From an uncultured Roseivirga sp. (GTDB lineage: Bacteria > Bacteroidota > Bacteroidia > Cytophagales > Cyclobacteriaceae): a DNA stretch of 64,000 nucleotides. The DNA lies in NCBI GenBank assembly GCA_947493005.1, contig CANLOY010000001.1, forward strand, positions 620,001 through 684,000, given 5' to 3'. Made by a program: the position numbers and the translations under genes. The first letter of the stretch is position 1. Every line of letters begins with the position of its first letter. Below the pieces are notes generated by a model. It did no database searches and was not told the origin of the DNA. It was given only the letters and a program-made list of their open reading frames with translations. Shown here in pieces: positions 1 to 64,000 of this stretch.

Positions 1-357
1 AGCACTCCCCTCTTCGGTCAAATAACCTTTGATCATACTTTCAGTAGATATACAGTCACTATCCACAAACAATAGCCATTTTCCTTTAGCGTGCTTAGCA
101 CCTACATTACGAGCACTTGCAGGCCCAGGCTTATCACATGTCAATAATTGTATCGTTATGCTTCGTTTTGCATATTCTTCTGGAATAAAAACAGGGATAG
201 CAGAGTTATTATCGACAACAATGATCTCTCTTGGAAAGTCCTTTAGCTGGTGGGTCTGAAAAAACGAGTCTAGAAAGTGGTTTACTCCCTGTTGGTTGTC
301 CTTGACAGGAATAATAATAGAAATTTCATCGAGTGTTACTTTACTGCATGACCCCAT
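1..357 (-). CDS. GT2 glycosyltransferase, N-terminal part (runs off left edge)
   Basis: This is the first ~119 codons of a family 2 (GT-A fold) glycosyltransferase; the rest lies left of the window. The protein starts MGSCSKVTLDE and then shows the GT2 nucleotide-binding strand ISIIIPVKD, the strand EIIVVDNNS, the conserved PGPASARNVGAKHAKG helix and the metal-site region LLFVDSDC, all in the usual order and spacing. The ATG at 355-357 is used because an in-frame stop lies 13 codons upstream (394-396); two in-frame TTG codons between them are less likely starts. It probably transfers a sugar from a nucleotide donor in surface-glycan synthesis, in line with the neighbours. The acceptor cannot be told. 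Family assignment is firm; function is inferred. Confidence 0.85.
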   Translation of the reverse strand, partial: MGSCSKVTLDEISIIIPVKDNQQGVNHFLDSFFQTHQLKDFPREIIVVDNNSAIPVFIPEEYAKRSITIQLLTCDKPGPASARNVGAKHAKGKWLLFVDSDCISTESMIKGYLTEEGSA

Positions 358-412
358 TCTATTCAAATCAAGTAAATTCAAAATAACAGGATTCTAATTA
401 AGAAAAGAATCT

Positions 413-421
413 GTTCGGAAC
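413..421. promoter_or_regulatory. GTTCGGAAC palindrome upstream of GT2 gene
   Basis: A 9-bp perfect inverted repeat of the form GTTC-N-GAAC lies about 56 bp upstream of the GT2 start codon at 357. A half-matching TTCAGAAC follows at about 434-441. The same palindrome with a T centre occurs three times upstream of the giant adhesin gene near 54 kb, so it may be an operator. A chance match cannot be ruled out for this single site. Confidence 0.25.
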
Positions 422-576
422 ATAATTACCCCTTTTCAGAACATAAAGTGGCAATAATAAAAATTAACCTTCTTATTAGATTGAAATCCTGTTTTAAGGT
501 AAAGCAATATTAAAAGATTAAAAATTTAAGATTGATGGCTACTTATTTTGGTTGAGGAATAAATAATAGTCCAACA

Positions 577-601
577 AAAAGCCACCAGAAGGGTGGCTTT
601 T
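577..601. terminator. Hairpin terminator
   Basis: An inverted repeat with stem GCCACC/GGTGGC (581-586 with 592-597) is flanked by AAAA on the left and TTTT on the right, which gives a rho-independent terminator shape readable on either strand. It sits directly before the truncated GT2 reading frame that begins at about 612. Its core is shared with the hairpin at 36803-36831. Confidence 0.6.
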
Positions 602-611
602 ACATTATATA

Positions 612-1391
612 TCATATCCAAGTGACACCATAGAAAGTGTATTATGTCAGGACTTTCAAGACATTGAATATATTGTTTTTGATGGGGGGTCAACAGATGG
701 GACTGTTGAAATTGTTAAGTCGTATGGAGACAAGGTCAAACTTATTTGTGGTAGTGATAAAGGTATTTATGACGCTATAAATCAAACCATTTTACAATCT
801 TCTGGAGAAATTGTTGGTATCCTAAATTCTGATGATTTTTATACTCATCCAAATGTTATTTCCAGAGTAATGGAAGAGTTTGAATCAACCAATACTGATT
901 CAGTCTATGCCGACCTAGACTATGTCTACCATAATGATGTAGACCGTGTATATCGCAAGTGGAGCGCGGGACAATTTGATACTAGAAAATTTGAGTTTGG
1001 GTGGACTATTCCTCATCCTACTTTTTTTGTTAAGCGTAAGCTATACGATGAGTTAGGCCTCTATGATACCGAATTTAAATTGGCTGGAGATTATGAATTG
1101 TTGATAAGGTTTCTTTATAAACATAGAATTTCGTGTAGCTATATCCCCGAAACACTCATAAAGATGAGAAACGAGGGCTCCAGCAATGGTTCATTTAAAA
1201 AAAGATTTCTGGGGCATAGTGAAGATTATCTTGCCTGGAAGAAAAATGAAATTAAACCACCTTTCTATACCGTTCCGTTGAAACCAACCCGGAAACTCAT
1301 TCAATACATTATTCCAAAACTCATTAGGCGTAATAGGCAGTACTCTAAACAACCCCAAAGAAAGGTACTGGAAGTTGCTAAAGGTATTTAA
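612..1391 (+). pseudogene. GT2 glycosyltransferase, 5'-truncated
   Basis: An open frame from about 612 to the stop at 1391 encodes a family 2 glycosyltransferase that lacks its first ~20 residues. From SDTIESVLCQD onward it aligns residue by residue with the intact paralogue at 22368-23111. Shared landmarks are FDGGSTDGT, the metal-site motif LNSDDFY, FGWTIPHPTFFVK and the catalytic-base region SGDYELL (here AGDYELL). The missing part of the paralogue is the nucleotide-binding first strand MKISLVTVCLN. Upstream in this frame there is only a hairpin terminator and a stop at 567-569, and no ATG, GTG or TTG at a sensible place. The first ATG, at 870, would drop both the donor-binding strand and the DD motif. 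The gene is therefore most likely inactive, cut at its 5' end by a rearrangement. Confidence 0.75.
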
Positions 1392-1516
1392 ACCGTTCGA
1401 ACGCTGCTTTTTCAAGAGATTCCTGATGACTTCGATGGGCAATAGAAATTAGTGATTTTGCTCTTTGTCGAATGTTTTTATTCCTCTAAGGATTATACTC
1501 AGAAATTTTTAGCTTG

Positions 1517-2929
1517 TTAAAGCAATGTGGTTGGACAAAGGTAGTCCGTAACCCTAAACTGACCTGATTCTTTTATAGCATCAAAGCCTCCTTTAACATC
1601 TATGAGATTGCTAAATCCCCTGGATCGTAATATGGAAATGAAAATCAGTGACCTGTAACCTCCAGCGCAGTGTACATAGCACACTTGCTCATTTGGCATC
1701 TGTTTTATGCTATCATTTACATAGTCGAGCGGAGCATTTTCCGCACTCATTACATGTTCGCTGTTATACTCACTAGCTTTTCTAACGTCAATTATAAATG
1801 GTTCTTCTTTCTTGGCAAGATCCATAGTGGTTATCACATCTACTGAATCTACTGCTTTTCCACTTTCCTTCCAGCTCTCAAAGCCTCCTTTCAAATACCC
1901 TTGAGTATTGTCATATCCAACTCTTGACAAACGAGTAACCACTTCTTCTATACGATCTTCTTCTGACACTAAGAGAATTGGCTGTTGAACATCAGGAATG
2001 AGAGTACCTACCCAATTAGCAAAGCTCCCATCAATTCCTATAAAAATGGAATTAGGTATAAACCCTTCCCTAAACTTATCGGCCGAACGTGTATCAATGA
2101 TTACTGCATTTGTCTTATTGGCTAATTGCTCAAACTCAGATGGACTAATCGCCTTGGTACCTCTTTCAATTACTTTGTCAAGGTTATCATAGCCATGAAT
2201 GTTAAGTAGTACATTCTGCGGAAAATAACCAGGAGGAGGCATAAGACCATGAAGTACTTCTCCGACAAATTCATCTTCTGTCATGTCAGGTCTCAAAGCA
2301 TAATTAGTTTTCTTCTGGTTACCTAAAGTATCTGTAGTTTCACTGCTCATGTTTTTGCCACAAGCACTTCCTTTGCCGTGCCCTGGATAAACTATTAATT
2401 CATCGGGAAGCGACATTATTTTAGTCCTCAACGAAGTATATAGGTGCCTTGCCAGCTTATCTTCCGTCAATTCGGCAATGACTTTTTGTGCCAAATCGGG
2501 ACGCCCAACGTCACCAATAAACAGCGTATCACCTGTGAAAATCCCAACCATATGCTCCTTCTCATCTCTCAACAATAAACAACTGCTCTCCATAGTATGG
2601 CCTGGTGTATGCAGTAACTCAAGAGATATATTTCCAATATTAAAGCGTTGCCCATCTTTGGCTACTAACTTGTCAAAGCCTGTTTGCATAGTTGTTGGGC
2701 CATAAACAATAGTCGCACCTGTTTTTTCGGCCAGATCCTTATGGCCGGAAACAAAATCCGCATGAAAATGAGTTTCAAAAATATACTTGATTTTAGCCTT
2801 GTCTCTTTCTGCACGTGAAATGTAAGGTGCGGATTCCCTTAGTGGATCTATAATTACTGCTTCGCCATTAGATTCAATATAATAGGCAGCTTCTGCCAGG
2901 CACTTGGTATAAATTTGCTCAACTTTCAT
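1517..2929 (-). CDS. Persulfide dioxygenase-like metallo-beta-lactamase-fold protein with two rhodanese domains
   Basis: A 470-residue protein joining an ETHE1-type metallo-beta-lactamase-fold domain (about 1-240) to two rhodanese domains (about 260-360 and 370-465). The iron-binding pattern of persulfide dioxygenases is visible: HFHADFVSGH near residue 54, TPGHTMESS near 110, GDTLFIGDVGRPDL near 133 and YPGHGKGSACG near 182. The second rhodanese has an active-site loop with cysteine (VHCAGGYRS). The first has no cysteine at the matching place (LLVSEED) and is probably structural. Known fusions of this type oxidise glutathione persulfide or related persulfides to sulfite and move sulfane sulfur, in the cytoplasm. 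It stands alone on its strand and looks like a housekeeping sulfur gene inside the glycan locus. Family is clear; the natural thiol substrate is not. Confidence 0.88.
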   Translation of the reverse strand: MKVEQIYTKCLAEAAYYIESNGEAVIIDPLRESAPYISRAERDKAKIKYIFETHFHADFVSGHKDLAEKTGATIVYGPTTMQTGFDKLVAKDGQRFNIGNISLELLHTPGHTMESSCLLLRDEKEHMVGIFTGDTLFIGDVGRPDLAQKVIAELTEDKLARHLYTSLRTKIMSLPDELIVYPGHGKGSACGKNMSSETTDTLGNQKKTNYALRPDMTEDEFVGEVLHGLMPPPGYFPQNVLLNIHGYDNLDKVIERGTKAISPSEFEQLANKTNAVIIDTRSADKFREGFIPNSIFIGIDGSFANWVGTLIPDVQQPILLVSEEDRIEEVVTRLSRVGYDNTQGYLKGGFESWKESGKAVDSVDVITTMDLAKKEEPFIIDVRKASEYNSEHVMSAENAPLDYVNDSIKQMPNEQVCYVHCAGGYRSLIFISILRSRGFSNLIDVKGGFDAIKESGQFRVTDYLCPTTLL

Positions 2930-3038
2930 AATCTGAGTGATGGAATGTAACAGACTATAAAGTTGTAGGTTACCAGGCTTCTAAAAGCTGATAATTGTCA
3001 TCCTGGTTAATGATTCGGCACAGGTCATTTGAGACAAA

Positions 3039-4013
3039 TCAGGTATTTGGTATCGATTGCAAAACCTGCTCAGAAATCCAACAATATGTTTTCTCAAGGC
3101 CCTGCCTCAAACTGAGTTTTGGTTTCCAGTTTAGTTTTTCAAAAATCAGCCTATTATCAGAATTTCTACCTCTGACTCCCTGAGGGCCTTCAATATGCCT
3201 AACCTTCAGGTTCTTTCCTGAAATTTCAAGGTATTGCTTTGCCAGATTGTTAATAGAAATCAACTGATCGGAACCAATATTAACTGGTCCGTTAAAATCT
3301 GATTGCATTAGACGGTAAACCGCTTCAATACAATCATCAATATAAAGAAAGGAGCGTGTTTGCTCACCATCTCCCCATATTTCAATTTCACCAAATTCAT
3401 CTGCTTGTGCGACTTTCCTTGCCAATGCAGCAGGAACTTTTTCTTTACCTCCATCATATGTTCCCTCAGGGCCAAATATGTTATGAAACCGAGCTACTTT
3501 TACGTCAGTACCATAATTGCGCATAAAAGAAAAGTAGAGCCTTTCACTGAAAAGTTTCTCCCAACCATATTCACTATCAGGCTGTGCAGGATACACTGTA
3601 TCTTCCACGCAGTTAGGGTTACCAGGGTCCAGTTGATTGTATTCGGGATATACGCAGGCAGAAGAAGAGTAAAACATTTTTTTTATGCTTCTATCAGCAC
3701 AGCTTTTTAATACATTAAGATTAATAAGAACTGAATTGTGCATTATATCAGCGTCACTATCTCCAGTAAACAAATATCCTGCACCTCCCATGTCAGCAGC
3801 CAGCTGATATACTTCATCAAAACCTCTATCAAAAAGACTATCGACAAGTTTAGGATCTCTTAAATCACCTATGATAAAATCATCCGCATGCGATTCAGAA
3901 AACTCTGGGTATTTTAGATCAACTCCTTTGACAAAGTAGTTTTTTGCCTTTAAATACTTTACCAAATGACTCCCTATAAAGCCTCCTGCACCGCATACCA
4001 ATGCGGCTTTCAT
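3039..4013 (-). CDS. GDP-mannose 3,5-epimerase-like SDR enzyme (copy 1)
   Basis: An extended short-chain dehydrogenase of 324 residues, most similar in motifs to plant-type GDP-mannose 3,5-epimerase, which turns GDP-mannose into GDP-L-galactose. The NAD-binding GAGGFIGSH lies at the N-terminus, ADMGGAGY at about 80, the catalytic SSSACVYPE (with the acid/base cysteine) at about 120, and the catalytic YGWEK at about 155. The start at 4013 (MKAALVCGAGG) is preferred over an ATG six codons upstream because both paralogues (14698 and 23145) begin at this point. It is one of three copies in 21 kb. It ends just beyond the sulfur gene at 1517-2929, read in the same direction, with ~110 bp between. 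GDP-fucose synthase is the other possibility, but the cysteine motif SACxYPE favours the epimerase. The exact product is inferred. Confidence 0.82.
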   Translation of the reverse strand: MKAALVCGAGGFIGSHLVKYLKAKNYFVKGVDLKYPEFSESHADDFIIGDLRDPKLVDSLFDRGFDEVYQLAADMGGAGYLFTGDSDADIMHNSVLINLNVLKSCADRSIKKMFYSSSACVYPEYNQLDPGNPNCVEDTVYPAQPDSEYGWEKLFSERLYFSFMRNYGTDVKVARFHNIFGPEGTYDGGKEKVPAALARKVAQADEFGEIEIWGDGEQTRSFLYIDDCIEAVYRLMQSDFNGPVNIGSDQLISINNLAKQYLEISGKNLKVRHIEGPQGVRGRNSDNRLIFEKLNWKPKLSLRQGLEKTYCWISEQVLQSIPNT

Positions 4014-4315
4014 TACTCCTGAATCTGTCAAAATATCTTGTGGTTATTCTTTTGTCAGAATCAAGGTCAATCCATTCTGACTTTCTTCTTAAAGAAGACA
4101 TTGAAAGCTGTAACAAACAACTCCTTCAATGAAGACTTTTTAAAATTCCTTTCCTAGTTTAATTTAAACTTGGATTATTAAGATTTATATATGACAAACG
4201 CCTTGATTGTTAATTCAAGAGTAAAGCTTGAGGCATGTAAACTAGTTTCTACTGTCCATATATTTTCGAAAACAAATTCGTTTTCTCTGGCCTGCAACAT
4301 AACCCGAACTTCTTA

Positions 4316-5542
4316 CTAAGAGTCACAAGTGTTGATCGGGTAAAGCAGATTGTGTTCTTTGAATTTCTCTGAGTTCTCAAAAAACTCATAAAGGTGCCAT
4401 GGCAGTACCAATAAATAATCTGGAGACATCTCTAATACTGAATCTTCGGAACGAATAGGGATATTCGTACCAGGCGTATATTTACCAAACTTATCATCAT
4501 TCACTTCACCAACAACATCCAGCAAATCACTATTTACTTGACAGTATTGTAGTATTACATTCCCTTTCGTGGATGCTCCAAGACCAACTACTTTTTTACC
4601 CTCTTGCTTTAGGTCTTGGATTTTTTTTATCAGTTGCTCTTTTGAGGCCTCTACTTCTTCTGCAAACTTTTGAAACGGTTTCAATTCGCTATAAACAGAC
4701 TCAGACTTTAAAACTTCTTCTACTTTCGAACAATGCTTCTTACCCAAAAAACCTGGGTGAGTAATTGTAACTGAAAAACTTCCGCCATTCATTTCATTAA
4801 AACTCACGTCAATGATCTCCAAGTTTGCTTGATCCATAATCCACTTGATCTGTCTCAACCCATAATATTCAAGGTGTTCATGACAAATCGTATCGTAAGA
4901 AATCTTTTTGAGCATAGTAGGCATATAGCTTTGTTCCAACACCCATACTCCCTGATCATCAAGTATATCAGCAACTTCATTTGCAAAACCTACCGGGTCT
5001 GGCAAATCATAAAACATAGCGAATGAAGTAATTACTTTTGCCCTTCTATTACCATGCCTCTCAATGAACAGGTTTTTTGAGAAAAATTCACTGATTACAT
5101 CTATATGCTTAGGGTGATATCTAGCAAATTTCTTAGAAGTGGGGTCGATACCCACCAACGATTTGATGTGCTTCGGATAAAAACTCAGTGTTGTACCATC
5201 ATTGCTTCCAATGTCAAGTACTAAATCTTTATTATTCAGGTCTACAATGTCAAGAATGGCTTCGACCTTGTTTTTCAAATGCTTAACGATATGTGCATTT
5301 AACCCAGAACGGTATCCATAGTTGTTACCATACATTTCAACAGGATCATAGGTATGGGCCAATTGTAAAAGTCCACAACAAGATTCACCATGACATTTAG
5401 TGAGAATCAATGGCATTTCCGGCACATGTTGCTCAATAGAATCAGGAAAAACACCCGCAAGAGCCTGATTACCCAAATCAAGAACATCCACTAAGTTGGT
5501 GTTTCCACACACCCTGCACTGATCAATCCTATTATAGCTCAC
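4316..5542 (-). CDS. Sugar C-methyltransferase-like SAM enzyme
   Basis: A 408-residue three-part methyltransferase of the NDP-hexose C-methyltransferase type (TylC3/NovU-like). An N-terminal zinc-binding segment has CRVCGN near residue 9 and further cysteines (KCHGESCC) near 50. The SAM domain follows with LVLDIGSNDGTTLSFY at about 105 and VGIDPTSKK. The C-terminal domain has VVGLGASTKGNVILQYC near 320, typical of the Methyltransf_14 part. Such enzymes usually methylate a carbon of a nucleotide-linked keto-sugar. The start is a GTG at 5542, giving MSYNRIDQC, which places the cysteine pair at the expected position. It stands between the epimerase and a FUT8-like gene on the same strand, so it is likely co-expressed and would add a branched-sugar methyl group. 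Domain order is clear; the substrate is unknown. Confidence 0.85.
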   Translation of the reverse strand: MSYNRIDQCRVCGNTNLVDVLDLGNQALAGVFPDSIEQHVPEMPLILTKCHGESCCGLLQLAHTYDPVEMYGNNYGYRSGLNAHIVKHLKNKVEAILDIVDLNNKDLVLDIGSNDGTTLSFYPKHIKSLVGIDPTSKKFARYHPKHIDVISEFFSKNLFIERHGNRRAKVITSFAMFYDLPDPVGFANEVADILDDQGVWVLEQSYMPTMLKKISYDTICHEHLEYYGLRQIKWIMDQANLEIIDVSFNEMNGGSFSVTITHPGFLGKKHCSKVEEVLKSESVYSELKPFQKFAEEVEASKEQLIKKIQDLKQEGKKVVGLGASTKGNVILQYCQVNSDLLDVVGEVNDDKFGKYTPGTNIPIRSEDSVLEMSPDYLLVLPWHLYEFFENSEKFKEHNLLYPINTCDS

Positions 5543-5625
5543 CTGTTTAATTATTTTGATTTATCCGGAGCACAACTCTATTCATTAGTGCCCCTTCTTG
5601 TATGAATCAGTTATCTTCGAAACTA

Positions 5626-6813
5626 CTAAGTCTTTTTTGAACCTATCACCTTCATCATTGCTTTTTTCACTCTTTGAGAAAACAGTACCATAGGGCTGTA
5701 TAATGGTCGGTACTTGTAGAGTTTAGCTTGCAGAGCAGTTTGAGATCTCGCATTGTCTGCCACATGAAGTAAATTCGTATTTTTTATGAGTGACCAAGCT
5801 GGTTTGGTTTCTTTTACCGCACCACCGTTCCACCCTGAACCATAGTCCTGTCCGAATGAGTACCTTTTTTTAATGCTCAAATCCAAACAGTTAAGTTGCG
5901 GATTCATATACATGGCAAACTCACTTAATGCAGAAGCCCCTTTGATCAAAAAGTCTGCTTTGGACAAGAGACACATGTCAAAAAGTACATCTTCGCCTTT
6001 TCTATATGGCGATATATTCTTGAGGTTGAAAATGGCTTCTTCATTGGACGATCTATTACTATCATACGAAACTACCCGGTCACCATAACGAGCTTTGAAA
6101 GCATCTAAATACTGCTGCTGATCTGTAGCAACGAATACCCTTGGTTGCTCATGAGATTCAACCCAGTCATCAATATGATGAAAATACTCTGCGGGACTTA
6201 CCGGTGGGGCATAAGTTAAATCCGTACCTCGAATGTGTATTCCTAAAACTTGGTACCCCACCAAGTTTGCCTTCCAAAACGCATTGATGCGTGAAGTGAT
6301 TGAGGGTTTGATCTGTATATATTTCGAAAACGTTTCATGTCCCTTGAGCCGCTGATGATCATACCAAGCCACAATATCCTCGGGAGGGCTCAACCTCCAA
6401 TCGGCAAAAGTGTAAGAGAAAATACTGCGTTCATCATGCTCACATATATGTAGCATCTCACTATCCTCTAGGTTGTAAAAGTCAAAAGAAGACAGTAAAT
6501 GAGCCGAGTCTTCACGGTACTTTTGGATAGTAGAATAATCGAAGGGCGGAACCAGCGGTTCAAAATATTGATCCCACATATTCTCACCATATTTCCTATC
6601 AAAAAAATGGCTTTGACAACTCTCATCGTAATTCACTACAGGCATTAACCCATTACGCTCGCAGTACCTAATTTGGTTCAAAGTCTGCAACAACATGGCT
6701 CCAAACCCTGCACCCTGAAGATTTAACTGAAGAATATAGATACCTTTATACCATTCTAAAAGTCTATTAATCTCTGATTGATCTACTTTCTCAACAGACT
6801 TATCTTCTTTCAT
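5626..6813 (-). CDS. FUT8/NodZ-like fucosyltransferase-superfamily glycosyltransferase (copy 1)
   Basis: A 395-residue protein with the three peptide motifs of the FUT8/NodZ/POFUT superfamily (GT-B fold, GDP-sugar donors). Motif I, LGIHIRGTD, is near residue 190 with the donor-binding arginine. Motif II is VFVATDQQQYL, near 225. Motif III, GEDVLFDMCLLSKADFLIK, is near 290 and followed by ASALSEFAMY. The N-terminal half carries a signature shared by all copies in this window: GAGFGAMLLQTLNQIRY, PVVNYD and NMWDQYFEPL. No signal peptide or membrane segment is seen, so it should act in the cytoplasm or at the membrane face. Together with copies at 6989, 10265, 15886, 25853 and 28426 it forms a large family expansion. 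It probably transfers L-fucose, L-galactose or a related GDP-linked sugar; the donor is inferred. Confidence 0.8.
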   Translation of the reverse strand: MKEDKSVEKVDQSEINRLLEWYKGIYILQLNLQGAGFGAMLLQTLNQIRYCERNGLMPVVNYDESCQSHFFDRKYGENMWDQYFEPLVPPFDYSTIQKYREDSAHLLSSFDFYNLEDSEMLHICEHDERSIFSYTFADWRLSPPEDIVAWYDHQRLKGHETFSKYIQIKPSITSRINAFWKANLVGYQVLGIHIRGTDLTYAPPVSPAEYFHHIDDWVESHEQPRVFVATDQQQYLDAFKARYGDRVVSYDSNRSSNEEAIFNLKNISPYRKGEDVLFDMCLLSKADFLIKGASALSEFAMYMNPQLNCLDLSIKKRYSFGQDYGSGWNGGAVKETKPAWSLIKNTNLLHVADNARSQTALQAKLYKYRPLYSPMVLFSQRVKKAMMKVIGSKKT

Positions 6814-6914
6814 AGAAAATGATTAGCGCCATAATTAAGGATTTTGAAGGTCATAAAAATACCTGCCATTCCCGAACAATTTAGGAAAGATTATCTCGGA
6901 TAGACACGAATAAT

Positions 6915-6922
6915 TATCTTTG
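6915..6922 (+). promoter_or_regulatory. Bacteroidota -7 promoter element (TATCTTTG)
   Basis: TATCTTTG fits the Bacteroidota -7 consensus TAnnTTTG. It lies 67 bp before the ATG at 6989, so transcription would begin near 6929. A clear -33 TTG element at the right spacing is not seen, so the call is tentative. Confidence 0.35.
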
Positions 6923-6988
6923 ATCAAGCCTGATTGAATAAACTCAATTTAGTAGATCACCTCACGATTAAAGAACTTGTCTATAGGA

Positions 6989-9166
6989 ATGAAACTCACA
7001 AAACTGCAAAGTGACACCAAAATTCTGATCATTCGAATTAATCATTCCAATGCTGGATTCTTTGCCTACCTAACCTTTGTACTCAATCAAATTATCCATT
7101 GTGAGGAACACGATATGGTTCCTGTAGTCTATTTTGGTCCATGGTCAGTAGATGGTCCCAATGCATACCATGACCCAAGTGTAGGCGACAACATGTGGGA
7201 CTATTACTTTGAGCCAGTAGCGGGCTATAATTACAGTGATATTCAGGCTTTAATTGCGAATCCCGACCATCCAATTACGGAGGAGAACCTCATTTACCTG
7301 GAAGATGATGTGATGTCATATCTGCATGATGGTAACCCTGACAGCATTTACAATTATCCTTATGGTTATTACACTGATCTGGAAGAAGGTGTTGATCATT
7401 GGTATGAGCGTCAAAGAAAAAAGGCCAGTCAGCTGATAGAAAAATATGTGCACGTCAAAGAAGAGCTGCTGACGGAAACAAATGCTTTTATCCATGACCA
7501 TTTTGAGAACAACAAGGTACTAGGAGTACATATGAGAGGTACGGATAAGGGGTGTGCAACTGAAGTACAGCATTTATCCAAAATCATTCCTCCTGCTAAG
7601 TACTTCCCGCATATCGATGAGTTTATTCAAAAGCAACCAGATGCAAAAATATTTCTGGCGACAGATCAAGCTCAGTTTGTAGAACAAATGAGAGCAAAAT
7701 ACCCTGGTCGTATCCTTACTCAGTCAACCATTCTCTCAGACTCACAAGTAAATACCTTTCAAAAAGAAGGTGGAAACAATTATCAGAAGGGTAAAGAGGT
7801 TCTACTTGATTGCCTCATTCTTTCTCGCTGTAGTCAACTTCTGAAATGTACCTCAGCTGTTGGTGAATATGCTCTTTATTTCAATAACAACATAAGCAGC
7901 TTAGATCTTAATGAACTCTATGGGCGTCCAAACTTTGTTCAGAAGATTAAAACGCTCTTACTAATAGAACCCTACACTTTTATGAGAGATGCTGTTCGGA
8001 TATTAAGGGACTCCTCAAAAAGTAATTCAGCTCTTTTTTGGTTTATAATGACTGATTACCCGCTTTTACGCAGGTTTTCAAACTGGTTGGAGTCAACACA
8101 GTTCTCTGGCAAGGTTTTCTGGCGTTCCTTATTTTTCTTAAAAAAGTACATCTCTTTAGTGCGTCATAAAGAAGAAATCCCCTTTCAACAAGTAACTCAA
8201 ATGGCTAATCATGCTCGCAAACGTAAAGGTGCAAGCTATTATTCCTTCAGAAATGCAAAGGGAAAGAAGTATCTAGAAATCCGGGCCGATGGCGACCCTC
8301 AAGCTGCCTTTTTTGCCCAGTTTGTCTACGTTTTGCAGCAGCTACGTTTTGCCGAGACACACCACCTCATCCCAATAGTCAATTATGATCACCCTTATAA
8401 TTACTACCAAGATCTACGTGTAGGTAACAATGTATGGGAAAACTATTTTGCGCCTGTTTCTGGCCTATCTTCTTCTGAATTAGAAAAACTGGATCCCGCA
8501 TCAATTACTTTTCTTCATCCGGAAGAACAACGATTACTCTTTTTAGGTGAAGGCGATCAACCACCCATCCAATATGATAGCCAGACCAGAGAGTGGTGGC
8601 GAAAACAGCGAGAAATGGGCTCCAAACTCACCGCAAAATATGTGCGGGTACGACCAGAGATTATGACTCGGGTTGATGATTTTTATCAGACTCATATGCA
8701 AGGGCACACAGTCTTAGGCATGCATCTAAGAGGAACTGATAAATCCGTTGGACCTGATGGGAAACGTTTTGATTGGCCGGAAACCTTTATCCGTATCGTT
8801 CCTCCTAAAGAATACTTTCCATATATCGACCAATTCTTAGCTCATAACCCTGAAGGCAAACTGTTTGTAGCTACAGATCAAAGGCAATTCCTAGAAGATA
8901 TTGTGGAAGCGTACGGAGACAAAGTAATTCAAACAATGGCCGTACGTTCTGAAACTGAAAAAGCAGTCTTTAGTCGTTCAGGCAACGGATACGACCGTGG
9001 AGTAGAAGTACTTACAGATGCATTACTTTTATCAAAATGTAATTTTCTTGTAAAATGTATGTCGAATGTGGGTGAGGCTGCAGTTTACTTCAATCCCAAG
9101 ATGCCTGTCATAGATATTTTCTACCCTCAGAAGGCAGAAGATTTTGAGACTTTCTTTAGTAAATAA
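6989..9166 (+). CDS. Tandem two-domain FUT8/NodZ-like glycosyltransferase (copy 2)
   Basis: A 725-residue fusion of two complete copies of the FUT8/NodZ-like domain. Domain 1 (about 1-310) has VLGVHMRGTDKG, FLATDQAQFVEQM and KGKEVLLDCLILSRCSQLLK. Domain 2 (about 425-725) has VLGMHLRGTDKS, FVATDQRQFLEDI and GVEVLTDALLLSKCNFLVK. Each half also begins with the family's N-terminal signature (NAGFFAYLTFVLNQI; QAAFFAQFVYVLQQL) and NxW(D/E)xYFxPV. A linker of roughly 115 residues, rich in basic and aromatic residues, joins them and may touch the membrane. Both halves keep the motif I arginine, so both may be active and could add two sugars in succession. The start is the ATG at 6989; a TTG four codons upstream is less likely. 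It is transcribed away from copy 1, with a -7-like element between. Confidence 0.82.
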   Translation: MKLTKLQSDTKILIIRINHSNAGFFAYLTFVLNQIIHCEEHDMVPVVYFGPWSVDGPNAYHDPSVGDNMWDYYFEPVAGYNYSDIQALIANPDHPITEENLIYLEDDVMSYLHDGNPDSIYNYPYGYYTDLEEGVDHWYERQRKKASQLIEKYVHVKEELLTETNAFIHDHFENNKVLGVHMRGTDKGCATEVQHLSKIIPPAKYFPHIDEFIQKQPDAKIFLATDQAQFVEQMRAKYPGRILTQSTILSDSQVNTFQKEGGNNYQKGKEVLLDCLILSRCSQLLKCTSAVGEYALYFNNNISSLDLNELYGRPNFVQKIKTLLLIEPYTFMRDAVRILRDSSKSNSALFWFIMTDYPLLRRFSNWLESTQFSGKVFWRSLFFLKKYISLVRHKEEIPFQQVTQMANHARKRKGASYYSFRNAKGKKYLEIRADGDPQAAFFAQFVYVLQQLRFAETHHLIPIVNYDHPYNYYQDLRVGNNVWENYFAPVSGLSSSELEKLDPASITFLHPEEQRLLFLGEGDQPPIQYDSQTREWWRKQREMGSKLTAKYVRVRPEIMTRVDDFYQTHMQGHTVLGMHLRGTDKSVGPDGKRFDWPETFIRIVPPKEYFPYIDQFLAHNPEGKLFVATDQRQFLEDIVEAYGDKVIQTMAVRSETEKAVFSRSGNGYDRGVEVLTDALLLSKCNFLVKCMSNVGEAAVYFNPKMPVIDIFYPQKAEDFETFFSK

Positions 9167-9211
9167 GACATTAAAGGTCGGCTGTATTTCTCAGATTCAC
9201 TAAAACGCATT

Positions 9212-10234
9212 TTAGTAAGTTTTTTCCAGATCAAATACTGCTCTTCCATAGCGTTCCATAAAAGCTTTTACTTTTTTGGCTTCTTTATCTTCAGTACCTC
9301 GCCATATGCCTCCATATTCCAATATTCCCTTACGAATGGTTGCATGTTCATAAGTCCAGTCATCAAACTTGTGTACTTTTTCTTTTTCCATAAAAATCTG
9401 CACCGCTGCAGACTGCATGACTAAATCGTTCCATCTATAGATATGACTAGCTCCCATTTGGTCGAAATGATGTAAAAAATGCTGAACTCGCTCACTTTTC
9501 CAAAACGATAGTTTGGATATGAAAAAGTTATTAAAGTACCCCCAATTGTCATACGTTCCCTTAACCTTAAGATGATCTTTCATTAGAGGGTATCTTATAG
9601 ACAAAAGCTGATACATTACGTTTCGCAGTTTATCCTTAAAATCAGGGTTCCATAGATGCTCATTAAAAAAAGTAGGTGATATCTTATTATCTCTGATATA
9701 GGCATGCAGGGCATCACTAAAGCCTTCTGTCAAACGGTGTGGTTCTCTAGAGTCCACTCGATATCCATATTCGAAATTATTACGTTCCATATATTCGAAG
9801 ATATCATAGTCTATGGGCGAGTGAAGTACTGAATCATCATCAAAGCGACAAACCCAATCGAACCCAAGGTCACTAGCAATATCAAACAATTGAAGCGTAT
9901 AGAACCTACACATATGTCGATGACCCATGCCCCATTCTCCATAAGCACTCCCTGCTGATGAAACCCACCTATCGGGTATTTTAGATTTGTCAAGAAAGTC
10001 CGGAACCTTAAACTCAACTTCTTGAAACGAAATCTCTGGACGCCCCTTAATTACCTGCTCCTGATCAGCCTCAGTATAATCTCCTTCATGAAATACAATG
10101 ATAGACTGGCGGAATTTGTCATTATAGTTCTCGTACAGCTTGTCGAGGCTGAGCTCAAGCATAGTCCGTGAATCTCGACCCCATTGAGGATCTTTTTGAG
10201 TGTTCTGTGCCAGGTAAACGAAGGTTGGATTCAT
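9212..10234 (-). CDS. GT15-like (Kre2/Mnt1-type) glycosyltransferase, copy 1
   Basis: A 340-residue protein resembling GT15, the alpha-1,2-mannosyltransferase family best known from fungal Golgi (Kre2/Mnt1, Ktr). The order of motifs fits. MGHRHMCRFYTLQ (about 103) matches the fungal Y-R-x-M-C-R-F block. CRFDDDSVL (about 133) stands at the metal-site EPD position. SPIDYDIFEYM and a following FEYGYRV match the IDYDxFxFM block. YRWNDLVMQSAAVQIFM with VHKFDDWTYEHA (about 275-315) matches the C-terminal RWxDxxxxSxAxxLF block and the aspartate/tyrosine/histidine stretch after it. No signal anchor is present, unlike the fungal Golgi enzymes. It is a close paralogue of 35708-36736. The donor is probably GDP-mannose or a relative, by family. 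It lies 30 bp downstream of the FUT8-like gene at 10265-11371 and is probably co-transcribed with it. Confidence 0.75.
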   Translation of the reverse strand: MNPTFVYLAQNTQKDPQWGRDSRTMLELSLDKLYENYNDKFRQSIIVFHEGDYTEADQEQVIKGRPEISFQEVEFKVPDFLDKSKIPDRWVSSAGSAYGEWGMGHRHMCRFYTLQLFDIASDLGFDWVCRFDDDSVLHSPIDYDIFEYMERNNFEYGYRVDSREPHRLTEGFSDALHAYIRDNKISPTFFNEHLWNPDFKDKLRNVMYQLLSIRYPLMKDHLKVKGTYDNWGYFNNFFISKLSFWKSERVQHFLHHFDQMGASHIYRWNDLVMQSAAVQIFMEKEKVHKFDDWTYEHATIRKGILEYGGIWRGTEDKEAKKVKAFMERYGRAVFDLEKTY

Positions 10235-10264
10235 TATTAACTTAACTGTTGATCTGTACAGGGC

Positions 10265-11371
10265 TTAGTTTTTACTAATATCATTCAGAGAGTCTGTAAA
10301 ACTCATCCATTTCTCAAAGTTGACCTTTTTTTCTCGTTTAAAGTACTCATCCCATTTTTGCCAGGTTCTTAACATTGCTCGAGGAGTTAAAGAAATTGAT
10401 TTGACGGCTGCGGTCATTGCTTTGCGATGGGTATTATAATGGAGTATATCTGGGTCGCTTAGCAGCACAGTTCGTGCAAGGCTTGCACCATTGTGAATGA
10501 GCACATTACATCTTTTCAGAAGTAAATAATCTACCAAAGCTTCAGCACCGTTTTCAACCGCAACCATTGGATCAGAAGCAATATATGCTGGCATTAGGGC
10601 TCCGGTTGGCCCTTTGCCTGCTGGTGCTGTTCCTTCTGAATGTAAAATAGTAGCGCAGCTTATAACCTCTAAACCATACGCCTTTTTGATTGCATCGAGA
10701 GAAGAAACGGAATCAGTAGCTACAAAAATCTTTGCCATTGGAAAACGTTTTTTTTCTATTTGAATACGTTTTAAATAACGATCCAAGACCAGAGAATTTT
10801 TTCGAAACAGTCTGGGCTCTGCCTCACTAATTGCATCTGTTCCACGAATATGAACGCCAATTATGGGACTATCTTTAAAGTGCTGTTCAGCAAAAACACC
10901 TGCTCTTTCTAGCAAGTATTGCTTAGGTCTTATGAAGCTTTTTATAAGTCGGTTGGAAACCCTCCTTAACCAGTCATCAGGATCATTCCATTCGAAAGGA
11001 ATCGCCAGGCAATCATTTCTGAGCTGGGAATGGTCTCCAAAATTATTGGTCAAGAAATGATTTTTATCAAAATGCACTCCTTCCATTCCTCCTCCCAAAA
11101 GTGCTTCTTCAGAGAAACTTTTTACTTCTTCTGGAATTACATCACTTGAATAGTTTTCCAATAATGGTTCAAAATAGTATTCCCAAACATTATGCTTACC
11201 CTGATAACCACTTGGTACCCAGTAACAACAATTTTTTCCAAAATACACTATCGGAATGGACTCAGCATTAAGTGCTCTTGGCAAATTAGCTACTACTTGT
11301 TGTATAAGCGAAAACAAGCCTGCATCACGCTCACAAATTACGAAGATTCGTTCCTTAGCTTGAGAAATCAT
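10265..11371 (-). CDS. FUT8/NodZ-like glycosyltransferase (copy 3, divergent)
   Basis: A 368-residue member of the same family, the most divergent copy. Motif I is intact (IGVHIRGTDAIS, about 175). Motif II is FVATDSVSSLDAI, without the Q-x-Q found in the others. Motif III is GAEALVDYLLLKRCNVLIH followed by NGASLARTVLL. The N-terminal signature is reduced to DAGLFSLIQQVVANL and NVWEYYFEPL. An extra loop of about 20 residues rich in Gly, Pro and Ala sits before motif III (APAGKGPTGAL). Its GT15-like neighbour starts 30 bp downstream, so the two may act one after the other on the same glycan. The altered motif II suggests a different donor or acceptor, which is inference. Confidence 0.75.
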   Translation of the reverse strand: MISQAKERIFVICERDAGLFSLIQQVVANLPRALNAESIPIVYFGKNCCYWVPSGYQGKHNVWEYYFEPLLENYSSDVIPEEVKSFSEEALLGGGMEGVHFDKNHFLTNNFGDHSQLRNDCLAIPFEWNDPDDWLRRVSNRLIKSFIRPKQYLLERAGVFAEQHFKDSPIIGVHIRGTDAISEAEPRLFRKNSLVLDRYLKRIQIEKKRFPMAKIFVATDSVSSLDAIKKAYGLEVISCATILHSEGTAPAGKGPTGALMPAYIASDPMVAVENGAEALVDYLLLKRCNVLIHNGASLARTVLLSDPDILHYNTHRKAMTAAVKSISLTPRAMLRTWQKWDEYFKREKKVNFEKWMSFTDSLNDISKN

Positions 11372-11623
11372 TTGTGTTCCAAGTTGTAGGTTAAATCAAA
11401 TGTTGATCTTTATTTTTCATTATTGAGGCTGTATAATTCTCAGTGTTTGACTCATTGAGAACCTAATTACTTTGACTCGACTATTCAAAGTAAAAGTTTT
11501 GTCTAAATTTAAATCGCCTGGCTCGTAAACTATACCTCTAACTCAATATTTTTGTATTGGGTTTTGAGTGTAGTAAAGTTATAAAAGAGATTTATTTCAC
11601 TTTCAAGCCATATATTGCTGCTA

Positions 11624-12514
11624 ATGAAAAAAATGCAAGATAATAATGTCTATTACAATCGATTTGTAATAGTTAAGAAACTTCTTAAGTCTATAGGTTT
11701 GTATGCACCTTATGAAGTATCAAATACCATTCTATCTCAGTACATTTTTTTTAGAAAACTCTTCCGTTTTCTTGGTTTATATCCTCACATGAAGGCAATG
11801 CACTTTTACAACGAAAATCCAAATTCCTTTATGGCACCTAAAGTGTATGAGTATGGGTGTATGATGAAAATGACCGATTTAAAAAAGACAGACGTTGTAC
11901 TTGATTTAGGTTGTGGAGAAGGTACTCTTACATTATCACTGGCCAAATCGGTCAAAAAGGCGGTTGGAGTGGATACACATTCCAGGTCAATTGAAGATGC
12001 CAGATTCAAAAGTTTAGAGTTAAAAAAGAAGGTAAATGCCGAGTTTTATTGTGAGAGAATAGAAAAACTAAACCTTCCTACCGGTAGTTTTGACAAAGTA
12101 TTCAGCTTTTCAGTAATTGAACATATTCCCAACTATGAAGAGGTTTTTCATGAACTTTATCGGTTGTTGGCAGAAGGAGGAGAACTAATTATTTCCGTAG
12201 ATAGTTTTAGCAACTTTGACCAAGAGCTTTTAAAAATTCACAAACATATATTTTTTGTTGAGAAGTACTTTACAAGTAACGAATTAAAAGATTTACTCTT
12301 AGGTCTTGGCTTTAAAACCGTTGAGATCAAACCTATCTTCAAAAGCTCATTTGCCAAAAAGTGGTTTACAAGGGTTATGAAGGATCCTGCGGAAAGTTTT
12401 GGTTTTCATAAACGCATCTATTCATTCCTACTATATTATGTTATTCGCTATCATGAGCGCAAAACAAAGGAGAGTAGTAACGGTATTTTTCTTTTGGCCA
12501 GGTGTGTGAAATAG
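11624..12514 (+). CDS. Class I SAM-dependent methyltransferase
   Basis: A ~296-residue Methyltransf_11-type enzyme. The SAM-binding motif VLDLGCGEGTLTLSL is near residue 90, AVGVDTHSRS follows with the acidic residue that binds ribose, and FDKVFSFSVIEHIPNYEEV near 150 is the post-motif region. The N-terminal 80 residues, including MAPKVYEY, are shared with a degenerate copy at 32418-32759. The start is taken at the ATG at 11624; a TTG three codons upstream is possible. It probably methylates a sugar or a glycan-linked group, judged from its place. The gene stands alone on + between a divergent FUT8-like gene and the Tat/GMC pair. The acceptor is not predictable. Confidence 0.83.
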   Translation: MKKMQDNNVYYNRFVIVKKLLKSIGLYAPYEVSNTILSQYIFFRKLFRFLGLYPHMKAMHFYNENPNSFMAPKVYEYGCMMKMTDLKKTDVVLDLGCGEGTLTLSLAKSVKKAVGVDTHSRSIEDARFKSLELKKKVNAEFYCERIEKLNLPTGSFDKVFSFSVIEHIPNYEEVFHELYRLLAEGGELIISVDSFSNFDQELLKIHKHIFFVEKYFTSNELKDLLLGLGFKTVEIKPIFKSSFAKKWFTRVMKDPAESFGFHKRIYSFLLYYVIRYHERKTKESSNGIFLLARCVK

Positions 12515-12735
12515 TATGCTCTCAGAGTATTTTTTTAGAATAAAAGCAAGAACTGACTGACTTTTCAACTTCACTCTCTTTAGTAGACTCTGATAAATTA
12601 AACATGGAATTATTGAAAGATGAACCTGTTAAAGCACATGGTCTTTTAATACTCAATTAAAGAGTCAGAGTTAATTAATCAAGATTGCCAATAAGATAAT
12701 TACACCCATTCAAATAAAATCTCTACTTTGGTATT

Positions 12736-12918
12736 ATGCGAAATATTAATCGTAGAAAGTTTCTTAGTTGGATGTTGTTTCTAACTTCCTTTATCAACAG
12801 CAAAATCGGAGAATCCAATTCGAGACATCGTGTGGTAATTGTAGATAATTGGTTTCTACTTGAAGAAGATTTAAAAAGCTTGAAAATCAAGACTCAAAAG
12901 AGTAGAATACTTACATAA
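12736..12918 (+). CDS. Small twin-arginine-signal protein upstream of GMC oxidoreductase
   Basis: A 60-codon frame that starts at ATG 12736, 36 bp before the GMC oxidoreductase. Its N-terminus, NINRRKFLSWMLFL, carries the twin-arginine pattern (R-R-K-F-L) followed by a hydrophobic stretch. The remaining ~35 residues include VVIVDNWFLLEEDL, a short conserved-looking tail. Small Tat-signal proteins are often found next to membrane-associated flavin oxidoreductases, where they can carry the partner across the membrane or anchor it. That role is inferred here. No better-known domain is visible. The spacing and strand support one operon with 12954-14363. Confidence 0.55.
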   Translation: MRNINRRKFLSWMLFLTSFINSKIGESNSRHRVVIVDNWFLLEEDLKSLKIKTQKSRILT

Positions 12919-12953
12919 GGGTTCAAAATCAACTCGACTAAAACACGAAAGCC

Positions 12954-14363
12954 GTGCTGGTAGATATTAATAGCATTGACACAAACGAACTAATTGACAA
13001 AACTTATGATATCTGTATATGCGGAGCCGGGCCAGCAGGAATAACCCTTGCACGAAAGCTGGCCAACAAAGGCAGGCATGTAGCCCTTATGGAAGGTGGT
13101 GGTAAAAAGTTTGAAGATAGTTCCCAACGGCTTTATGAAGGAAGCTCTATGGGTACTCCCTATCCGATTGCTGCTTCCAGGCTACGTTTTCTTGGAGGAG
13201 CTTCAAATCATTGGGGAGGTGAAACCAGATCTCTTGATGCCAGAGATTTTCAATCACTACCCTATCATGAATTCAATGAATGGCCCATCACAAAACAAGA
13301 GTTAGATATCTACGCGCAAGAGGTTAATCATATTCTGGACCTTGATAAGTCCGAGGTCAAAAATGACATTTTTAACGAAAAGGCTCCTAACCTTCCGTTA
13401 ATTAACCCCCTCTATCGATATTCAAAACCTATTACTCGCTTTGGTGAAAAGTATGTAGAAGAACTTACTAATTCTTCTAATATCTACCTTCATTTAAATG
13501 CTAATCTGGTTGATATTTCATTGGACAGTAATCATTCCAAGGTTATCCAGTTTGTCTTTCGTTCGGATCGCAACTCTCCTGTTTTTCCAATAAAGGCTAA
13601 GCATTTTATATTGAGCTGTGGTGGGCTGGAGAACCCACGAGCACTTTTGCTGGCGAATAAACAAATGCCAAACGGAGTAGGAAATACATATGATATGGTT
13701 GGGCGGCACTTTTGTGAACATATAGCTGCCACAATAGGAAATGCAGTAATGAGGTCTAAGCATGATTCACTTGGTTTCAATATCTGTTCAGACGCATTAA
13801 TGCAATCAAAGAAATGCCTTAGTTTTTTGGTGGAATTTGGTGCCATTACCACGGATAGCAGTGCTTCTTTTCTTGAACGTATGTATAATTCAATACTTGG
13901 GGGTGCAGAATTAGAATCAGAAATCTACGTCATTGTTCAACAAGCATGTAACCCGGAAAGCCGTGTTACGCTATCAAACGAAAGAGATCACTTAGGTCTA
14001 AAACGCCTAACACTGAATTGGCAACAGGCATCATTAGACTATCATACCATGCGAACTGCGGCAATTGAAGTAGCAAGTACGCTGGCCAAGCATGACATCG
14101 GTCGTATGAAAGTAGCTCCTTTTGTATTAGACAAAAGTGCAGAGATACCCATTGGCTTTATGAATCATCATATGTGTACTACAAGAATGAGCAAAGATGA
14201 GAGGACAGGAGTCGTAGATCAAGACTGTAAGATTTTCGGGTTAGATAACTTCTTCATTGCAGGCAGTAGTGTTTTTGCGAGTGCTGGTGTGTCCAACCCT
14301 ACATATACCATCATCCAACTTGCTTTAAGGCTAGGGGATCATATGGATGAATTACTTAATTAA
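12954..14363 (+). CDS. GMC-family FAD oxidoreductase
   Basis: A 469-residue flavoprotein of the glucose-methanol-choline oxidoreductase family. The FAD-binding CGAGPAG lies near residue 24. LRFLGGASNHWGGETR, near 78, is the GMC motif near the flavin. FILSCGGLENPRALL is near 220. The C-terminal catalytic block MNHHMCTTRMS with LFIAGSSVFASAGVSNPTYT-like residues (FFIAGSSVF) is near 400-450. The start is a GTG at 12954; no ATG gives a better fit before the Rossmann motif. Such enzymes oxidise alcohol groups, often on sugars. The upstream Tat-signal peptide protein suggests export of the complex. A hairpin follows 44 bp after the stop. Substrate unknown. Confidence 0.87.
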   Translation: MLVDINSIDTNELIDKTYDICICGAGPAGITLARKLANKGRHVALMEGGGKKFEDSSQRLYEGSSMGTPYPIAASRLRFLGGASNHWGGETRSLDARDFQSLPYHEFNEWPITKQELDIYAQEVNHILDLDKSEVKNDIFNEKAPNLPLINPLYRYSKPITRFGEKYVEELTNSSNIYLHLNANLVDISLDSNHSKVIQFVFRSDRNSPVFPIKAKHFILSCGGLENPRALLLANKQMPNGVGNTYDMVGRHFCEHIAATIGNAVMRSKHDSLGFNICSDALMQSKKCLSFLVEFGAITTDSSASFLERMYNSILGGAELESEIYVIVQQACNPESRVTLSNERDHLGLKRLTLNWQQASLDYHTMRTAAIEVASTLAKHDIGRMKVAPFVLDKSAEIPIGFMNHHMCTTRMSKDERTGVVDQDCKIFGLDNFFIAGSSVFASAGVSNPTYTIIQLALRLGDHMDELLN

Positions 14364-14406
14364 GCTAACTTCTTAACCTGAGTTCAGGACAGGAGAAGAA
14401 GTCATG

Positions 14407-14452
14407 CCGGAAAAATAAGCCTTTACTTAAGAATAAGGCTTATTTTATCCGG
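14407..14452. terminator. Long hairpin terminator
   Basis: CCGGA-AAAATAAGCCTT on the left pairs with AAGGCTTATTTTATCCGG on the right around an ~8-nt loop. The stem of about 16 pairs has one bulge. Its place just after the GMC stop, between convergent genes, fits a transcription stop for both strands. Confidence 0.6.
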
Positions 14453-14474
14453 TGTCTCTGCATAATTGACTTGA

Positions 14475-14529
14475 GATTCCTGATATTTTTCCTCTCTCTG
14501 CGCAAAGTTGAGAGGAAAAATCCTGGAAT
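14475..14529. repeat. Interrupted palindrome ending in GGAATGACGG
   Basis: A perfect 12-bp inverted repeat, ATTTTTCCTCTC (14485-14496) with GAGAGGAAAAAT (14510-14521), is extended by outer ATTCC/GGAAT arms and followed by GACGG. The form 'GAGATTCCTG...CAGGAATGACGG' resembles a widespread class of interspersed palindromic repeats. Copies elsewhere in the genome were not examined. Confidence 0.45.
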
Positions 14530-14697
14530 GACGGAATTAGTGCTGTTTTAGAGGTTTTTCGAAAATCTTATCCAGAACAGGTTATGAACGAGTATTGCAT
14601 TTTTGGTCAGAGCTACACTGCCAGAAATTAGGTAATGATCACTTGCTTGATAGCGGGCGAAATATGTTTGCAATGACAAATGTTAAAAGGCAGTGCT

Positions 14698-15657
14698 TTA
14701 TTGAAGTTGCATATTAATCCAATCAAATAGCTTCTTTAAACCATCTCTGGTAGTACCGGAAGGTTTCCAGCCAAGTTCGTTTAGTATTAAAGTATTGTCT
14801 GAATTCCTGCTTCTTGTTCCTTGAGGTCCTTTGATATGCTTTAATTTCAAACTTTTACCAGAGAAGTCAATATAGGCTTGCACTAACTCATTAATAGATA
14901 TCTCTTCATCAGAACCAATGTTAACAGGGCCATGAAAATCATCACTTTCCATTAACCGTTGTATACCCTCCATGCATTCATCAATGTATAAAAAGGAACG
15001 TGTCTGCTTCCCATCTCCCCAAACTTCTACTTCGGAATGATTCTCTGCTAGTAGTACTTTTCTGGCAAGAGCTGCAGGTGCTTTTTCTTTCCCTCCGTCA
15101 TAGACCATTTCAGGACCGAAAATGGTGTGAAATCGTGCAATCTTAGTAGTGATTCCATAATTACGCATGAATGAATGATATAGTCGTTCACTGAATAGTT
15201 TTTCCCAACCATATTCGCTCCCTGGCTGAGCAGGGTAAGCATCACTTTCTTTATAATTACCTGAATCAGGGCTCAGGTCATTGGTTTCAGGGTAAATACA
15301 AGCAGATGAAGGATAGAAAATTTTCTTCACTCCTTTCTCTGCAGATCTTTTGAGTACATTGAGGTTTATTAGTGAAGCATTATATACAATATCGGCATCT
15401 TTTTCACCAGTGAACATATAACCAGCTCCTCCCATATCAGCAGCCATTTGATACACTTCATCAAAGGGTTGGTTTATCAATTCTTTAACAAAAGAAATGT
15501 CTCTTAAATCCCCTACTTTAAAATCGTCTGCCTGACTTTCAGAAAAAAAAGGCTTTCTAATATCGCTTGCCATCACATGGTTCCCTTTTGACTTCAAGAA
15601 TTTCACCAGATGATTACCAACGAAACCGGCAGCTCCACATACCAGTATTTTTCTCAT
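14698..15657 (-). CDS. GDP-mannose 3,5-epimerase-like SDR enzyme (copy 2)
   Basis: A 319-residue paralogue of the genes at 3039 and 23145. It has NAD-binding GAAGFVGNH, ADMGGAGYMFTG, the cysteine motif PSSACIYPE (near 120) and YGWEKLFSERLYHS (near 155). FLYIDECMEGI and NIGSDEEISI lie in the C-terminal substrate domain. It differs from the other two in PSSAC instead of SSSAC and in several substrate-loop residues, so it may have a different substrate. It is divergently arranged with the FUT8-like gene at 15886, with ~230 bp between. The reaction expected from the family is GDP-mannose to GDP-L-galactose, or GDP-L-gulose as side product. Confidence 0.82.
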   Translation of the reverse strand: MRKILVCGAAGFVGNHLVKFLKSKGNHVMASDIRKPFFSESQADDFKVGDLRDISFVKELINQPFDEVYQMAADMGGAGYMFTGEKDADIVYNASLINLNVLKRSAEKGVKKIFYPSSACIYPETNDLSPDSGNYKESDAYPAQPGSEYGWEKLFSERLYHSFMRNYGITTKIARFHTIFGPEMVYDGGKEKAPAALARKVLLAENHSEVEVWGDGKQTRSFLYIDECMEGIQRLMESDDFHGPVNIGSDEEISINELVQAYIDFSGKSLKLKHIKGPQGTRSRNSDNTLILNELGWKPSGTTRDGLKKLFDWINMQLQ

Positions 15658-15885
15658 TTATCAGACTTGTTTGATGCCTAAACAATTATACATACTTTTT
15701 TCGCGTCAAAACTATAGCACACTGACTTAGTACGCATTTATTTCTCCTCCACCTCAAGTACATGTTGTCAAAAGCTTAAGCAATATTTATTCTATCTATA
15801 GAATAAAATGAACAGTCATACTTTCTTAACTTGACCCAAGCACAAAGTTTAATCAGCAGATTAAGCCCAGAGTCTATACTAAGAA

Positions 15886-17007
15886 ATGGATAAGTCAGAA
15901 AGCACCTTAAATAAGAAAAAACCATTAATATGGAAAGGAGAGTCTTATGAAAAGGTCCTTATTATTCATAATCATGATCTTCATGGTGCTGGATTCTGTG
16001 CACTGATTATCTATGCCCTTAACGGTATCCGAAAAGCGAAGGCTATGCAGGCGATCCCAGTCATTGACTTTAATGGTAACAATACCCTATACTTCTACGA
16101 TTCATCAAAAGGGGAATCTGTCTGGGCCTATTTCTTTGAAAATATCTCACCATTTAGTCCAGCTGAAATAATCCGGTGGTTGAAAACAGGTGAAATAGAT
16201 GAAAGTCAAGTACTTTATATTGACTCAGAAAAAGCGTCTAAGGACCATCAAAATGACCCTGATCGATTAGCTACCTTTTGGGCTTGGCAGAGACCAAAGA
16301 ACCCGGAAGGTTGGATGAAAGATAAAAGGGCCTTGGGAAGAAGTTATATTGAGGAATATGTAAAACCGCAGGCTAGCATTCAGAGCAAAGTAGATAGCTT
16401 TGTAAGCGAATATTTTAACACCAGTTTTATTATTGGCATCCATATAAGAGGGACGGATTTTCATTATGCCGTACCAACTTCAATCAAATCTTACCTACAA
16501 AAGATTGATGAGCTATTGATAAAAATGGATACTAACGATTATCAAATTTTTGTAGCAACTGACCAGCAACAATACCTTGAAATTTTCAAAGAACACCATG
16601 GAGGAAAGGTTTTATCATGGAATGCAATTCGATCAAACAACCATATTGCCCCCTTGAAATTCGATGAATTTAGTGGGTATAGGAAAGGGGAAGATGTATT
16701 GATCGACATACTTCTTCTTTCTCAATGTAATCATATAATTAAAGGAGCTGCTGCTGTAGGTGAATTGGCATTATGGTTCTGCCACCATGACCATATCACC
16801 GATTTTGCCATTGAAAGTGACTTTGTTAGAAAGCAATATGGACAATTGGAAAGTGCCTTCTCTCAATTAAACGTAGGAAATAAAAGGAAATCGATCTTAA
16901 GAATCTACAAACTAAGGGATCGTATCATTCGTAAGATGATGGCCTCGTGGGTTGGAAGAAATTTATCGGTTAGATATTCCTGGGCGAGGAGATTACTGAG
17001 GCACTGA
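15886..17007 (+). CDS. FUT8/NodZ-like glycosyltransferase (copy 4)
   Basis: A 373-residue copy, first gene of a + strand run (15886-21118). Motif I is IGIHIRGTDFHYA (about 185), motif II FVATDQQQYLEIF (about 223), motif III GEDVLIDILLLSQCNHIIK with GAAAVGELALWF (about 270). The N-terminal signature is GAGFCALIIYALNGI, with SVWAYFFENISPF. It is clearly the sister of 28426-29544: both start with IQ/LN-x-K...WxGxxYEKVLII and share the C-terminal FAIESDF and basic tail. The C-terminus is rich in Arg and Lys and may touch the membrane. Donor inferred to be a GDP-linked deoxy- or L-sugar; acceptor unknown. Confidence 0.8.
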   Translation: MDKSESTLNKKKPLIWKGESYEKVLIIHNHDLHGAGFCALIIYALNGIRKAKAMQAIPVIDFNGNNTLYFYDSSKGESVWAYFFENISPFSPAEIIRWLKTGEIDESQVLYIDSEKASKDHQNDPDRLATFWAWQRPKNPEGWMKDKRALGRSYIEEYVKPQASIQSKVDSFVSEYFNTSFIIGIHIRGTDFHYAVPTSIKSYLQKIDELLIKMDTNDYQIFVATDQQQYLEIFKEHHGGKVLSWNAIRSNNHIAPLKFDEFSGYRKGEDVLIDILLLSQCNHIIKGAAAVGELALWFCHHDHITDFAIESDFVRKQYGQLESAFSQLNVGNKRKSILRIYKLRDRIIRKMMASWVGRNLSVRYSWARRLLRH

Positions 17008-17047
17008 AAATATTTAGTTTGCAGGTTCTAAACATTTATTCAATTCG

Positions 17048-17767
17048 ATGAATTTAATAATTCCAATGGCAGGCAAATACATTCGCTTTAGAAATGCGGG
17101 TTATTCACTGCCTAAGTTTTTACTCCCTCTTGGAAATGGCAAGACCATTTTTCAGGAAATTATGGAACAGCTGGTTTCTGGCTACAACTTTGAAAACATT
17201 ATCATAGTTGCCAATCAAAACGACTATCAGCACACAGCCGAAATCGAATCAGCCATCAAAGCAAGCGGTATACATGAATTCGATCTTCTATTTATTGAAG
17301 ACACCAAGGGCCAGGCGGAAACTGCACTAGTAGGAATAAATCAATTAAAGAAAAAGCAATGCAGAAGCAAGAAAATCGTAATTCATAATATTGACACTGT
17401 TTTGTATGAGAGAGATATGCATCGAATAGATAAACTACTTGATACATATCATGGATATATAGATGTATTTATTGCCAATACTGACAATTATAGTTACGTC
17501 AAAACTGATGATAATAATGTCGTAACGGACATCAAGGAAAAAGAGGTGATTTCGAACAAAGCCACGACAGGATTATATGTCTTCAAAGACCTAAATGAAT
17601 ACGAGCGTTATTTTAAACAGATGAAAATAGCTGGAGAATATTACATAAGTCACTTATATGAGTTAATGCTCATTGACCAAAAAGAGATCATTGTGAATAC
17701 TAAAATGACAAGTACAATAATACTGGGTACACCGCAAGAGTACGAACAGCATAAAAACTCATTCTAA
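17048..17767 (+). CDS. Sugar nucleotidyltransferase-like protein
   Basis: A 239-residue NTP_transferase-fold protein, the kind that joins NTP and a sugar phosphate. MNLIIPMAGKYIRFRNAGY at the N-terminus, then LPKFLLPLG, matches the usual MAGxGxRFxxAGYxxPKPLIxVxG. The glycine of the G-x-R loop is replaced (K-Y-I-R), which may alter nucleotide binding. IEDTKGQAETALVG near 95 is the base-binding segment, and VIHNIDTVL near 118 stands at the metal-binding aspartate. Similar proteins are found in capsule loci, often with a small HAD phosphatase such as the one at 20723. It is the second gene of the + strand run, 40 bp after the FUT8-like gene. The nucleotide and sugar are not known. Confidence 0.75.
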   Translation: MNLIIPMAGKYIRFRNAGYSLPKFLLPLGNGKTIFQEIMEQLVSGYNFENIIIVANQNDYQHTAEIESAIKASGIHEFDLLFIEDTKGQAETALVGINQLKKKQCRSKKIVIHNIDTVLYERDMHRIDKLLDTYHGYIDVFIANTDNYSYVKTDDNNVVTDIKEKEVISNKATTGLYVFKDLNEYERYFKQMKIAGEYYISHLYELMLIDQKEIIVNTKMTSTIILGTPQEYEQHKNSF

Positions 17768-17857
17768 CTCAAGGTTTAAAATCCCAAAACATTGATTTTG
17801 AATAACTCTAATGCCATTAATTTCACCCCAAAGCATCATATTGATGATACAAGATCT

Positions 17858-18574
17858 ATGCTATTGAATAAAACGGTCGATGTAATCATCCCCTTTTATA
17901 ATGAATCGGGAAATGTCATGAAAGCTCATGAAAATGTAGTACGACTGGAAAGCATATTCAATATTAAAAACTACATCTATATTAATAATGGCTCAAAAGA
18001 CGGAACTTTTGAAGAGCTCAAATGGCTGGAGCAAAAGCATATTAAAATCAAGGTGATAAGCATCAAAGAGAATATCGGGTATGGAAATGGCTTTAAGAAA
18101 GGGTTCGAATTCAGTAAATCCGATCTAATAATTACAAATCATGCTGATCAGCAGTTTGATGCCTTCCATTTTTTTTCAGGGATTTCCGATGAATTATCAA
18201 AATTAAGTGAAGGTTGCTCCATATTCCCTTTAAGAAAGGGAAGACCACGGGTGGCTACTTTCTTTACTCTCATACTCAGATCTATACTTTCAATAAAATT
18301 AGGTACAAGACTGAAAGACTTTAACGGACAACCTAAACTCATCGATACTGCTTCAATTTCTCTACCAATCAATGATTTCCCAGACAATTTCTCTTTTGAC
18401 CTTATGCTCTATATTACCACGGGTAAGAAACGATTTTTTCCTATTTTTGAGAAGCCTCGAAAACTTGGTAAATCAAGTTGGAATCATGGTATAACATCTA
18501 AATTCTCTTTGTTCATTAGCTACCTTAAAAGTGCAAAAAAGATCAAAAAGCTAATAAAACAGTCACCAAAATGA
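17858..18574 (+). CDS. GT2 glycosyltransferase (polyprenol-phosphate sugar synthase-like)
   Basis: A GT2 enzyme of 238 residues from ATG 17858, or 260 from a TTG at 17792. It shows VDVIIPFYNESGN, NNGSKDGT, ENIGYGNGFKKGFE and a metal-site variant NHADQQ where most DPM/ArnC-like enzymes have DADLQ. DFNGQPKLI near the C-terminal part is typical of the DPM1/GtrB-like group. Such enzymes usually load a sugar on undecaprenyl phosphate for use by a GT-C membrane enzyme. Its stop codon overlaps the start of exactly such a gene (ATGA at 18571-18574), which implies translational coupling and a shared pathway. This fits a lipid-linked donor supplied to the downstream enzyme, by inference. Confidence 0.82.
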   Translation: MLLNKTVDVIIPFYNESGNVMKAHENVVRLESIFNIKNYIYINNGSKDGTFEELKWLEQKHIKIKVISIKENIGYGNGFKKGFEFSKSDLIITNHADQQFDAFHFFSGISDELSKLSEGCSIFPLRKGRPRVATFFTLILRSILSIKLGTRLKDFNGQPKLIDTASISLPINDFPDNFSFDLMLYITTGKKRFFPIFEKPRKLGKSSWNHGITSKFSLFISYLKSAKKIKKLIKQSPK

Positions 18575-20688
18575 CTAAGGCTATTCGTGATAATCGATCC
18601 AAGAGGTTCTCTGATTTTTTGTATTATACGCTGGCACTTCTAATCCTATTAATCTACACCCAAGGTTTCTTTTGGGTCGATGATTCAAGGATAATCTTTC
18701 AGGTAGTAGAGAATCTATATCAAGGATTTGGCCCAGTTTACACTCAGGGAGATCGGTTCCAAGCCCACTCAAGTCCACTTTGGGTATATTATCTGTTTTT
18801 TTTTAGAGTATTTACTTCTGACTATTCTCACATTACATTACTTAGCTCTGCTCTTCCATTAATCAGTGTGATTCTATGGTTTAGGTTTAAATACTATAGC
18901 CATAGTTTTTTCTTCTTGTTAGTATTATTCTTATCAAACGTACTGTTTAGTTTCTGGGGTAGCGGACTGGATAACCCATTGGCTTATACGCTAATGACTA
19001 TACTCATCTATGCATTTTCTAAAGAAAAGGTTAAGCTGTTTATTTTTATTTCTGCCTTACTTCTTGTCAATAGACTCGATGCAGCTTTGTATATCGTACC
19101 ATTGGCATTTTGGTTTATCAGCAAATTATCGTTGAAGGAAAATATTATCAACTTCATTAAGTTCGGCTGGCCGTTTTACCTGCATCTGATATTTTCTTTT
19201 GTATACTACGGAAGTATCTTCCCCACTACCTACTATGCTAAAATTGCCAGTATTAGTATTACAATGGAAGAACGCATCACCACACTCGCTAAGTATACGC
19301 TTCCCATCATTGCTCATAGTCCTCTAGATGTAATCTTAATTCTTGCCCCATTTTTACTTTTTCTCATCTTTCAGAGTAAGTTTCTTAAAAGTGACAAACA
19401 CAAAGTTTTACTCGGGCTTACTTCATGCTCTCTAATGCTATTCTATACTTTTTGGGTGGGGTTTGATCAGTTCAACCCCCGACTTTGGGGAGTACCATTG
19501 TTCTTTGGTCTTTTGTTAGTTTTCGATTTTTTTACACCTCTCCTGCATCAAAAAACCAAAGAGAGTAAAATTAGGGCTTCAATTCCTATAGCCATTGCCT
19601 TGATCATTACTTTAACCATTGCCTTCAATTCAACCTACCTGCCTATCAACAAAATCAAACTCATGCGCCAAAAGGACAGCCTACCAATTTTAGAATATAA
19701 CAGCGACTTAAATATGTTTGCCGATATTCAGGTGGCAAGTTCGGAGCTTAGAATACTAAATGGGAAGCATAAGGAGAAATTAGAGAGACCAGAGATGTCT
19801 CCGCATATAGTGAGTATGGTTTCCGAAGCTGGAACCGTATTGGAAATCGGATCAAATGTTCATCTGGTTGATAAGAATGGACTGGCTGACCCATTGATGG
19901 CTAGAATAAGATCTACTCAGCCATACTATGCCCCCGGTCACAACTATAGACCTATCCCAAGAGGGTATCCTGAAACGCTGATAACAGGAACGAATCAAAT
20001 AGTAAATCCAGCACTGGCCGCTTATTATGATAGGCTTAAGAATGTAATCTCAGGTAAAATATTATCGGCCAGCAGATTTAAAGATATCCTGTACCTCATG
20101 AAGCACAAGGTACCTGTTGACCCTAACGACCCAAAATATGCCGGAGACTTCCTATCACCAAAAGAGTATGAGCAAATTTTTGAAGAGGACTATGGGATTT
20201 ACAAACAGCTCAACGAGTTTGAAAGTGAATTCAGGTATTATAGTCTGAATGGAAAGAAGTCTAAAGGTTTTACCTCAGGCTACTGGAGCGTTGACAAACT
20301 ACTTCCATCGAGCACTCAAAACACAGCTCATGATCACTTAAGAGCCAATTTAAATGACTCCAAAAAATTAGTTAGCTCAGGCCCCTTCCAGTACTTGCGC
20401 CACGGAGTATATGTTTTTGAAATCGAATATAAAAGTTCACTACCGGAGAATACCTCAGCTGGTACATGGGAGGTCTCAGTCATGGCGGGAAGTGAACATG
20501 AAGTAAATCTGAAAAAGGGAGAAATCTCAGGAACAGAAGGCACAGCATATAAAATTTCTAACAGCTTTACGTTGGGAACTTCATTAGATATGACAAAATT
20601 GAACATTAAAACCTTTGTAGAAGAAGGGCAAAATTTAACTGTAATAGGCATCAGACTTACTAAGTTGAAAGCATCGGATGACCGTTAA
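18571..20688 (+). CDS. AftB-like GT-C integral membrane glycosyltransferase
   Basis: A 705-residue protein with about 9-11 hydrophobic segments in residues 15-360, then a ~340-residue extracytoplasmic C-terminal domain. The first loop has VDDSRIIFQ, the usual place of the GT-C catalytic acid pair, followed by FQAHSSPLW. SGLDNPLAY, NRLDAALYI and GSIFPTTYYAK match the pattern of mycobacterial AftB-like enzymes that use polyprenol-phosphate arabinose. It probably moves a sugar from a lipid carrier to a glycan on the periplasmic side. It overlaps the GT2 gene by 4 bp (ATGA), so the pair likely makes and uses the same lipid-linked sugar. The C-terminal domain resembles a beta-rich carbohydrate-binding region. 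The sugar is unknown; arabinose is not established. Confidence 0.75.
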   Translation: MTKAIRDNRSKRFSDFLYYTLALLILLIYTQGFFWVDDSRIIFQVVENLYQGFGPVYTQGDRFQAHSSPLWVYYLFFFRVFTSDYSHITLLSSALPLISVILWFRFKYYSHSFFFLLVLFLSNVLFSFWGSGLDNPLAYTLMTILIYAFSKEKVKLFIFISALLLVNRLDAALYIVPLAFWFISKLSLKENIINFIKFGWPFYLHLIFSFVYYGSIFPTTYYAKIASISITMEERITTLAKYTLPIIAHSPLDVILILAPFLLFLIFQSKFLKSDKHKVLLGLTSCSLMLFYTFWVGFDQFNPRLWGVPLFFGLLLVFDFFTPLLHQKTKESKIRASIPIAIALIITLTIAFNSTYLPINKIKLMRQKDSLPILEYNSDLNMFADIQVASSELRILNGKHKEKLERPEMSPHIVSMVSEAGTVLEIGSNVHLVDKNGLADPLMARIRSTQPYYAPGHNYRPIPRGYPETLITGTNQIVNPALAAYYDRLKNVISGKILSASRFKDILYLMKHKVPVDPNDPKYAGDFLSPKEYEQIFEEDYGIYKQLNEFESEFRYYSLNGKKSKGFTSGYWSVDKLLPSSTQNTAHDHLRANLNDSKKLVSSGPFQYLRHGVYVFEIEYKSSLPENTSAGTWEVSVMAGSEHEVNLKKGEISGTEGTAYKISNSFTLGTSLDMTKLNIKTFVEEGQNLTVIGIRLTKLKASDDR

Positions 20689-20722
20689 TACCAATTAAAA
20701 CGAATACCCAAAACAATTTAAT

Positions 20723-21118
20723 ATGAGAATCTGTATCGACCTGGACGGAGTAATTGCTCAGTTCAAAAAAGAGGGACAAACCTATGCCGATGTAGCACCT
20801 GTTGACGGTGCCATAGAGAAATTAAAAAGCCTAAAAGAAAACGGACATTATATAATTATTTTCACGGCACGCCACATGAAGACCTGTGATGGCAACGTGG
20901 GTAAAGTTAATGCCAGGATTAGTTTACAAACGCTGGATTGGTTAGACAGGCATGAAGTGGTTTATGATGAGATTTTCTTTGGTAAGCCCTGGGCAGAAGT
21001 ATATATAGATGACAACGCCTTTAGGTTTGAAAACTGGAATGATATTGATGGCAGTGGTGAAACACTTCCGGTATCTAACGAAAAAACAAAAGACCTTAAT
21101 CAAAAACTCGGTTCATGA
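20723..21118 (+). CDS. HAD-superfamily phosphatase, capsule type
   Basis: A compact 131-residue HAD protein without a large cap domain. Motif I is ICIDLDGVI at the N-terminus (nucleophile DxD), motif II IIIFTARHM near 50, and motif IV VYIDDNAFRF near 93. A lysine, FFGKPWAE, stands at the motif III place. Small HAD proteins of this kind are found in capsule loci next to sugar nucleotidyltransferases, where they dephosphorylate a sugar phosphate or related intermediate. It is the last gene of the + run that includes the nucleotidyltransferase at 17048, and lies 34 bp after the GT-C gene. Substrate unknown. Confidence 0.8.
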   Translation: MRICIDLDGVIAQFKKEGQTYADVAPVDGAIEKLKSLKENGHYIIIFTARHMKTCDGNVGKVNARISLQTLDWLDRHEVVYDEIFFGKPWAEVYIDDNAFRFENWNDIDGSGETLPVSNEKTKDLNQKLGS

Positions 21119-21147
21119 CTCCACCTCTACTCTAAGCCTAGTGAGTT

Positions 21148-22287
21148 TTACTTGTCAATCAACGGTAATAGTAACTCACTAATTTTCTCGGCTCTTATTT
21201 GGTTGCCTAAAAAATTGAAGTGCATACCGTCCGTGAGCCACTCATCTTCAAGAGACAATTCCTTCTCTAAGTCTAGCAGTGGCACACCGTTGTCTTTGCT
21301 TAAATCTCGAATTATGTCATTGTGCTCTAAAATACATTCTTGAAAAGCTTCCAGCTTAAGCTCCGTAACATAGGATGGGTGAGTTTTGGAATAGGTAAAA
21401 GTAGAAAAGACTACCTGGGTGCCATTTGATCTTGCAACCTCGACCAACATTTTCAGATTTCTGTGAAAGAAAATGGGCTTATTTACTTTCAACATCATAT
21501 CGACAGGAATTGTATCGAAAATCCCTGAAGGATATGTGTTATTCCTCAATTGCTTTTCTAACGCAACACTATGATTGGATTCTGGTATTTTGACAACATT
21601 GTTCCAACTAGTTTCGGGGCTGATGACTCCTGCAAAGATCAGCGGAACCCGAATAATACTTAAACTGCTGATGCCTTTATATTCAGGAGATGACTGAACG
21701 GTGTAGGAACCAGACTGATCTGCTTTATAGGCTTCAGGTGGCCAGACTGCACGAGTCCAAATATCATTAACCGCATGGTAGACTAACAGCATATCTGGAT
21801 TTAAGTCTTCAATTTTGGTCAAGTAGTTTATGTAAGATTGCAGAGAATTATAGCCTCTTACCCCTGCATTGATCACTTCGACATGAACCCCGGACTCATT
21901 TAATTTTTTCTCCAGCAAAAACGGATACGAATGTTCATAGTCATCCACACCGGTACTATAAGTAGTAGAACCACCAATGCAAACTATTCTAAAGGTGCTG
22001 TCTGGTTTATCTTTAAGAATTTCTTTGCCCCTGAATCCAAGACTATTATGCACATTAACTCCATTATTATAATTGGGTGTGTTTTCATAGCCCAGATAGA
22101 AATGAGGCATGACAACAGGCTTTATAAACCTCTTTTCAATCATGCTTCTGGAAGCATAAATCTGAAATCTCTGTGTGTCAGCAAAGTGAATAAGATAAAC
22201 CCTCAATGCGACCTCACAAATAGTCAATAAAAACAGGCTATATGCTAGCCAACCCAAGACCTTTTTTTCTCTTTTTGTCAATTTCAT
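21148..22287 (-). CDS. Membrane-anchored SGNH/GDSL hydrolase-like protein
   Basis: A 379-residue protein with one N-terminal membrane segment (about 10-30) and a periplasmic SGNH-fold domain. Block I is VCIGGSTTYSTGV near 105 with the nucleophile serine. INAGVRGYNS, near 140, is the glycine block, and YHAVNDIWT near 168 holds the asparagine. WLTDGMHFNFLGN, near 350, holds the catalytic Asp-x-x-His. All four blocks are present, so it should be an active esterase or acyltransferase-type enzyme. In glycan loci such proteins add or remove acetyl groups from sugars. It is separated by ~80 bp from the GT2 gene at 22368 on the same strand. The bond it acts on is inferred. Confidence 0.82.
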   Translation of the reverse strand: MKLTKREKKVLGWLAYSLFLLTICEVALRVYLIHFADTQRFQIYASRSMIEKRFIKPVVMPHFYLGYENTPNYNNGVNVHNSLGFRGKEILKDKPDSTFRIVCIGGSTTYSTGVDDYEHSYPFLLEKKLNESGVHVEVINAGVRGYNSLQSYINYLTKIEDLNPDMLLVYHAVNDIWTRAVWPPEAYKADQSGSYTVQSSPEYKGISSLSIIRVPLIFAGVISPETSWNNVVKIPESNHSVALEKQLRNNTYPSGIFDTIPVDMMLKVNKPIFFHRNLKMLVEVARSNGTQVVFSTFTYSKTHPSYVTELKLEAFQECILEHNDIIRDLSKDNGVPLLDLEKELSLEDEWLTDGMHFNFLGNQIRAEKISELLLPLIDK

Positions 22288-22367
22288 GATTCACTTAAAA
22301 CTCTCGTTTCAATAATTAACATGAGTGTTATCAAGTTATTTTTTTTTCAGAGTAATTATTAAACAAT

Positions 22368-23111
22368 TCAACTGAAAAGCTGAGAAATCTTCCTAATCGG
22401 CTTGAGCAGAATAGTATAAGGCGCAGGGCTAAGACCATTACTCTTCCATGCCCTATAATCTTCTTTAAGTGAGGAGAGGCGTTTAGAAATACCCCCATCG
22501 CTATTACCTTTATTTCTCATCTTCACTAAAACCTCAGGGATATAAAAAGTACTAATCTCCTTTTTATACAGAAATCTTAAAATGAGTTCATAATCTCCTG
22601 AAATCTTAAAAGAGCTATCGAACAAGCCGTATTTATTATAAACCTCTTTTTTAACAAAAAAAGATGGATGCGGAATTGCCCATCCAAATTTGAATTTGTT
22701 TTTGAAAAATCCTCCTGATTTCCAATTACGATAAACCTTACCTATGTTATCACGATGTACATAGTGTAAATCACCATAAACTGAATCTGTGCCTTCAGTA
22801 AGAAAACAATTGGCTACTTTTGAAAGTACTCCAGTATGACTATAGAAATCATCAGAATTGATAATCGCAACAATATCTCCAGTAGTATAAGAAATAGCTT
22901 GATTCATGGCATCGAAAATACCTGAATCATTTCCTTCAATAAGTTTTATCGCTTTACCGAAAGATTTGATAATAGGGATGGTCTGGTCTGTAGATCCCCC
23001 ATCAAATATAATGTATTCAATATCTGCGTAATCCTGTACTAAAACACTTTCAATGGTATCAGAAATGGTAGATTCACTATTAAGACAAACTGTAACCAGA
23101 GAAATCTTCAT
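22368..23111 (-). CDS. GT2 glycosyltransferase (intact paralogue of 612-1391)
   Basis: A 247-residue GT-A enzyme of the WcaA-like group. MKISLVTVCLNSE is the donor-binding strand, FDGGSTDQT follows, INSDDFYSH holds the metal-binding aspartates (about 85), and SGDYELILRFLY near 175 has the catalytic-base region. FGWAIPHPSFFVKK is a conserved acceptor-side loop. The start at 23111 is preferred to an ATG five codons upstream (MKQIL), since the first strand begins directly after. It lies 34 bp downstream of the epimerase at 23145, on the same strand, and is probably in one operon. The truncated copy at 612-1391 has the same motifs. Confidence 0.85.
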   Translation of the reverse strand: MKISLVTVCLNSESTISDTIESVLVQDYADIEYIIFDGGSTDQTIPIIKSFGKAIKLIEGNDSGIFDAMNQAISYTTGDIVAIINSDDFYSHTGVLSKVANCFLTEGTDSVYGDLHYVHRDNIGKVYRNWKSGGFFKNKFKFGWAIPHPSFFVKKEVYNKYGLFDSSFKISGDYELILRFLYKKEISTFYIPEVLVKMRNKGNSDGGISKRLSSLKEDYRAWKSNGLSPAPYTILLKPIRKISQLFS

Positions 23112-23144
23112 AAGGATTTGCTTCAATCTATACTATATAGCAAA

Positions 23145-24134
23145 TCAGCTCGAAACGAGTAAGCTCTCATTCTGATTAACATTTACTTGTTCAACTATCC
23201 AATTATATGTTTTCGTCAGCCCTTCTTCAAGTGTAAGTTGAGGTTCCCAACTCAGTTTTTCAAAAATCAATTTATTATCTGAGGTACGTCCTCTAACACC
23301 CTGAGGACCTTCAATATGTTTGATTTTAAGTGACTTCCCCGAAATATTTATATAAAGTTTGGCTAGGTCATTAATAGATATTAAAAACTCCGATCCAATG
23401 TTTACAGGTCCATTGAAATCTGACTTTACCAATTTATAAATGGCATCAATACAATCATCAATATAAAGAAACGAACGGGTCTGCTCACCATCACCCCAAA
23501 CTTCGATCTCATCTAAATTTTTGGCTTGTACCACCTTTCTTGCTAATGCTGCTGGCACTTTTTCTTTGCCTCCATCATAAGTGCCTTCAGGTCCAAATAC
23601 ATTGTGGAATCTAGCTACTTTCACGTCAATGCCGTGGTTTCTCATAAATGAAGCATACAGCCTCTCACTAAACAGCTTTTCCCAACCATATTCGCTGTCA
23701 GGCTCTGCAGGATACGCAGAATCTTCGGCACAATTCGGGTTATTAGGATCTAGTTGATTGTACTCTGGATAGATACAGGCTGATGAGGAATAGAATATCG
23801 TTTTTACTCCCGCTTTTACAGACGCATGAAGCAAGTTTAGGTTAATCATCGCTGAATTGTGCATTACATCAGCATCATTATCCCCCGTAAATAAATAGCC
23901 TGCACCGCCCATATCAGCTGCCAACTGATAAACTTCATCAATATGGTCTTCTAGCAGACTAGCTACCAATACTGGATCTCGCAAATCTCCGATAATAAAT
24001 TCATCTGCGGTACTTTCACTAAACTCTGGGTATTTTAGATCAACACCCCTTACATAGTATCCTTCATTTTTCAAGAAGGTCACCAAATGGCTCCCAATAA
24101 ACCCACCTGCGCCACATACTAGTACACGGTTCAT
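23145..24134 (-). CDS. GDP-mannose 3,5-epimerase-like SDR enzyme (copy 3)
   Basis: A 329-residue paralogue, closest to the copy at 3039: both have GVDLKYPEFSES, QLAADMGGAGYLFTGD, YNQLDPxNPNC and KVPAALARKV. The cysteine motif is SSSACIYPE and the catalytic motif YGWEKLFSERLY. It is followed by the GT2 gene 34 bp downstream, so the epimerase may feed a donor to that enzyme. Like the others it should convert GDP-mannose to an L-sugar nucleotide. Three closely related copies in one locus suggest gene duplication or exchange between sub-clusters. Confidence 0.83.
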   Translation of the reverse strand: MNRVLVCGAGGFIGSHLVTFLKNEGYYVRGVDLKYPEFSESTADEFIIGDLRDPVLVASLLEDHIDEVYQLAADMGGAGYLFTGDNDADVMHNSAMINLNLLHASVKAGVKTIFYSSSACIYPEYNQLDPNNPNCAEDSAYPAEPDSEYGWEKLFSERLYASFMRNHGIDVKVARFHNVFGPEGTYDGGKEKVPAALARKVVQAKNLDEIEVWGDGEQTRSFLYIDDCIDAIYKLVKSDFNGPVNIGSEFLISINDLAKLYINISGKSLKIKHIEGPQGVRGRTSDNKLIFEKLSWEPQLTLEEGLTKTYNWIVEQVNVNQNESLLVSS

Positions 24135-24675
24135 ACGTTTCTGATTTTATAAGTAAGTTGAGCAAAACTACTGGCTGAGAATTGTAAACATAAGAAGACA
24201 ATGTAAAAAGACAAAGACAAACGCTACTCATTCTATCAATTACAACAAAGAAAATGAGAGCTTCTAAAAATGAAAACCCATTCAGGTTATGATACTAGAT
24301 TTTTTACATTAAAAAGATGTCTTTTTCTAAGAAGACTGATCAAAGTTCAATAGGATAGTCATGGTAGAAGAAAAGATGATCAGCCATAAACACTCATCAA
24401 TGTATAAAGAAAGACCAAGTTTGTTTTCTGTTATCTCAAACTTCTATTGACTTTCCAACTTCACATATCAATACCATACTTTACGTATTTCATTCGTTTG
24501 AATAGACAAGCCATAATGCATACCATTTGACTTATGAAAAGTCGCAATAATGCACCCGTAGTTTTTCACTCATATTAAAGAGAATATCTGCACAGGAGTG
24601 ATATATTAGTGCTTTGTTCTGATGAGTATTTCATTCATTGATTTGATAGGGTGCCCAATCAGTTTATAATATGTT
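24135..24675. other. Intergenic region, no gene seen
   Basis: A 541-bp A+T-rich stretch between the divergent epimerase (copy 3) and the broken gmd gene. It must hold promoters for both, but no exact Bacteroidota -7/-33 pair was found by eye. The longest tidy frame (ATG near 24361) gives only about 29 residues and is not supported as a gene. Confidence 0.5.
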
Positions 24676-25715
24676 ATGAAAACAGCACTTATCTCTGGAA
24701 TTACTGGACAAGATGGCTCTTATTTGGCAGAATTATTACTCCAAAAAGGCTATATAGTTCACGGAATCAAGCGTAGATCTTCTTCATTTAATACAGAGAG
24801 AATCGACCACATTTATCAAGAACCACAAGCGCCTAACCCAAAGTTCACACTTCACTATGGAGATCTTACTGATGCCACCAATATTATTAGGATTATTCAG
24901 GAAGTAGAACCTGACGAAATCTATAACTTGGGAGCTCAAAGCCATGTAAAAGTGAGTTTTGAAACTCCTGAGTACACGGCCAATAGCGATGCTCTTGGTA
25001 CATTAAGGATATTGGAAGCTATCAGAATTTTGAGACTTACTAAAAAAACCCGATTCTATCAGGCCTCTACTTCTGAAATTTTTGGGAAAGTACAACAAGT
25101 TCCGCAGAGTGAGCAAACACCATTTCACCCTAGAAGCCCCTATGGAGTAGCCAAACTATATGCGCACTGGATTACAGTAAACTACAGAGAGGCCTATGGC
25201 ATGTACACTGCTAGTGGCATACTTTTCAATCATGAAAGCCCAAGGCGTGGTAAAACATTCATTACTAGGAAGGTAACTAGAGGTGTAGCGGCTATTAAGT
25301 TGGGGATGAAAGATTGTCTGTACGTGGGCAATTTAAATTCAGAAAGAGATTGGGGAGACGCTCGGGACTATGTTAAAGGTATGTGGCTCATGTTGCAACA
25401 GGAGGAACCAGATGATTATGTACTGGCTACTGGCAGAAAACACAGCGTCAGGACATTGATAGAAATAGCATTCAATGTTGTGGATGAAGAGATAGAATGG
25501 AGAGGAAATGGTCTTGATGAAATCGGTGTCTTGAAAAGTTCAGGGCGAACCGTTATAAAAATAGACGAGAAGTACTGAGACCATCTGAGGTTGATGCTCT
25601 GGTAGGTGATGCTTCAAAAGCTAGGGAAAAGTTGGGTTGGGAACCCAAAATAAGTTTTGAAGAAATGGTAAGTGAGATGGTATTAATTGATCATGAACAA
25701 CTAGTAAAACTTTAG
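24676..25715 (+). pseudogene. gmd: GDP-mannose 4,6-dehydratase with 3' frameshift
   Basis: GDP-mannose 4,6-dehydratase makes GDP-4-keto-6-deoxy-mannose, the precursor of GDP-fucose, GDP-rhamnose and others. The frame from 24676 shows [23 protein letters not shown], the catalytic STSEIFG and [10 protein letters not shown], and [10 protein letters not shown]. It stops at 25578 after VIKIDEKY, whereas the family goes on with F-R-P-x-E-V-D. That continuation is found in the +1 frame right after: RPSEVDALVGD, KLGWEPKISFEEMV, ending at 25715. One base is missing near 25576 (TACTGAGA in place of TAC-TTN-AGA). The truncated product lacks about 45 C-terminal residues that shape the substrate pocket. 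A real mutation, programmed shift or sequencing error are all possible. Confidence 0.85.
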
Positions 25716-25852
25716 ATTAGCCTCTTACAGATAAGCTCGCATTAGCCAAGAAGATATTTGGCGAAGGAAGTTGTTTATTATTGTCATGAATCTTCATCTA
25801 CCATCTAGATAGCATTAAAAATTTTACTAGTAAAAAGCTCCAAGTGAATTTC

Positions 25853-26968
25853 ATGAAAGAAGTGCTCAATAAGTATGACAAAATCTATGTAATTAAAGCA
25901 CCACTAACTGGAGCTGGATTTGGTGCTATAATACTCAATGTATTGAGCCATTTAAGATATAGTAAAAGAGCTAACTATTATCCTGTGGTAAACTTCGATA
26001 ACAGTTGGGACAATCCGTATGCTGATCCTTCTCTTCATGATAATTTCTGGCACCACTACTTCGAACCAGTGATGTCATATTCAAGCAATGATCTAAAAAA
26101 GTATGCGGCTGAAATTAATGACTCTACGGCAGATGATTCTATTTTCTCCATGCCTTACGAAACGTTTGTTGAACTGGTTGAGGAACATCCTGATAGTGTT
26201 TACAGTTTTACCTTTGGGAAGTGGCGATTTGCGAAAAATTTGGACCTTGATGAATGGTACAAGGAGCAACGAAGAAAAGGCCGAGAAACCGTAAAGGAGT
26301 TCATTAGACCCAAGGCACATATTGTTGACAAGGTAAACAGTTTTTATAAACAACACCTAAAAGGCTCTTTTGTACTTGGATTACATGTCAGAGGTACGGA
26401 TATGAATTATGGCGCGGTTGTAGCGCCTGCTGAATACTTTAAGCATATTGATTCTTACATAAAGCAGCATGCTGATCTGAAAATCTTTCTGGCAACCGAT
26501 CAGGTTCAGTACCTAGAGGTTTTTCAGGACAAATATGGCGAAAGGGTATATTATACTAACTGTCTGAGGTCGGAAGATGAAATAGCCCCATTTAAAATGG
26601 AGAATGCTTCTCCCTATCAAAAGGGAGAAGAAATACTTCTTGATATTCTCTTATTAGCTAAATCGGATTTTTTAATTAAAAGTGCTTCTAATGTAGGTGA
26701 AATGGCCATATACTTTAGTGAAAACCTAGAGTGTCTTGATCTTGCTTATAAAAAAAGGTATGCGTACGGAGAGGATTATGCAGATAATTGGGATACTAAT
26801 GCAAATACAGTTGCATGGAAACTAATGGAAGGACGCAAACTGGATGAATTATCAGAAGATGCTCATCACTATAACAAATTCTTTGCATTAAAGGCAAGGG
26901 TCATAAGGTCATATATAAGTCTAAAAAGAGTAGGGGGAAAGTTAAAAGCAAAGTGGCTCAATATTTAA
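25853..26968 (+). CDS. FUT8/NodZ-like glycosyltransferase (copy 5)
   Basis: A ~371-residue copy, closest to copy 1 at 5626: both share GAGFGA, the C-terminal KKRYxxGxDY and the N-terminal PVVNFD/PVVNYD. Motif I is VLGLHVRGTDMNYG (near 180), motif II IFLATDQVQYLEVF, motif III GEEILLDILLLAKSDFLIK with SASNVGEMAIYF. HHYFEPV near 65 matches the N-terminal signature. The start is taken at ATG 25853; a GTG three codons upstream is possible. It follows the broken gmd gene by ~140 bp, and ends 46 bp from a convergent gene. The donor may be a GDP-L-sugar; this is inferred from family and from the epimerases nearby. Confidence 0.8.
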   Translation: MKEVLNKYDKIYVIKAPLTGAGFGAIILNVLSHLRYSKRANYYPVVNFDNSWDNPYADPSLHDNFWHHYFEPVMSYSSNDLKKYAAEINDSTADDSIFSMPYETFVELVEEHPDSVYSFTFGKWRFAKNLDLDEWYKEQRRKGRETVKEFIRPKAHIVDKVNSFYKQHLKGSFVLGLHVRGTDMNYGAVVAPAEYFKHIDSYIKQHADLKIFLATDQVQYLEVFQDKYGERVYYTNCLRSEDEIAPFKMENASPYQKGEEILLDILLLAKSDFLIKSASNVGEMAIYFSENLECLDLAYKKRYAYGEDYADNWDTNANTVAWKLMEGRKLDELSEDAHHYNKFFALKARVIRSYISLKRVGGKLKAKWLNI

Positions 26969-27013
26969 TGAATAAAACGCATAAAACAATCACCATTCGT
27001 TAATGGTCTCCAT

Positions 27014-28147
27014 TCAGGAATTGAGATTTAGTCCCGCATTGGGATCTGGATTATCATTTACATATTCAAATATTCGTTCCACATGTGCTATATCCTCACC
27101 GCTTCTTACTGCAGTTAGCTCATTTGCAAAATGGATTTCCATCTTTTTCTCCAAAGCTAATGCTAGTAGTTCTTTTCTTCTAGCAGATGATGTTGGAAGT
27201 GAATAAACAGAGCACAGAATAATACCGTCAACATTATATCCACTTATAAACTCTTCAAGACTTGGAAGCCAATCGCAAAACTCATTCTCAAACAGGTAGT
27301 CATTGATCTCTATTCCAAGTTTTTGGCAATAATTATTAATGACATTCCTTTGCATAGGTAAAGGAATACCGGTCGAGAATGGTGTATTCCAACCAGCATA
27401 AGATATCCATGTCTTATTGTTGTCTAATTTAATATTTGATTCCCTTTCATTTAGAAAACGAAAGTACCCACCTGGTAATTTCCTATGATAATGCCCTCCT
27501 TTAGGTAAAATTCTGCCGTCCATTGACCAACGGGTAATGTCCGTAGTGTTATTAATATTACCATGAATATGAAATTGTTGAAAAAGTAGTGCTTGCCCAG
27601 GTTTCATGGTAACTGGGTTGGTTTTTTCCAGACAATGCTGTTGAATAGTTGGGTAATCCCATTGATTATTATAAATCTGCTTGGTAAGCTCAATACTTTC
27701 CTCATACGAGCATATCTGCATACTATTTGATGAAAACACTTCAGTAAAAGGAGTCCAAATGGTTCGCATCCCTAAACCGTTACCTACCCAAATACCTTGA
27801 TGGAAAGGCAACAATCTTCCTTTGTTTGCCTGATTGGGAATTACAATGCGTATGGTAAAATATCTTTGAATCATCCATTCCCTTAGTTGAGTATGTGTGT
27901 GAACGATATCTTGAAAATACTTATCAACTCGATCACAAAACTCAGCAGAAGCACAAGCTGATTGACAGTATCGACCAAGCATGAGTATTTCTGAAGGTGA
28001 GAGAAGTTTATGTACTGTTTCTAAAGATTCAATTTGCGGAAACCTTTCTTGAGCTATAGAAAGCCAATAATTTGGCCAGTCATGTTGATTTAAATCATAA
28101 TCAACTGATTTCAAGTCAGTATTGTGGTCGAGAACATTAAAATTCAT
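27014..28147 (-). CDS. 2OG-Fe(II) oxygenase fused to LIC12192-like sporadic carbohydrate cluster domain
   Basis: A 377-residue two-part protein. Residues ~1-240 look like a phytanoyl-CoA-type 2-oxoglutarate/Fe(II) oxygenase of the 'sporadic carbohydrate cluster' group: LLPFHQGIWVGNGLG holds the first iron histidine, FQQFHIHGN and TTDITRWSMDGRILP hold the second histidine and the 2OG arginine. Residues ~255-370 resemble the LIC12192-like family of the same clusters: GIPLPMQRNVINNYC, YNVDGIILCSVYSLP and KMEIHFANE. The two parts are usually separate neighbouring genes, as far as I recall, so this is a natural fusion. The oxygenase may hydroxylate a sugar or a sugar-linked chain. The role of the second part is unknown. 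It is convergent with copy 5, with ~46 bp between. Confidence 0.7.
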   Translation of the reverse strand: MNFNVLDHNTDLKSVDYDLNQHDWPNYWLSIAQERFPQIESLETVHKLLSPSEILMLGRYCQSACASAEFCDRVDKYFQDIVHTHTQLREWMIQRYFTIRIVIPNQANKGRLLPFHQGIWVGNGLGMRTIWTPFTEVFSSNSMQICSYEESIELTKQIYNNQWDYPTIQQHCLEKTNPVTMKPGQALLFQQFHIHGNINNTTDITRWSMDGRILPKGGHYHRKLPGGYFRFLNERESNIKLDNNKTWISYAGWNTPFSTGIPLPMQRNVINNYCQKLGIEINDYLFENEFCDWLPSLEEFISGYNVDGIILCSVYSLPTSSARRKELLALALEKKMEIHFANELTAVRSGEDIAHVERIFEYVNDNPDPNAGLNLNS

Positions 28148-28425
28148 AAAGAGACATTCGTTCTTAGTAAATAGCTAGCAGGCCTTTAAGCGAAAAAATC
28201 GAAACCATGATTAAACTAATTCATCAGTATAGACAACACTAAATTAAAAAGAAGAAATCTTTTCATTAAAAAAACTAGCTTCTAGTCAGTTTTATACCTT
28301 ATAGAAAAATTAAAGATAAGCTCTATTACAAAACCCGATGCTTTAGTGTAACAAAAGAATCGAAAGTACTTTGCATTAATGGATTGGTTTGTGAAATCTT
28401 TATATTTCGACATATAGATTATGTA

Positions 28426-29544
28426 ATGAATAAGCCTGAAAAAAGTATTCAAGACAAGGTACCATTTATTTGGCATGGGCAAGAGTATGAAAAAGTACTC
28501 ATTATCCAAAACCATGATTTGCATGCAGGCTTCACTGCTTTATTAATCTATGTGCTTAATGGAATTAGGAAAGCCAAAGCAATGAATGCCGTACCTGTCA
28601 TTGACTTTAACGCTGAAAACACACCTTATTTTTATGATGCGCCCAGCGGAAAAGATGTGTTTACATATTTCTTTGAGGCCATAAGTCCTTTTAGATTATC
28701 TCAGATTTTAAAATGGGAAAGAGAAGGCAAAATTGACAAAAATCAAATACAGTACATAAAACCTCAAGAAGCCGCAAAAGATCATCTTCATGACCCTGAT
28801 CGTTTAGCCACATTTTGGGCATGGGAGAAACCTCTTGACAAGGTGGCCTGGATGAACACCAAAAGAACTCTCGGAAGAGAATATGTCCGAAAGTACCTTA
28901 AGCCCAAAGTCTCCATACAGAAAAAGGTAAGCAAGTATATAGATACATATTTCAAAGCCGATTTCATTATAGGAGTCCATATCAGAGGTACAGATTTTGC
29001 TTATGCTCAACCGACTTTGTTCAAAACATATCTACAAAAAATCGATGAGTTACTGAGTAAAATAAAACCAGTGGATTATCAGATTTTCGTGGCTACTGAT
29101 CAAGAGCAGTACCTAGAAAACTTCAAAGAACATTACGGTGAGAAGATTTTATCGTGGAATGCCATCCGATCAGTCAATCATATTGCCCCATTCAGGTTTG
29201 ATAATGTAAGCGGCTATCAAAAAGGAGAAGATGTATTAATTGATATGCTACTGCTGTCAAGATGCCATCATATGATTAAAGGAGCGGCTGCCGTTGGTGA
29301 GTTGGCTTTGTGGTTTTGTGATCATAATGACATTACCGATTTTGCGATTGAAAGTGACTTCAACAGAGTGCATTATGGAAAGCAAGAAAGTACATTCTCT
29401 AGATTAAATGTTGATAGAAAAAATATTACAAGGTTAAAACTTCATAAGCTGAGGGAGTGCTTGGTCCGCAGATTGGTCGCTTCTCGTGTAGGAATGGCAC
29501 TCTATGTTAGATCGGCTCTGGTTAGAAAAGTATTGAAACATTAA
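28426..29544 (+). CDS. FUT8/NodZ-like glycosyltransferase (copy 6)
   Basis: A 372-residue sister of the gene at 15886. Motif I is IGVHIRGTDFAYA, motif II FVATDQEQYLENF, motif III GEDVLIDMLLLSRCHHMIK with GAAAVGELALWF. FAIESDF and a basic C-terminal tail are shared with copy 4. The start at ATG 28426 (MNKPEK) is chosen because it matches the paralogue's start (MDKSES); an ATG 14 codons upstream would add a tail that the paralogue lacks. It stands alone on the + strand; no epimerase is directly linked. As for the others, the donor is expected to be a GDP-L-sugar. Confidence 0.8.
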   Translation: MNKPEKSIQDKVPFIWHGQEYEKVLIIQNHDLHAGFTALLIYVLNGIRKAKAMNAVPVIDFNAENTPYFYDAPSGKDVFTYFFEAISPFRLSQILKWEREGKIDKNQIQYIKPQEAAKDHLHDPDRLATFWAWEKPLDKVAWMNTKRTLGREYVRKYLKPKVSIQKKVSKYIDTYFKADFIIGVHIRGTDFAYAQPTLFKTYLQKIDELLSKIKPVDYQIFVATDQEQYLENFKEHYGEKILSWNAIRSVNHIAPFRFDNVSGYQKGEDVLIDMLLLSRCHHMIKGAAAVGELALWFCDHNDITDFAIESDFNRVHYGKQESTFSRLNVDRKNITRLKLHKLRECLVRRLVASRVGMALYVRSALVRKVLKH

Positions 29545-30172
29545 ATGATTGTCAAATTTGATAATCTTCAAGCCGAGTTGAGAACCAATTGGAAAATTGG
29601 TTGTTTGAATATCAGACAAATACCACCTGTCTTGTAATAAGTAGTTTTCATTGAAGTAGATAAACAAAGTATATGTTTATTTAGAAGTAATAAGAAGAAG
29701 ATTAACTACACTAACCAAAAACCCTCATTTCTTATTTCATTGGATCTATGCCCCCCTTAGGATAGTAGCTGCTATTGCTCGTTAAAGTATGTAAGAGTTT
29801 ATAAAAGAGAAGGTAGACTATATGGCCCAATAAGGATAGATCATATGCCGTTGGCCATTCAAAAGCAGTTTTCTCAGAATTTTGAAATAGTCACCCCCAG
29901 AGATATTCGACTGAGAAGGGTATTAGATGCGTCAAATGTTGTAGTAAAGAGCAAATTCCCTCAACCTGTCAACAGTATATACCTTATATCAACAGAATTA
30001 CAAAAAGAAGTGGAAAAGTGAGATAGTTGATCAGAAATATACCTAGCCGTTAACAAAGACAGAACATATTTATCACACTAAACTGTTCTAAACATTGGGG
30101 GATTATCAAAACGAATCATTAGAAAGAAATTGCATTAATTACCTTTATTTAGATTTCAAACTGGCCGTGAAC
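29545..30172. other. Intergenic region with possible gene remnant
   Basis: A 628-bp stretch before the SGNH gene. From about 29770 to a stop at 30021 (+ strand) one frame stays open and reads like a protein, for example KYVRVYKREGRLYGPI and FEIVTPRDIRLRRVLDASN. It has an in-frame ATG near 29844 (about 58 codons). I do not recognise the family. It may be the tail of a lost gene or a small gene. Confidence 0.4.
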
Positions 30173-31354
30173 ATGACTTACCGTTTTAATTCAGTGATAT
30201 TAATTTTCCCAGGCTTAGTGATATTATCCATTATGGCCATTTGGATCTTTAGTCATTATATATTTTTATATGTGAGTCTTGTTTGGCTTGTGATTATTGT
30301 GATTAAAGTCATGTTTTCTAAGAATGAAAAAATAAAGCTATTTGCTATCTATATGGGCAGTGTAATCTTAGCATTTTTCTTAGCTGAGCTATACTTTATT
30401 AATCTATCTATCAAGGATAGTACAGAAACAAAACCTACGAAAGAGGTAACATATATAGCAGGTTGGGAAAATAGAAAACTCGTAGGAGGTTCCCCTCTTA
30501 GCAATTCAAAAATCCTACACCGATTAGTCTACGGTGATTCTATCGTTTTCGATGTAACTCAGACCATCGGAAACAATACCATTCGACACACTCCTGGGCA
30601 AACAAATAGCGATGCAATACCTATCTTGTTTTTAGGGTGTTCATTCACATATGGTGCTGGTTTGAATGATGATGAAACTTTACCTTATTTCCTTCAAACT
30701 ACAAGCAACGGACAATTCAAGACCATAAATATGGGTTCTAATAGCTATGGAGCTCACCAGACATTAGCCATTCTCCAAGCCAGATATGAAGAAAAGGAAC
30801 TTCTAGGGCAAAAACCAAAAGCAGCCTTCTTTACAGCTATCACAGATCATATATTTAGGGGTACAGGTGTTTTTGCCAATACTTTTGGCCCTAAATATAT
30901 CTTGAACGATAAGAAAGAAATTGTATATAAAGGAATTACTCCTTCTTACATAGAACGTTCTGAGAACTTTCTAAGGTTTCATTTGGGCAAATCATATACA
31001 CTCAACCGGGTCTTTTTTGGAAGAAGAAAAGCAAAAGACAGGCAAATAGAACTTGTGGTCGCTATGATTCACAAAGCATCAGTTATATTTGAATCTCGTT
31101 ATGACGCTCCATTTTACTGCTTATTATGGGATGAGTTCGATGCAGAACCTGGTTTATATGAGAAAATTCTCAAAAGGCTAGAACAAAAAAAAGTTAAGAC
31201 GCTAGAAATCAATAAAATTATTCCAAACTACACAAATGACCCATCACCTTATTTACTATATCAGAATGGTCACCCAAATGGTAGAGTAAATCAGTTGATT
31301 GGAGAGTACCTTTATAAATTCCTTGAGGGACAAGACGATACAGCCACCGACTGA
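30173..31354 (+). CDS. Membrane SGNH-hydrolase-like protein
   Basis: A ~393-residue protein with three or so N-terminal membrane segments (within residues 5-95) and a periplasmic SGNH-like domain. FLGCSFTYGAGL, near residue 155, is block I with the serine. INMGSNSYGAHQT follows as the glycine block, and NGHPNGRVNQLIGEYL near 370 matches the C-terminal histidine block. The usual aspartate two positions before the histidine is not clear (QNGHPN). The start at ATG 30173 is preferred to a TTG 26 codons upstream. It resembles 21148-22287 in role but is not a close paralogue. It may acylate or deacylate the glycan; inferred. Confidence 0.72.
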   Translation: MTYRFNSVILIFPGLVILSIMAIWIFSHYIFLYVSLVWLVIIVIKVMFSKNEKIKLFAIYMGSVILAFFLAELYFINLSIKDSTETKPTKEVTYIAGWENRKLVGGSPLSNSKILHRLVYGDSIVFDVTQTIGNNTIRHTPGQTNSDAIPILFLGCSFTYGAGLNDDETLPYFLQTTSNGQFKTINMGSNSYGAHQTLAILQARYEEKELLGQKPKAAFFTAITDHIFRGTGVFANTFGPKYILNDKKEIVYKGITPSYIERSENFLRFHLGKSYTLNRVFFGRRKAKDRQIELVVAMIHKASVIFESRYDAPFYCLLWDEFDAEPGLYEKILKRLEQKKVKTLEINKIIPNYTNDPSPYLLYQNGHPNGRVNQLIGEYLYKFLEGQDDTATD

Positions 31355-31527
31355 TGATAAGAACATCAATTATTTATGACCTATAAAAACGAACGTTTAT
31401 CAAAGAACCTGAATATAGGATTACTTCATTTAGATACTCATTTGATAAGTAAGCATAAAGACACCGAGAAAAATAAAAATTACAATACTGTTTAAAGGAA
31501 TATATAATAGATTTTGCCACAAAAGGA

Positions 31528-32346
31528 ATGATTTCTCACAAACATCAGGCTATTTTCTTTCATGTGCCCAAATGTGCTGGCCAGACAATTAATAAGCTAC
31601 TCTCAAACACAGTCGAATTCATTCCTATGCATAAAACAACGGGCTTTACGAAAGTGGTTGATAGATATCTTCCATTTAAGTATTATTGGGATGTTGTATT
31701 AAAGGAAAGAGAACTCTCCTCTCCAAGGTCAACGTTAAAAATCGCATTAGCAAACTTGAAGTATCTAGGTAAACCCACCTTAGAACTAAATTCATATAGA
31801 GGTAAAGTAAATGATGAGCTTTCAGGTGAGTTTAGAATTGGTATTTACAGAAGTTTGCAAAGATCGATTAATCAGCAAACTTGGAAGGAATATTATAAAT
31901 TGACCTTTGTAAGAAACCCCTATGACAGACTCGTTTCTGCATGGGCATTTTTGACTTCTGAAGGACGTGGAGCTGGCAAGTTAAATATCAATTTCCCTGA
32001 TTTTGTTAAAGCAGTAGTTAACAGTGATTATCGTTTATTGGACAAGAACCTTCGAGAAATTGACTATGTAGATTTGGAATGGCATACCATGCCCATGGTA
32101 AAACATCTTAAGGATGCAAACGGTGAAATATCAATGGATTTTATTGGAAAGGTTGAAAGTTTTGATTCTGACTGTAAAAGTATTTTTGAACGGTTTGATC
32201 TGAGCACATTAAACATCGTAAATGTGCGTATCAATGCCTCTACTCACAAAGATTACCAACAACTTTACAATTCAGAACTTGAATCTCTCGTATATAATTT
32301 TTACAAAGAGGATTTCGAAACCTTCGGTTATAATAAAAAAGTATAG
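31528..32346 (+). CDS. Sulfotransferase family protein
   Basis: A 272-residue PAPS-dependent sulfotransferase of the Sulfotransfer_2 type. The 5'-phosphosulfate binding loop is FFHVPKCAGQTI, near residue 10, and the 3'-phosphate motif is FVRNPYDRLVSAW, near 130. IGKVESFDSDC, near 210, follows at the usual distance. The middle part (40-110) is specific to this protein. The enzyme would move a sulfate group to a sugar hydroxyl, so the surface glycan may be sulfated, as is common in marine Bacteroidota. It stands alone on + before a broken methyltransferase. The start at ATG 31528 gives MISHKHQAIFF, the usual first strand. Confidence 0.85.
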   Translation: MISHKHQAIFFHVPKCAGQTINKLLSNTVEFIPMHKTTGFTKVVDRYLPFKYYWDVVLKERELSSPRSTLKIALANLKYLGKPTLELNSYRGKVNDELSGEFRIGIYRSLQRSINQQTWKEYYKLTFVRNPYDRLVSAWAFLTSEGRGAGKLNINFPDFVKAVVNSDYRLLDKNLREIDYVDLEWHTMPMVKHLKDANGEISMDFIGKVESFDSDCKSIFERFDLSTLNIVNVRINASTHKDYQQLYNSELESLVYNFYKEDFETFGYNKKV

Positions 32347-32417
32347 TTGTATTATACTTGATTACTAAGTCTCTTCATAGACTATTATTCCATTGAAAAC
32401 GGAAATTTAACCTTATA

Positions 32418-32759
32418 AAGGGATTATTTGAATCTCTTAAACTCTATTCTGATGATGGGTCAAATACCACTAAACCGCAATATGTTGTATTGAGAAGTAT
32501 CTATAAAAAGTTAGGAATGTATCCAAGTATGAGATGAATGCATTTTTATTATGAGCCGGCTAATTCTTTCATGGCTCCTAAAGCGTATGAGTATTTTAAT
32601 ATGCTTAAAATGTCAAAGTTAAATAAAACAGACACCATTTTGGATCTTGGGTGCGGGGAAGGAACACTGACATTGTCCAAATCTGTAAAAAAAGCCATTG
32701 GTATAGATGCGAACCAAGAGGTTATAGCTGATGCAATCATTTTAATGGGTTTCTTCTGA
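32418..32759 (+). pseudogene. Degenerate SAM methyltransferase (paralogue of 11624-12514)
   Basis: The frame reads KGLFESLKLY...KKLGMYPSMR, then a TGA stop at 32535-32537, then MHFYYEPANSFMAPKAYEY and LDLGCGEGTLTLSKSVKKAIG. It aligns with the intact enzyme (LGLYPHMKAMHFYNENPNSFMAPKVYEY; LDLGCGEGTLTLSLAKSVKKAVG). It has lost its start region, gained an internal stop at the place of an alanine codon, lost two residues (L-A) in the SAM motif, and ends soon after IGIDANQ. The last 18 bp lie over the 3' end of the convergent ABC ATPase gene. It is clearly a dead copy. Confidence 0.8.
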
Positions 32760-33491
32760 CCTAGATCCCATCATAATATTGTCCAAACTTCCTTGCTCAA
32801 TGAATCTACCTCTTTCAATATGTATGGCACTTTTACATACACTTTTTAAAATATTTGTATCATGACTTACCATAAGGATAGTGCAACCTTCATCGGCCAT
32901 TTGCTTCATTCGTTCAATAGATTTTTTTCTAAAAGATTTATCTCCTACAGATAAAACTTCATCCACTAACAAAATATCCGTTCTTAAGAAAGAAGCTACA
33001 GCAAAGGCAAGCCTGACATACATACCACTAGAGTACTTTTTGACGGGCACATCCAAATAGCTCTCCACTTCTGAAAATGCAACAATTTCATCAAACTTCA
33101 GATCTATCTCAGGTCGAGTCATACCCAGAAGCGTGCCATTGAGATAAATATTCTCCCTTCCACTAAGCTCAAGATGAAAACCTACTCCTGCCTCTAGCAT
33201 ACAAGATACTGAACCTCTCAACAAAATTGCACCTTCTGAAGGGTCGGTAATCTCACCCAATAGTCTGAATAGAGTCGTCTTGCCGGAACCATTGCCTCCC
33301 GTAACCGCTACAATATCACCCTGCTCAATTTTGAAGCTAACATCGCGAATAGCCCATTTATCTTCATAACGGGCAGAAATAGCAGATTTAACCCAACTCC
33401 TTTCCCTTTTTTTCCTTTTAAGGTCTTGTTGAGTATTCCTAATCATGTATTTCTTGCCCAGACTGAAGGTTTCGATAATTGGTTTACCCAT
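32742..33491 (-). CDS. Polysaccharide ABC exporter ATPase (Wzt/KpsT/TagH-type)
   Basis: A 249-residue ATPase. Walker A is VTGGNGSGKTT (near 65), the signature is KKYSSGMYVRLAFAVA (near 155), Walker B is ILLVDEVLSVGD (near 175) and the switch histidine lies in MVSHDTN. The sequence fits exporters of O-antigen or capsule, in which the N-terminal end carries a long insertion before the Walker A. No C-terminal glycan-binding domain is present (full Wzt proteins of the O9a type are ~430 residues), so the export does not use the capped-chain recognition of that type. The permease gene ends 5 bp upstream; the GT2 gene at 34334 begins the same operon. Confidence 0.88.
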   Translation of the reverse strand: MGKPIIETFSLGKKYMIRNTQQDLKRKKRERSWVKSAISARYEDKWAIRDVSFKIEQGDIVAVTGGNGSGKTTLFRLLGEITDPSEGAILLRGSVSCMLEAGVGFHLELSGRENIYLNGTLLGMTRPEIDLKFDEIVAFSEVESYLDVPVKKYSSGMYVRLAFAVASFLRTDILLVDEVLSVGDKSFRKKSIERMKQMADEGCTILMVSHDTNILKSVCKSAIHIERGRFIEQGSLDNIMMGSRSEETH

Positions 33492-33496
33492 TGCTT

Positions 33497-34318
33497 TTAA
33501 ATTCTATCTGCAAACTTCCTTTCGTTCTTACCGAAAACATACAATCCTGAGATTAATAAAATAAGTAGGGAAAGACTTCCGATTAATATACAGTTGATAT
33601 CAGGTCGAAATTGCTCACCAAGTATACAATAGCGCATTGACTCAATAATTCCAACCAATGGATTGATACAATAAACATCTTTCCATATCTCAGGGACACT
33701 ATTCAGTGTAAAGCCAACAGGACTGACAAACAAACCTACCCTGAGTAGAAAAGGAACAACAGTACTTACATCATGATAGAAAACATTCATCGTCCCAAGC
33801 CAAAGACTCATAGCTAAGTTCAGCAATACTATTGCTATGAAAATAATTGGGAGCCATACCAGTTGAATGGTAAATGGAATACCATAGTAGATCATAAAAC
33901 CAAAGGTGACGAGCAAGTTAATACCGAAGCCAATGGTATTTCTTAAAGCCGCATTGAACAATAGAATGATACGAGGGAAATTGACCCTTGTAATCAAATC
34001 ACGATCATCAATGAGGCATATACTGCCACGATTCACTGCATTTGAAAAGAACTCCCACGCAGAAAGTGCACTTAAGCCAATTAAAATGTATGGGAGTCCA
34101 TAATCAGGGAAATTGCCAATCTTATCAAATACCAACACCACTATTGTAGCCATAATTAAAGGCTTCAGAACAGTCCATGCTACACCAAAGAATGTCTGCT
34201 TATATGTGACTAACAAATCACGCTTCATCAGATGAAACAAAATAGGTTTAGCCTTCCACAGCAAGGGAAGCCTCATAAACCTAAAACCAGTATCAGTATA
34301 ACTAATTCGTTTTTCCAA
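33497..34318 (-). CDS. Polysaccharide ABC exporter permease (Wzm/KpsM-type)
   Basis: A 273-residue ABC-2-type membrane protein with about six hydrophobic segments. The N-terminal cytoplasmic part has FHLMKRDLLVTYKQTFFGVAWTVLKPL, the usual start of O-antigen and capsule permeases (interface helix). NFPRIILLFNAALRN and SPVGFTLNSVPE, then NPLVGIIESMRYCILG, are family signatures. The start is a TTG at 34318, 15 bp after the GT2 gene; an ATG 15 codons downstream is possible but would trim the N-terminus. It pairs with the ATPase that starts 5 bp after its stop. It should move a lipid-linked polysaccharide or oligosaccharide over the inner membrane. Confidence 0.88.
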   Translation of the reverse strand: MEKRISYTDTGFRFMRLPLLWKAKPILFHLMKRDLLVTYKQTFFGVAWTVLKPLIMATIVVLVFDKIGNFPDYGLPYILIGLSALSAWEFFSNAVNRGSICLIDDRDLITRVNFPRIILLFNAALRNTIGFGINLLVTFGFMIYYGIPFTIQLVWLPIIFIAIVLLNLAMSLWLGTMNVFYHDVSTVVPFLLRVGLFVSPVGFTLNSVPEIWKDVYCINPLVGIIESMRYCILGEQFRPDINCILIGSLSLLILLISGLYVFGKNERKFADRI

Positions 34319-34333
34319 TCGATCTGTTTCTGT

Positions 34334-35386
34334 CTACAAATAAGGTTTTCTTCTCAACTTTTTAGTAAGATACCATGCATATTTGAGCTGATACCAGCTC
34401 CATCTTCTCAAAGAACCTGCTACAATGTTAAGAAATAACCCAATGTGTCTTTCATTTTTAATTTCCCAATTTGTTTCTAGCGTAAAGGGATCAATTGCCA
34501 ATGGTTTTCTCTCAAGGTTATATTTACTCAATCCCCATTCTGAGCCATTCGGGTTCAACACAGGTTTGTCAAAAGACTTGGACCAATCAGGATTCAATTT
34601 ACGATGACTATGTCTAAAGCGAATCCCTTGTCTGATATGTTCCAAATGAAAGAAGTCATAACCAAAAGCTTTTCCTATGTTAACAATGGGATACTTTTGA
34701 ATAAGACGAGTACCTAAGTCCACGTCCATAAACCAATAATAGATAAGCCTTTCATCATATCCTCCCAAGTCATCCCACATATCTCGATGCATCATCAGTA
34801 TGCCAACAGGTGAAGCCCAATGGCAAAAACTGAGTTCTTCACTAAAAATCCATTTCCTGAACCTCTGGATACAGCTATCAATCATTTCTGGGTCTGGCTC
34901 CTTTTTCACAAAAGAATATGGAAGCTGTTTTCTGGCAGCAAACATATAAGACTTCTTCAGGTCAAAACCATAATCTTTTTTCCCTTCATGAGCATCAAAA
35001 AAGCTTATTAAAAATTCCTTAGTCACCAAAGTGTCCTGATCAATTCTACCAATATATTGACCTTCACTATGTCTGGCTGCTACATTCAGGGCATATACTT
35101 CACCGAAAGGGCTATCTTTCTGCTTTTCTTCAGCGAGCGAAGGTTTTACATGTACAAAACGAGTAAGAGAAACTGCTTTTTCTGTAAGTAAGATTACTTC
35201 TGCTATGGGGACCTGACTACCCCAATCAGCCACAACAATTTCTACTTCTCTCTCCCTTTTCAGAGCAAATACCTGATCTGCCACATAGTTAATACTAGTA
35301 GCCAACCTCCACATGGGGTTACCCATGTAATTATCATTCCTGGAACAAATAATAAGCGAGAGAATCACCCTTTTACTATTCTTCAA
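34334..35386 (-). CDS. GT2-like glycosyltransferase
   Basis: A 350-residue glycosyltransferase with a GT-A fold. VILSLIICSRNDNYMG is the first strand, EIVVADWGSQ the second, ALNVAARHSEGQYIGRIDQDTLV (about 105-130) holds the metal-binding D-x-D, and YYWFMDVDLGTRLIQ near 220 is the catalytic-base region. SPVGILMMHRDMWDDLGGYDE is the usual loop before it. The C-terminal ~70 residues contain a basic, tryptophan-rich helix (WSWYQLKYAWYLTKKLRR) that may bind the membrane. The start is a TTG at 35386. It is the first gene of the ABC exporter operon, so it probably acts on the exported glycan. Confidence 0.82.
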   Translation of the reverse strand: MKNSKRVILSLIICSRNDNYMGNPMWRLATSINYVADQVFALKREREVEIVVADWGSQVPIAEVILLTEKAVSLTRFVHVKPSLAEEKQKDSPFGEVYALNVAARHSEGQYIGRIDQDTLVTKEFLISFFDAHEGKKDYGFDLKKSYMFAARKQLPYSFVKKEPDPEMIDSCIQRFRKWIFSEELSFCHWASPVGILMMHRDMWDDLGGYDERLIYYWFMDVDLGTRLIQKYPIVNIGKAFGYDFFHLEHIRQGIRFRHSHRKLNPDWSKSFDKPVLNPNGSEWGLSKYNLERKPLAIDPFTLETNWEIKNERHIGLFLNIVAGSLRRWSWYQLKYAWYLTKKLRRKPYL

Positions 35387-35707
35387 ACTCTCTTGTGTTT
35401 CGGTCTAAATCATAAATATTTATGATTCATTTAATGTCGCAAAGTAGCGTAAATAGTCTGTTTGCAAAAAACTTTTAATAACTTAAAATGAGAGAATCGA
35501 AATTGAAATAATAATATTTCAGTTACACTCATGATCCTATCAAATACACTATACTCAATCATTAGCATTGCAAACTTGTTAATTAATTGACAAAGTATCT
35601 TGTGTGAATTTTTCAATGCACAAAAACAAACCTCTATGAGATCTGATTAAATTAAATCAAATCACACAATCTATGGTGCTATAGAAAAAGAAATTTAATT
35701 TCGAAGA
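35387..35707. other. Intergenic region, no gene seen
   Basis: A 321-bp, very A+T-rich divergent region between the exporter operon and the GT15-like gene. It must hold promoters for both sides. No clear -7/-33 pair, hairpin or coding frame was recognised. Confidence 0.5.
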
Positions 35708-36736
35708 ATGAATCCTTGTATTGTCTATCTGGCTCAAAATACTCCTAAAGACCTTCAGTATGGTAGAGATTCCAGGTCTATGTTGGAAAAAAGTCTTGAA
35801 TTACTTTATAAGAATTATAATGATCAGTTCCTTCATGATATTCTGATTTTTCATGAGGGGGATTTTGCCCAAAGAGATCAGGATGAGGTCAGAGCTGGTC
35901 GGATGGAAATTCAATTTCATAAGATACAATTTGAAATTCCTGATTTTCTGAACCCCAAAGAAATTCCTGAAAAATGGGACGGTCTTTTCGGAATGGGGCA
36001 TAGACACATGATTCGATTCTATTCACTACAGGTTTTTGATATCCTCAAAGAACTTGGTTATGATTGGTTTTTCAGGATGGATGATGACTCATTTATCCAC
36101 TCCAAGATTGATTATAATCTATTCCAATTCATGGAGGATAACAGCTATGAATATGGTTATCGGGTAGATATAAAAGAACCTGAACGAACTTCTTTCGGCT
36201 TTTCTGAAATGATTCTGGCTTACCTGAAAGCAGAGCGGATTAAGCCTCAAAACTTCCTTGAAAACTTTGATGCATCCACCAAAGTCAATAGTGAATACTT
36301 TGGCTTTAAAGGCAGGATCAAAAAGCAAATAGTAGCTTTCATCAATGGACTATCGGAGAAAATCAACCACGACCTGAATAACTGGCCTCCAGCCACTGAG
36401 TGGAATCGCATGGGTTTCTATAATAACTTCTTTATTACCCGTGTTGGTTTCTGGCATCAACCAGAGGTGCAGTCTCTGATTCACCACTTCGACCGAACCG
36501 GTGGAATCTATAAATACCGGTGGAATGACCTGATTTTTCAAACTGCGGTAGTCCAAATATTCCTACCCGAATCAAAAGTGCATAAATTCATTGACTGGAC
36601 TTATGAACATGCAACATTCAAGAATAATAAACTTGATTGGGGCGGCATTTATCCTGGTAAAGGTGATGAAATCAATCCTGCTGTAGAAGCTTTTAGGAAG
36701 GAGTTCGGTAAAGAAAAAATTGAAAATAGTTTCTGA
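35708..36736 (+). CDS. GT15-like (Kre2/Mnt1-type) glycosyltransferase, copy 2
   Basis: A 342-residue paralogue of 9212-10234. Shared blocks are the N-terminal VYLAQNTxKD, FGMGHRHMIRFYSLQ (near 98), WFFRMDDDSFIHSKIDYNLFQFM (near 120-145; residue pattern DDD at the metal site), YEYGYRVD, HFDRTGGIYKYRWNDLIFQTA and KVHKFIDWTYEHATF. The cysteine of the fungal M-C-R-F block is isoleucine here. The insert between 165 and 230 differs from copy 1. Like copy 1 it has no signal anchor. It lies at the right end of the glycan locus and is convergent with the PorP/SprF-OmpA gene. Donor probably GDP-mannose or a relative. Confidence 0.75.
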   Translation: MNPCIVYLAQNTPKDLQYGRDSRSMLEKSLELLYKNYNDQFLHDILIFHEGDFAQRDQDEVRAGRMEIQFHKIQFEIPDFLNPKEIPEKWDGLFGMGHRHMIRFYSLQVFDILKELGYDWFFRMDDDSFIHSKIDYNLFQFMEDNSYEYGYRVDIKEPERTSFGFSEMILAYLKAERIKPQNFLENFDASTKVNSEYFGFKGRIKKQIVAFINGLSEKINHDLNNWPPATEWNRMGFYNNFFITRVGFWHQPEVQSLIHHFDRTGGIYKYRWNDLIFQTAVVQIFLPESKVHKFIDWTYEHATFKNNKLDWGGIYPGKGDEINPAVEAFRKEFGKEKIENSF

Positions 36737-36802
36737 CCTTGTGGTAGGAAGCAAATAACATCATCAAATAAAAGATCCGTTTCTTTCTAATGGTAATTAA
36801 AA

Positions 36803-36831
36803 CACAAGGCCACCTTAAAGGTGGCCTTGTG
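36803..36831. terminator. Strong bidirectional hairpin terminator
   Basis: A near-perfect palindrome, CACAAGGCCACCTT and AAGGTGGCCTTGTG around one central base, lies between the convergent genes ending at 36736 and 36868. The true loop is likely TTAAA. It suits a stop for both strands. Confidence 0.75.
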
Positions 36832-36867
36832 CCTAGTTATTATTAAACCAAAAACAACAACTAGTAA

Positions 36868-38508
36868 CTATTGCTTCATTACTTCCATTTCCACCCTTCT
36901 GTTCAGGGTCCTTCCCTCTGGTGTGGCATTGTCGGCTATCGGATCGGCTATACCATAGCCTTCTGATATGATCCTGCTCTCTGCTATGCCTTTGCTCACT
37001 AAGTAGGTCTTCACAGCCCCTGCCCTGTCTTTCGATAGCTCCAGGTTCCTTGTTGCATTGCCACTGCTGTCTGTATAACCTGACACTTTCAACCTGATTT
37101 CTGGGTTTTCTCTAAGTATAGCAGCCAGCCCGTCTAGTGATTCATAAGAAGCTTCCTTCAATACCGCACTACCAGAGTTAAACTGTACCAGCTTGGTGGC
37201 CATCGTCAAGGCCCTCTTGATCTCTTGTTCCTTCTGCTGAGCCAAGGCCTGTCTTTCTCTTTCCAGCTTCAATCGCTCTATCTCTGCCAGGCGCTCTCGC
37301 TCTGCCTTTTCTTCCGCTGCCTTCTGTGCATCTCTTCGCTTCTGCTCTTCTGCCAATGCGGCTAGTCTGGCTGCTTCTTGCTTGGCCATCTCTTCTGCCT
37401 TGATCTTTGGAAATAGTGCTTCATAAGCTGCCTCTGCTTTTTGGTTCTTCTCTTTCTTCTTGCCCGTGGTCTCCAGACTTCTGAAGTAACATAGTGCCTT
37501 CTCTCTGTCTTCTTCGCTCACCAGATTGGCATCAAATATCCGCTGGTCAATGATTCTGTTCACTACGGCTTCACCTTCTTCCGGACAAGGGTCTTCTGCT
37601 CTGTCCTTCAGCTTGTAGTGCAACCCAAACTCATTGAACCCATCGGCAAGGAATGGGGCATCTTTCTGTCCAAAGTCATAGTTGTAGGTGAACAATAACT
37701 GAGGTAAGACCTGAACCCCTACACCTGCTGATATACCATAGTTGTCTCTGTAGCCTAGCGTGGCCCTGAACTTGTTGCGGAAGTTCAACTCCCCCATCAT
37801 GTCCAGCTCTCCACCTATCGTTTCTCTCAACCGGATACCTGCATAGGGGGTAAGGGTCAAGTCTGGGTTAAGCATAAATTCATATTTTACTCCTCCTATG
37901 AAGTCGGGCACATTGTCGTCATTAATCTGGATATAGGCATCATCAGACAAACTCTCATTGATCAGTGTGGGAATGGCAATGTCAATGCTCAAGGCTTCTC
38001 TTCTGTAGCTGACTGAAAAGTCAAAGCTTAGTGAGCTTCCACTTTGTCCCAAAAGATCAACCAATACATTGTCCACAGGGTTCTCGGGGTTTACCCTTTC
38101 TTCATTTAGGCTGAAAAAGGATAGTCCTACTTGACCGCCTATCGAAAGGCCATCTTTGCCTTCTCCAAAAACCTTGTATCCTACGCCTGCCGATAACTTT
38201 ATCTGACTGGTAAAACCTATGTCTGCTGTGGTAATATTGCCGCTGAAGGCCATACCATTACGCATTGTCGTGTTATAACCCAAGGCAAAATTCTTTGGAG
38301 AACCGACAAGACCCCCAAACTGGTCCCTGTAAATAAGGCTTACATACCGGTTCTCCTGAAATACTGTAGTGGATGGGTAGGCAAGGTTTCCTGAATAATA
38401 GTACTGGTTAAACAGGGGTACTTGCTGTGCTTCTGCTTCTATGGCTGTTAAAGCCAATGTAAAGGCAGCGATAAATATTCTGATTATACTTTTCATTTGC
38501 TTTTGCAT
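36868..38508 (-). CDS. PorP/SprF-type outer-membrane protein fused to OmpA peptidoglycan-binding domain
   Basis: A 546-residue protein of three parts. A signal peptide ends at about EAEAQ (residue 28). Residues 30-320 form a PorP/SprF-type outer-membrane barrel (QVPLFNQYYYSGNLAYP, RDQFGGLVGSPKNFALGYNT, and a closing DFGQKDAPFLADGFNEFGL). A charged coiled coil rich in A-E-E-R-K follows (about 360-430). The C-terminal OmpA domain (about 435-546) has VQFNSGSAVL, VSGYTDSSGN, LSKDRAGAVKTYL and NRRVEM. SprF-like proteins help T9SS export of type B C-terminal-domain adhesins and hold them at the surface. The giant adhesin ends 11 bp upstream of this start, so the two form an operon of adhesin and partner. 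The OmpA part would fix the complex to peptidoglycan. Confidence 0.87.
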   Translation of the reverse strand: MQKQMKSIIRIFIAAFTLALTAIEAEAQQVPLFNQYYYSGNLAYPSTTVFQENRYVSLIYRDQFGGLVGSPKNFALGYNTTMRNGMAFSGNITTADIGFTSQIKLSAGVGYKVFGEGKDGLSIGGQVGLSFFSLNEERVNPENPVDNVLVDLLGQSGSSLSFDFSVSYRREALSIDIAIPTLINESLSDDAYIQINDDNVPDFIGGVKYEFMLNPDLTLTPYAGIRLRETIGGELDMMGELNFRNKFRATLGYRDNYGISAGVGVQVLPQLLFTYNYDFGQKDAPFLADGFNEFGLHYKLKDRAEDPCPEEGEAVVNRIIDQRIFDANLVSEEDREKALCYFRSLETTGKKKEKNQKAEAAYEALFPKIKAEEMAKQEAARLAALAEEQKRRDAQKAAEEKAERERLAEIERLKLERERQALAQQKEQEIKRALTMATKLVQFNSGSAVLKEASYESLDGLAAILRENPEIRLKVSGYTDSSGNATRNLELSKDRAGAVKTYLVSKGIAESRIISEGYGIADPIADNATPEGRTLNRRVEMEVMKQ

Positions 38509-38519
38509 GACTTTAATCT

Positions 38520-41500
38520 TTATCTGTTTCTAATAATGGTTAAGAAGCCTTTGATTGTCCTTGCCGGGGTGGTGGACTGGGCATTGGCAAAAATCACGAT
38601 CTCATAGTAGTAGGTACCGTCTGGTACCGGGTTGTCCTTAAAGGTGCCTCCCCAGTCATTGGTATAGTTTACTTTACTGTAAATCAGCTTACCGCCTTGA
38701 GCAAACACTTTTACCTCATTGAAAGGGTTGTCTGTCAGGTCTTCAATCACCCAGGTCTCATTCACTCCATCGCCATTCGGGGAGAATACGTTCTTCACAT
38801 TACCGCCTGGTACATTGGTGACATAGTCCCTGATTGGTTCTGCTACTACATCTTCAATGGTGATCGTAAAGGTTTGTACAAAGGTCAGTCCCCCTGCATC
38901 GGTCACTTGTACCCTGATGCTTCTGCTGGCTCCATCTTCAAAGTCGATTGCCCCTGCTGTACTTAGGGTATTACCGCTAATGGCAAACTGACCATTATGG
39001 GTATCTCCTTCACCTGCTATCAATGCATAGCTAAACGTATCTCCATTGTCTGGATCAAGGGTCATCAGGTTACCTACTTCCTGCGCATCATCTGATTCGT
39101 CTATTGTGCTATTGGTCAAGCTCAAGGCAAATGGTGATTCATTTACATTGGTTACTTCAATAGTCAGTGTTTTAGCATAAATGCCGCCTGATCCATCATC
39201 GGTTTGTACCCTGATGCTATAGCTTGTCCTGTCTTCAAAGTTGAAGGAGGTGTTGTTTACCTTCAGCTCATTACCTGCTATGATGAAGCTGGCATTGTCA
39301 GCATCTCCTGCACCTGATACCAAACTGTAGGTATGGCTGTCTCCTGCATCGGCATCGGTGGTTGAAAGGTTACCTATTGTGGCATCCAGTGCATTATTCT
39401 CTGCTATGCTGTTAGCACTTAATGCGATGTCAGTAGGAGCATTATTAAAGTCATCATTGACAATCGTGACTGTGGCTCCGTCTGTGATATCTACTCCAAG
39501 ACTGGTACTCAGGTTAGATAGGCGCACTGTCAGTGACTCATCATTCTCGATGATCAGATCATCGGTTGGTGTCACTGTAAAGGTTTGCGTCTCGCCTGCT
39601 GTGCCTGCAAAAGTCAGGGTGTGGCCAGTCACAGCGGTGTAGTCATTATTGGCTACTGTGGCTGTACCGTCTGTTGTGCTTACATCTACCGTGAACCCTC
39701 CTTGTACGGCATTGTCCAGAGTGGCGGTTACAGTGATTGCTCCATCTCCTTCATTGCCACTTATATCGGCAATCGTTATTGCTGCTGCATCATCATTAGT
39801 AATCGTCAAAGTAGCTTCATCGGTAATGACTACTGCTGCTGTTGTGCCTGACAGGTTACTCATCGATACGGTAAGGGTTTCATCAGCTTCCAGCTTCGTA
39901 TCTGCTGTCGAGCTGACTGCAAAGGTCTGGGTCTCTCCATCGGTTCCAGCAAAGGTTAGCGTATGGCCTGACAGTGCGGTGTAGTCCCCGTCTGCTGTTG
40001 TTGCAGTGCCATCTGTTGTATTCACTTCTACTGCGAAACCGCCTGCTATGCTTCCTTCCAGGGTAGCTGTCACTGTAAAGTTTCCACCATCTTCTGACTG
40101 GCTTACATCTTCAATAGTCACCTGGGCATCATTGTTTTCAATGGTGTAGGTGAAAACTGTGTTGGTTCCCAGACCAGCCCCCGATGGGTTAGATAAGGTA
40201 ACCACTACTGTCTCATCTGCTTCTATCAAAGCATCATCGATGATGGCAAGGCTGATATTTTCTGCCACATCTCCGGCAGCAAAAGTCAGGGTGCCACCTG
40301 TCAGTGTATAGTCTGTGCCTGATGTTGCTGTTCCGGTGATCGTATAGTCTACTGTCGCAGTTGATAAACCTGCTTGATCTAACACTACTTCAATAGCACT
40401 GCTAGTCACAGATTCCGAGTTGGATGCGCTGACCGTTGCAAAAGAAACTACTGGTTCATCATCATTTTCTATGGTAACTGTAGCCTGGTCGGTAATCGTC
40501 ACCGTATTATTGGCACCCGTGACCAGATTGCTCATGCTCACCATCAAAGTCTCATTGACTTCCACATTGGTATCAGCAGTTGGAGTGATTGTGAAAGTTT
40601 GTGTCTCTCCAACTGTTCCTGCAAAGGTGATGGTCTGAGCCGTAACGGCTGTGTAGTCAGTTCCTGCCACGGCTGTGCCATCTGCTGTGCTTACATCTAC
40701 TGTAAAACCACCTACTACAAAGGCATCTGAGGTCAGGGTAACGGTGATGTTACCATTGTCTTCATTACCGCTTGCATCGGCAATGGTTACCGTAGCTGTA
40801 CAGCTTTGTGAATCGTTTTCTATCGTCCAATTATGATCATCTATTAAAGACTGACGGGCATCATTTCCAGCACAGTACTGCAAACCTTCTACTCCGAAGC
40901 TCACATCGTTTTGTACCTCTTGTGCTGCCCAGCTGATTAAGATGGCATCGTAGTTGGCGATACTCAAGCCGGTGCCGCTCAACATGCTACCCATATTGGT
41001 AGCCGAAGCAATTTGCCAACGGCTCAAGTCCTGATCAAAAATGGCTACTTCCCTGAACATGCTGGAGAAATTTCTACCGCTGCTCACATCCCAACTGCTG
41101 ATGTCCTGATTGAATGAAGCGGCCCTTCCAAAAGCCCAGGAGAAGTCGGTGATGTTGCTTACATCCCAACCTGAGATGTCTTGATTAAAGGAATCCGCAT
41201 TTTCGAACATTGAGCTGATGTCGGTAATATTCCCCATCTCCCATGCTGAAATATCCTGGTTGAAAGCATCAGCATCCCAGAACATGCGCTCCGTATCGGT
41301 CGCATTCGGGAATCGCCAGGCACCGATGTCCTGATTAAAGACCAGTGCGTCTCTAAACATAGCCGCTAACTCTTCTGCACTGGCCAGGTTCCAGGCACCA
41401 ATGTTCTGATTAAAGGCCCTGGCATCTTCAAACATGGCTTCAAAATCATCTGCTTTGGATACATCCCAATTGCTGATATCACCATTGAAGACATGGGCAT

Positions 41501-44500
41501 CGTTGAACATTTCTTTGAAATTGATGACGTTCGAAACATCCCAACTGTTTAGTCCCTGATTGAAAGCCATTGCATTGTCGAACATCTGACCCATATTTTC
41601 AACCTTGGACACATTCCAGGCATCCAGCGGTTGATTGAAAGCATCTGTATTTCCGAACATGCCAAACATATTTGTCACATTGCCGGTCTCCCATTTGGAT
41701 AGGTCTTGATTAAATACTTTTGCTCCTCCGAACATAGACTGCATAGTAGTGACCTTGCTCACATCCCAGTCCCCAATAGGGCTGTTGAAAGCTGAAGCAG
41801 AGGCAAACATGCCTCGCATATTCACCACATTGCTGGTATTCCAATTACTCAGATCATTATTGAAGCTCCTTGCTCCAGAGAATATTGATCTCATATCCGT
41901 CACCGCAGACACATCCCAATCGCTGATATCTCCATTAAAATCAGAGCCTGAGAACATATCAGACATATTTGTAATGGTAGAAACATCCCAGCCATTAAGG
42001 TTAGGGTTACCGATATTGGCATCGGCAAACATTCTCTCAAATGATGGACCTGATGAAAGGTTCGGAGCATCGGTCGCATTGATGCCAAACTCATCCCTGA
42101 AGAAGGAAGCCTCCATCGATTCCCATACAATATCACCCCACTGTTCCAGGCTCTCAAACCTGAAATAATCAGTCGAGAAATGTGGGAAATCTCCTGTGAT
42201 CTTGACGGTATAAGTACCATCTGCAGCATAGCTGTGTGAAGCATCACTTGTCAAACCAGTCTCAACGCTACCATCTCCCCAGTCTACACTATAGTTATAG
42301 GTAAAGTCTTCTGAGGCGTTGAAAAACACCCTATCGCCACCATTAAAATCACTGGCCTGAACTTCCCATGTAGTAATAAATGGCCTTTGCGCTACGGTCA
42401 AAGTACCGTTGACCAGATTCAGGTTATAATTGGAAGCTGCTCCTCCTGTCAAAGTGATGTCGTAAGTACCAATGGCACTTGTAGCATCGGCTACTGTAGC
42501 AATGGTTGGTTCAGCGATATCACTAGCGATATCTCCATTGGCAAAGCCTTCGTAGCTAATCGTCAGCTCGGGGTTAGCATCTCCTCTGTATTTTGTCTTG
42601 TCATCGGCTGTAGCCGTCAGGTCTTTCTTACCTATGGTCAGGTTAGCTTGTACAAAGGTAATCTGGTAGTCTGCATTGTATAAAGCGTTTTCCAGTGCGT
42701 AGTCTCCAACATCTTCGCCTTCTACCCTGCTGATTCCTCCCATCAATTCATCTCCTGTATTCAATGCACCACTGGTAATGGCATAAGTGAATTGAGGGTC
42801 GTTGTCACCATAGGTTTTGTTTACTGCATTGGCCGTGATCGTAAGGGCATTGGCATTGATGGTAAAAGTACCATTCACCTTGCTGATCTCGTAGTTACCT
42901 GCATCGGCACCATCGGTGAAAGTCATGCTGTAAGTACCTACACTTTCTCCTGCATCTCTGCTTACTGAAACTACATTGTCACTGCCTACAATAGCTCCAT
43001 TGGTTACGGTAAAGGCCAAAGTCGGATCGGTTGCACCTACTCCTTTGCTGGCATCGGTTGCGGTGACTTCTATTGCCCTTTTGTCTATCGTAATCGAGCT
43101 ATGAATTGCCCTGGATTGGTATTCTGCATCTTCAGCCAGAATTACGTCTACTGCAATCGTACCTACATTGCCCAATGTGACTGTTGCACCTGAAATGCTG
43201 GCACTGGTCTGGTCATTGTCGAAACTGTAGGTAATGGCACCCGAACTGTTAGTAGTGGCAGCCAAGTCAAAGTCTGCATCGCCATATACTTTGCTAATGT
43301 CTGCCAGTGAAAGCGTTGGTACTTTCTTGTCTACTGCGCCTACTACTGAGCTCTCGGCTAGTGTACCATCTACTTTGCTGTCATTTGGCGTTACTTCAAA
43401 GCTGATAAACTTACCTGCATCTGCTGCTGTCAGTGTATAGGTAGTAGCTGTAGCTCCTGCTATGGCAGTTTTGTTGGTACCTGCATTATCATCGGCCCTG
43501 TACCATTTGTAGCTGGAGTTGTCGGCATCGTTCTCCGCATCGATAAAGTTGTAGCTACCAGTCAATTGCTCATCGATGGTCGTAGTTCCTGTAACTTCTA
43601 TACCATTTACTGATGGCGCGGTGTTACTGGCTTCTACGGTGATGGTAAACTCCTGGGTTTTGGTCCCTCCGTTTGCATCATCTGCGGTCAGTACAATGAT
43701 ATGGTCTCCTACTTGTCCTGCGGGGTTTCCACTGAGTACGCCTGCTGAAAGTGTTAACCATGCCGGCCCTGTGGTTTTAGTCAGGCTTACTGTGTGTGAG
43801 TTCAGGTCTTCGGTGGTAATGGTGTAGCTGTAGGTTACATTGTCCAGAATGGTAGTAATTGGATCGGATGTAAAGGCTGGTGGTATGTTGGTCACTCCAT
43901 CATCGACTAGTACGGGCCCGAAGAAATCACTTTCTACGGCTGTTCCTGCCTGGTTGCCATCATTCGGGGTTACTTCAAAGCTTACATATTTGTTGTGCTC
44001 TGTTGCCTGGGCTACATAGTCTTCTGAAGTAGCTCCGGAAATCGCTGTTTTATTGGTACCTGTAGCATCATCGGCTCGGTACCACTGGTAGGTAGAACCT
44101 GATTCCGGGTCGTCATTGCCATCTGAATAGCTGTAAGAACCTTCTAGTGGAGCATTTACAACGGTTGACCTGTTAATACTTACTGCACTGGCTACCGGGG
44201 CCACTTGCGCTTCCTTGGTGGTAAAGTTCCAAACGGTCTGGCTGGAAAGCCCTGCTGAGTGATTACCATCTGCGTCTACTAAGGCAGTTGCATCGAAAGT
44301 CACGGTGTAGAACTTACCTTCGAGCAGGTCTGTCGTTGGATCAATAGTAACATTGGTTCCTGAAACGGTTACTGCTGAAGCGCTGATGTTTATGACTATT
44401 GGTGCGCCAGCAGTCGGAGTCAAAATAATATTTCCATTGCCTTTAGTCACTGATTCGCTCATGACAAAGCTGAGGTTATTGCTTACCACAATATCTTTCG

Positions 44501-47500
44501 CCTCATCTGCCGGTACGGTACTTACCAGTGTAGGGATTACTGCTGGTACTACTTCTTTGTAAGCTGTAAATACTTCTGTGCCTGCATCCATGCCATCGTT
44601 TGGTGTAATGGCCAGGGCGATGTACTTACCTTCTTCGCTAGCAGTCAAAGTATAGTTTTGAGCGGTAGCGCCACTAATGGCCGTGCTGTTTGCTCCTGCT
44701 GCATCATCGGCTATATACCATTGGAAGGTGGTACCTGACTCGGCATCAGTGTCGGCATCGGTATAGGTATAACTTCCTGTCAGCTGCTGATTGACTTCAA
44801 GACTGCCTGTTATGTCCTGGGCACTGGCTACCGGAGCTGTATTTGGTTGGGCTTCGGTAGTAAACCTGATGGCATTGACATCGGTTACTCCTGCAAACTT
44901 GGCATCGGTATTGGCGATAAATGACTCTGCTTCTATTAGTAAATAGTAAGTCTCGCTATAGCCTAAATCTGCCGCTGGGTTAATGGTTACCGTAGCTGCA
45001 CTGTAGGTTAAACTGTTGGCTGGGAAGCGTTCTACTTCCGTGCCTGCCCCATTATAGAGTACTACATCGTTTACGGCAGTACCAGTCTCTCCATATACAT
45101 AGGCTTGCACATTTTCGCTGAAGGTCAAAGCTATATTGGAGGTTACCGCTACATCTGTGGCTCCATTGGCTGGTACAAAACTGTCTAGGGTAACTGCATC
45201 TGGTGCTGCAAAGCAATTGCTGGCCTTGCCTTCATCATAAATTTCCCAACTCAATGTGTTTAATAGAAAATCCCTTTGGGTTTCTGAAGCACAGAAGGTA
45301 GCTGGTACATCATAGAGATAGCCTTCTGGCAAACCATCTATAGCAGCCCAGCCTATTAAAGTTTTATCATAGTTTGAGGTGGACAAAGCGGTGCCATCGA
45401 ACATATAGGCCAGTGCTTCGGATTCATCTTCAAGGGCTGGTTTAATATTCCATGCCCCTAAGTTTTGGTCAAACTTGGTAGCATCTTTAAACATCTCATT
45501 AAAACTCAGAGAGGCAGAGACATTCCAACCGGAAATGTCCTGATTAAAAGTTGATGCTCCATTGAACATTTTTGACATGGTAGTCACAGCGGATACATCC
45601 CAACTGGAAATGTTTCCATCAAACACAGAAGCACTACTAAACATTTGCGACATGTTCGTCACATTCGCTACATTCCATGAATTAAGGTCCTGGTTAAAAG
45701 CAAAGGCATTGCTAAGCATAAATTGCATACTGGTTACCTTGCTTACATCCCAAGAATCTATATCCTGATTAAACATTCTGGCGCCAGAGAACATTCTATC
45801 CATGTCTGTAACATTCCCTACTTGCCAACTGGAAATATCAATATTAAAAGCTCTTGCACCCTGGAAAACACTTTCCATATTGGTTACCTTGCTTACATCC
45901 CAATTAGAAATATCCTGATTGAAGATTTCTGCTGAGTTGAACAAATCTTCCATGGTAGTCACATTACTTACATCCCAAGCAGATATATCTTGATTGAAGA
46001 CTTTACAGTCGTCAAATACAGCTGTCATGTCAGTTACGTTGGATACATTCCAGGTAGAAACATTGCCATTAAATGCGCTGGCATTGGCGAACAACTCGTT
46101 CATATTTTGAACTGCACTTACATCCCAACTCGATAAATCCTGATTGATTTGTTTTGCATCCTTAAACATTCCTGACAAAGTGGTCACATTGGCAACGTTC
46201 CAATTTGAAACATCGCCATTAAAGACTTTAGCATTTCTAAACGCTTCACTCATATCAGTGACAGTACTTACATTCCAGGAAGAAAGGTCTGAATTGAATA
46301 AATCAGTACTTGCAAACACTCGGTGAAGGTCTGTCACCTTAGAAAGGTCGGGGGCATCTGTAGCCGAAAGTGAGGTAAGTCTGGTATCTGCAAAAGCCCC
46401 GTTCATGGACTCCCATGATATGTCTCCCCATGCCTTGATATCGGTTACTTTTTCTGCATTGGTAGCATTTCCATCAAAGGAGATTGCTGGAAAAACTCCA
46501 TAAATTTTTATGTCATAGCTTCCAGCCTCTGAGTAAGCATGAGAAATACCTATAGTTTGTCCGCTTTGCAAAAACCCATCTCCCCAATCTATAAAGTAGT
46601 CATAGGTAAAAGAATCAGTTATCGGGATCTCAAATGTTTCATCCGCTCCACTGATGTTTATGGTAAAAACAAAAGGGTTAGAAGTTGGCAGTTCCTCCAA
46701 CACACTTAGTGTAGCTAAACCGGAAGTCTCTTCACAATCTCCTTTGGTGACTTTTACAAAGTATTGGGTACCATCTGCATCTTGAGTAAGGTTGTTGATT
46801 TTTAACTGATTGGTGGTTGCTCCCGTGATTTGGTTATTTGCATTAGGGTCTGGGTTGTCTGATAAAGGAGAACTGATTTCTAAAATAGACAATGATAAAC
46901 TCGTAGCTACATATAATGTGCCGTTAGATTCATAAACGGAGGTAACAACAGGGTCTCCCAACCCTTCACTTTGATTATATGCCATCCACTGACTTTCGCC
47001 CTGTTCTAAAATTGCGACACCTCCTCCACTAGTACCTGCATATACGATTCCATCAGATACATAAACTGAAGTCACTCTATTATTGGGGAAATTATTGTTT
47101 CTTTCAGGAATATGCACATCCCACTGACTGTCACCTGGTTTTAAAATTGCTAAACCTTGATTGGTAGCTGCATACAATGTTTCGTTGGATACGTAGACCG
47201 ATTTTACTACATTATTAGGTAAAGGAATATCTGATGTTGCATTAAATACTTTCCATGCATTTTGACCTGCTTCTAAAACCGCTAAGCCACTTTTTGTACC
47301 TGCATACACCGTTCCATCAGATTCATAAACAGAGTAAACAGTAAGATGTGGAAAATTATTTCCTGTAGTTGTATTATGAAGATCCCAAGTATCTTGACCT
47401 TGTTTTAAAATTGCCAAGCCACGATTGGTGCCTGCATATATAGTTCCGTTAGATTCGTAAACTGAATTAACTAAATCAAAGTGGTTTGGAGTCTCAAGAC

Positions 47501-50500
47501 CTGAAATTGGGGCATATACTTTCCAATTACTATTTTCTTCTAAAACTGCCAACCCAGTAGCAGTTCCTACATACACGGTTCCTTTAGATACATAAACAGA
47601 TCTAATGTCATTATTAGGCAAACCATTATTCGCATTAATCACTTCCCATTCATCTTCACCGTCTTCTAAAATTGCCAGACCACCTTCTTCAGTTGCTACA
47701 TATAGGGTTCCTTCAGATTCATATGCTGAGTATATATAACCACTAGGGAAATTTTTGTTTTGAGCTGCGTTGTGTATTGTCCAAGTAGGTTCAACACTTT
47801 CAAACCACTGATAACTAGCTCCTTCTATCTCATCTACAGAAAAAGTTGCACTTCCTCCAGTGGCTCCACTTTGGTTGGTGGGTTGGGTTGGGATTAAGTC
47901 TGGACACACCGTTTTGAAGGTTACCGCATTGGCAACGGCAACATTGTCTTGAGCGGTAGTATTTCCGTTTACCACTCCTGCTTCAAGCTCTACAGTATAG
48001 GTAACTGCAAAGTCTAAATCAACCGTGGGGTCTATGGTTAGTTTGGCACCGTCTACAGTGGCGTTGCTTACAGAAATTGTTCCTACCACGCTGTCATCAA
48101 CAGCATTTTTAATGATGATGTTTCCAGTTCCTTTGCTAATAGCCTCGCTAAAAGTAATTTCTATGTTGGCATCTATGGCAATGTCTGTGGCATCATTTGC
48201 TGGTATAGTACTCACCACGCTAGGTGCTTCCAGTACCGATAATGTGACTACTTCCGAAGTTTCTTCACAATCGCCTTTGGTCACTACTACAAAGTACTGG
48301 GTTTGGTCAAACGCTTCGGTGAGGTTATTGATAATTAACTGGTTAGCGGTTGCTCCAGTGATTTGGTTGATTGCGGATGGATCTAGAGTGTTAGTTAAAG
48401 AAGTACTTCCTTCTAATAATGCCAAACCGCCACCAGCAGTAGCTGCATACACATTTTCGTTGAATTCAATAATTGAGGTCACCCAATTATTAGGAAGGCC
48501 GTTATCACTATTATGCACTTCCCAGGTACTTGTACCTGCCCTCAAAATTGCCAGGCCTGCAACATTAGTTCCTACATACACGTTTTCGTTGGATTCATAA
48601 ACTGACTGAACAAAGTCAATTGGGAAGCCATTGTTTCTAGCAGTATTATGTACTTCCCAAGTACTTGTACCCTCTTTTAATATTGCCAAGCCGCCTCTAG
48701 TACCAGCGTATACATTCCCGTTGGTTACATAAACTGAACGTACAATATCATGAGGAAAACCATTATTCCTGGCAATATTATGCACGTCCCAAGTACTTGC
48801 TCCTTGTTTTAGAATTGCCAAACCGCCACTAGAAGTACCTGCATACACCGTTCCGTTGGATTCATAAACTGCATCAACCGTGTTAAGAGGAAAACCATTA
48901 TTCCTGGCAATATTATGTACGTCCCAAGTACTTGCACCGGCCTCCAAAATTGCCAAACCGCCACTAGAAGTAGCTGCATATACCGTTCCATTGGATTCAT
49001 AAACAGAACTAACTTGGTTACCAGGAAAACCGTTATTTCTGGCAGTGTTATGCATATCCCAAGTACTCGCTCCTGCCTTCAAAATTGCTAAACCGCCACC
49101 ACTTGTACCAGCATATATGGTTCCGTTAGATTCATAAACTGACTGAACATTATTACTAGGAAAACCATTGTTTCTGGCAATATTATGCACTTCCCAAGTA
49201 CTTGCACCGGCTTCCAAAATTGCCAAACCACCTTGAGTACCGGCATACACCGTTCCGTTGGATTCATAAACTGCATAAACATTATTACTAGGGAAATCAT
49301 TTATGCCTTCACTATGTACTCTTTTCACTGAAGTTTCGGCATATTTAAACCACTGATAACTAGCTCCATCAACGGCATCAACAGCAAAAGTTGCACTACT
49401 ACCAATAGCTCCACTTTGGTTGGTGGGTTGGGTTGGGATTAAGTCTGGGCAAACAGTAGAGAAGGTAAGTGCATTCTCAATTGCTAAATTGTTATTGCTA
49501 GTCGTATTTCCATTAACTACACCTGCCTCTAGTGCTACGGTATAGGTAACTGCAAAGTCTAAATTAGCCGTAGGGTTTATAGTTAGTTTAGCACCGTCTA
49601 CAGTTGCATTGCTTGCAGAAATTGTTTCTACCGCATCACCTGCTGCATTTTTTATAATAATGTTTCCAGCTCCTTTAGTAATAGCTTCACTAAACGTAAT
49701 TTCTATATTGGCATCTACAGCAATGTCTGTTGCGTTGTTTGTAGGAATAGTAGAGACAACAATTGGCGCTTCTATTACCGTTAGTTGAGCGATATCTGAT
49801 TCTTGCGTACAACCGTCTTTGGTTACTTCTACAAAGTATTCTGCATTATTTTCATCTAAGGTTAAATTGTTAATCCTTAATTCATATGAAGTTGCTCCCT
49901 GGATTTGATTGGTTGCCGTGTTGTCTGAGTTGTTTGATAAAATACTCGTCTGAGATAAAATAGAAAGACCTTCCTCAGTAGCTACATAAGCTCTATCACC
50001 ATCAGCATAAACTGAATTCACATCGTTAGAATCGGCAAAACCATTTTGATTTGCAGTTGTTGTGGTCCAGTTCGCGCCTCCATCGGTAGAAATAGAAATT
50101 CCACCACTTTGAGAACCGGCATAAATTGTATTACCTTCTACATGAACTGAAAGAACTATATTTGAATTAGCAAAACCATTTTGACCAGATGTAGTAGTCG
50201 TCCAACTAGCCCCTCCATCAGTAGAGATGGACAACCCACCATTAACTGTTCCTACATACACATTATCACCATCTACATAAACTGAAAACACATTATTTGA
50301 AGCTGCAAAACCATTTTGATTAGCTGTAGTAGCCGTCCAACTAGCTCCTCCATTAGTAGATATTAATATTCCACCACCATCTACTGCTGCATACACATTA
50401 TCACCTTCTGCATAAACTGAACGCACATTACCTGAATTTCCAAAACCATTTTGATGAACTGTAGTAGTCGTCCAACTCACGCCACCATCTGTAGAAATAG

Positions 50501-53500
50501 ATAATCCACCACCGAATGTCCCTGCATACACATTACCTCCTTCTGCATAAACTCCATGAACTTTACTTGTAGCTGCAAAACCATTTTGATTAGCTGTAGT
50601 AGTCGTCCAACTAGCCCCTCCATTAGTAGAGATGGATAATCCACTATCTGTTCCTGCATACACATTATTGCCTTCTGCATAAACTGAATTGACCAGGTCT
50701 GAATTAGCAAAACCATTTTGACCTGAAGTAGTAGTGGTCCAGGTAGTTCCACCATCTTTAGAAATACTCAAGCCAGCAACAGTTCCCGCATAAATAGTGC
50801 TACCATCTGCATAGACTGACAGCACCCAACTATCACCAAAACCATCCTGTTCACTAGTTATAGTTCCCCAGCTTTCTTCCTTTTTATACCACTGATAACT
50901 GGCCCCGTCAATCTCATCTACAGAAAAAGTAGTATAACTTCCTACTGCACTGGTTTGTGGCGTGGGTTGAGTAGGGATCAGGTTGGTATAACTCAGGCTA
51001 AACGCATCGGTCTTTTGGAAAAGTGGGGTACCATAGGATACAGAATAAGCTGTGGTACCTTCTTCTACAGTGATGTTTCCAGTGGCATCGGTATCAAATT
51101 CGGCTTCTCCTTTTTTCCATGAGAAAGTGTAGTTGGCAGAAGCATCATAATCAGTGAACGTTTCTTCCTGATCATTAACAAAAATGGTACTGTGCGAAGC
51201 CAAACCATTGTGTCCATTACTTGTGAGGTCTCTCAATTGGTTATCCGCTATTCCGGGTGAAGTACCGTAAGCCGCCATTAAATTGGCTGTATTATGAGCG
51301 GGGGCAGTTGTTCTTAGGGTCGTTACTTCCTCTGAGGTTAGCACTTTATCCCAAATGGTGATTTCGGCCATTTGCCCATCTAAGTAATTGGTGAGCCCAT
51401 TTTCAGCATACCTTGCACCTAATGTTGCAAACCAGTTATCGGTAATGGTAAGATCCAAATTGGTACTGGTAAGGGCCTCTTGGTCATTTATATATAGCTT
51501 AATTTCTTTGCTAGTGGTATTGAATGTGAAACCTACAAAGTACCAGGTATCATTACTCAAGGCTACTGGACTCTGAAAAAAGTTTGACCCGTCCCAAAGC
51601 GTTACACGCTCGCTGCCTGTAATGTAAAAACGACTTGTTGTTTCAGTATCCGAATCCTGAAAGGCCAGCAATTGATAAAAGTCTCCGCTCGCAACAGAAC
51701 TTTCTTTTTTGACCCAAAGAAATACAGAGTAGTCTGTATTTTTCAAATCCTCTGATAATGAATTAACGGCTATGCTATTGCTTTCTGATCGCTCGAAGTC
51801 TAAATAATTTACCGTATTGGCAGTAACAGTTCTGGTAATGGGGTCATCCGCACAAAGCGTTTCATCCGCAAGATTGTCAACATTAGCCGCATTTTGGTTC
51901 AAAACCATGTTCCAGGTATCGGAGCTTTGGACAAAATTACGCGTGGCGGTAAACTCATAGTTTCCGGCCGCTACATCGGTAGTAAAGGTACTGGCAGTTG
52001 AAACTTCTGTTCCATCTTTTTTCCATGAAAAATTATCGTACCATCCAGCAGCATTGAACCCTGGAATGGATTGCACACTCTGAAAATCCTGGGTGAAGCT
52101 ATTTTTCATGACCCCGTCATTGTTGTTTCCGGAGTGGTCTTTCAATACGGTGTTATCATCATTGCAGTCACCAAATACTGAATAGTAGCCTTTCAGGTTG
52201 GCATGTTTTGGGTGCGTATTGTCAATTTTCTGTTGCATGGCCTGACCGATGTCCGCTCCGGTCAGTACCTCGTCCCATACAGAAATTTCGGCCATATCGC
52301 CATTGTAGTGGAAACGCTCTGTTGTACCACTAAATTCTTGTCCTAAAGAATATCTTGATGTAGCCGAAGTAGATTGGTCCCTGGTGAAAGTGGTGGTGAG
52401 AATACCATTGACATAAATAGAAGTAAGGAAAGTAGTAGCATCATAGGTGTATCCTACATAGTTCCATACATCACCTGATAAATTAAAATTTGAGTTTTGG
52501 AATATTGCATTTTGCGCGTTTACCCGAAGTTGATCATTGGTAGGATGAATATATAAAGTAGTAATAGGAGCACCTGTTCCTTCCCTGTTAGTAGAAAACA
52601 ACACCTCAAAGTCGGTTACATTACCTTTTGATTTCACCCACATAAAAACAGAGCGGTTGGTGCCGTTCAGGTCGTCTTGCAAGGCATTTAAATCCACATA
52701 ATAGTCTTGGGGTGTATCAAAAGAAAGTACCCCTGTGGCATTGGTGTTAGCCTGATAGGTGACTGAGCCTGATTCGGCAATGGTGGCGTTTTGGAAAACA
52801 TCTACGGTAGGCTCTGCCCTGTCGAAAGTGACGGTATAAACCGTTCTGGTTTCGGCATCAGTGTCTTCATCTAACACGGAGCCCGAATCAGAAACGGTAT
52901 TGCCCATAGGAGTGGTGTAAGTGGAATTAACACACTCTGTTACATTTACTTCAGTACAAGTGTAACCATCGGGACAACAAGTAATGGATTCATCTACCGT
53001 AATATTGTAGGTGGTAATGATTGACCCTATGGTTTCCTGAACCGAAGAAGTTTCTGTAATCACCTGTCCCGCGGGGGTAGTGTAGCTTTCAGAGCTACAG
53101 ATAGTTTCACTCACATTATTACAAGAAAAGCCTTCTGGGCATAACTCTACAAAGTCAATGATCAACCGATCCGGATCTCCCATTTGCCCTGTCTCTTGGT
53201 TCGAATTCCACACATACACCCAATAAGTACCAGGTTCTAAATAATGCTTACCAGACTCGAGTGTCTCATCATTTCTCCAGCCATTATCTGGGTATTGTGA
53301 GATGTCTTCGGGAAAAATGCCGCTAAAAGTCGCAGGACTCCATGTGGATAAAATGGATTGCCTACGGTATTCATCCTCAGGGGCAACCTCATAGTTCGGG
53401 TCAAATTTCAGTCGCCATTGGTAGCCAGAACTCGGGGAAGAAAATCTTCCAAAACCACAAAAGTTGTTGGGTATCCCTTCTATGTAAGTCAGTTGATCTG

Positions 53501-53846
53501 TTCTGGTAATATTTTCACTTTCAGCTTTATACCACAAGAGCCCTGAAAGAAGAGGAGGCTCAACACTCTCAAGTCCGGACACCAATGAGCCTCTGGTGTC
53601 TATTGTGATCTTGTACCAAACCCCGGAACAGCAGCTAATACTACTACATTGACCTATCATGCCTGTGGGTGCACCTGTAGCAACGGCATCAGAATCAAAC
53701 CCATCTTCTATATAAGGAAAAGAGGTGACTTCGATGGGCTGGGGTAATACGGTATAAGGAGTAGGTGCGTTCTGCGCTTTTAGAGCAAAGTTGACGAATA
53801 TGCCAAAAAAAATGGTTATGAACTTAAATACAGCAGATGGCTTCAT
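38520..53846 (-). CDS. Giant multidomain T9SS surface protein (type B C-terminal domain)
   Basis: About 5,108 residues from ATG 53846 (an upstream TTG at 53870 gives 5,116). A signal peptide ends near ALKAQ. In order, approximately: unique N-terminal part with Cys-rich segments (1-350), LamG-type domain 1 (369-566) and 2 (672-886), seven-bladed propeller 1 (986-1296), Big_5 domain (1353-1466), propeller 2 (1503-1816), Big_5 (1873-1980), propeller 3 (2016-2326), PKD-like plus ~12 BspA/DUF285 repeats of 25 residues (2390-2873), Big_5 and Ig-like domains (2890-3503), MBG domains (3506-3820), PKD-like plus ~14 BspA repeats (3830-4350), four Calx-beta (4346-4803), two cadherin-like (4803-5003) and the type B sorting domain (5013-5108; NVFSPNGDGVNETW, DGTYYYEI, ending IRNR). 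It should be exported by T9SS and act as an adhesin. SprB-like by context, but not by sequence in its middle. Confidence 0.9.
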   Translation of the reverse strand: MKPSAVFKFITIFFGIFVNFALKAQNAPTPYTVLPQPIEVTSFPYIEDGFDSDAVATGAPTGMIGQCSSISCCSGVWYKITIDTRGSLVSGLESVEPPLLSGLLWYKAESENITRTDQLTYIEGIPNNFCGFGRFSSPSSGYQWRLKFDPNYEVAPEDEYRRQSILSTWSPATFSGIFPEDISQYPDNGWRNDETLESGKHYLEPGTYWVYVWNSNQETGQMGDPDRLIIDFVELCPEGFSCNNVSETICSSESYTTPAGQVITETSSVQETIGSIITTYNITVDESITCCPDGYTCTEVNVTECVNSTYTTPMGNTVSDSGSVLDEDTDAETRTVYTVTFDRAEPTVDVFQNATIAESGSVTYQANTNATGVLSFDTPQDYYVDLNALQDDLNGTNRSVFMWVKSKGNVTDFEVLFSTNREGTGAPITTLYIHPTNDQLRVNAQNAIFQNSNFNLSGDVWNYVGYTYDATTFLTSIYVNGILTTTFTRDQSTSATSRYSLGQEFSGTTERFHYNGDMAEISVWDEVLTGADIGQAMQQKIDNTHPKHANLKGYYSVFGDCNDDNTVLKDHSGNNNDGVMKNSFTQDFQSVQSIPGFNAAGWYDNFSWKKDGTEVSTASTFTTDVAAGNYEFTATRNFVQSSDTWNMVLNQNAANVDNLADETLCADDPITRTVTANTVNYLDFERSESNSIAVNSLSEDLKNTDYSVFLWVKKESSVASGDFYQLLAFQDSDTETTSRFYITGSERVTLWDGSNFFQSPVALSNDTWYFVGFTFNTTSKEIKLYINDQEALTSTNLDLTITDNWFATLGARYAENGLTNYLDGQMAEITIWDKVLTSEEVTTLRTTAPAHNTANLMAAYGTSPGIADNQLRDLTSNGHNGLASHSTIFVNDQEETFTDYDASANYTFSWKKGEAEFDTDATGNITVEEGTTAYSVSYGTPLFQKTDAFSLSYTNLIPTQPTPQTSAVGSYTTFSVDEIDGASYQWYKKEESWGTITSEQDGFGDSWVLSVYADGSTIYAGTVAGLSISKDGGTTWTTTTSGQNGFANSDLVNSVYAEGNNVYAGTDSGLSISTNGGASWTTTTANQNGFAATSKVHGVYAEGGNVYAGTFGGGLSISTDGGVSWTTTTVHQNGFGNSGNVRSVYAEGDNVYAAVDGGGILISTNGGASWTATTANQNGFAASNNVFSVYVDGDNVYVGTVNGGLSISTDGGASWTTTTSGQNGFANSNIVLSVHVEGNTIYAGSQSGGISISTDGGANWTTTTANQNGFADSNDVNSVYADGDRAYVATEEGLSILSQTSILSNNSDNTATNQIQGATSYELRINNLTLDENNAEYFVEVTKDGCTQESDIAQLTVIEAPIVVSTIPTNNATDIAVDANIEITFSEAITKGAGNIIIKNAAGDAVETISASNATVDGAKLTINPTANLDFAVTYTVALEAGVVNGNTTSNNNLAIENALTFSTVCPDLIPTQPTNQSGAIGSSATFAVDAVDGASYQWFKYAETSVKRVHSEGINDFPSNNVYAVYESNGTVYAGTQGGLAILEAGASTWEVHNIARNNGFPSNNVQSVYESNGTIYAGTSGGGLAILKAGASTWDMHNTARNNGFPGNQVSSVYESNGTVYAATSSGGLAILEAGASTWDVHNIARNNGFPLNTVDAVYESNGTVYAGTSSGGLAILKQGASTWDVHNIARNNGFPHDIVRSVYVTNGNVYAGTRGGLAILKEGTSTWEVHNTARNNGFPIDFVQSVYESNENVYVGTNVAGLAILRAGTSTWEVHNSDNGLPNNWVTSIIEFNENVYAATAGGGLALLEGSTSLTNTLDPSAINQITGATANQLIINNLTEAFDQTQYFVVVTKGDCEETSEVVTLSVLEAPSVVSTIPANDATDIAIDANIEITFSEAISKGTGNIIIKNAVDDSVVGTISVSNATVDGAKLTIDPTVDLDFAVTYTVELEAGVVNGNTTAQDNVAVANAVTFKTVCPDLIPTQPTNQSGATGGSATFSVDEIEGASYQWFESVEPTWTIHNAAQNKNFPSGYIYSAYESEGTLYVATEEGGLAILEDGEDEWEVINANNGLPNNDIRSVYVSKGTVYVGTATGLAVLEENSNWKVYAPISGLETPNHFDLVNSVYESNGTIYAGTNRGLAILKQGQDTWDLHNTTTGNNFPHLTVYSVYESDGTVYAGTKSGLAVLEAGQNAWKVFNATSDIPLPNNVVKSVYVSNETLYAATNQGLAILKPGDSQWDVHIPERNNNFPNNRVTSVYVSDGIVYAGTSGGGVAILEQGESQWMAYNQSEGLGDPVVTSVYESNGTLYVATSLSLSILEISSPLSDNPDPNANNQITGATTNQLKINNLTQDADGTQYFVKVTKGDCEETSGLATLSVLEELPTSNPFVFTINISGADETFEIPITDSFTYDYFIDWGDGFLQSGQTIGISHAYSEAGSYDIKIYGVFPAISFDGNATNAEKVTDIKAWGDISWESMNGAFADTRLTSLSATDAPDLSKVTDLHRVFASTDLFNSDLSSWNVSTVTDMSEAFRNAKVFNGDVSNWNVANVTTLSGMFKDAKQINQDLSSWDVSAVQNMNELFANASAFNGNVSTWNVSNVTDMTAVFDDCKVFNQDISAWDVSNVTTMEDLFNSAEIFNQDISNWDVSKVTNMESVFQGARAFNIDISSWQVGNVTDMDRMFSGARMFNQDIDSWDVSKVTSMQFMLSNAFAFNQDLNSWNVANVTNMSQMFSSASVFDGNISSWDVSAVTTMSKMFNGASTFNQDISGWNVSASLSFNEMFKDATKFDQNLGAWNIKPALEDESEALAYMFDGTALSTSNYDKTLIGWAAIDGLPEGYLYDVPATFCASETQRDFLLNTLSWEIYDEGKASNCFAAPDAVTLDSFVPANGATDVAVTSNIALTFSENVQAYVYGETGTAVNDVVLYNGAGTEVERFPANSLTYSAATVTINPAADLGYSETYYLLIEAESFIANTDAKFAGVTDVNAIRFTTEAQPNTAPVASAQDITGSLEVNQQLTGSYTYTDADTDAESGTTFQWYIADDAAGANSTAISGATAQNYTLTASEEGKYIALAITPNDGMDAGTEVFTAYKEVVPAVIPTLVSTVPADEAKDIVVSNNLSFVMSESVTKGNGNIILTPTAGAPIVINISASAVTVSGTNVTIDPTTDLLEGKFYTVTFDATALVDADGNHSAGLSSQTVWNFTTKEAQVAPVASAVSINRSTVVNAPLEGSYSYSDGNDDPESGSTYQWYRADDATGTNKTAISGATSEDYVAQATEHNKYVSFEVTPNDGNQAGTAVESDFFGPVLVDDGVTNIPPAFTSDPITTILDNVTYSYTITTEDLNSHTVSLTKTTGPAWLTLSAGVLSGNPAGQVGDHIIVLTADDANGGTKTQEFTITVEASNTAPSVNGIEVTGTTTIDEQLTGSYNFIDAENDADNSSYKWYRADDNAGTNKTAIAGATATTYTLTAADAGKFISFEVTPNDSKVDGTLAESSVVGAVDKKVPTLSLADISKVYGDADFDLAATTNSSGAITYSFDNDQTSASISGATVTLGNVGTIAVDVILAEDAEYQSRAIHSSITIDKRAIEVTATDASKGVGATDPTLAFTVTNGAIVGSDNVVSVSRDAGESVGTYSMTFTDGADAGNYEISKVNGTFTINANALTITANAVNKTYGDNDPQFTYAITSGALNTGDELMGGISRVEGEDVGDYALENALYNADYQITFVQANLTIGKKDLTATADDKTKYRGDANPELTISYEGFANGDIASDIAEPTIATVADATSAIGTYDITLTGGAASNYNLNLVNGTLTVAQRPFITTWEVQASDFNGGDRVFFNASEDFTYNYSVDWGDGSVETGLTSDASHSYAADGTYTVKITGDFPHFSTDYFRFESLEQWGDIVWESMEASFFRDEFGINATDAPNLSSGPSFERMFADANIGNPNLNGWDVSTITNMSDMFSGSDFNGDISDWDVSAVTDMRSIFSGARSFNNDLSNWNTSNVVNMRGMFASASAFNSPIGDWDVSKVTTMQSMFGGAKVFNQDLSKWETGNVTNMFGMFGNTDAFNQPLDAWNVSKVENMGQMFDNAMAFNQGLNSWDVSNVINFKEMFNDAHVFNGDISNWDVSKADDFEAMFEDARAFNQNIGAWNLASAEELAAMFRDALVFNQDIGAWRFPNATDTERMFWDADAFNQDISAWEMGNITDISSMFENADSFNQDISGWDVSNITDFSWAFGRAASFNQDISSWDVSSGRNFSSMFREVAIFDQDLSRWQIASATNMGSMLSGTGLSIANYDAILISWAAQEVQNDVSFGVEGLQYCAGNDARQSLIDDHNWTIENDSQSCTATVTIADASGNEDNGNITVTLTSDAFVVGGFTVDVSTADGTAVAGTDYTAVTAQTITFAGTVGETQTFTITPTADTNVEVNETLMVSMSNLVTGANNTVTITDQATVTIENDDEPVVSFATVSASNSESVTSSAIEVVLDQAGLSTATVDYTITGTATSGTDYTLTGGTLTFAAGDVAENISLAIIDDALIEADETVVVTLSNPSGAGLGTNTVFTYTIENNDAQVTIEDVSQSEDGGNFTVTATLEGSIAGGFAVEVNTTDGTATTADGDYTALSGHTLTFAGTDGETQTFAVSSTADTKLEADETLTVSMSNLSGTTAAVVITDEATLTITNDDAAAITIADISGNEGDGAITVTATLDNAVQGGFTVDVSTTDGTATVANNDYTAVTGHTLTFAGTAGETQTFTVTPTDDLIIENDESLTVRLSNLSTSLGVDITDGATVTIVNDDFNNAPTDIALSANSIAENNALDATIGNLSTTDADAGDSHTYSLVSGAGDADNASFIIAGNELKVNNTSFNFEDRTSYSIRVQTDDGSGGIYAKTLTIEVTNVNESPFALSLTNSTIDESDDAQEVGNLMTLDPDNGDTFSYALIAGEGDTHNGQFAISGNTLSTAGAIDFEDGASRSIRVQVTDAGGLTFVQTFTITIEDVVAEPIRDYVTNVPGGNVKNVFSPNGDGVNETWVIEDLTDNPFNEVKVFAQGGKLIYSKVNYTNDWGGTFKDNPVPDGTYYYEIVIFANAQSTTPARTIKGFLTIIRNR

Positions 53847-53917
53847 ATGTATAGTGTTTGGGTATCTCAAAATTCAATAGCGAATAAACTCACCGTTATT
53901 CGCGTGTAAAATTTTAT

Positions 53918-53926
53918 GTTCTGAAC
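53918..53926. promoter_or_regulatory. GTTCTGAAC palindrome, proximal to adhesin gene
   Basis: GTTC-T-GAAC is a 4-bp inverted repeat with one central base, 72 bp upstream of ATG 53846. Its repetition at 54212 and 54233, and as GTTCGGAAC at 413, suggests a regulator site. No bound protein can be named. Confidence 0.35.
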
Positions 53927-54211
53927 TCAGGTTGAGCTGTTCTGAAAGTGAAGGTGATTGTCATTTATGGTATGATTCTACAAGCTTTTAGTACCCTAAA
54001 ATTCTACTCGAACATTAGGTCAATGACTGTGAGTGGTGTTTATAAAGCCTGATTAATAAATAACAAAGAACTGTACTGGAAGGAAATTTATTCTGAACAA
54101 CACAATTTCCAGTCTGAACTCCATTAATATCATTTAATCAACATATTGGTTGAGGCCAATGGGTAATTCTGGTGCAACGGTAATAAGAATTGTATCAACG
54201 ACATTTTTTTT

Positions 54212-54241
54212 GTTCTGAACTCATGGATTTTTGTTCTGAAC
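54212..54241. promoter_or_regulatory. Two GTTCTGAAC palindromes 21 bp apart
   Basis: Exact copies at 54212-54220 and 54233-54241 lie two helical turns apart (21 bp), which fits paired binding of a regulator on one face of the DNA. They stand ~370-390 bp upstream of the adhesin start. Confidence 0.35.
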
Positions 54242-54341
54242 TTCTGAATTGTAAAAAAGTGCTGGGGTTTTAAGGTGTAGATGCTTCGGCAGGCTCAGCA
54301 GGGAACTTCCCCCTCCGTCCTACGGACACCTCCCCATGGGA

Positions 54342-54855
54342 GGACAGGAATTGGAAGTCGTGTAATGCGTAGTTCGTAGCAGGTCTCAAGTCTCACACTC
54401 CATGTGGCTTGTAGCGTACAACTTGTATCTTGTATCTCATCACTCAAAACTAAAAACTTTAGATTTCTCCTTGTAGTCGAAAGGACGTACTAAAAAGTAT
54501 TCTTAAACCCAATTAGTACGTCTTTGCGAACGCAGTGAAGCAATCTCCGTCCCCTTTAGAAATAGCAGTATAACCCGAAATTTCCAGGCATATGGTGAGG
54601 TTCATCTCCATACTTTTCTATCCAGAGCTTGCCGAGGGAACTCAAACGCTGCTACTAGAAAGATGCTTCGGCAGACTCAACACGAAAAAACACTACACCC
54701 ACGCAGTCTCCTCGAATGCAATGAGAGGTCTTATGGAGTGTTTGAATTCTCCCTCATGGTCGAAAGGACGTTCTAATGAGGGTTTGTTAATGCTAGACCA
54801 CTAGTACATCATTGCGAACAGTGTGAAGCGTGCTCCATTCTCTTTAGAAAAAGTA
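54342..54855. repeat. Intergenic repeat, copy A (~514 bp)
   Basis: First of three direct copies of a noncoding unit. It begins GGACAGGAATTGGAAGTCG and contains GCGTAGTTCGTAGCAGGTC, then TCTTTGCGAACGCAGTGAAG (54521-54540), then CCAGAGCTTGCCGAG and TCGAAAGGACG. The phrase 'TTGCGAAC..GTGAAGC' is like a common interspersed repeat of Bacteroidota. The unit has a short frame (54592-54804) that is not conserved as protein. Confidence 0.7.
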
Positions 54856-55387
54856 GGTCAGGAATTGGAAGTCGTGTAATGCGTAGTTCGTAGCAGGTCT
54901 CAAGCCTTAAGCATCACGCTCCATGTGGCTTGTAGCGTGTAACTTGTACCTTGAAACTCATCACTCAAAGCTCGAAACTAAAAGCTTTAGATTTCTCCCA
55001 TTCGGTCGAAAGGACGTACCAAAAAGTATTCTTAAACCCAATTAGTACGTCTTTGCGAACGCAGTGAAGCAATCTCCGTCCCCATTAGAAATAGCAGTAT
55101 AACCCGAAATTTCCAGGCATATGGTGAGGTTCATCTCCATACTTTTCTATCCAGAGCTTGCCGAGGGAACTCAAACGCTGCTACTAGAAAGATACCTTAG
55201 CAGGATCAGCACGAAAAAAGACTACACCCATGCAGTCTCCTCGAATGCAATGAGAGGTCTTATAGAGTGTTTAGATTTCTCCCTCATGGTCGAAAGGACG
55301 TGCTAATGAAGGTTTGTTGATGCTAAGTCAAACTAGCACGTCTTTGCGAACAACGTGAAGCGCGCTCCATTCTCTTTAGAAAAAGGA
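54856..55387. repeat. Intergenic repeat, copy B (~532 bp)
   Basis: Second copy, from GGTCAGGAATTGGAAGTCG. It has the same order of segments as copy A, with long identical blocks (for example the stretch around GCATATGGTGAGGTTC in both) and a short insert, GCCTTAAGCATCACGC, absent from copy A. The short frame at 55121-55306 matches that of copy A but ends differently. Confidence 0.7.
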
Positions 55388-55550
55388 GGTCAGGAATTGG
55401 GGGTCGAGTAATGCGTAGTTCGTAGCAGGTCTCAAGCCTTAAGCATCACGCTCTATGTGGCTTGTAGCGTGCAACTTGTATCTCGAAACTCGCAACTAAA
55501 AACTTTAGATTTCTTCTTTCAGTCGAAAAGGCGCGCTAAAAAAGACAAGT
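55388..55550. repeat. Intergenic repeat, copy C (partial, ~160 bp)
   Basis: Third copy, only its first third, from GGTCAGGAATTGG to the segment TTTAGATTTCTTC. It runs up to the end of the response-regulator gene at 55559. Its divergence is greater than that between A and B. Confidence 0.65.
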
Positions 55551-55558
55551 AAATGAAA

Positions 55559-56281
55559 TTACTCCACCCTGATCTTTCTCAAAAGATCGTCTCGGTAATT
55601 TTTACCAATAGGAATTTGCTCACCATTTATGAGTACATAGGCAGAGTTAATCGCGTCCATATGATCCACATTAATGGTATAACTACGGTGTGTACGATAA
55701 TAGTTCTTTGGCAAACGTTCGGAAAGATCACTCAAACTACCTCTGATAAGGTGCTTAACGTCATGAACTGTATAGATTTCTACATAAACATGGTCGCTTT
55801 TGAGATAGCGAATATCAGACAGTTTAATTTTATGGAATAAGTTTTTCTCTTTAATAAATATGGCATCGCGAATCAGCAAATCGTCCTGCTCATCTTCCTT
55901 TTTCTTCCCTATGTAATTGTAAAGCGCCATTTCAATCGAGGTGTATAGATCATCTCGGTTGAAAGGTTTTACCAGATAAGCAGGTGGCGCAACTTTTTTT
56001 GCTCTTTCTACCGTAGCGGCATCGGCATTGGAGGTCAGGAAAATAAAAGGGAACTCATATTCTTCTTTAATCTTCCATGCCAGATCTATTCCATCTTTTC
56101 TGCCTCCTAATTGGATATCCAGAATGGCGAGATCGGGTAATTCTTCCTTTATAGTTTCTAAAGCTTCATCATAATGAATGGCAGGCTCAAGTACTTCGTA
56201 TCCCAAATCTTCCAGAATTGCACAGATATTGTCTGCAATTACGATTTCATCTTCGACTACAAGTATTTTAATCTTGCTCAT
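55559..56281 (-). CDS. LytTR-family response regulator
   Basis: A 240-residue response regulator. The receiver domain (about 1-120) has the acidic VVEDE near residue 10, LPDLAILDIQLGGRKDG with the phosphorylated aspartate near 55, FIFLTSNAD near 80 and the lysine in AYLVKPFN near 103. The C-terminal LytTR DNA-binding domain (about 140-240) has IRYLKSDHVYVEIYT, NYYRTHRSYTINVDHM and IPIGKNYRDDLL. It starts directly after the stop codon of the histidine kinase at 56282, so they form a cotranscribed pair. It should bind DNA upstream of target genes when phosphorylated. Targets are not known; the adhesin lies close by. Confidence 0.9.
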   Translation of the reverse strand: MSKIKILVVEDEIVIADNICAILEDLGYEVLEPAIHYDEALETIKEELPDLAILDIQLGGRKDGIDLAWKIKEEYEFPFIFLTSNADAATVERAKKVAPPAYLVKPFNRDDLYTSIEMALYNYIGKKKEDEQDDLLIRDAIFIKEKNLFHKIKLSDIRYLKSDHVYVEIYTVHDVKHLIRGSLSDLSERLPKNYYRTHRSYTINVDHMDAINSAYVLINGEQIPIGKNYRDDLLRKIRVE

Positions 56282-58387
56282 TTAAACAGCCCTTCTTTGT
56301 AATGTATCAGTGAAGATAACAACAAATTTTGCTCCTTCCTCATGGGAATATGTAACCGATCCATAAAGTTGCTTGGCCAGTCTCCTTACCAACCTCAGGC
56401 CAAGACTCTTAGCTTTTTGAAAATCAAATTCAGCCGGCAACCCTTCTCCTGAATCTGATACCGTCAACTGGTGCTGACCATCGCCTAGTGGTTCGACAGA
56501 AACATTTAACTCCCCGGCAGACTTACCGTCAAAAGCATACTTGTATGCATTTGAAATTAACTCATTGAGAATCAAACCAAGTGGCACGGCAGTATCGATA
56601 TCGAATTGTGAAGCGCTTTTAGAATTTACTTTTGTTTGAACCAATTTGGCAGATGGATAAATGGTAGCCAGTTCTTTCATTAGATTTTCAGCATATTCTG
56701 CAAAATCTATGGTCGCCAGGTCTTCATTTTGATAGAGTTTCTGGTGAATCAATGCCATGGCTTTCACCCTGTTCTGGCCTTCCATAAAGGTAGATAATGC
56801 CTCTTCGTCCTCTATGCCTCTCGACTGTAAATCCAGTAAACTGGAAACCACCTGAAGGTTGTTCTTTACCCTGTGGTGTATTTCCTTTAGAAGAAGTTCT
56901 TTCTCCGAAAGTGATTTTTCTATCGTTTGATTTGCACTCTTTAGTTTTAATCTACTTCGGTAGATAATGACTGCTATGACTAAAATAAGCACAAGCAAGG
57001 CAATGGCTCCATAGATGACTAAATTCTGCTGTTTAAGTTGAGCCATTTGGGCTTTTTGACTTTGCTTTAAAGATTCATTTTGGGCTTCCACTAGTTCTGT
57101 TTGATATTCGGTGGTCATCTTGGCAATGGCCTCGGTTCGTGCCTTATTGTTGATCTCTTCAGATATCTCCTTGGCCAACTGACTAAATTGATAGGCCTTA
57201 TCAAAAATTTTCAATCTGCCATATAGATTGGCTTGTGCCTGAGCTAGCCTGTGTCTGACATTACCTGCACCCGAATGATCTGCCAATTTCCACCCTTCAA
57301 CAGCATAAGGTAAAGCCTCTTTCCATAGTTGTTTTTGTTTTGCAGGGTTATTAGCAAAAACAGAGTCTGCTAAAATCATTTTTTGTTCTATAAGACTTCC
57401 ATAAATATCTCCTCTCGTTTGAGGGGCTACCCCATAATCAGGAAGGTTTTCAGCCGATTTTACTATATAATCATGCGATTGTTGATAGTTGCCACGTAGC
57501 ATTTCTATTCTAGACAAATGCCTATGGTATTCTGCAGTCGGCCAGGTCGAGAGGTTCATATCTTTAGTCAACTCCCAAGCCTTAGTAAACGAGTCATAGG
57601 CCTCATCCAAACTGTCTTGTTTGATTAAAATTTGCCCAACATTGGTGTATGTCAAAGCTACCGAACGGACATTGCCCATCACTTCGTGTATTACTCTGGA
57701 TTTCTTGATGTATCTCTTGGCTAACTCAAACTGTTCTTGCTGCTTTAACACCAATCCATAATTCATATAAAAAGCCCTCAGACTCATGGTGTCTTCCTTG
57801 CTTTTGACATATCGAATACCATCCAGTAACAATTTTGAGGCCTTGTCAAGCTTTCGCTGGTAAAAGTAATCTAAGCCAGCATTGTTATAGGACAACACCA
57901 TAGAGTAATCTGTACCATCTGCCAGATTACGCTCTATGACACGTTCATAATGATAGACTGAACTGTCAAATTCTGACATGGCCTCAAAGTATTTACCCAG
58001 GTCGGCCTGAGTATATGCCCGTTCTTTTTTTTCATCAAGTTTTGCAAAAACTGCTAGCGCTTGCCTGTAAAATGGCACACCCTCTTCTTTTCCATTCACC
58101 CAGTAGGTTTTACCTATTGTCCTGAGTACTACTCCTTCAAAATGAGGTTTTTCGTTTCTATTTTGTTTAGAAACATCGAGCGCTCTGTTGAGATAAAAAA
58201 GGCTGGAATCGAAATTTGATCTTCGCAGACTTTCAGCAATCAATATATCTGTTTGAATCCTGGTAGTGTCATGTTGAGCCTGCTGTCTAACTTGTAGCAA
58301 AGAATCAATTTTTGATTGAGCATAAACAGTTACCGATGATAGGTAAAAGCAAAAGAGCATTGCAAATACACGTGTAGTCTCAATCAT
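56282..58387 (-). CDS. TPR-sensor histidine kinase (HisKA_2), paired with LytTR regulator
   Basis: A 701-residue sensor kinase from ATG 58387 (signal-like MIETTRVFAMLFCFYL, cut near VYAQ). The start fits the -7 element at 58419-58426; an upstream in-frame ATG at 58528 would lie before that promoter. Residues ~25-400 hold TPR-type repeats (ARTIGKTYW-like, KASKLLLDGIRY, KRYIKKSRVIHE, DEAYDSFTKAWEL). A coiled coil (about 400-450) leads to one membrane segment (IYGAIALLVLILVIAVIIY). HisKA_2 follows with the phospho-acceptor in LKEIHHRVKNNLQ (near 506), then the ATPase with LILNELISNAYKYAFDG, VSDSGEGLP and SLGLRLVRRLAKQL. It is paralogous to 58777-60885, with long identical DNA. It passes phosphate to the next gene. 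Confidence 0.88.
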   Translation of the reverse strand: MIETTRVFAMLFCFYLSSVTVYAQSKIDSLLQVRQQAQHDTTRIQTDILIAESLRRSNFDSSLFYLNRALDVSKQNRNEKPHFEGVVLRTIGKTYWVNGKEEGVPFYRQALAVFAKLDEKKERAYTQADLGKYFEAMSEFDSSVYHYERVIERNLADGTDYSMVLSYNNAGLDYFYQRKLDKASKLLLDGIRYVKSKEDTMSLRAFYMNYGLVLKQQEQFELAKRYIKKSRVIHEVMGNVRSVALTYTNVGQILIKQDSLDEAYDSFTKAWELTKDMNLSTWPTAEYHRHLSRIEMLRGNYQQSHDYIVKSAENLPDYGVAPQTRGDIYGSLIEQKMILADSVFANNPAKQKQLWKEALPYAVEGWKLADHSGAGNVRHRLAQAQANLYGRLKIFDKAYQFSQLAKEISEEINNKARTEAIAKMTTEYQTELVEAQNESLKQSQKAQMAQLKQQNLVIYGAIALLVLILVIAVIIYRSRLKLKSANQTIEKSLSEKELLLKEIHHRVKNNLQVVSSLLDLQSRGIEDEEALSTFMEGQNRVKAMALIHQKLYQNEDLATIDFAEYAENLMKELATIYPSAKLVQTKVNSKSASQFDIDTAVPLGLILNELISNAYKYAFDGKSAGELNVSVEPLGDGQHQLTVSDSGEGLPAEFDFQKAKSLGLRLVRRLAKQLYGSVTYSHEEGAKFVVIFTDTLQRRAV

Positions 58388-58776
58388 AATAATCCCGTAG
58401 TCTTCAGTCAGAGTGAGCCAAAGGTAATACCTATGGTTCGATATCATAATATATGAATTGTATGCTGAAAAAGCTTTTGTCCTTTTATAAAAGGAAACTA
58501 CTGATATCCAGCCAAAACTTGAATTCAATAAAATATGCCTCTAAAACATCCGAGAATAGATTTTTCTTTTAGACTCAACACCACCCCTACCCTAAAGGGA
58601 GTTGCCAAGAGTATCCCCTTAGGGAATAAAAAGGGTGATTTTCAGCTATTCCTTCAATCTCAAAAAATCTTTCTCAGATGTCAGTAAAGGGAAACTCGAA
58701 ATGAAAAGATTACCTTACATAATTCTAGCTTACAGCATTAAAATTTGGCTCGAAAAAATGTACGAGCCTTCTTCAC
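58388..58776. other. Intergenic region with kinase promoter and CCCCTAAAGGG-type repeat
   Basis: A 389-bp stretch between the two kinase genes. It holds the promoter of the left kinase (58419-58426) and, at ~58580-58645, a segment with CCCTACCCTAAAGGGAG and CCCCTTAGGGAATAAAAAGGG, like intergenic repeats common in Bacteroidota. A coding frame is not supported. Confidence 0.5.
58419..58426 (-). promoter_or_regulatory. Bacteroidota -7 element (TACCTTTG) of kinase 1
   Basis: On the minus strand TACCTTTG fits TAnnTTTG, 32 bp before ATG 58387. The block is kept in the paralogue: both have TATATTAT, then AGGTRTTAYCTTTGG, at similar spacing. A -33 element is not sure. Confidence 0.55.
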
Positions 58777-60885
58777 TTAAATAGCCTTTCTTTGTAACGT
58801 ATCAGTAAAGGTTATAATGAATTTTGCTCCTTCTTCATGGGAATAAGTCACAGATCCGTAAAGTTGTTTGGCCAGTCGCCTTACTAATCTCAACCCAAGA
58901 CTCTTTGCTTTCTGAAAATCAAATTCAGAGGGCAAACCGACTCCCGAATCCGATACAGTCAACTGGTGCTGACCATCGCCCAACGCTTCCACAGAAACAT
59001 TCAAGGCTCCGGCAGACTTACCATCAAAAGCATACTTGTATGCATTAGAAATTAACTCATTGAGAATCAAACCAAGTGGCACAGCAGTATCGATATCAAA
59101 AGCCGAGTTACCATCAGCCTGAATATTTGTTTTCACTCCTTTGGCCGATGGGTAAATGGTAGCCAGTTCTTTCATCAGATTTTCTGCATACTCGGCAAAG
59201 TCGATGGTGGCCAGGTTCTCGTTTTGATAGAGTTTCTGATGAATGAGTGCCATGGCCTTCACCCTGTTCTGGCCTTCCATAAAGGTAGATAATGCCTCTT
59301 CGTCCTCTATGCCTCTCGACTGTAAATCCAGTAAACTGGAAACCACCTGAAGGTTGTTCTTTACCCTATGGTGAATTTCTTTGAGTAAGATCTCTTTTTC
59401 TGAAAGTGATTTTTCTATGGTTTGATTGGCTTGCCTAAGGTTAAGCCTACTGCGGTAAATAACAAGTGCAATAATGAGAACCAAGATAAGTCCCATAACG
59501 GAACCATAAATAAGATAATTCTGCTGTTTGAGCTGAGCAGCCTGTGTCTTTTGATTTTCTTGAAGTAAAGCATTTTCATTTTCTACTCTTTCTGTTTCAA
59601 ATTCAGTAGCCATTCTGGCCATGGCATCGGATTGGGTTTTCTGACCGGTCTCGATATTTGCTTCATTCAATAGTTTAGCATATTTAAATGCTTTTTCAAG
59701 GTCATTCAAGCTTTCATAGATATCAACAAGGCTCTTAGCCGCCATCACCTTCACCTCTAAAGAATTACTGGAGTTAGCATATGCCCAAGCCCTTTCACCA
59801 AAAACTGCACCTTCTTTTAGCGTTTGAACTCTTCTTGAATTGACTTTTGTATAAACTGAATCCGCAATTACTTTTTTTACTTTTGACAAGTTTATGTAAA
59901 TCTGACTTTTAAACCGGTCGGTAGCTCCTTCTGGCATGCTGGATTCGGCAATCAGCAAGAAATCTTCAGCTTTCTGGTATTCTCCCAATTTCACATAGAT
60001 ATTACCCATATTCAGGAAACAACCTGAAAGGAGATATATACTGTTTACTTTCTTAAAAAGCTTGCTGGCCTTATCATAATAAACTAACGCTTTATTAAGG
60101 CTATCTTGAGAGGTAAGTACATCAGCAATATTTTTATAACTCACTGCTTCATTTGGCATATGTCTGGCCTCTACAAAGCCATTAAGTGCTTCGTTGTAAT
60201 ATGACTTAGCATCTTCAAGCTGTCCTAGTTTGTCATATACCATACCTATATTGAGTATCGTACAAGCCACATCGTATACACTACCATTCTCCTTTCTCCT
60301 CTCCAATGCCTCGGTGTAGTATTCCATTGCTTTATCATATTCACCCTTACGATAAAGGGCTAATCCACCATTGTTATAACTCCCACTTACATAAACTGTA
60401 TTGAGTGTGTCACTAAGTTCAGTTGCTTTAGAGAAGTAGATTACCGCACTGTCGTATTGGGAAAGATGACTACTAAAAAAGTATCCAATACAGAAGTAAT
60501 TGTAAGCTAATTGAATCAGGTTCTTTTGTTCTATAAAATAGGGCAATGACTGCTTTATAGATTCAATTCCCTTTCTCTTTTGGTCAGAGGTATAACCATA
60601 AGCCAAACCTAAATAAGTCAATGATCGGTTTTCGTATTCGGGATAAGCTCGCATGGCATCTGATCTAGACAAATCAAGTGCGCGTTCACCGTAGAAAACT
60701 GCTGAGTCTGAATTTGAGGTCCTGAAATGATTTGCGAGGGTTATATCTATTTCAATTCTCAGAGAGTCATGCGTAGCAATGCTTCTTGCCCGAAGCAAAG
60801 AGTCCACTTTTGACTGGGCAAATGAGTTTTCAAACGAAAAACAAATACAAAAAAGAGTGATGAGTGCGCGCGTAGTCTTAATCAT
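58777..60885 (-). CDS. TPR-sensor histidine kinase (HisKA_2), paralogue
   Basis: A 702-residue kinase from ATG 60885 (signal-like MIKTTRALITLFCICF, cut near SFAQ). TPR-type repeats fill about 30-390 (SYNNGGLALYRKGEYDKAM, GMVYDKLGQLEDAKSYYNE, MGNIYVKLGEYQKAEDF). A coiled coil and one membrane segment (LIYGSVMGLILVLIIALVIY) follow. HisKA_2 has LKEIHHRVKNNLQ and the ATPase LILNELISNAYKYAFDG, VSDSGVGLP, SLGLRLVRRLAKQL. The kinase half is almost identical to that of 56282-58387, while the TPR half differs, so the two sense different signals but may share the regulator at 55559, as this gene has no regulator next to it. Confidence 0.88.
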   Translation of the reverse strand: MIKTTRALITLFCICFSFENSFAQSKVDSLLRARSIATHDSLRIEIDITLANHFRTSNSDSAVFYGERALDLSRSDAMRAYPEYENRSLTYLGLAYGYTSDQKRKGIESIKQSLPYFIEQKNLIQLAYNYFCIGYFFSSHLSQYDSAVIYFSKATELSDTLNTVYVSGSYNNGGLALYRKGEYDKAMEYYTEALERRKENGSVYDVACTILNIGMVYDKLGQLEDAKSYYNEALNGFVEARHMPNEAVSYKNIADVLTSQDSLNKALVYYDKASKLFKKVNSIYLLSGCFLNMGNIYVKLGEYQKAEDFLLIAESSMPEGATDRFKSQIYINLSKVKKVIADSVYTKVNSRRVQTLKEGAVFGERAWAYANSSNSLEVKVMAAKSLVDIYESLNDLEKAFKYAKLLNEANIETGQKTQSDAMARMATEFETERVENENALLQENQKTQAAQLKQQNYLIYGSVMGLILVLIIALVIYRSRLNLRQANQTIEKSLSEKEILLKEIHHRVKNNLQVVSSLLDLQSRGIEDEEALSTFMEGQNRVKAMALIHQKLYQNENLATIDFAEYAENLMKELATIYPSAKGVKTNIQADGNSAFDIDTAVPLGLILNELISNAYKYAFDGKSAGALNVSVEALGDGQHQLTVSDSGVGLPSEFDFQKAKSLGLRLVRRLAKQLYGSVTYSHEEGAKFIITFTDTLQRKAI

Positions 60886-60916
60886 AAAGCCAGTAATCGT
60901 TAGGAGCAAAGTAAAC

Positions 60917-60924
60917 CAAAGATA
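60917..60924 (-). promoter_or_regulatory. Bacteroidota -7 element (TATCTTTG) of kinase 2
   Basis: On the minus strand TATCTTTG fits TAnnTTTG, 32 bp before ATG 60885, the same distance as for the other kinase. The flanking block AGGTGTTATCTTTGG matches that of kinase 1. Confidence 0.55.
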
Positions 60925-61004
60925 ACACCTCTGATTGTGAAGTATAATATATGAAATGTAAAACGAAAATTGTGTTGCGTTTTATGAGAGGGAAACTTGA
61001 AACG

Positions 61005-61029
61005 AAAAAAGCCCCTAAAAAGGGGCTTT
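61005..61029 (-). terminator. Terminator after tRNA-Leu
   Basis: On the minus strand the hairpin AAAGCCCC-TTTTTT-AGGGGCTTT (approx.) is followed by a T run. It lies 6 bp after the 3' end of tRNA-Leu, so it ends that transcript. Confidence 0.75.
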
Positions 61030-61034
61030 AAACG

Positions 61035-61118
61035 TACCAGAGGCGGGACTTGAACCCGCACGAGCAAAAGCTCACAAGATTTTAAGTCTTGCGTGTCTAC
61101 CAATTCCACCACTCCGGC
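61035..61118 (-). tRNA. tRNA-Leu (anticodon UAA)
   Basis: An 84-nt class II tRNA. On the minus strand it begins GCCGGAGTGGTGGAATTGG with the D-loop. The anticodon stem GACTTAAAATC holds TAA, and the variable arm has GTGAGCTTTTGCTCGTG-like pairing. The T arm GCGGGTTCAAGTCCCGC is perfect, and the acceptor CTCTGGT pairs with GCCGGAG through two G-U pairs. CCA is not encoded. It reads UUA codons. Confidence 0.93.
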
Positions 61119-61161
61119 TGCAACTACCAAGTAGTTGTATTATTCTGAATGGGTTTTAAAT

Positions 61162-61188
61162 CAAAAAAGCGTGATCATGATCGCGCTT
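61162..61188 (-). terminator. Terminator after tRNA-Gly
   Basis: On the minus strand GAAGCGCGATCATGATCACGC forms a hairpin (AGCGcGATCATGATCaCGCT) followed by TTTTTTGA. It lies 13 bp past the tRNA-Gly. Confidence 0.65.
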
Positions 61189-61200
61189 CTTTATTTATTG

Positions 61201-61273
<73 letters not shown>

Positions 61274-61365
61274 TTAATTTTCAGTACTTCTGATTCGCGC
61301 TTTTCGCGAACGGGAGTGCAAATTTAATGAAGGGCTTTGAATTTGCAACGGCTTGTCGAAAAAAA

Positions 61366-63972
61366 TTACTTATTCAGTTTCCCTTTTATTTCATTAAGCT
61401 TTAATAAGGCCTCAACAGGAGAAATAGTATTGATATCTAATGTTTCCAGAATCTCTTTTATCTCTTCAAAAGCAGGGTCTGCTTCGAACATACTCAGTTG
61501 GTAATTGTTTTTGGGAATGCTTTTAATCTTTTCATCGGACTGATTTCTGATCTTATCCTGCTCCAGATGCTTCATGATTTCAGCCGCTCTGATTACCACC
61601 GGGTTAGGCATTCCTGCCATTTGAGCCACATGGATTCCAAAACTATGTTCACTTCCTCCTTCCTTCAGCTTACGCATGAAAATGACTTTGTTACCCACTT
61701 CTTTAACAGAAACATTGAAGTTTTTGATTGCTGGAAAGTCTTCTTCTAACTGATTCAATTCATGATAGTGTGTAGCAAAAAGTGTTTTGGCTTTAAACTT
61801 TTCATGGTTGTGCAGGTACTCTACAATCGACCAGGCAATGGAAATACCATCATAGGTACTTGTACCCCTACCTATTTCGTCCATTAAGACAAGACTCCTT
61901 TCCGACAGGTTATTGAGAATACTGGCTGTCTCCGTCATCTCCACCATAAAAGTAGACTCTCCCTTTGACAAATTATCTGATGCTCCTACTCTGGTAAACA
62001 CCTTATCCGTAATTCCAAGTCGTGCTTTAGAGGCGGGTACATAACAGCCCATTTGTGCCATCAGTACAATAAGTGCCGTTTGTCTTAGCAAAGCCGACTT
62101 ACCTGCCATATTCGGACCGGTTATAATCAGTATCTGATGGGTGTGATCATCTAACGACACATCATTTGGAACGTATGATTCCCCTACTGGCAATTGCTGT
62201 TCGATAACCGGGTGACGACCATCCTGAATATCGATGATCATTTTTTCATCTAGCTCAGGTCGACAATAATTATTGTCTTTAGCAATGGTAGCAAAAGAAA
62301 TCAAACAATCTATGGTGGCAATAACACCCGCGTTTCTCTGCACTTTAGCCGTAAACTCAGCGGCAAATGCGACCAATTCTGCAAACAACCGTTGCTCTAT
62401 TACTTTATACTGGTCTTCTGCGTTGACAATCTTTTCTTCATAGGTCTTGAGCTCTTCAGTGATGTATCGCTCCGCATTTACCAGCGTTTGCTTACGAATC
62501 CACTCTTCTGGCACCTTGTCTTTATGCGCATTGCTCACCTCCAGGTAATACCCAAATACCTTATTATAGGCAATTTTCAAAGAGGTGATTCCTGTAGCTT
62601 CACTTTCACGCTGCTGTATCTGAACTAAGTAATCTTTACCACTGAAAGCAATCCCTCTCAATTCATCCAGTTCAGCATCTACTTCTTCAGCAATAATGCC
62701 TCCCTGGTGTACAAGCATAGGGGCATCTTCTTTTAACTCGCTTTGGATTCTTTCCAACAAAGGAGAGCAATCATCCAATTGTTCAGCCAAAGTCTTTAGC
62801 GACTGATGACCTGAAGATGCCAAGGCTTCTTTTATTGGACCAATACTCAAAAGTGCTTTCTTGAGTTGGTTCATTTCCCGTGGGTTAATTCGGCCCACAG
62901 CCACTTTGGAAATCAGACGTTCTAAATCTCCAATACCATCCAATGCTTCAGATAGTTCATCGCTAAGCGATGCGTTTTTATGAAAGGCGTCTACGATTGA
63001 AAGGCGTTCTTCTATTCTCTTTAGCTCTTTCAGTGGAAGCACCATCCAGCGTTTCAGCATTCTGGAACCCATTGGAGTGAGTGTCTTATCTAGAATCTGA
63101 ATAAGCGGAACACCTCCCTCATGTTGTGGATAAATCAATTCCAGATTTCGAATAGTGAACTTGTCTAGCCAGACGTATTTATCTTCTTCTATTCGACTAA
63201 TGGCTGCAATATGACCAACTTCTTTGTGCTCAGTATCTTCCAGATAATAGAGTATTGCGCCTGCTGCAGTAATGGCCAAATCCATTTCCTCTACTCCAAA
63301 ACCTTTCAGGGATTTGGTTGAAAAGTGATTGGTTAATCTCTCATAACCATAGTCATACGCATATACCCAATCATCTAAATGATAAGTGTTAAAGTCATCT
63401 TGAAACTGTTCTGCGAATTGCTCCTTTTGCGTCTTTGAGAAGATGAACTCTGAAGGGTTCAGGCCTTGTATTAATTTATCGATGTAGCTGGGTTTACCCT
63501 GAGCAGTTAGAAACTCGCCTGTCGATAAGTCTAAGAATGCTACACCAACCTGATCCTTTCCGAAGCTTAGCGAAGCCAGATAATTGTTTCGCTTCTGATC
63601 AAGCACATTGTCATTGAACGACAACCCTGGTGTAACAAGCTCCGTTACCCCTCTTTTTACTATGCCTTTGACCGATTTTGGATCTTCCAATTGATCGCAA
63701 ATCGCCACTCTGTTTCCTGCCCTCACCAACTTTGGTAAGTAGGTATCCAGCGAATGATGTGGAAACCCTGCTAGTTCGATATGGCTTGCCGCTCCATTTG
63801 CCCTCTTAGTCAATACAATATCCAGTACCTTACTTGCCTTGATGGCATCGTCTCCAAAAGTCTCGTAAAAGTCGCCAACACGAAATAATAACAATGCTCC
63901 AGGGTGCTTTGCCTTAATGGCATTGTATTGTTTCATCAAGGGAGTTTCCTTCACCTCTTTCTTTTTGGCCAT
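61366..63972 (-). CDS. mutS: DNA mismatch repair protein MutS
   Basis: An 868-residue MutS, full length for the family. The mismatch-binding domain shows [13 protein letters not shown] near residue 30 (the F-x-E that stacks on the mismatch). Connector, core and clamp follow ([30 protein letters not shown]). The ATPase has [26 protein letters not shown] (Walker A) near 620, [14 protein letters not shown] near 670, [16 protein letters not shown] (Walker B) near 690 and LFATHYHEL near 730. The C-terminal ~70 residues match the usual dimer or tetramer helix. It recognises base mismatches and starts repair with MutL. The ATG at 63972 is close to the right edge, so its promoter is not seen. Confidence 0.97.
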
Positions 63973-64000
63973 AATCTAAAAATGGTAGGAGTTCGATTTT

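Follow-up and report, generated by a model that had tools for sequence, protein, structure and literature searches.

FUT8/NodZ-like glycosyltransferase paralogues interspersed with GDP-mannose 3,5-epimerases in a candidate polysaccharide locus of an uncultured Roseivirga

NodZ and other GT23 enzymes transfer L-fucose from GDP-L-fucose to the O6 of N-acetylglucosamine, with NodZ acting on the Nod factor. Analysis of the open frames in a 64,000-nucleotide stretch (the window) of the genome of an uncultured Roseivirga sp. (GCA_947493005.1, contig CANLOY010000001.1, positions 620,001 to 684,000) revealed six genes, with seven domains, of a FUT8/NodZ-like glycosyltransferase (GT) family between 5.6 and 29.5 kb (Table 1). 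This raises the question of which sugar donor such a set of enzymes uses, and whether the copies are of recent origin.

Copy number, motifs and fold of the glycosyltransferases

Searching the whole assembly (4.88 Mb in 24 contigs; 98.7 % complete) with one GT copy gave seven matches at E ≤ 0.001 (best 1.7e-259, weakest 8.7e-15; far beyond chance), all within this region, with no further copy found elsewhere in the 4.88 Mb searched. An earlier note on this DNA counted six genes and seven domains, which both the open frames and the own-genome search bear out. The accompanying claim that all copies carry the family motifs stands for HxRGTD (7/7 domains), which includes the HxR donor-site motif of the GT-B fucosyltransferase superfamily, but is too strong for the other four of the five patterns. 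F[VL]ATDxxQ occurs in six of the seven domains (exception 10265), [AG]GFxA in five and [NS]xWxxYFE in four. The third motif, as originally spelled, matches none of the seven because one residue was omitted from the typed pattern; written as G-x-x-[AV]-L-x-D-x-x-[LI]-L it occurs in 6/7, the exception being 25844 with I at the fourth place. In the clade I enzyme ATDxxQ is without its Q, and the third motif ends in H where the others have K. Pairwise identities range from 20 to 38 %, with the exception of 15886/28426 (62 %).

All six proteins match the Pfam families NodZ (PF05830; E 1.4e-3 to 3.9e-16) and FUT8_N_cat (PF19745; E 6.1e-5 to 8e-13), with two and one, respectively, reaching the curated cut-offs and the remainder (4/6 and 5/6) falling below these. 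Structures were predicted for the clade Ia (10265; mean pLDDT 83.6) and clade IIIb (25844; mean pLDDT 85.4) enzymes, and the 50 Foldseek matches listed for each are all FUT8, NodZ, Arabidopsis FUT1 or POFUT1/2 (TM 0.33–0.61). NodZ, the rhizobial alpha-1,6-fucosyltransferase, is the highest-scoring solved structure in the profile comparison (2hhc; E 3.5e-16) and the top fold match of clade I, while FUT8, the animal core alpha-1,6-fucosyltransferase, is the top fold match of clade III; identities in these fold alignments are 14–18 % and 14–19 %, respectively. FUT8 shares the HxR and ATD motifs, with HxRRTD aligning to the HxRGTD of the window GTs in the profile alignment. On the basis of the profiles and two predicted structures, the window GTs are members of the GT-B fucosyltransferase superfamily (FUT8/NodZ/FUT1/POFUT), as had been proposed. 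A separate N-terminal part, also suggested previously, is doubtful, given that both models align to NodZ over 322–353 columns (gaps included; TM 0.48–0.61 by NodZ length; rmsd 7.4–10.4) and the N-terminal signature falls in register with NodZ residues 6–63 (1 bit, not significant alone).

Full-length members were found in six other genomes, comprising two Roseivirga, one Cyclobacteriaceae metagenome-assembled genome (MAG) and three Alteromonadales, each of which has three or more copies clustered at one locus. Phylogenetic analysis distinguished five paralogue clades (I–V), both phyla being represented within each, and clades I–III are present in all seven GT-positive genomes. Three outside NodZ-like proteins group with clades IV and V, with low support at the fork in question (51/93), so that the tree does not demonstrate one common origin for clades I–V.

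Table 1 Features of the locus (positions in the window)
Feature	Position	Strand	Evidence
GT2 glycosyltransferase, 5'-truncated	621..1391	+	57 % to 22368 GT2 over its residues 22–249
GME1, GDP-mannose 3,5-epimerase	3039..4031	-	76 % to 23145; diagnostic residues invariant
C-methyltransferase (Methyltransf_13/23/14)	4316..5542	-	Pfam E 5.8e-40
GT clade IIIa	5626..6813	-	Pfam, tree
Two-domain GT (clade IV at the N terminus, clade V at the C terminus)	6977..9166	+	NodZ 59.2 bits, 2 stretches; tree
GT15a, GT15-like mannosyltransferase (fungal Kre2/Mnt1 type)	9212..10234	-	PF01793 E 1e-22; 1s4n E 4.1e-17
GT clade Ia, most divergent GT	10265..11371	-	Pfam, tree, identities, model
SAM methyltransferase	11615..12514	+	Pfam
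GMC-type oxidoreductase	12954..14363	+	PF05199 E 6.8e-21
GME2, more divergent GDP-mannose 3,5-epimerase	14698..15657	-	62 % to 23145; diagnostic residues invariant
GT clade II	15886..17007	+	Pfam, tree
Sugar nucleotidyltransferase-like	17048..17767	+	PF00483 E 5.7e-8
GT2 glycosyltransferase	17792..18574	+	PF00535
Protein without clear family, hydrophobic by look	18571..20688	+	86 % to R. ehrenbergii
Small NT5C-like protein	20723..21118	+	PF06941
GDSL/SGNH hydrolase-like	21148..22287	-	PF13472 E 2.1e-17
Extra block, missing here in the R. ehrenbergii locus	22368..32346	.	Gene order; Pfam
GME3, GDP-mannose 3,5-epimerase	23145..24134	-	2c59 E 3.6e-94
GMD, GDP-mannose 4,6-dehydratase, frame ends early (model positions 1–299 of 342)	24676..25578	+	TIGR01472 E 8.4e-158
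GT clade IIIb	25844..26968	+	Pfam, tree, model
GT clade II, second copy	28384/28426..29544	+	62 % to 15886
Carbohydrate-type sulfotransferase	31528..32346	+	PF03567 E 8.9e-21
ABC exporter ATPase, polysaccharide type	32742..33491	-	PF00005
ABC-2 permease of polysaccharide exporter	33497..34318	-	PF01061
GT2-like glycosyltransferase	34334..35386	-	Pfam just under cut-off
GT15b, GT15-like mannosyltransferase	35708..36736	+	PF01793 E 1.7e-19

GDP-mannose 3,5-epimerases and the sugar donor

Three GDP-mannose 3,5-epimerase (GME) genes, which did not feature in the earlier note, are interspersed with the window GTs and represent the best clue to their donor. GME3 matches plant GME over its full length (319 bits; entries bearing the name GDP-L-fucose synthase score no more than 105 bits), the entry concerned, named GDP-mannose-3',5'-epimerase, being presumably the Arabidopsis enzyme. 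Characteristic of GME are a catalytic Cys, a Lys base and an Arg, with His and Lys replacing the last two in GDP-L-fucose synthase, according to the residues described in PMC8787198. The corresponding C126, K198 and R289 (places matched by motif) are invariant in all ten aligned GMEs, out of eleven, with GME2 of R. ehrenbergii left out. Judged from this alignment, the window GMEs carry epimerase rather than epimerase-reductase residues. The diagnostic residues are thus kept as in the plant and Methylacidiphilum GMEs, as far as these are described in PMC6678494 and PMC8787198, while the window differs in that a single locus contains three GME genes, accompanied by FUT8/NodZ-like GTs. A single glycosyltransferase adjoins the Methylacidiphilum GME gene, its family not being named in the passage concerned (PMC6678494).

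GME occurs in 3/3 GT-positive Roseivirga congeners and in none of the seven tested GT-negative congeners (of sixteen). It is also found in three of the four further GT-positive genomes, inside or near the GT cluster, so that window-type GTs, in contrast to NodZ, occur in clusters of at least three with GME in 6/7 genomes. No GME was found in the GT-positive Cyclobacteriaceae MAG, the GT contig of which ends 2 kb past the last GT. A single GME, transcribed divergently from the three GTs, lies directly upstream of them in R. pacifica and Alteromonas KUL42. Across the order, GME is present in 31/390 genomes, versus full-length GTs in 2/390; the chance that both GT-positive genomes would also be GME-positive is 0.006, the two being congeners. 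Full-length GTs are lacking from 29 of the GME-positive genomes, and in 20 of these none of the 143 GME neighbours examined matches the GT profile. The glycosyltransferases among 103 scanned neighbours are GT4-, GT26- and GT2-like, with no FUT-type family among the 25 listed of 61 Pfam families. Other glycosyltransferases therefore use the GME product in those loci, and a general association of GME with FUT-type GTs, not found among the neighbours examined, is rejected.

Since many loci have GME but lack the window GT family, the presence of GME is no proof of the donor. GDP-L-fucose synthase above the cut-off and Fkp are both absent from the three Roseivirga genomes (0/3 each), disfavouring both L-fucose as the first-choice donor and the L-fucose residues proposed in the earlier note. 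With three GMEs in the window and no recognised L-fucose route in these genomes, the likeliest donor would be GDP-L-galactose (or GDP-L-gulose), and the window GTs probably use L-galactose rather than L-fucose. L-galactose, likewise a previously suggested sugar, is supported as a candidate.

The clades may differ in donor, with GDP-mannose, GDP-L-galactose and a 6-deoxy sugar each serving some and no one donor serving the family. The low identity between window clades, the aberrant motifs of clade I and the coexistence of several GDP-sugar routes within the locus are consistent with this. However, the smallest loci still combine clades I, II and III with a single GME, and mannose is already served by the GT15-like enzymes, rendering a mixture of donors rather doubtful.

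Genuine L-fucosyltransferase activity of the GTs, or use of some other, perhaps C-methylated, 6-deoxy-hexose, is improbable. In such a route GMD would supply GDP-4-keto-6-deoxymannose, the 4316 methyltransferase would modify this and a GME-like protein would finish the sugar as an epimerase-reductase. A 6-deoxy donor made via unrecognised enzymes merits consideration because each of the three Roseivirga genomes encodes a GMD; the window genome has a second GMD, without an inner stop, on contig C8, and that of R. ehrenbergii adjoins GT II. Moreover, the C-methyltransferase adjoins GT III in the window, R. ehrenbergii, an Alteromonadaceae MAG and Planctobacterium, with GME1 on its other side in the window and R. 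ehrenbergii, and the structurally characterised superfamily members retrieved are fucosyltransferases. Against this stand the missing GDP-L-fucose synthase and Fkp, the epimerase residues of the GMEs, and the smallest cluster, that of R. pacifica, where there is a GME but no GMD or C-methyltransferase relative within the 40 kb examined; its GMD is located 0.85 Mb from the GT cluster.

Origin of the paralogues and gene order

The R. ehrenbergii locus contains four GT genes with five domains. The window is collinear with it, plus a block of ~10 kb supplying two GT genes and the third epimerase, so that two of the six GT genes are extra. Encoded in this block are a GT2 (22368), GME3, GMD, GT IIIb, the second clade II copy and the sulfotransferase, as well as a weakly PhyH-like protein (27014) and an ORF without Pfam match (30095). 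The truncated GT2 at 621 shows homology from this position, and its translation has no in-frame ATG, GTG or TTG before 870.

The paralogues are old, and the expansion envisaged in the earlier note is not upheld: the finding of at least three copies in one locus in 6/6 other genomes largely amounts to the outcome that the note itself named as refuting it. A recent tandem expansion in the window strain, to which the 62 % identity of 15886/28426 would conform, is highly improbable and is rejected by tree and gene order for all but the two extra-block genes, as the remaining pairs are far more divergent, every clade is common to other genera and a second phylum, and the gene order indicates one extra block rather than tandem copies. 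The cluster is common to unrelated bacteria, and the set of genes is probably mobile. Viral carriage is rejected, with no relatives in one scan of viral contigs or in phage records; a plasmid search gave one distant match, a Leisingera protein annotated as NodZ (24 % identity).

A pair of ATPase and ABC-2 permease genes stands among the GT genes, as is typical of ABC-transporter-dependent polysaccharide loci. Relatives of both occur in the loci of R. ehrenbergii, R. pacifica, the Alteromonadaceae MAG and Planctobacterium, and were not seen in two GT loci close to contig ends.

A proposed polysaccharide pathway

On balance, the locus appears to be an old cassette, fed by GDP-mannose, in which GME makes a GDP-L-hexose that the GTs transfer into an exported surface polysaccharide. 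The donors would derive mostly from GDP-mannose, with the three GMEs producing GDP-L-galactose and possibly GDP-L-gulose. The FUT8/NodZ-like enzymes, as putative inverting GT-B transferases, would take this GDP-L-hexose and form alpha-L-galactosyl units, each clade with its own linkage. GT15-like and GT2 enzymes may add other sugars, the methyltransferases and sulfotransferase may decorate the chain, and the ATPase/permease pair would export it. Paralogues I–V would be an ancient set, both passed on by inheritance and exchanged as one cassette, with the window strain carrying an R. ehrenbergii-type cassette together with a second block, the source of its additional clade II and clade III genes and of its third GME.

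The donor proposed here is that of plant Cdi, which transfers L-galactose from GDP-L-galactose onto RG-II; Cdi is described as a putative GT8 and is, on that description, set apart from the window GTs (PMC12168206). Bacterial L-galactosyl transfer is already known for the L-galactofuranose of antibiotic A201A, as noted in PMC6678494. No bacterial L-galactosyltransferase of the window GT family was found among the open-access papers listed, nor any paper on a Roseivirga with O-antigen. According to a 2012 review, how marine sulfated fucans and galactans are synthesised is 'virtually unknown' (PMC3366676). More speculatively, and on present evidence unlikely, clades I–V could constitute a new bacterial alpha-L-galactosyltransferase family derived from the fucosyltransferase fold, making with the sulfotransferase a sulfated L-galactan-like polymer of the sea urchin or ascidian kind, through a cassette that marine Bacteroidota and Gammaproteobacteria would exchange. 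The GME neighbours permit a precise test of the donor. If the reading of the donor is true, one cassette would provide several candidate alpha-L-galactosyltransferases that differ in linkage, as well as a bacterial pathway for polymers of L-galactose.

Superfamily assignment and distribution of the glycosyltransferase family

The six FUT8/NodZ-like glycosyltransferase (GT) genes and seven related domains listed by the earlier note are all present as open frames in the locus. A search with one GT copy as query gave seven matches in the genome, all inside this locus, where the Pfam NodZ model likewise finds six places. The Pfam label of the proteins is NodZ/FUT8-like, mostly below cut-off and chiefly over the C-terminal half, and a profile of the seven domains matched the solved structures of NodZ (E 3.5e-16) and FUT8 (E about 2e-11). 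AlphaFold2 models of one protein each from paralogue clades III (25844; mean pLDDT 85.4) and I (10265; 83.6) were compared with the PDB at E <= 0.001, and the best 50 of 74 and best 50 of 73 matches, respectively, were all FUT8, NodZ, Arabidopsis FUT1 or POFUT, which upholds the proposed superfamily fold for these two clades. Because the TM-scores range from 0.33 to 0.61 and the rmsd is large (6.3–12.4), the family forms a distant branch of the FUT8/NodZ/FUT1/POFUT superfamily. The alignments of both models with NodZ reach 322–353 columns including gaps, against a NodZ length of 286–292, which suggests that the modelled N-terminal half is the superfamily's own, rather than an added part peculiar to this branch as had been supposed.

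The window genome belongs to the same genus as Roseivirga pacifica and R. ehrenbergii, and the GT family occurs in 3/59 near genomes, all three within this genus (3/19, the window genome counted). In the order sample, where copy numbers are lower bounds as at most five candidates were scored per genome, 12/390 genomes match at E 1e-10; only two, both of this genus, carry full-length members, and the remaining ten show weaker, partial matches. Four of the 395 genomes in the phylum sample match, with full length in the window genome only. A scan of named genomes, which may omit records of the window genome, found the family in R. pacifica and the Cyclobacteriaceae MAG (three genes, three domains each; the latter close to a contig end), R. 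ehrenbergii (four genes, five domains), Alteromonas sp. KUL42 (three and three; close to a contig start), the Alteromonadaceae MAG (four and four) and Planctobacterium marinum (four and five, if two adjoining partial frames represent one broken two-domain gene). Planctobacterium is a member of the Alteromonadaceae (Gammaproteobacteria), Roseivirga of the Bacteroidota. With the six genes and seven domains of the window, at least three copies per locus are found in 7/7 genomes.

Paralogue clades and gene order

Features of the window, with the rows of each clade in the GT tree
Feature	Position	Clade (rows)	Content
GT2	621-1391		
MBL-rhodanese	1517		
GME1	3039		
GT IIIa	5626	III (8, with 25844)	
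GT IV-V	6977	IV (3), V (3)	N domain IV, C domain V
GT15a	9212-10234		
GT I	10265	I (7)	
Methyltransferase	11615		
GME2	14698		
GT II	15886	II (8, with 28426)	
Extra block	22368-32346		GT2, GME3, GMD, GT IIIb, weak PhyH-like, second GT II, ORF 30095, sulfotransferase
GME3	23145		
GMD	24676-25578		
GT IIIb	25844	III	
Second GT II	28426	II	
GT15b	35708-36736		
PorP/SprF-OmpA protein	36868-38508		
5116-aa open frame	38520-53870		

A tree of 29/31 GT domains and three outside proteins, leaving out two partial Planctobacterium pieces and drawn with midpoint rooting, resolves five clades with 96-100% ultrafast bootstrap. The order of branching among them is weakly supported (51/93 at the deepest fork), and the outside proteins join clades IV and V on long branches at this fork, so the tree does not establish one common ancestor for all five. 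Clades I, II and III are held by 7/7 genomes. Within clade III, the 25844 subgroup includes R. pacifica, Alteromonas KUL42 and the Cyclobacteriaceae MAG, and the 5626 subgroup R. ehrenbergii, Planctobacterium and the Alteromonadaceae MAG. Since Bacteroidota and Gammaproteobacteria are intermixed in both, cassette exchange between these taxa is the likeliest explanation.

The window is collinear (inverted) with the R. ehrenbergii locus over 3-22 kb and 32-37 kb, in the common order GME1, methyltransferase, GT III, GT IV-V, GT15a, GT I, GMC oxidoreductase, GME2 and GT II, followed by nucleotidyltransferase, GT2, protein 18571, NT5C-like, SGNH, exporter, GT2-like and GT15b genes. Unlike the collinear part of the window, R. 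ehrenbergii has a GDP-mannose 4,6-dehydratase (GMD) gene adjoining GT II and a full GT2 following GME1, whereas the MBL-rhodanese gene, the methyltransferase at 11615 and the extra block distinguish the window, which has two additional GT genes because this block carries them. The GT2 at 621-1391, which lies outside the locus on its GME1 side, is a relic; its homology begins at residue 22 of its relative, and no in-frame start codon precedes 870. A TGA ends the GMD frame at residue 300, the R. ehrenbergii homologue being a 367-aa open frame, and a second GMD without an inner stop lies on contig C8 of the window genome. Both GT15-like enzymes have counterparts in Alteromonadales loci (64-74% identity); the GT15 members with solved structures are mannosyltransferases of yeast and other fungi. 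The 5116-aa open frame, adjoining the PorP/SprF-OmpA protein, is possibly a giant surface protein. Upstream of the window (~612324-613787 in the stretch G000:C1:600001-620000), translations read by eye show a second ABC-2 type exporter pair and glycosyltransferase-like genes, possibly another surface-glycan locus.

GDP-mannose 3,5-epimerases and the sugar donor

The three SDR proteins are, as judged from their sequences, GDP-mannose 3,5-epimerases (GME1-3). GME3 matches plant GME along its length (E 3.6e-94), the best entry named GDP-L-fucose synthase being far weaker (E 3e-29), and the GDP-L-fucose synthase model gives GME1-3 scores of 114-131 bits, below its cut-off of 500. According to section 6 of PMC8787198, GME is told from that synthase by a Lys base (not His) and an Arg (not Lys); this Lys and Arg are invariant in 10/10 aligned proteins, the eleventh (GME2 of R. 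ehrenbergii) lying outside the alignment as it spans two separate stretches. The match of the Alteromonas KUL42 frame begins only at query residue 25, its first part being odd. The second GMEs of the Alteromonadaceae MAG and Planctobacterium loci (L071:13017-13979 and L072:14098-15060) end beta strand 2 with Ser, in contrast to Asp in the other eight, and may thus use another cofactor, perhaps NADP rather than NAD.

In the window genome, R. ehrenbergii and R. pacifica, a GDP-L-fucose synthase search (E 1e-20) drew a response from the GMEs only, far below the cut-off exceeded in 4/14 control genomes; Fkp was found in 0/3 and GMD in 3/3. No GME was detected at E 1e-60 in the seven searched of 16 GT-negative congeners. 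GME is common in polysaccharide loci of the order (31/390 genomes), and no GT family member occurs among 143 GME neighbour genes from 20 of the 29 GME-positive genomes without the full-length family; the 103 neighbours scanned include GT4-, GT26- and GT2-like families. As GME accompanies the GT family in 6/7 genomes, the family therefore goes with GME, yet GME mostly occurs without it. Both GT-positive genomes of the order sample are GME-positive, with a chance figure of 0.006 that takes two congeners as independent.

The fold family of these enzymes is already known; in the part of the literature searched, no account was found of the bacterial branch, of its multi-paralogue cassette or of the association with GME. 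L-galactose is not new in bacteria, occurring in antibiotic A201A (PMC6678494, section 9), and sulfated alpha-L-galactans are tabulated for sea urchins and ascidians in PMC3366676. From the company that the genes keep, we infer GDP-L-galactose (or L-gulose) to be the putative donor of the GT family.
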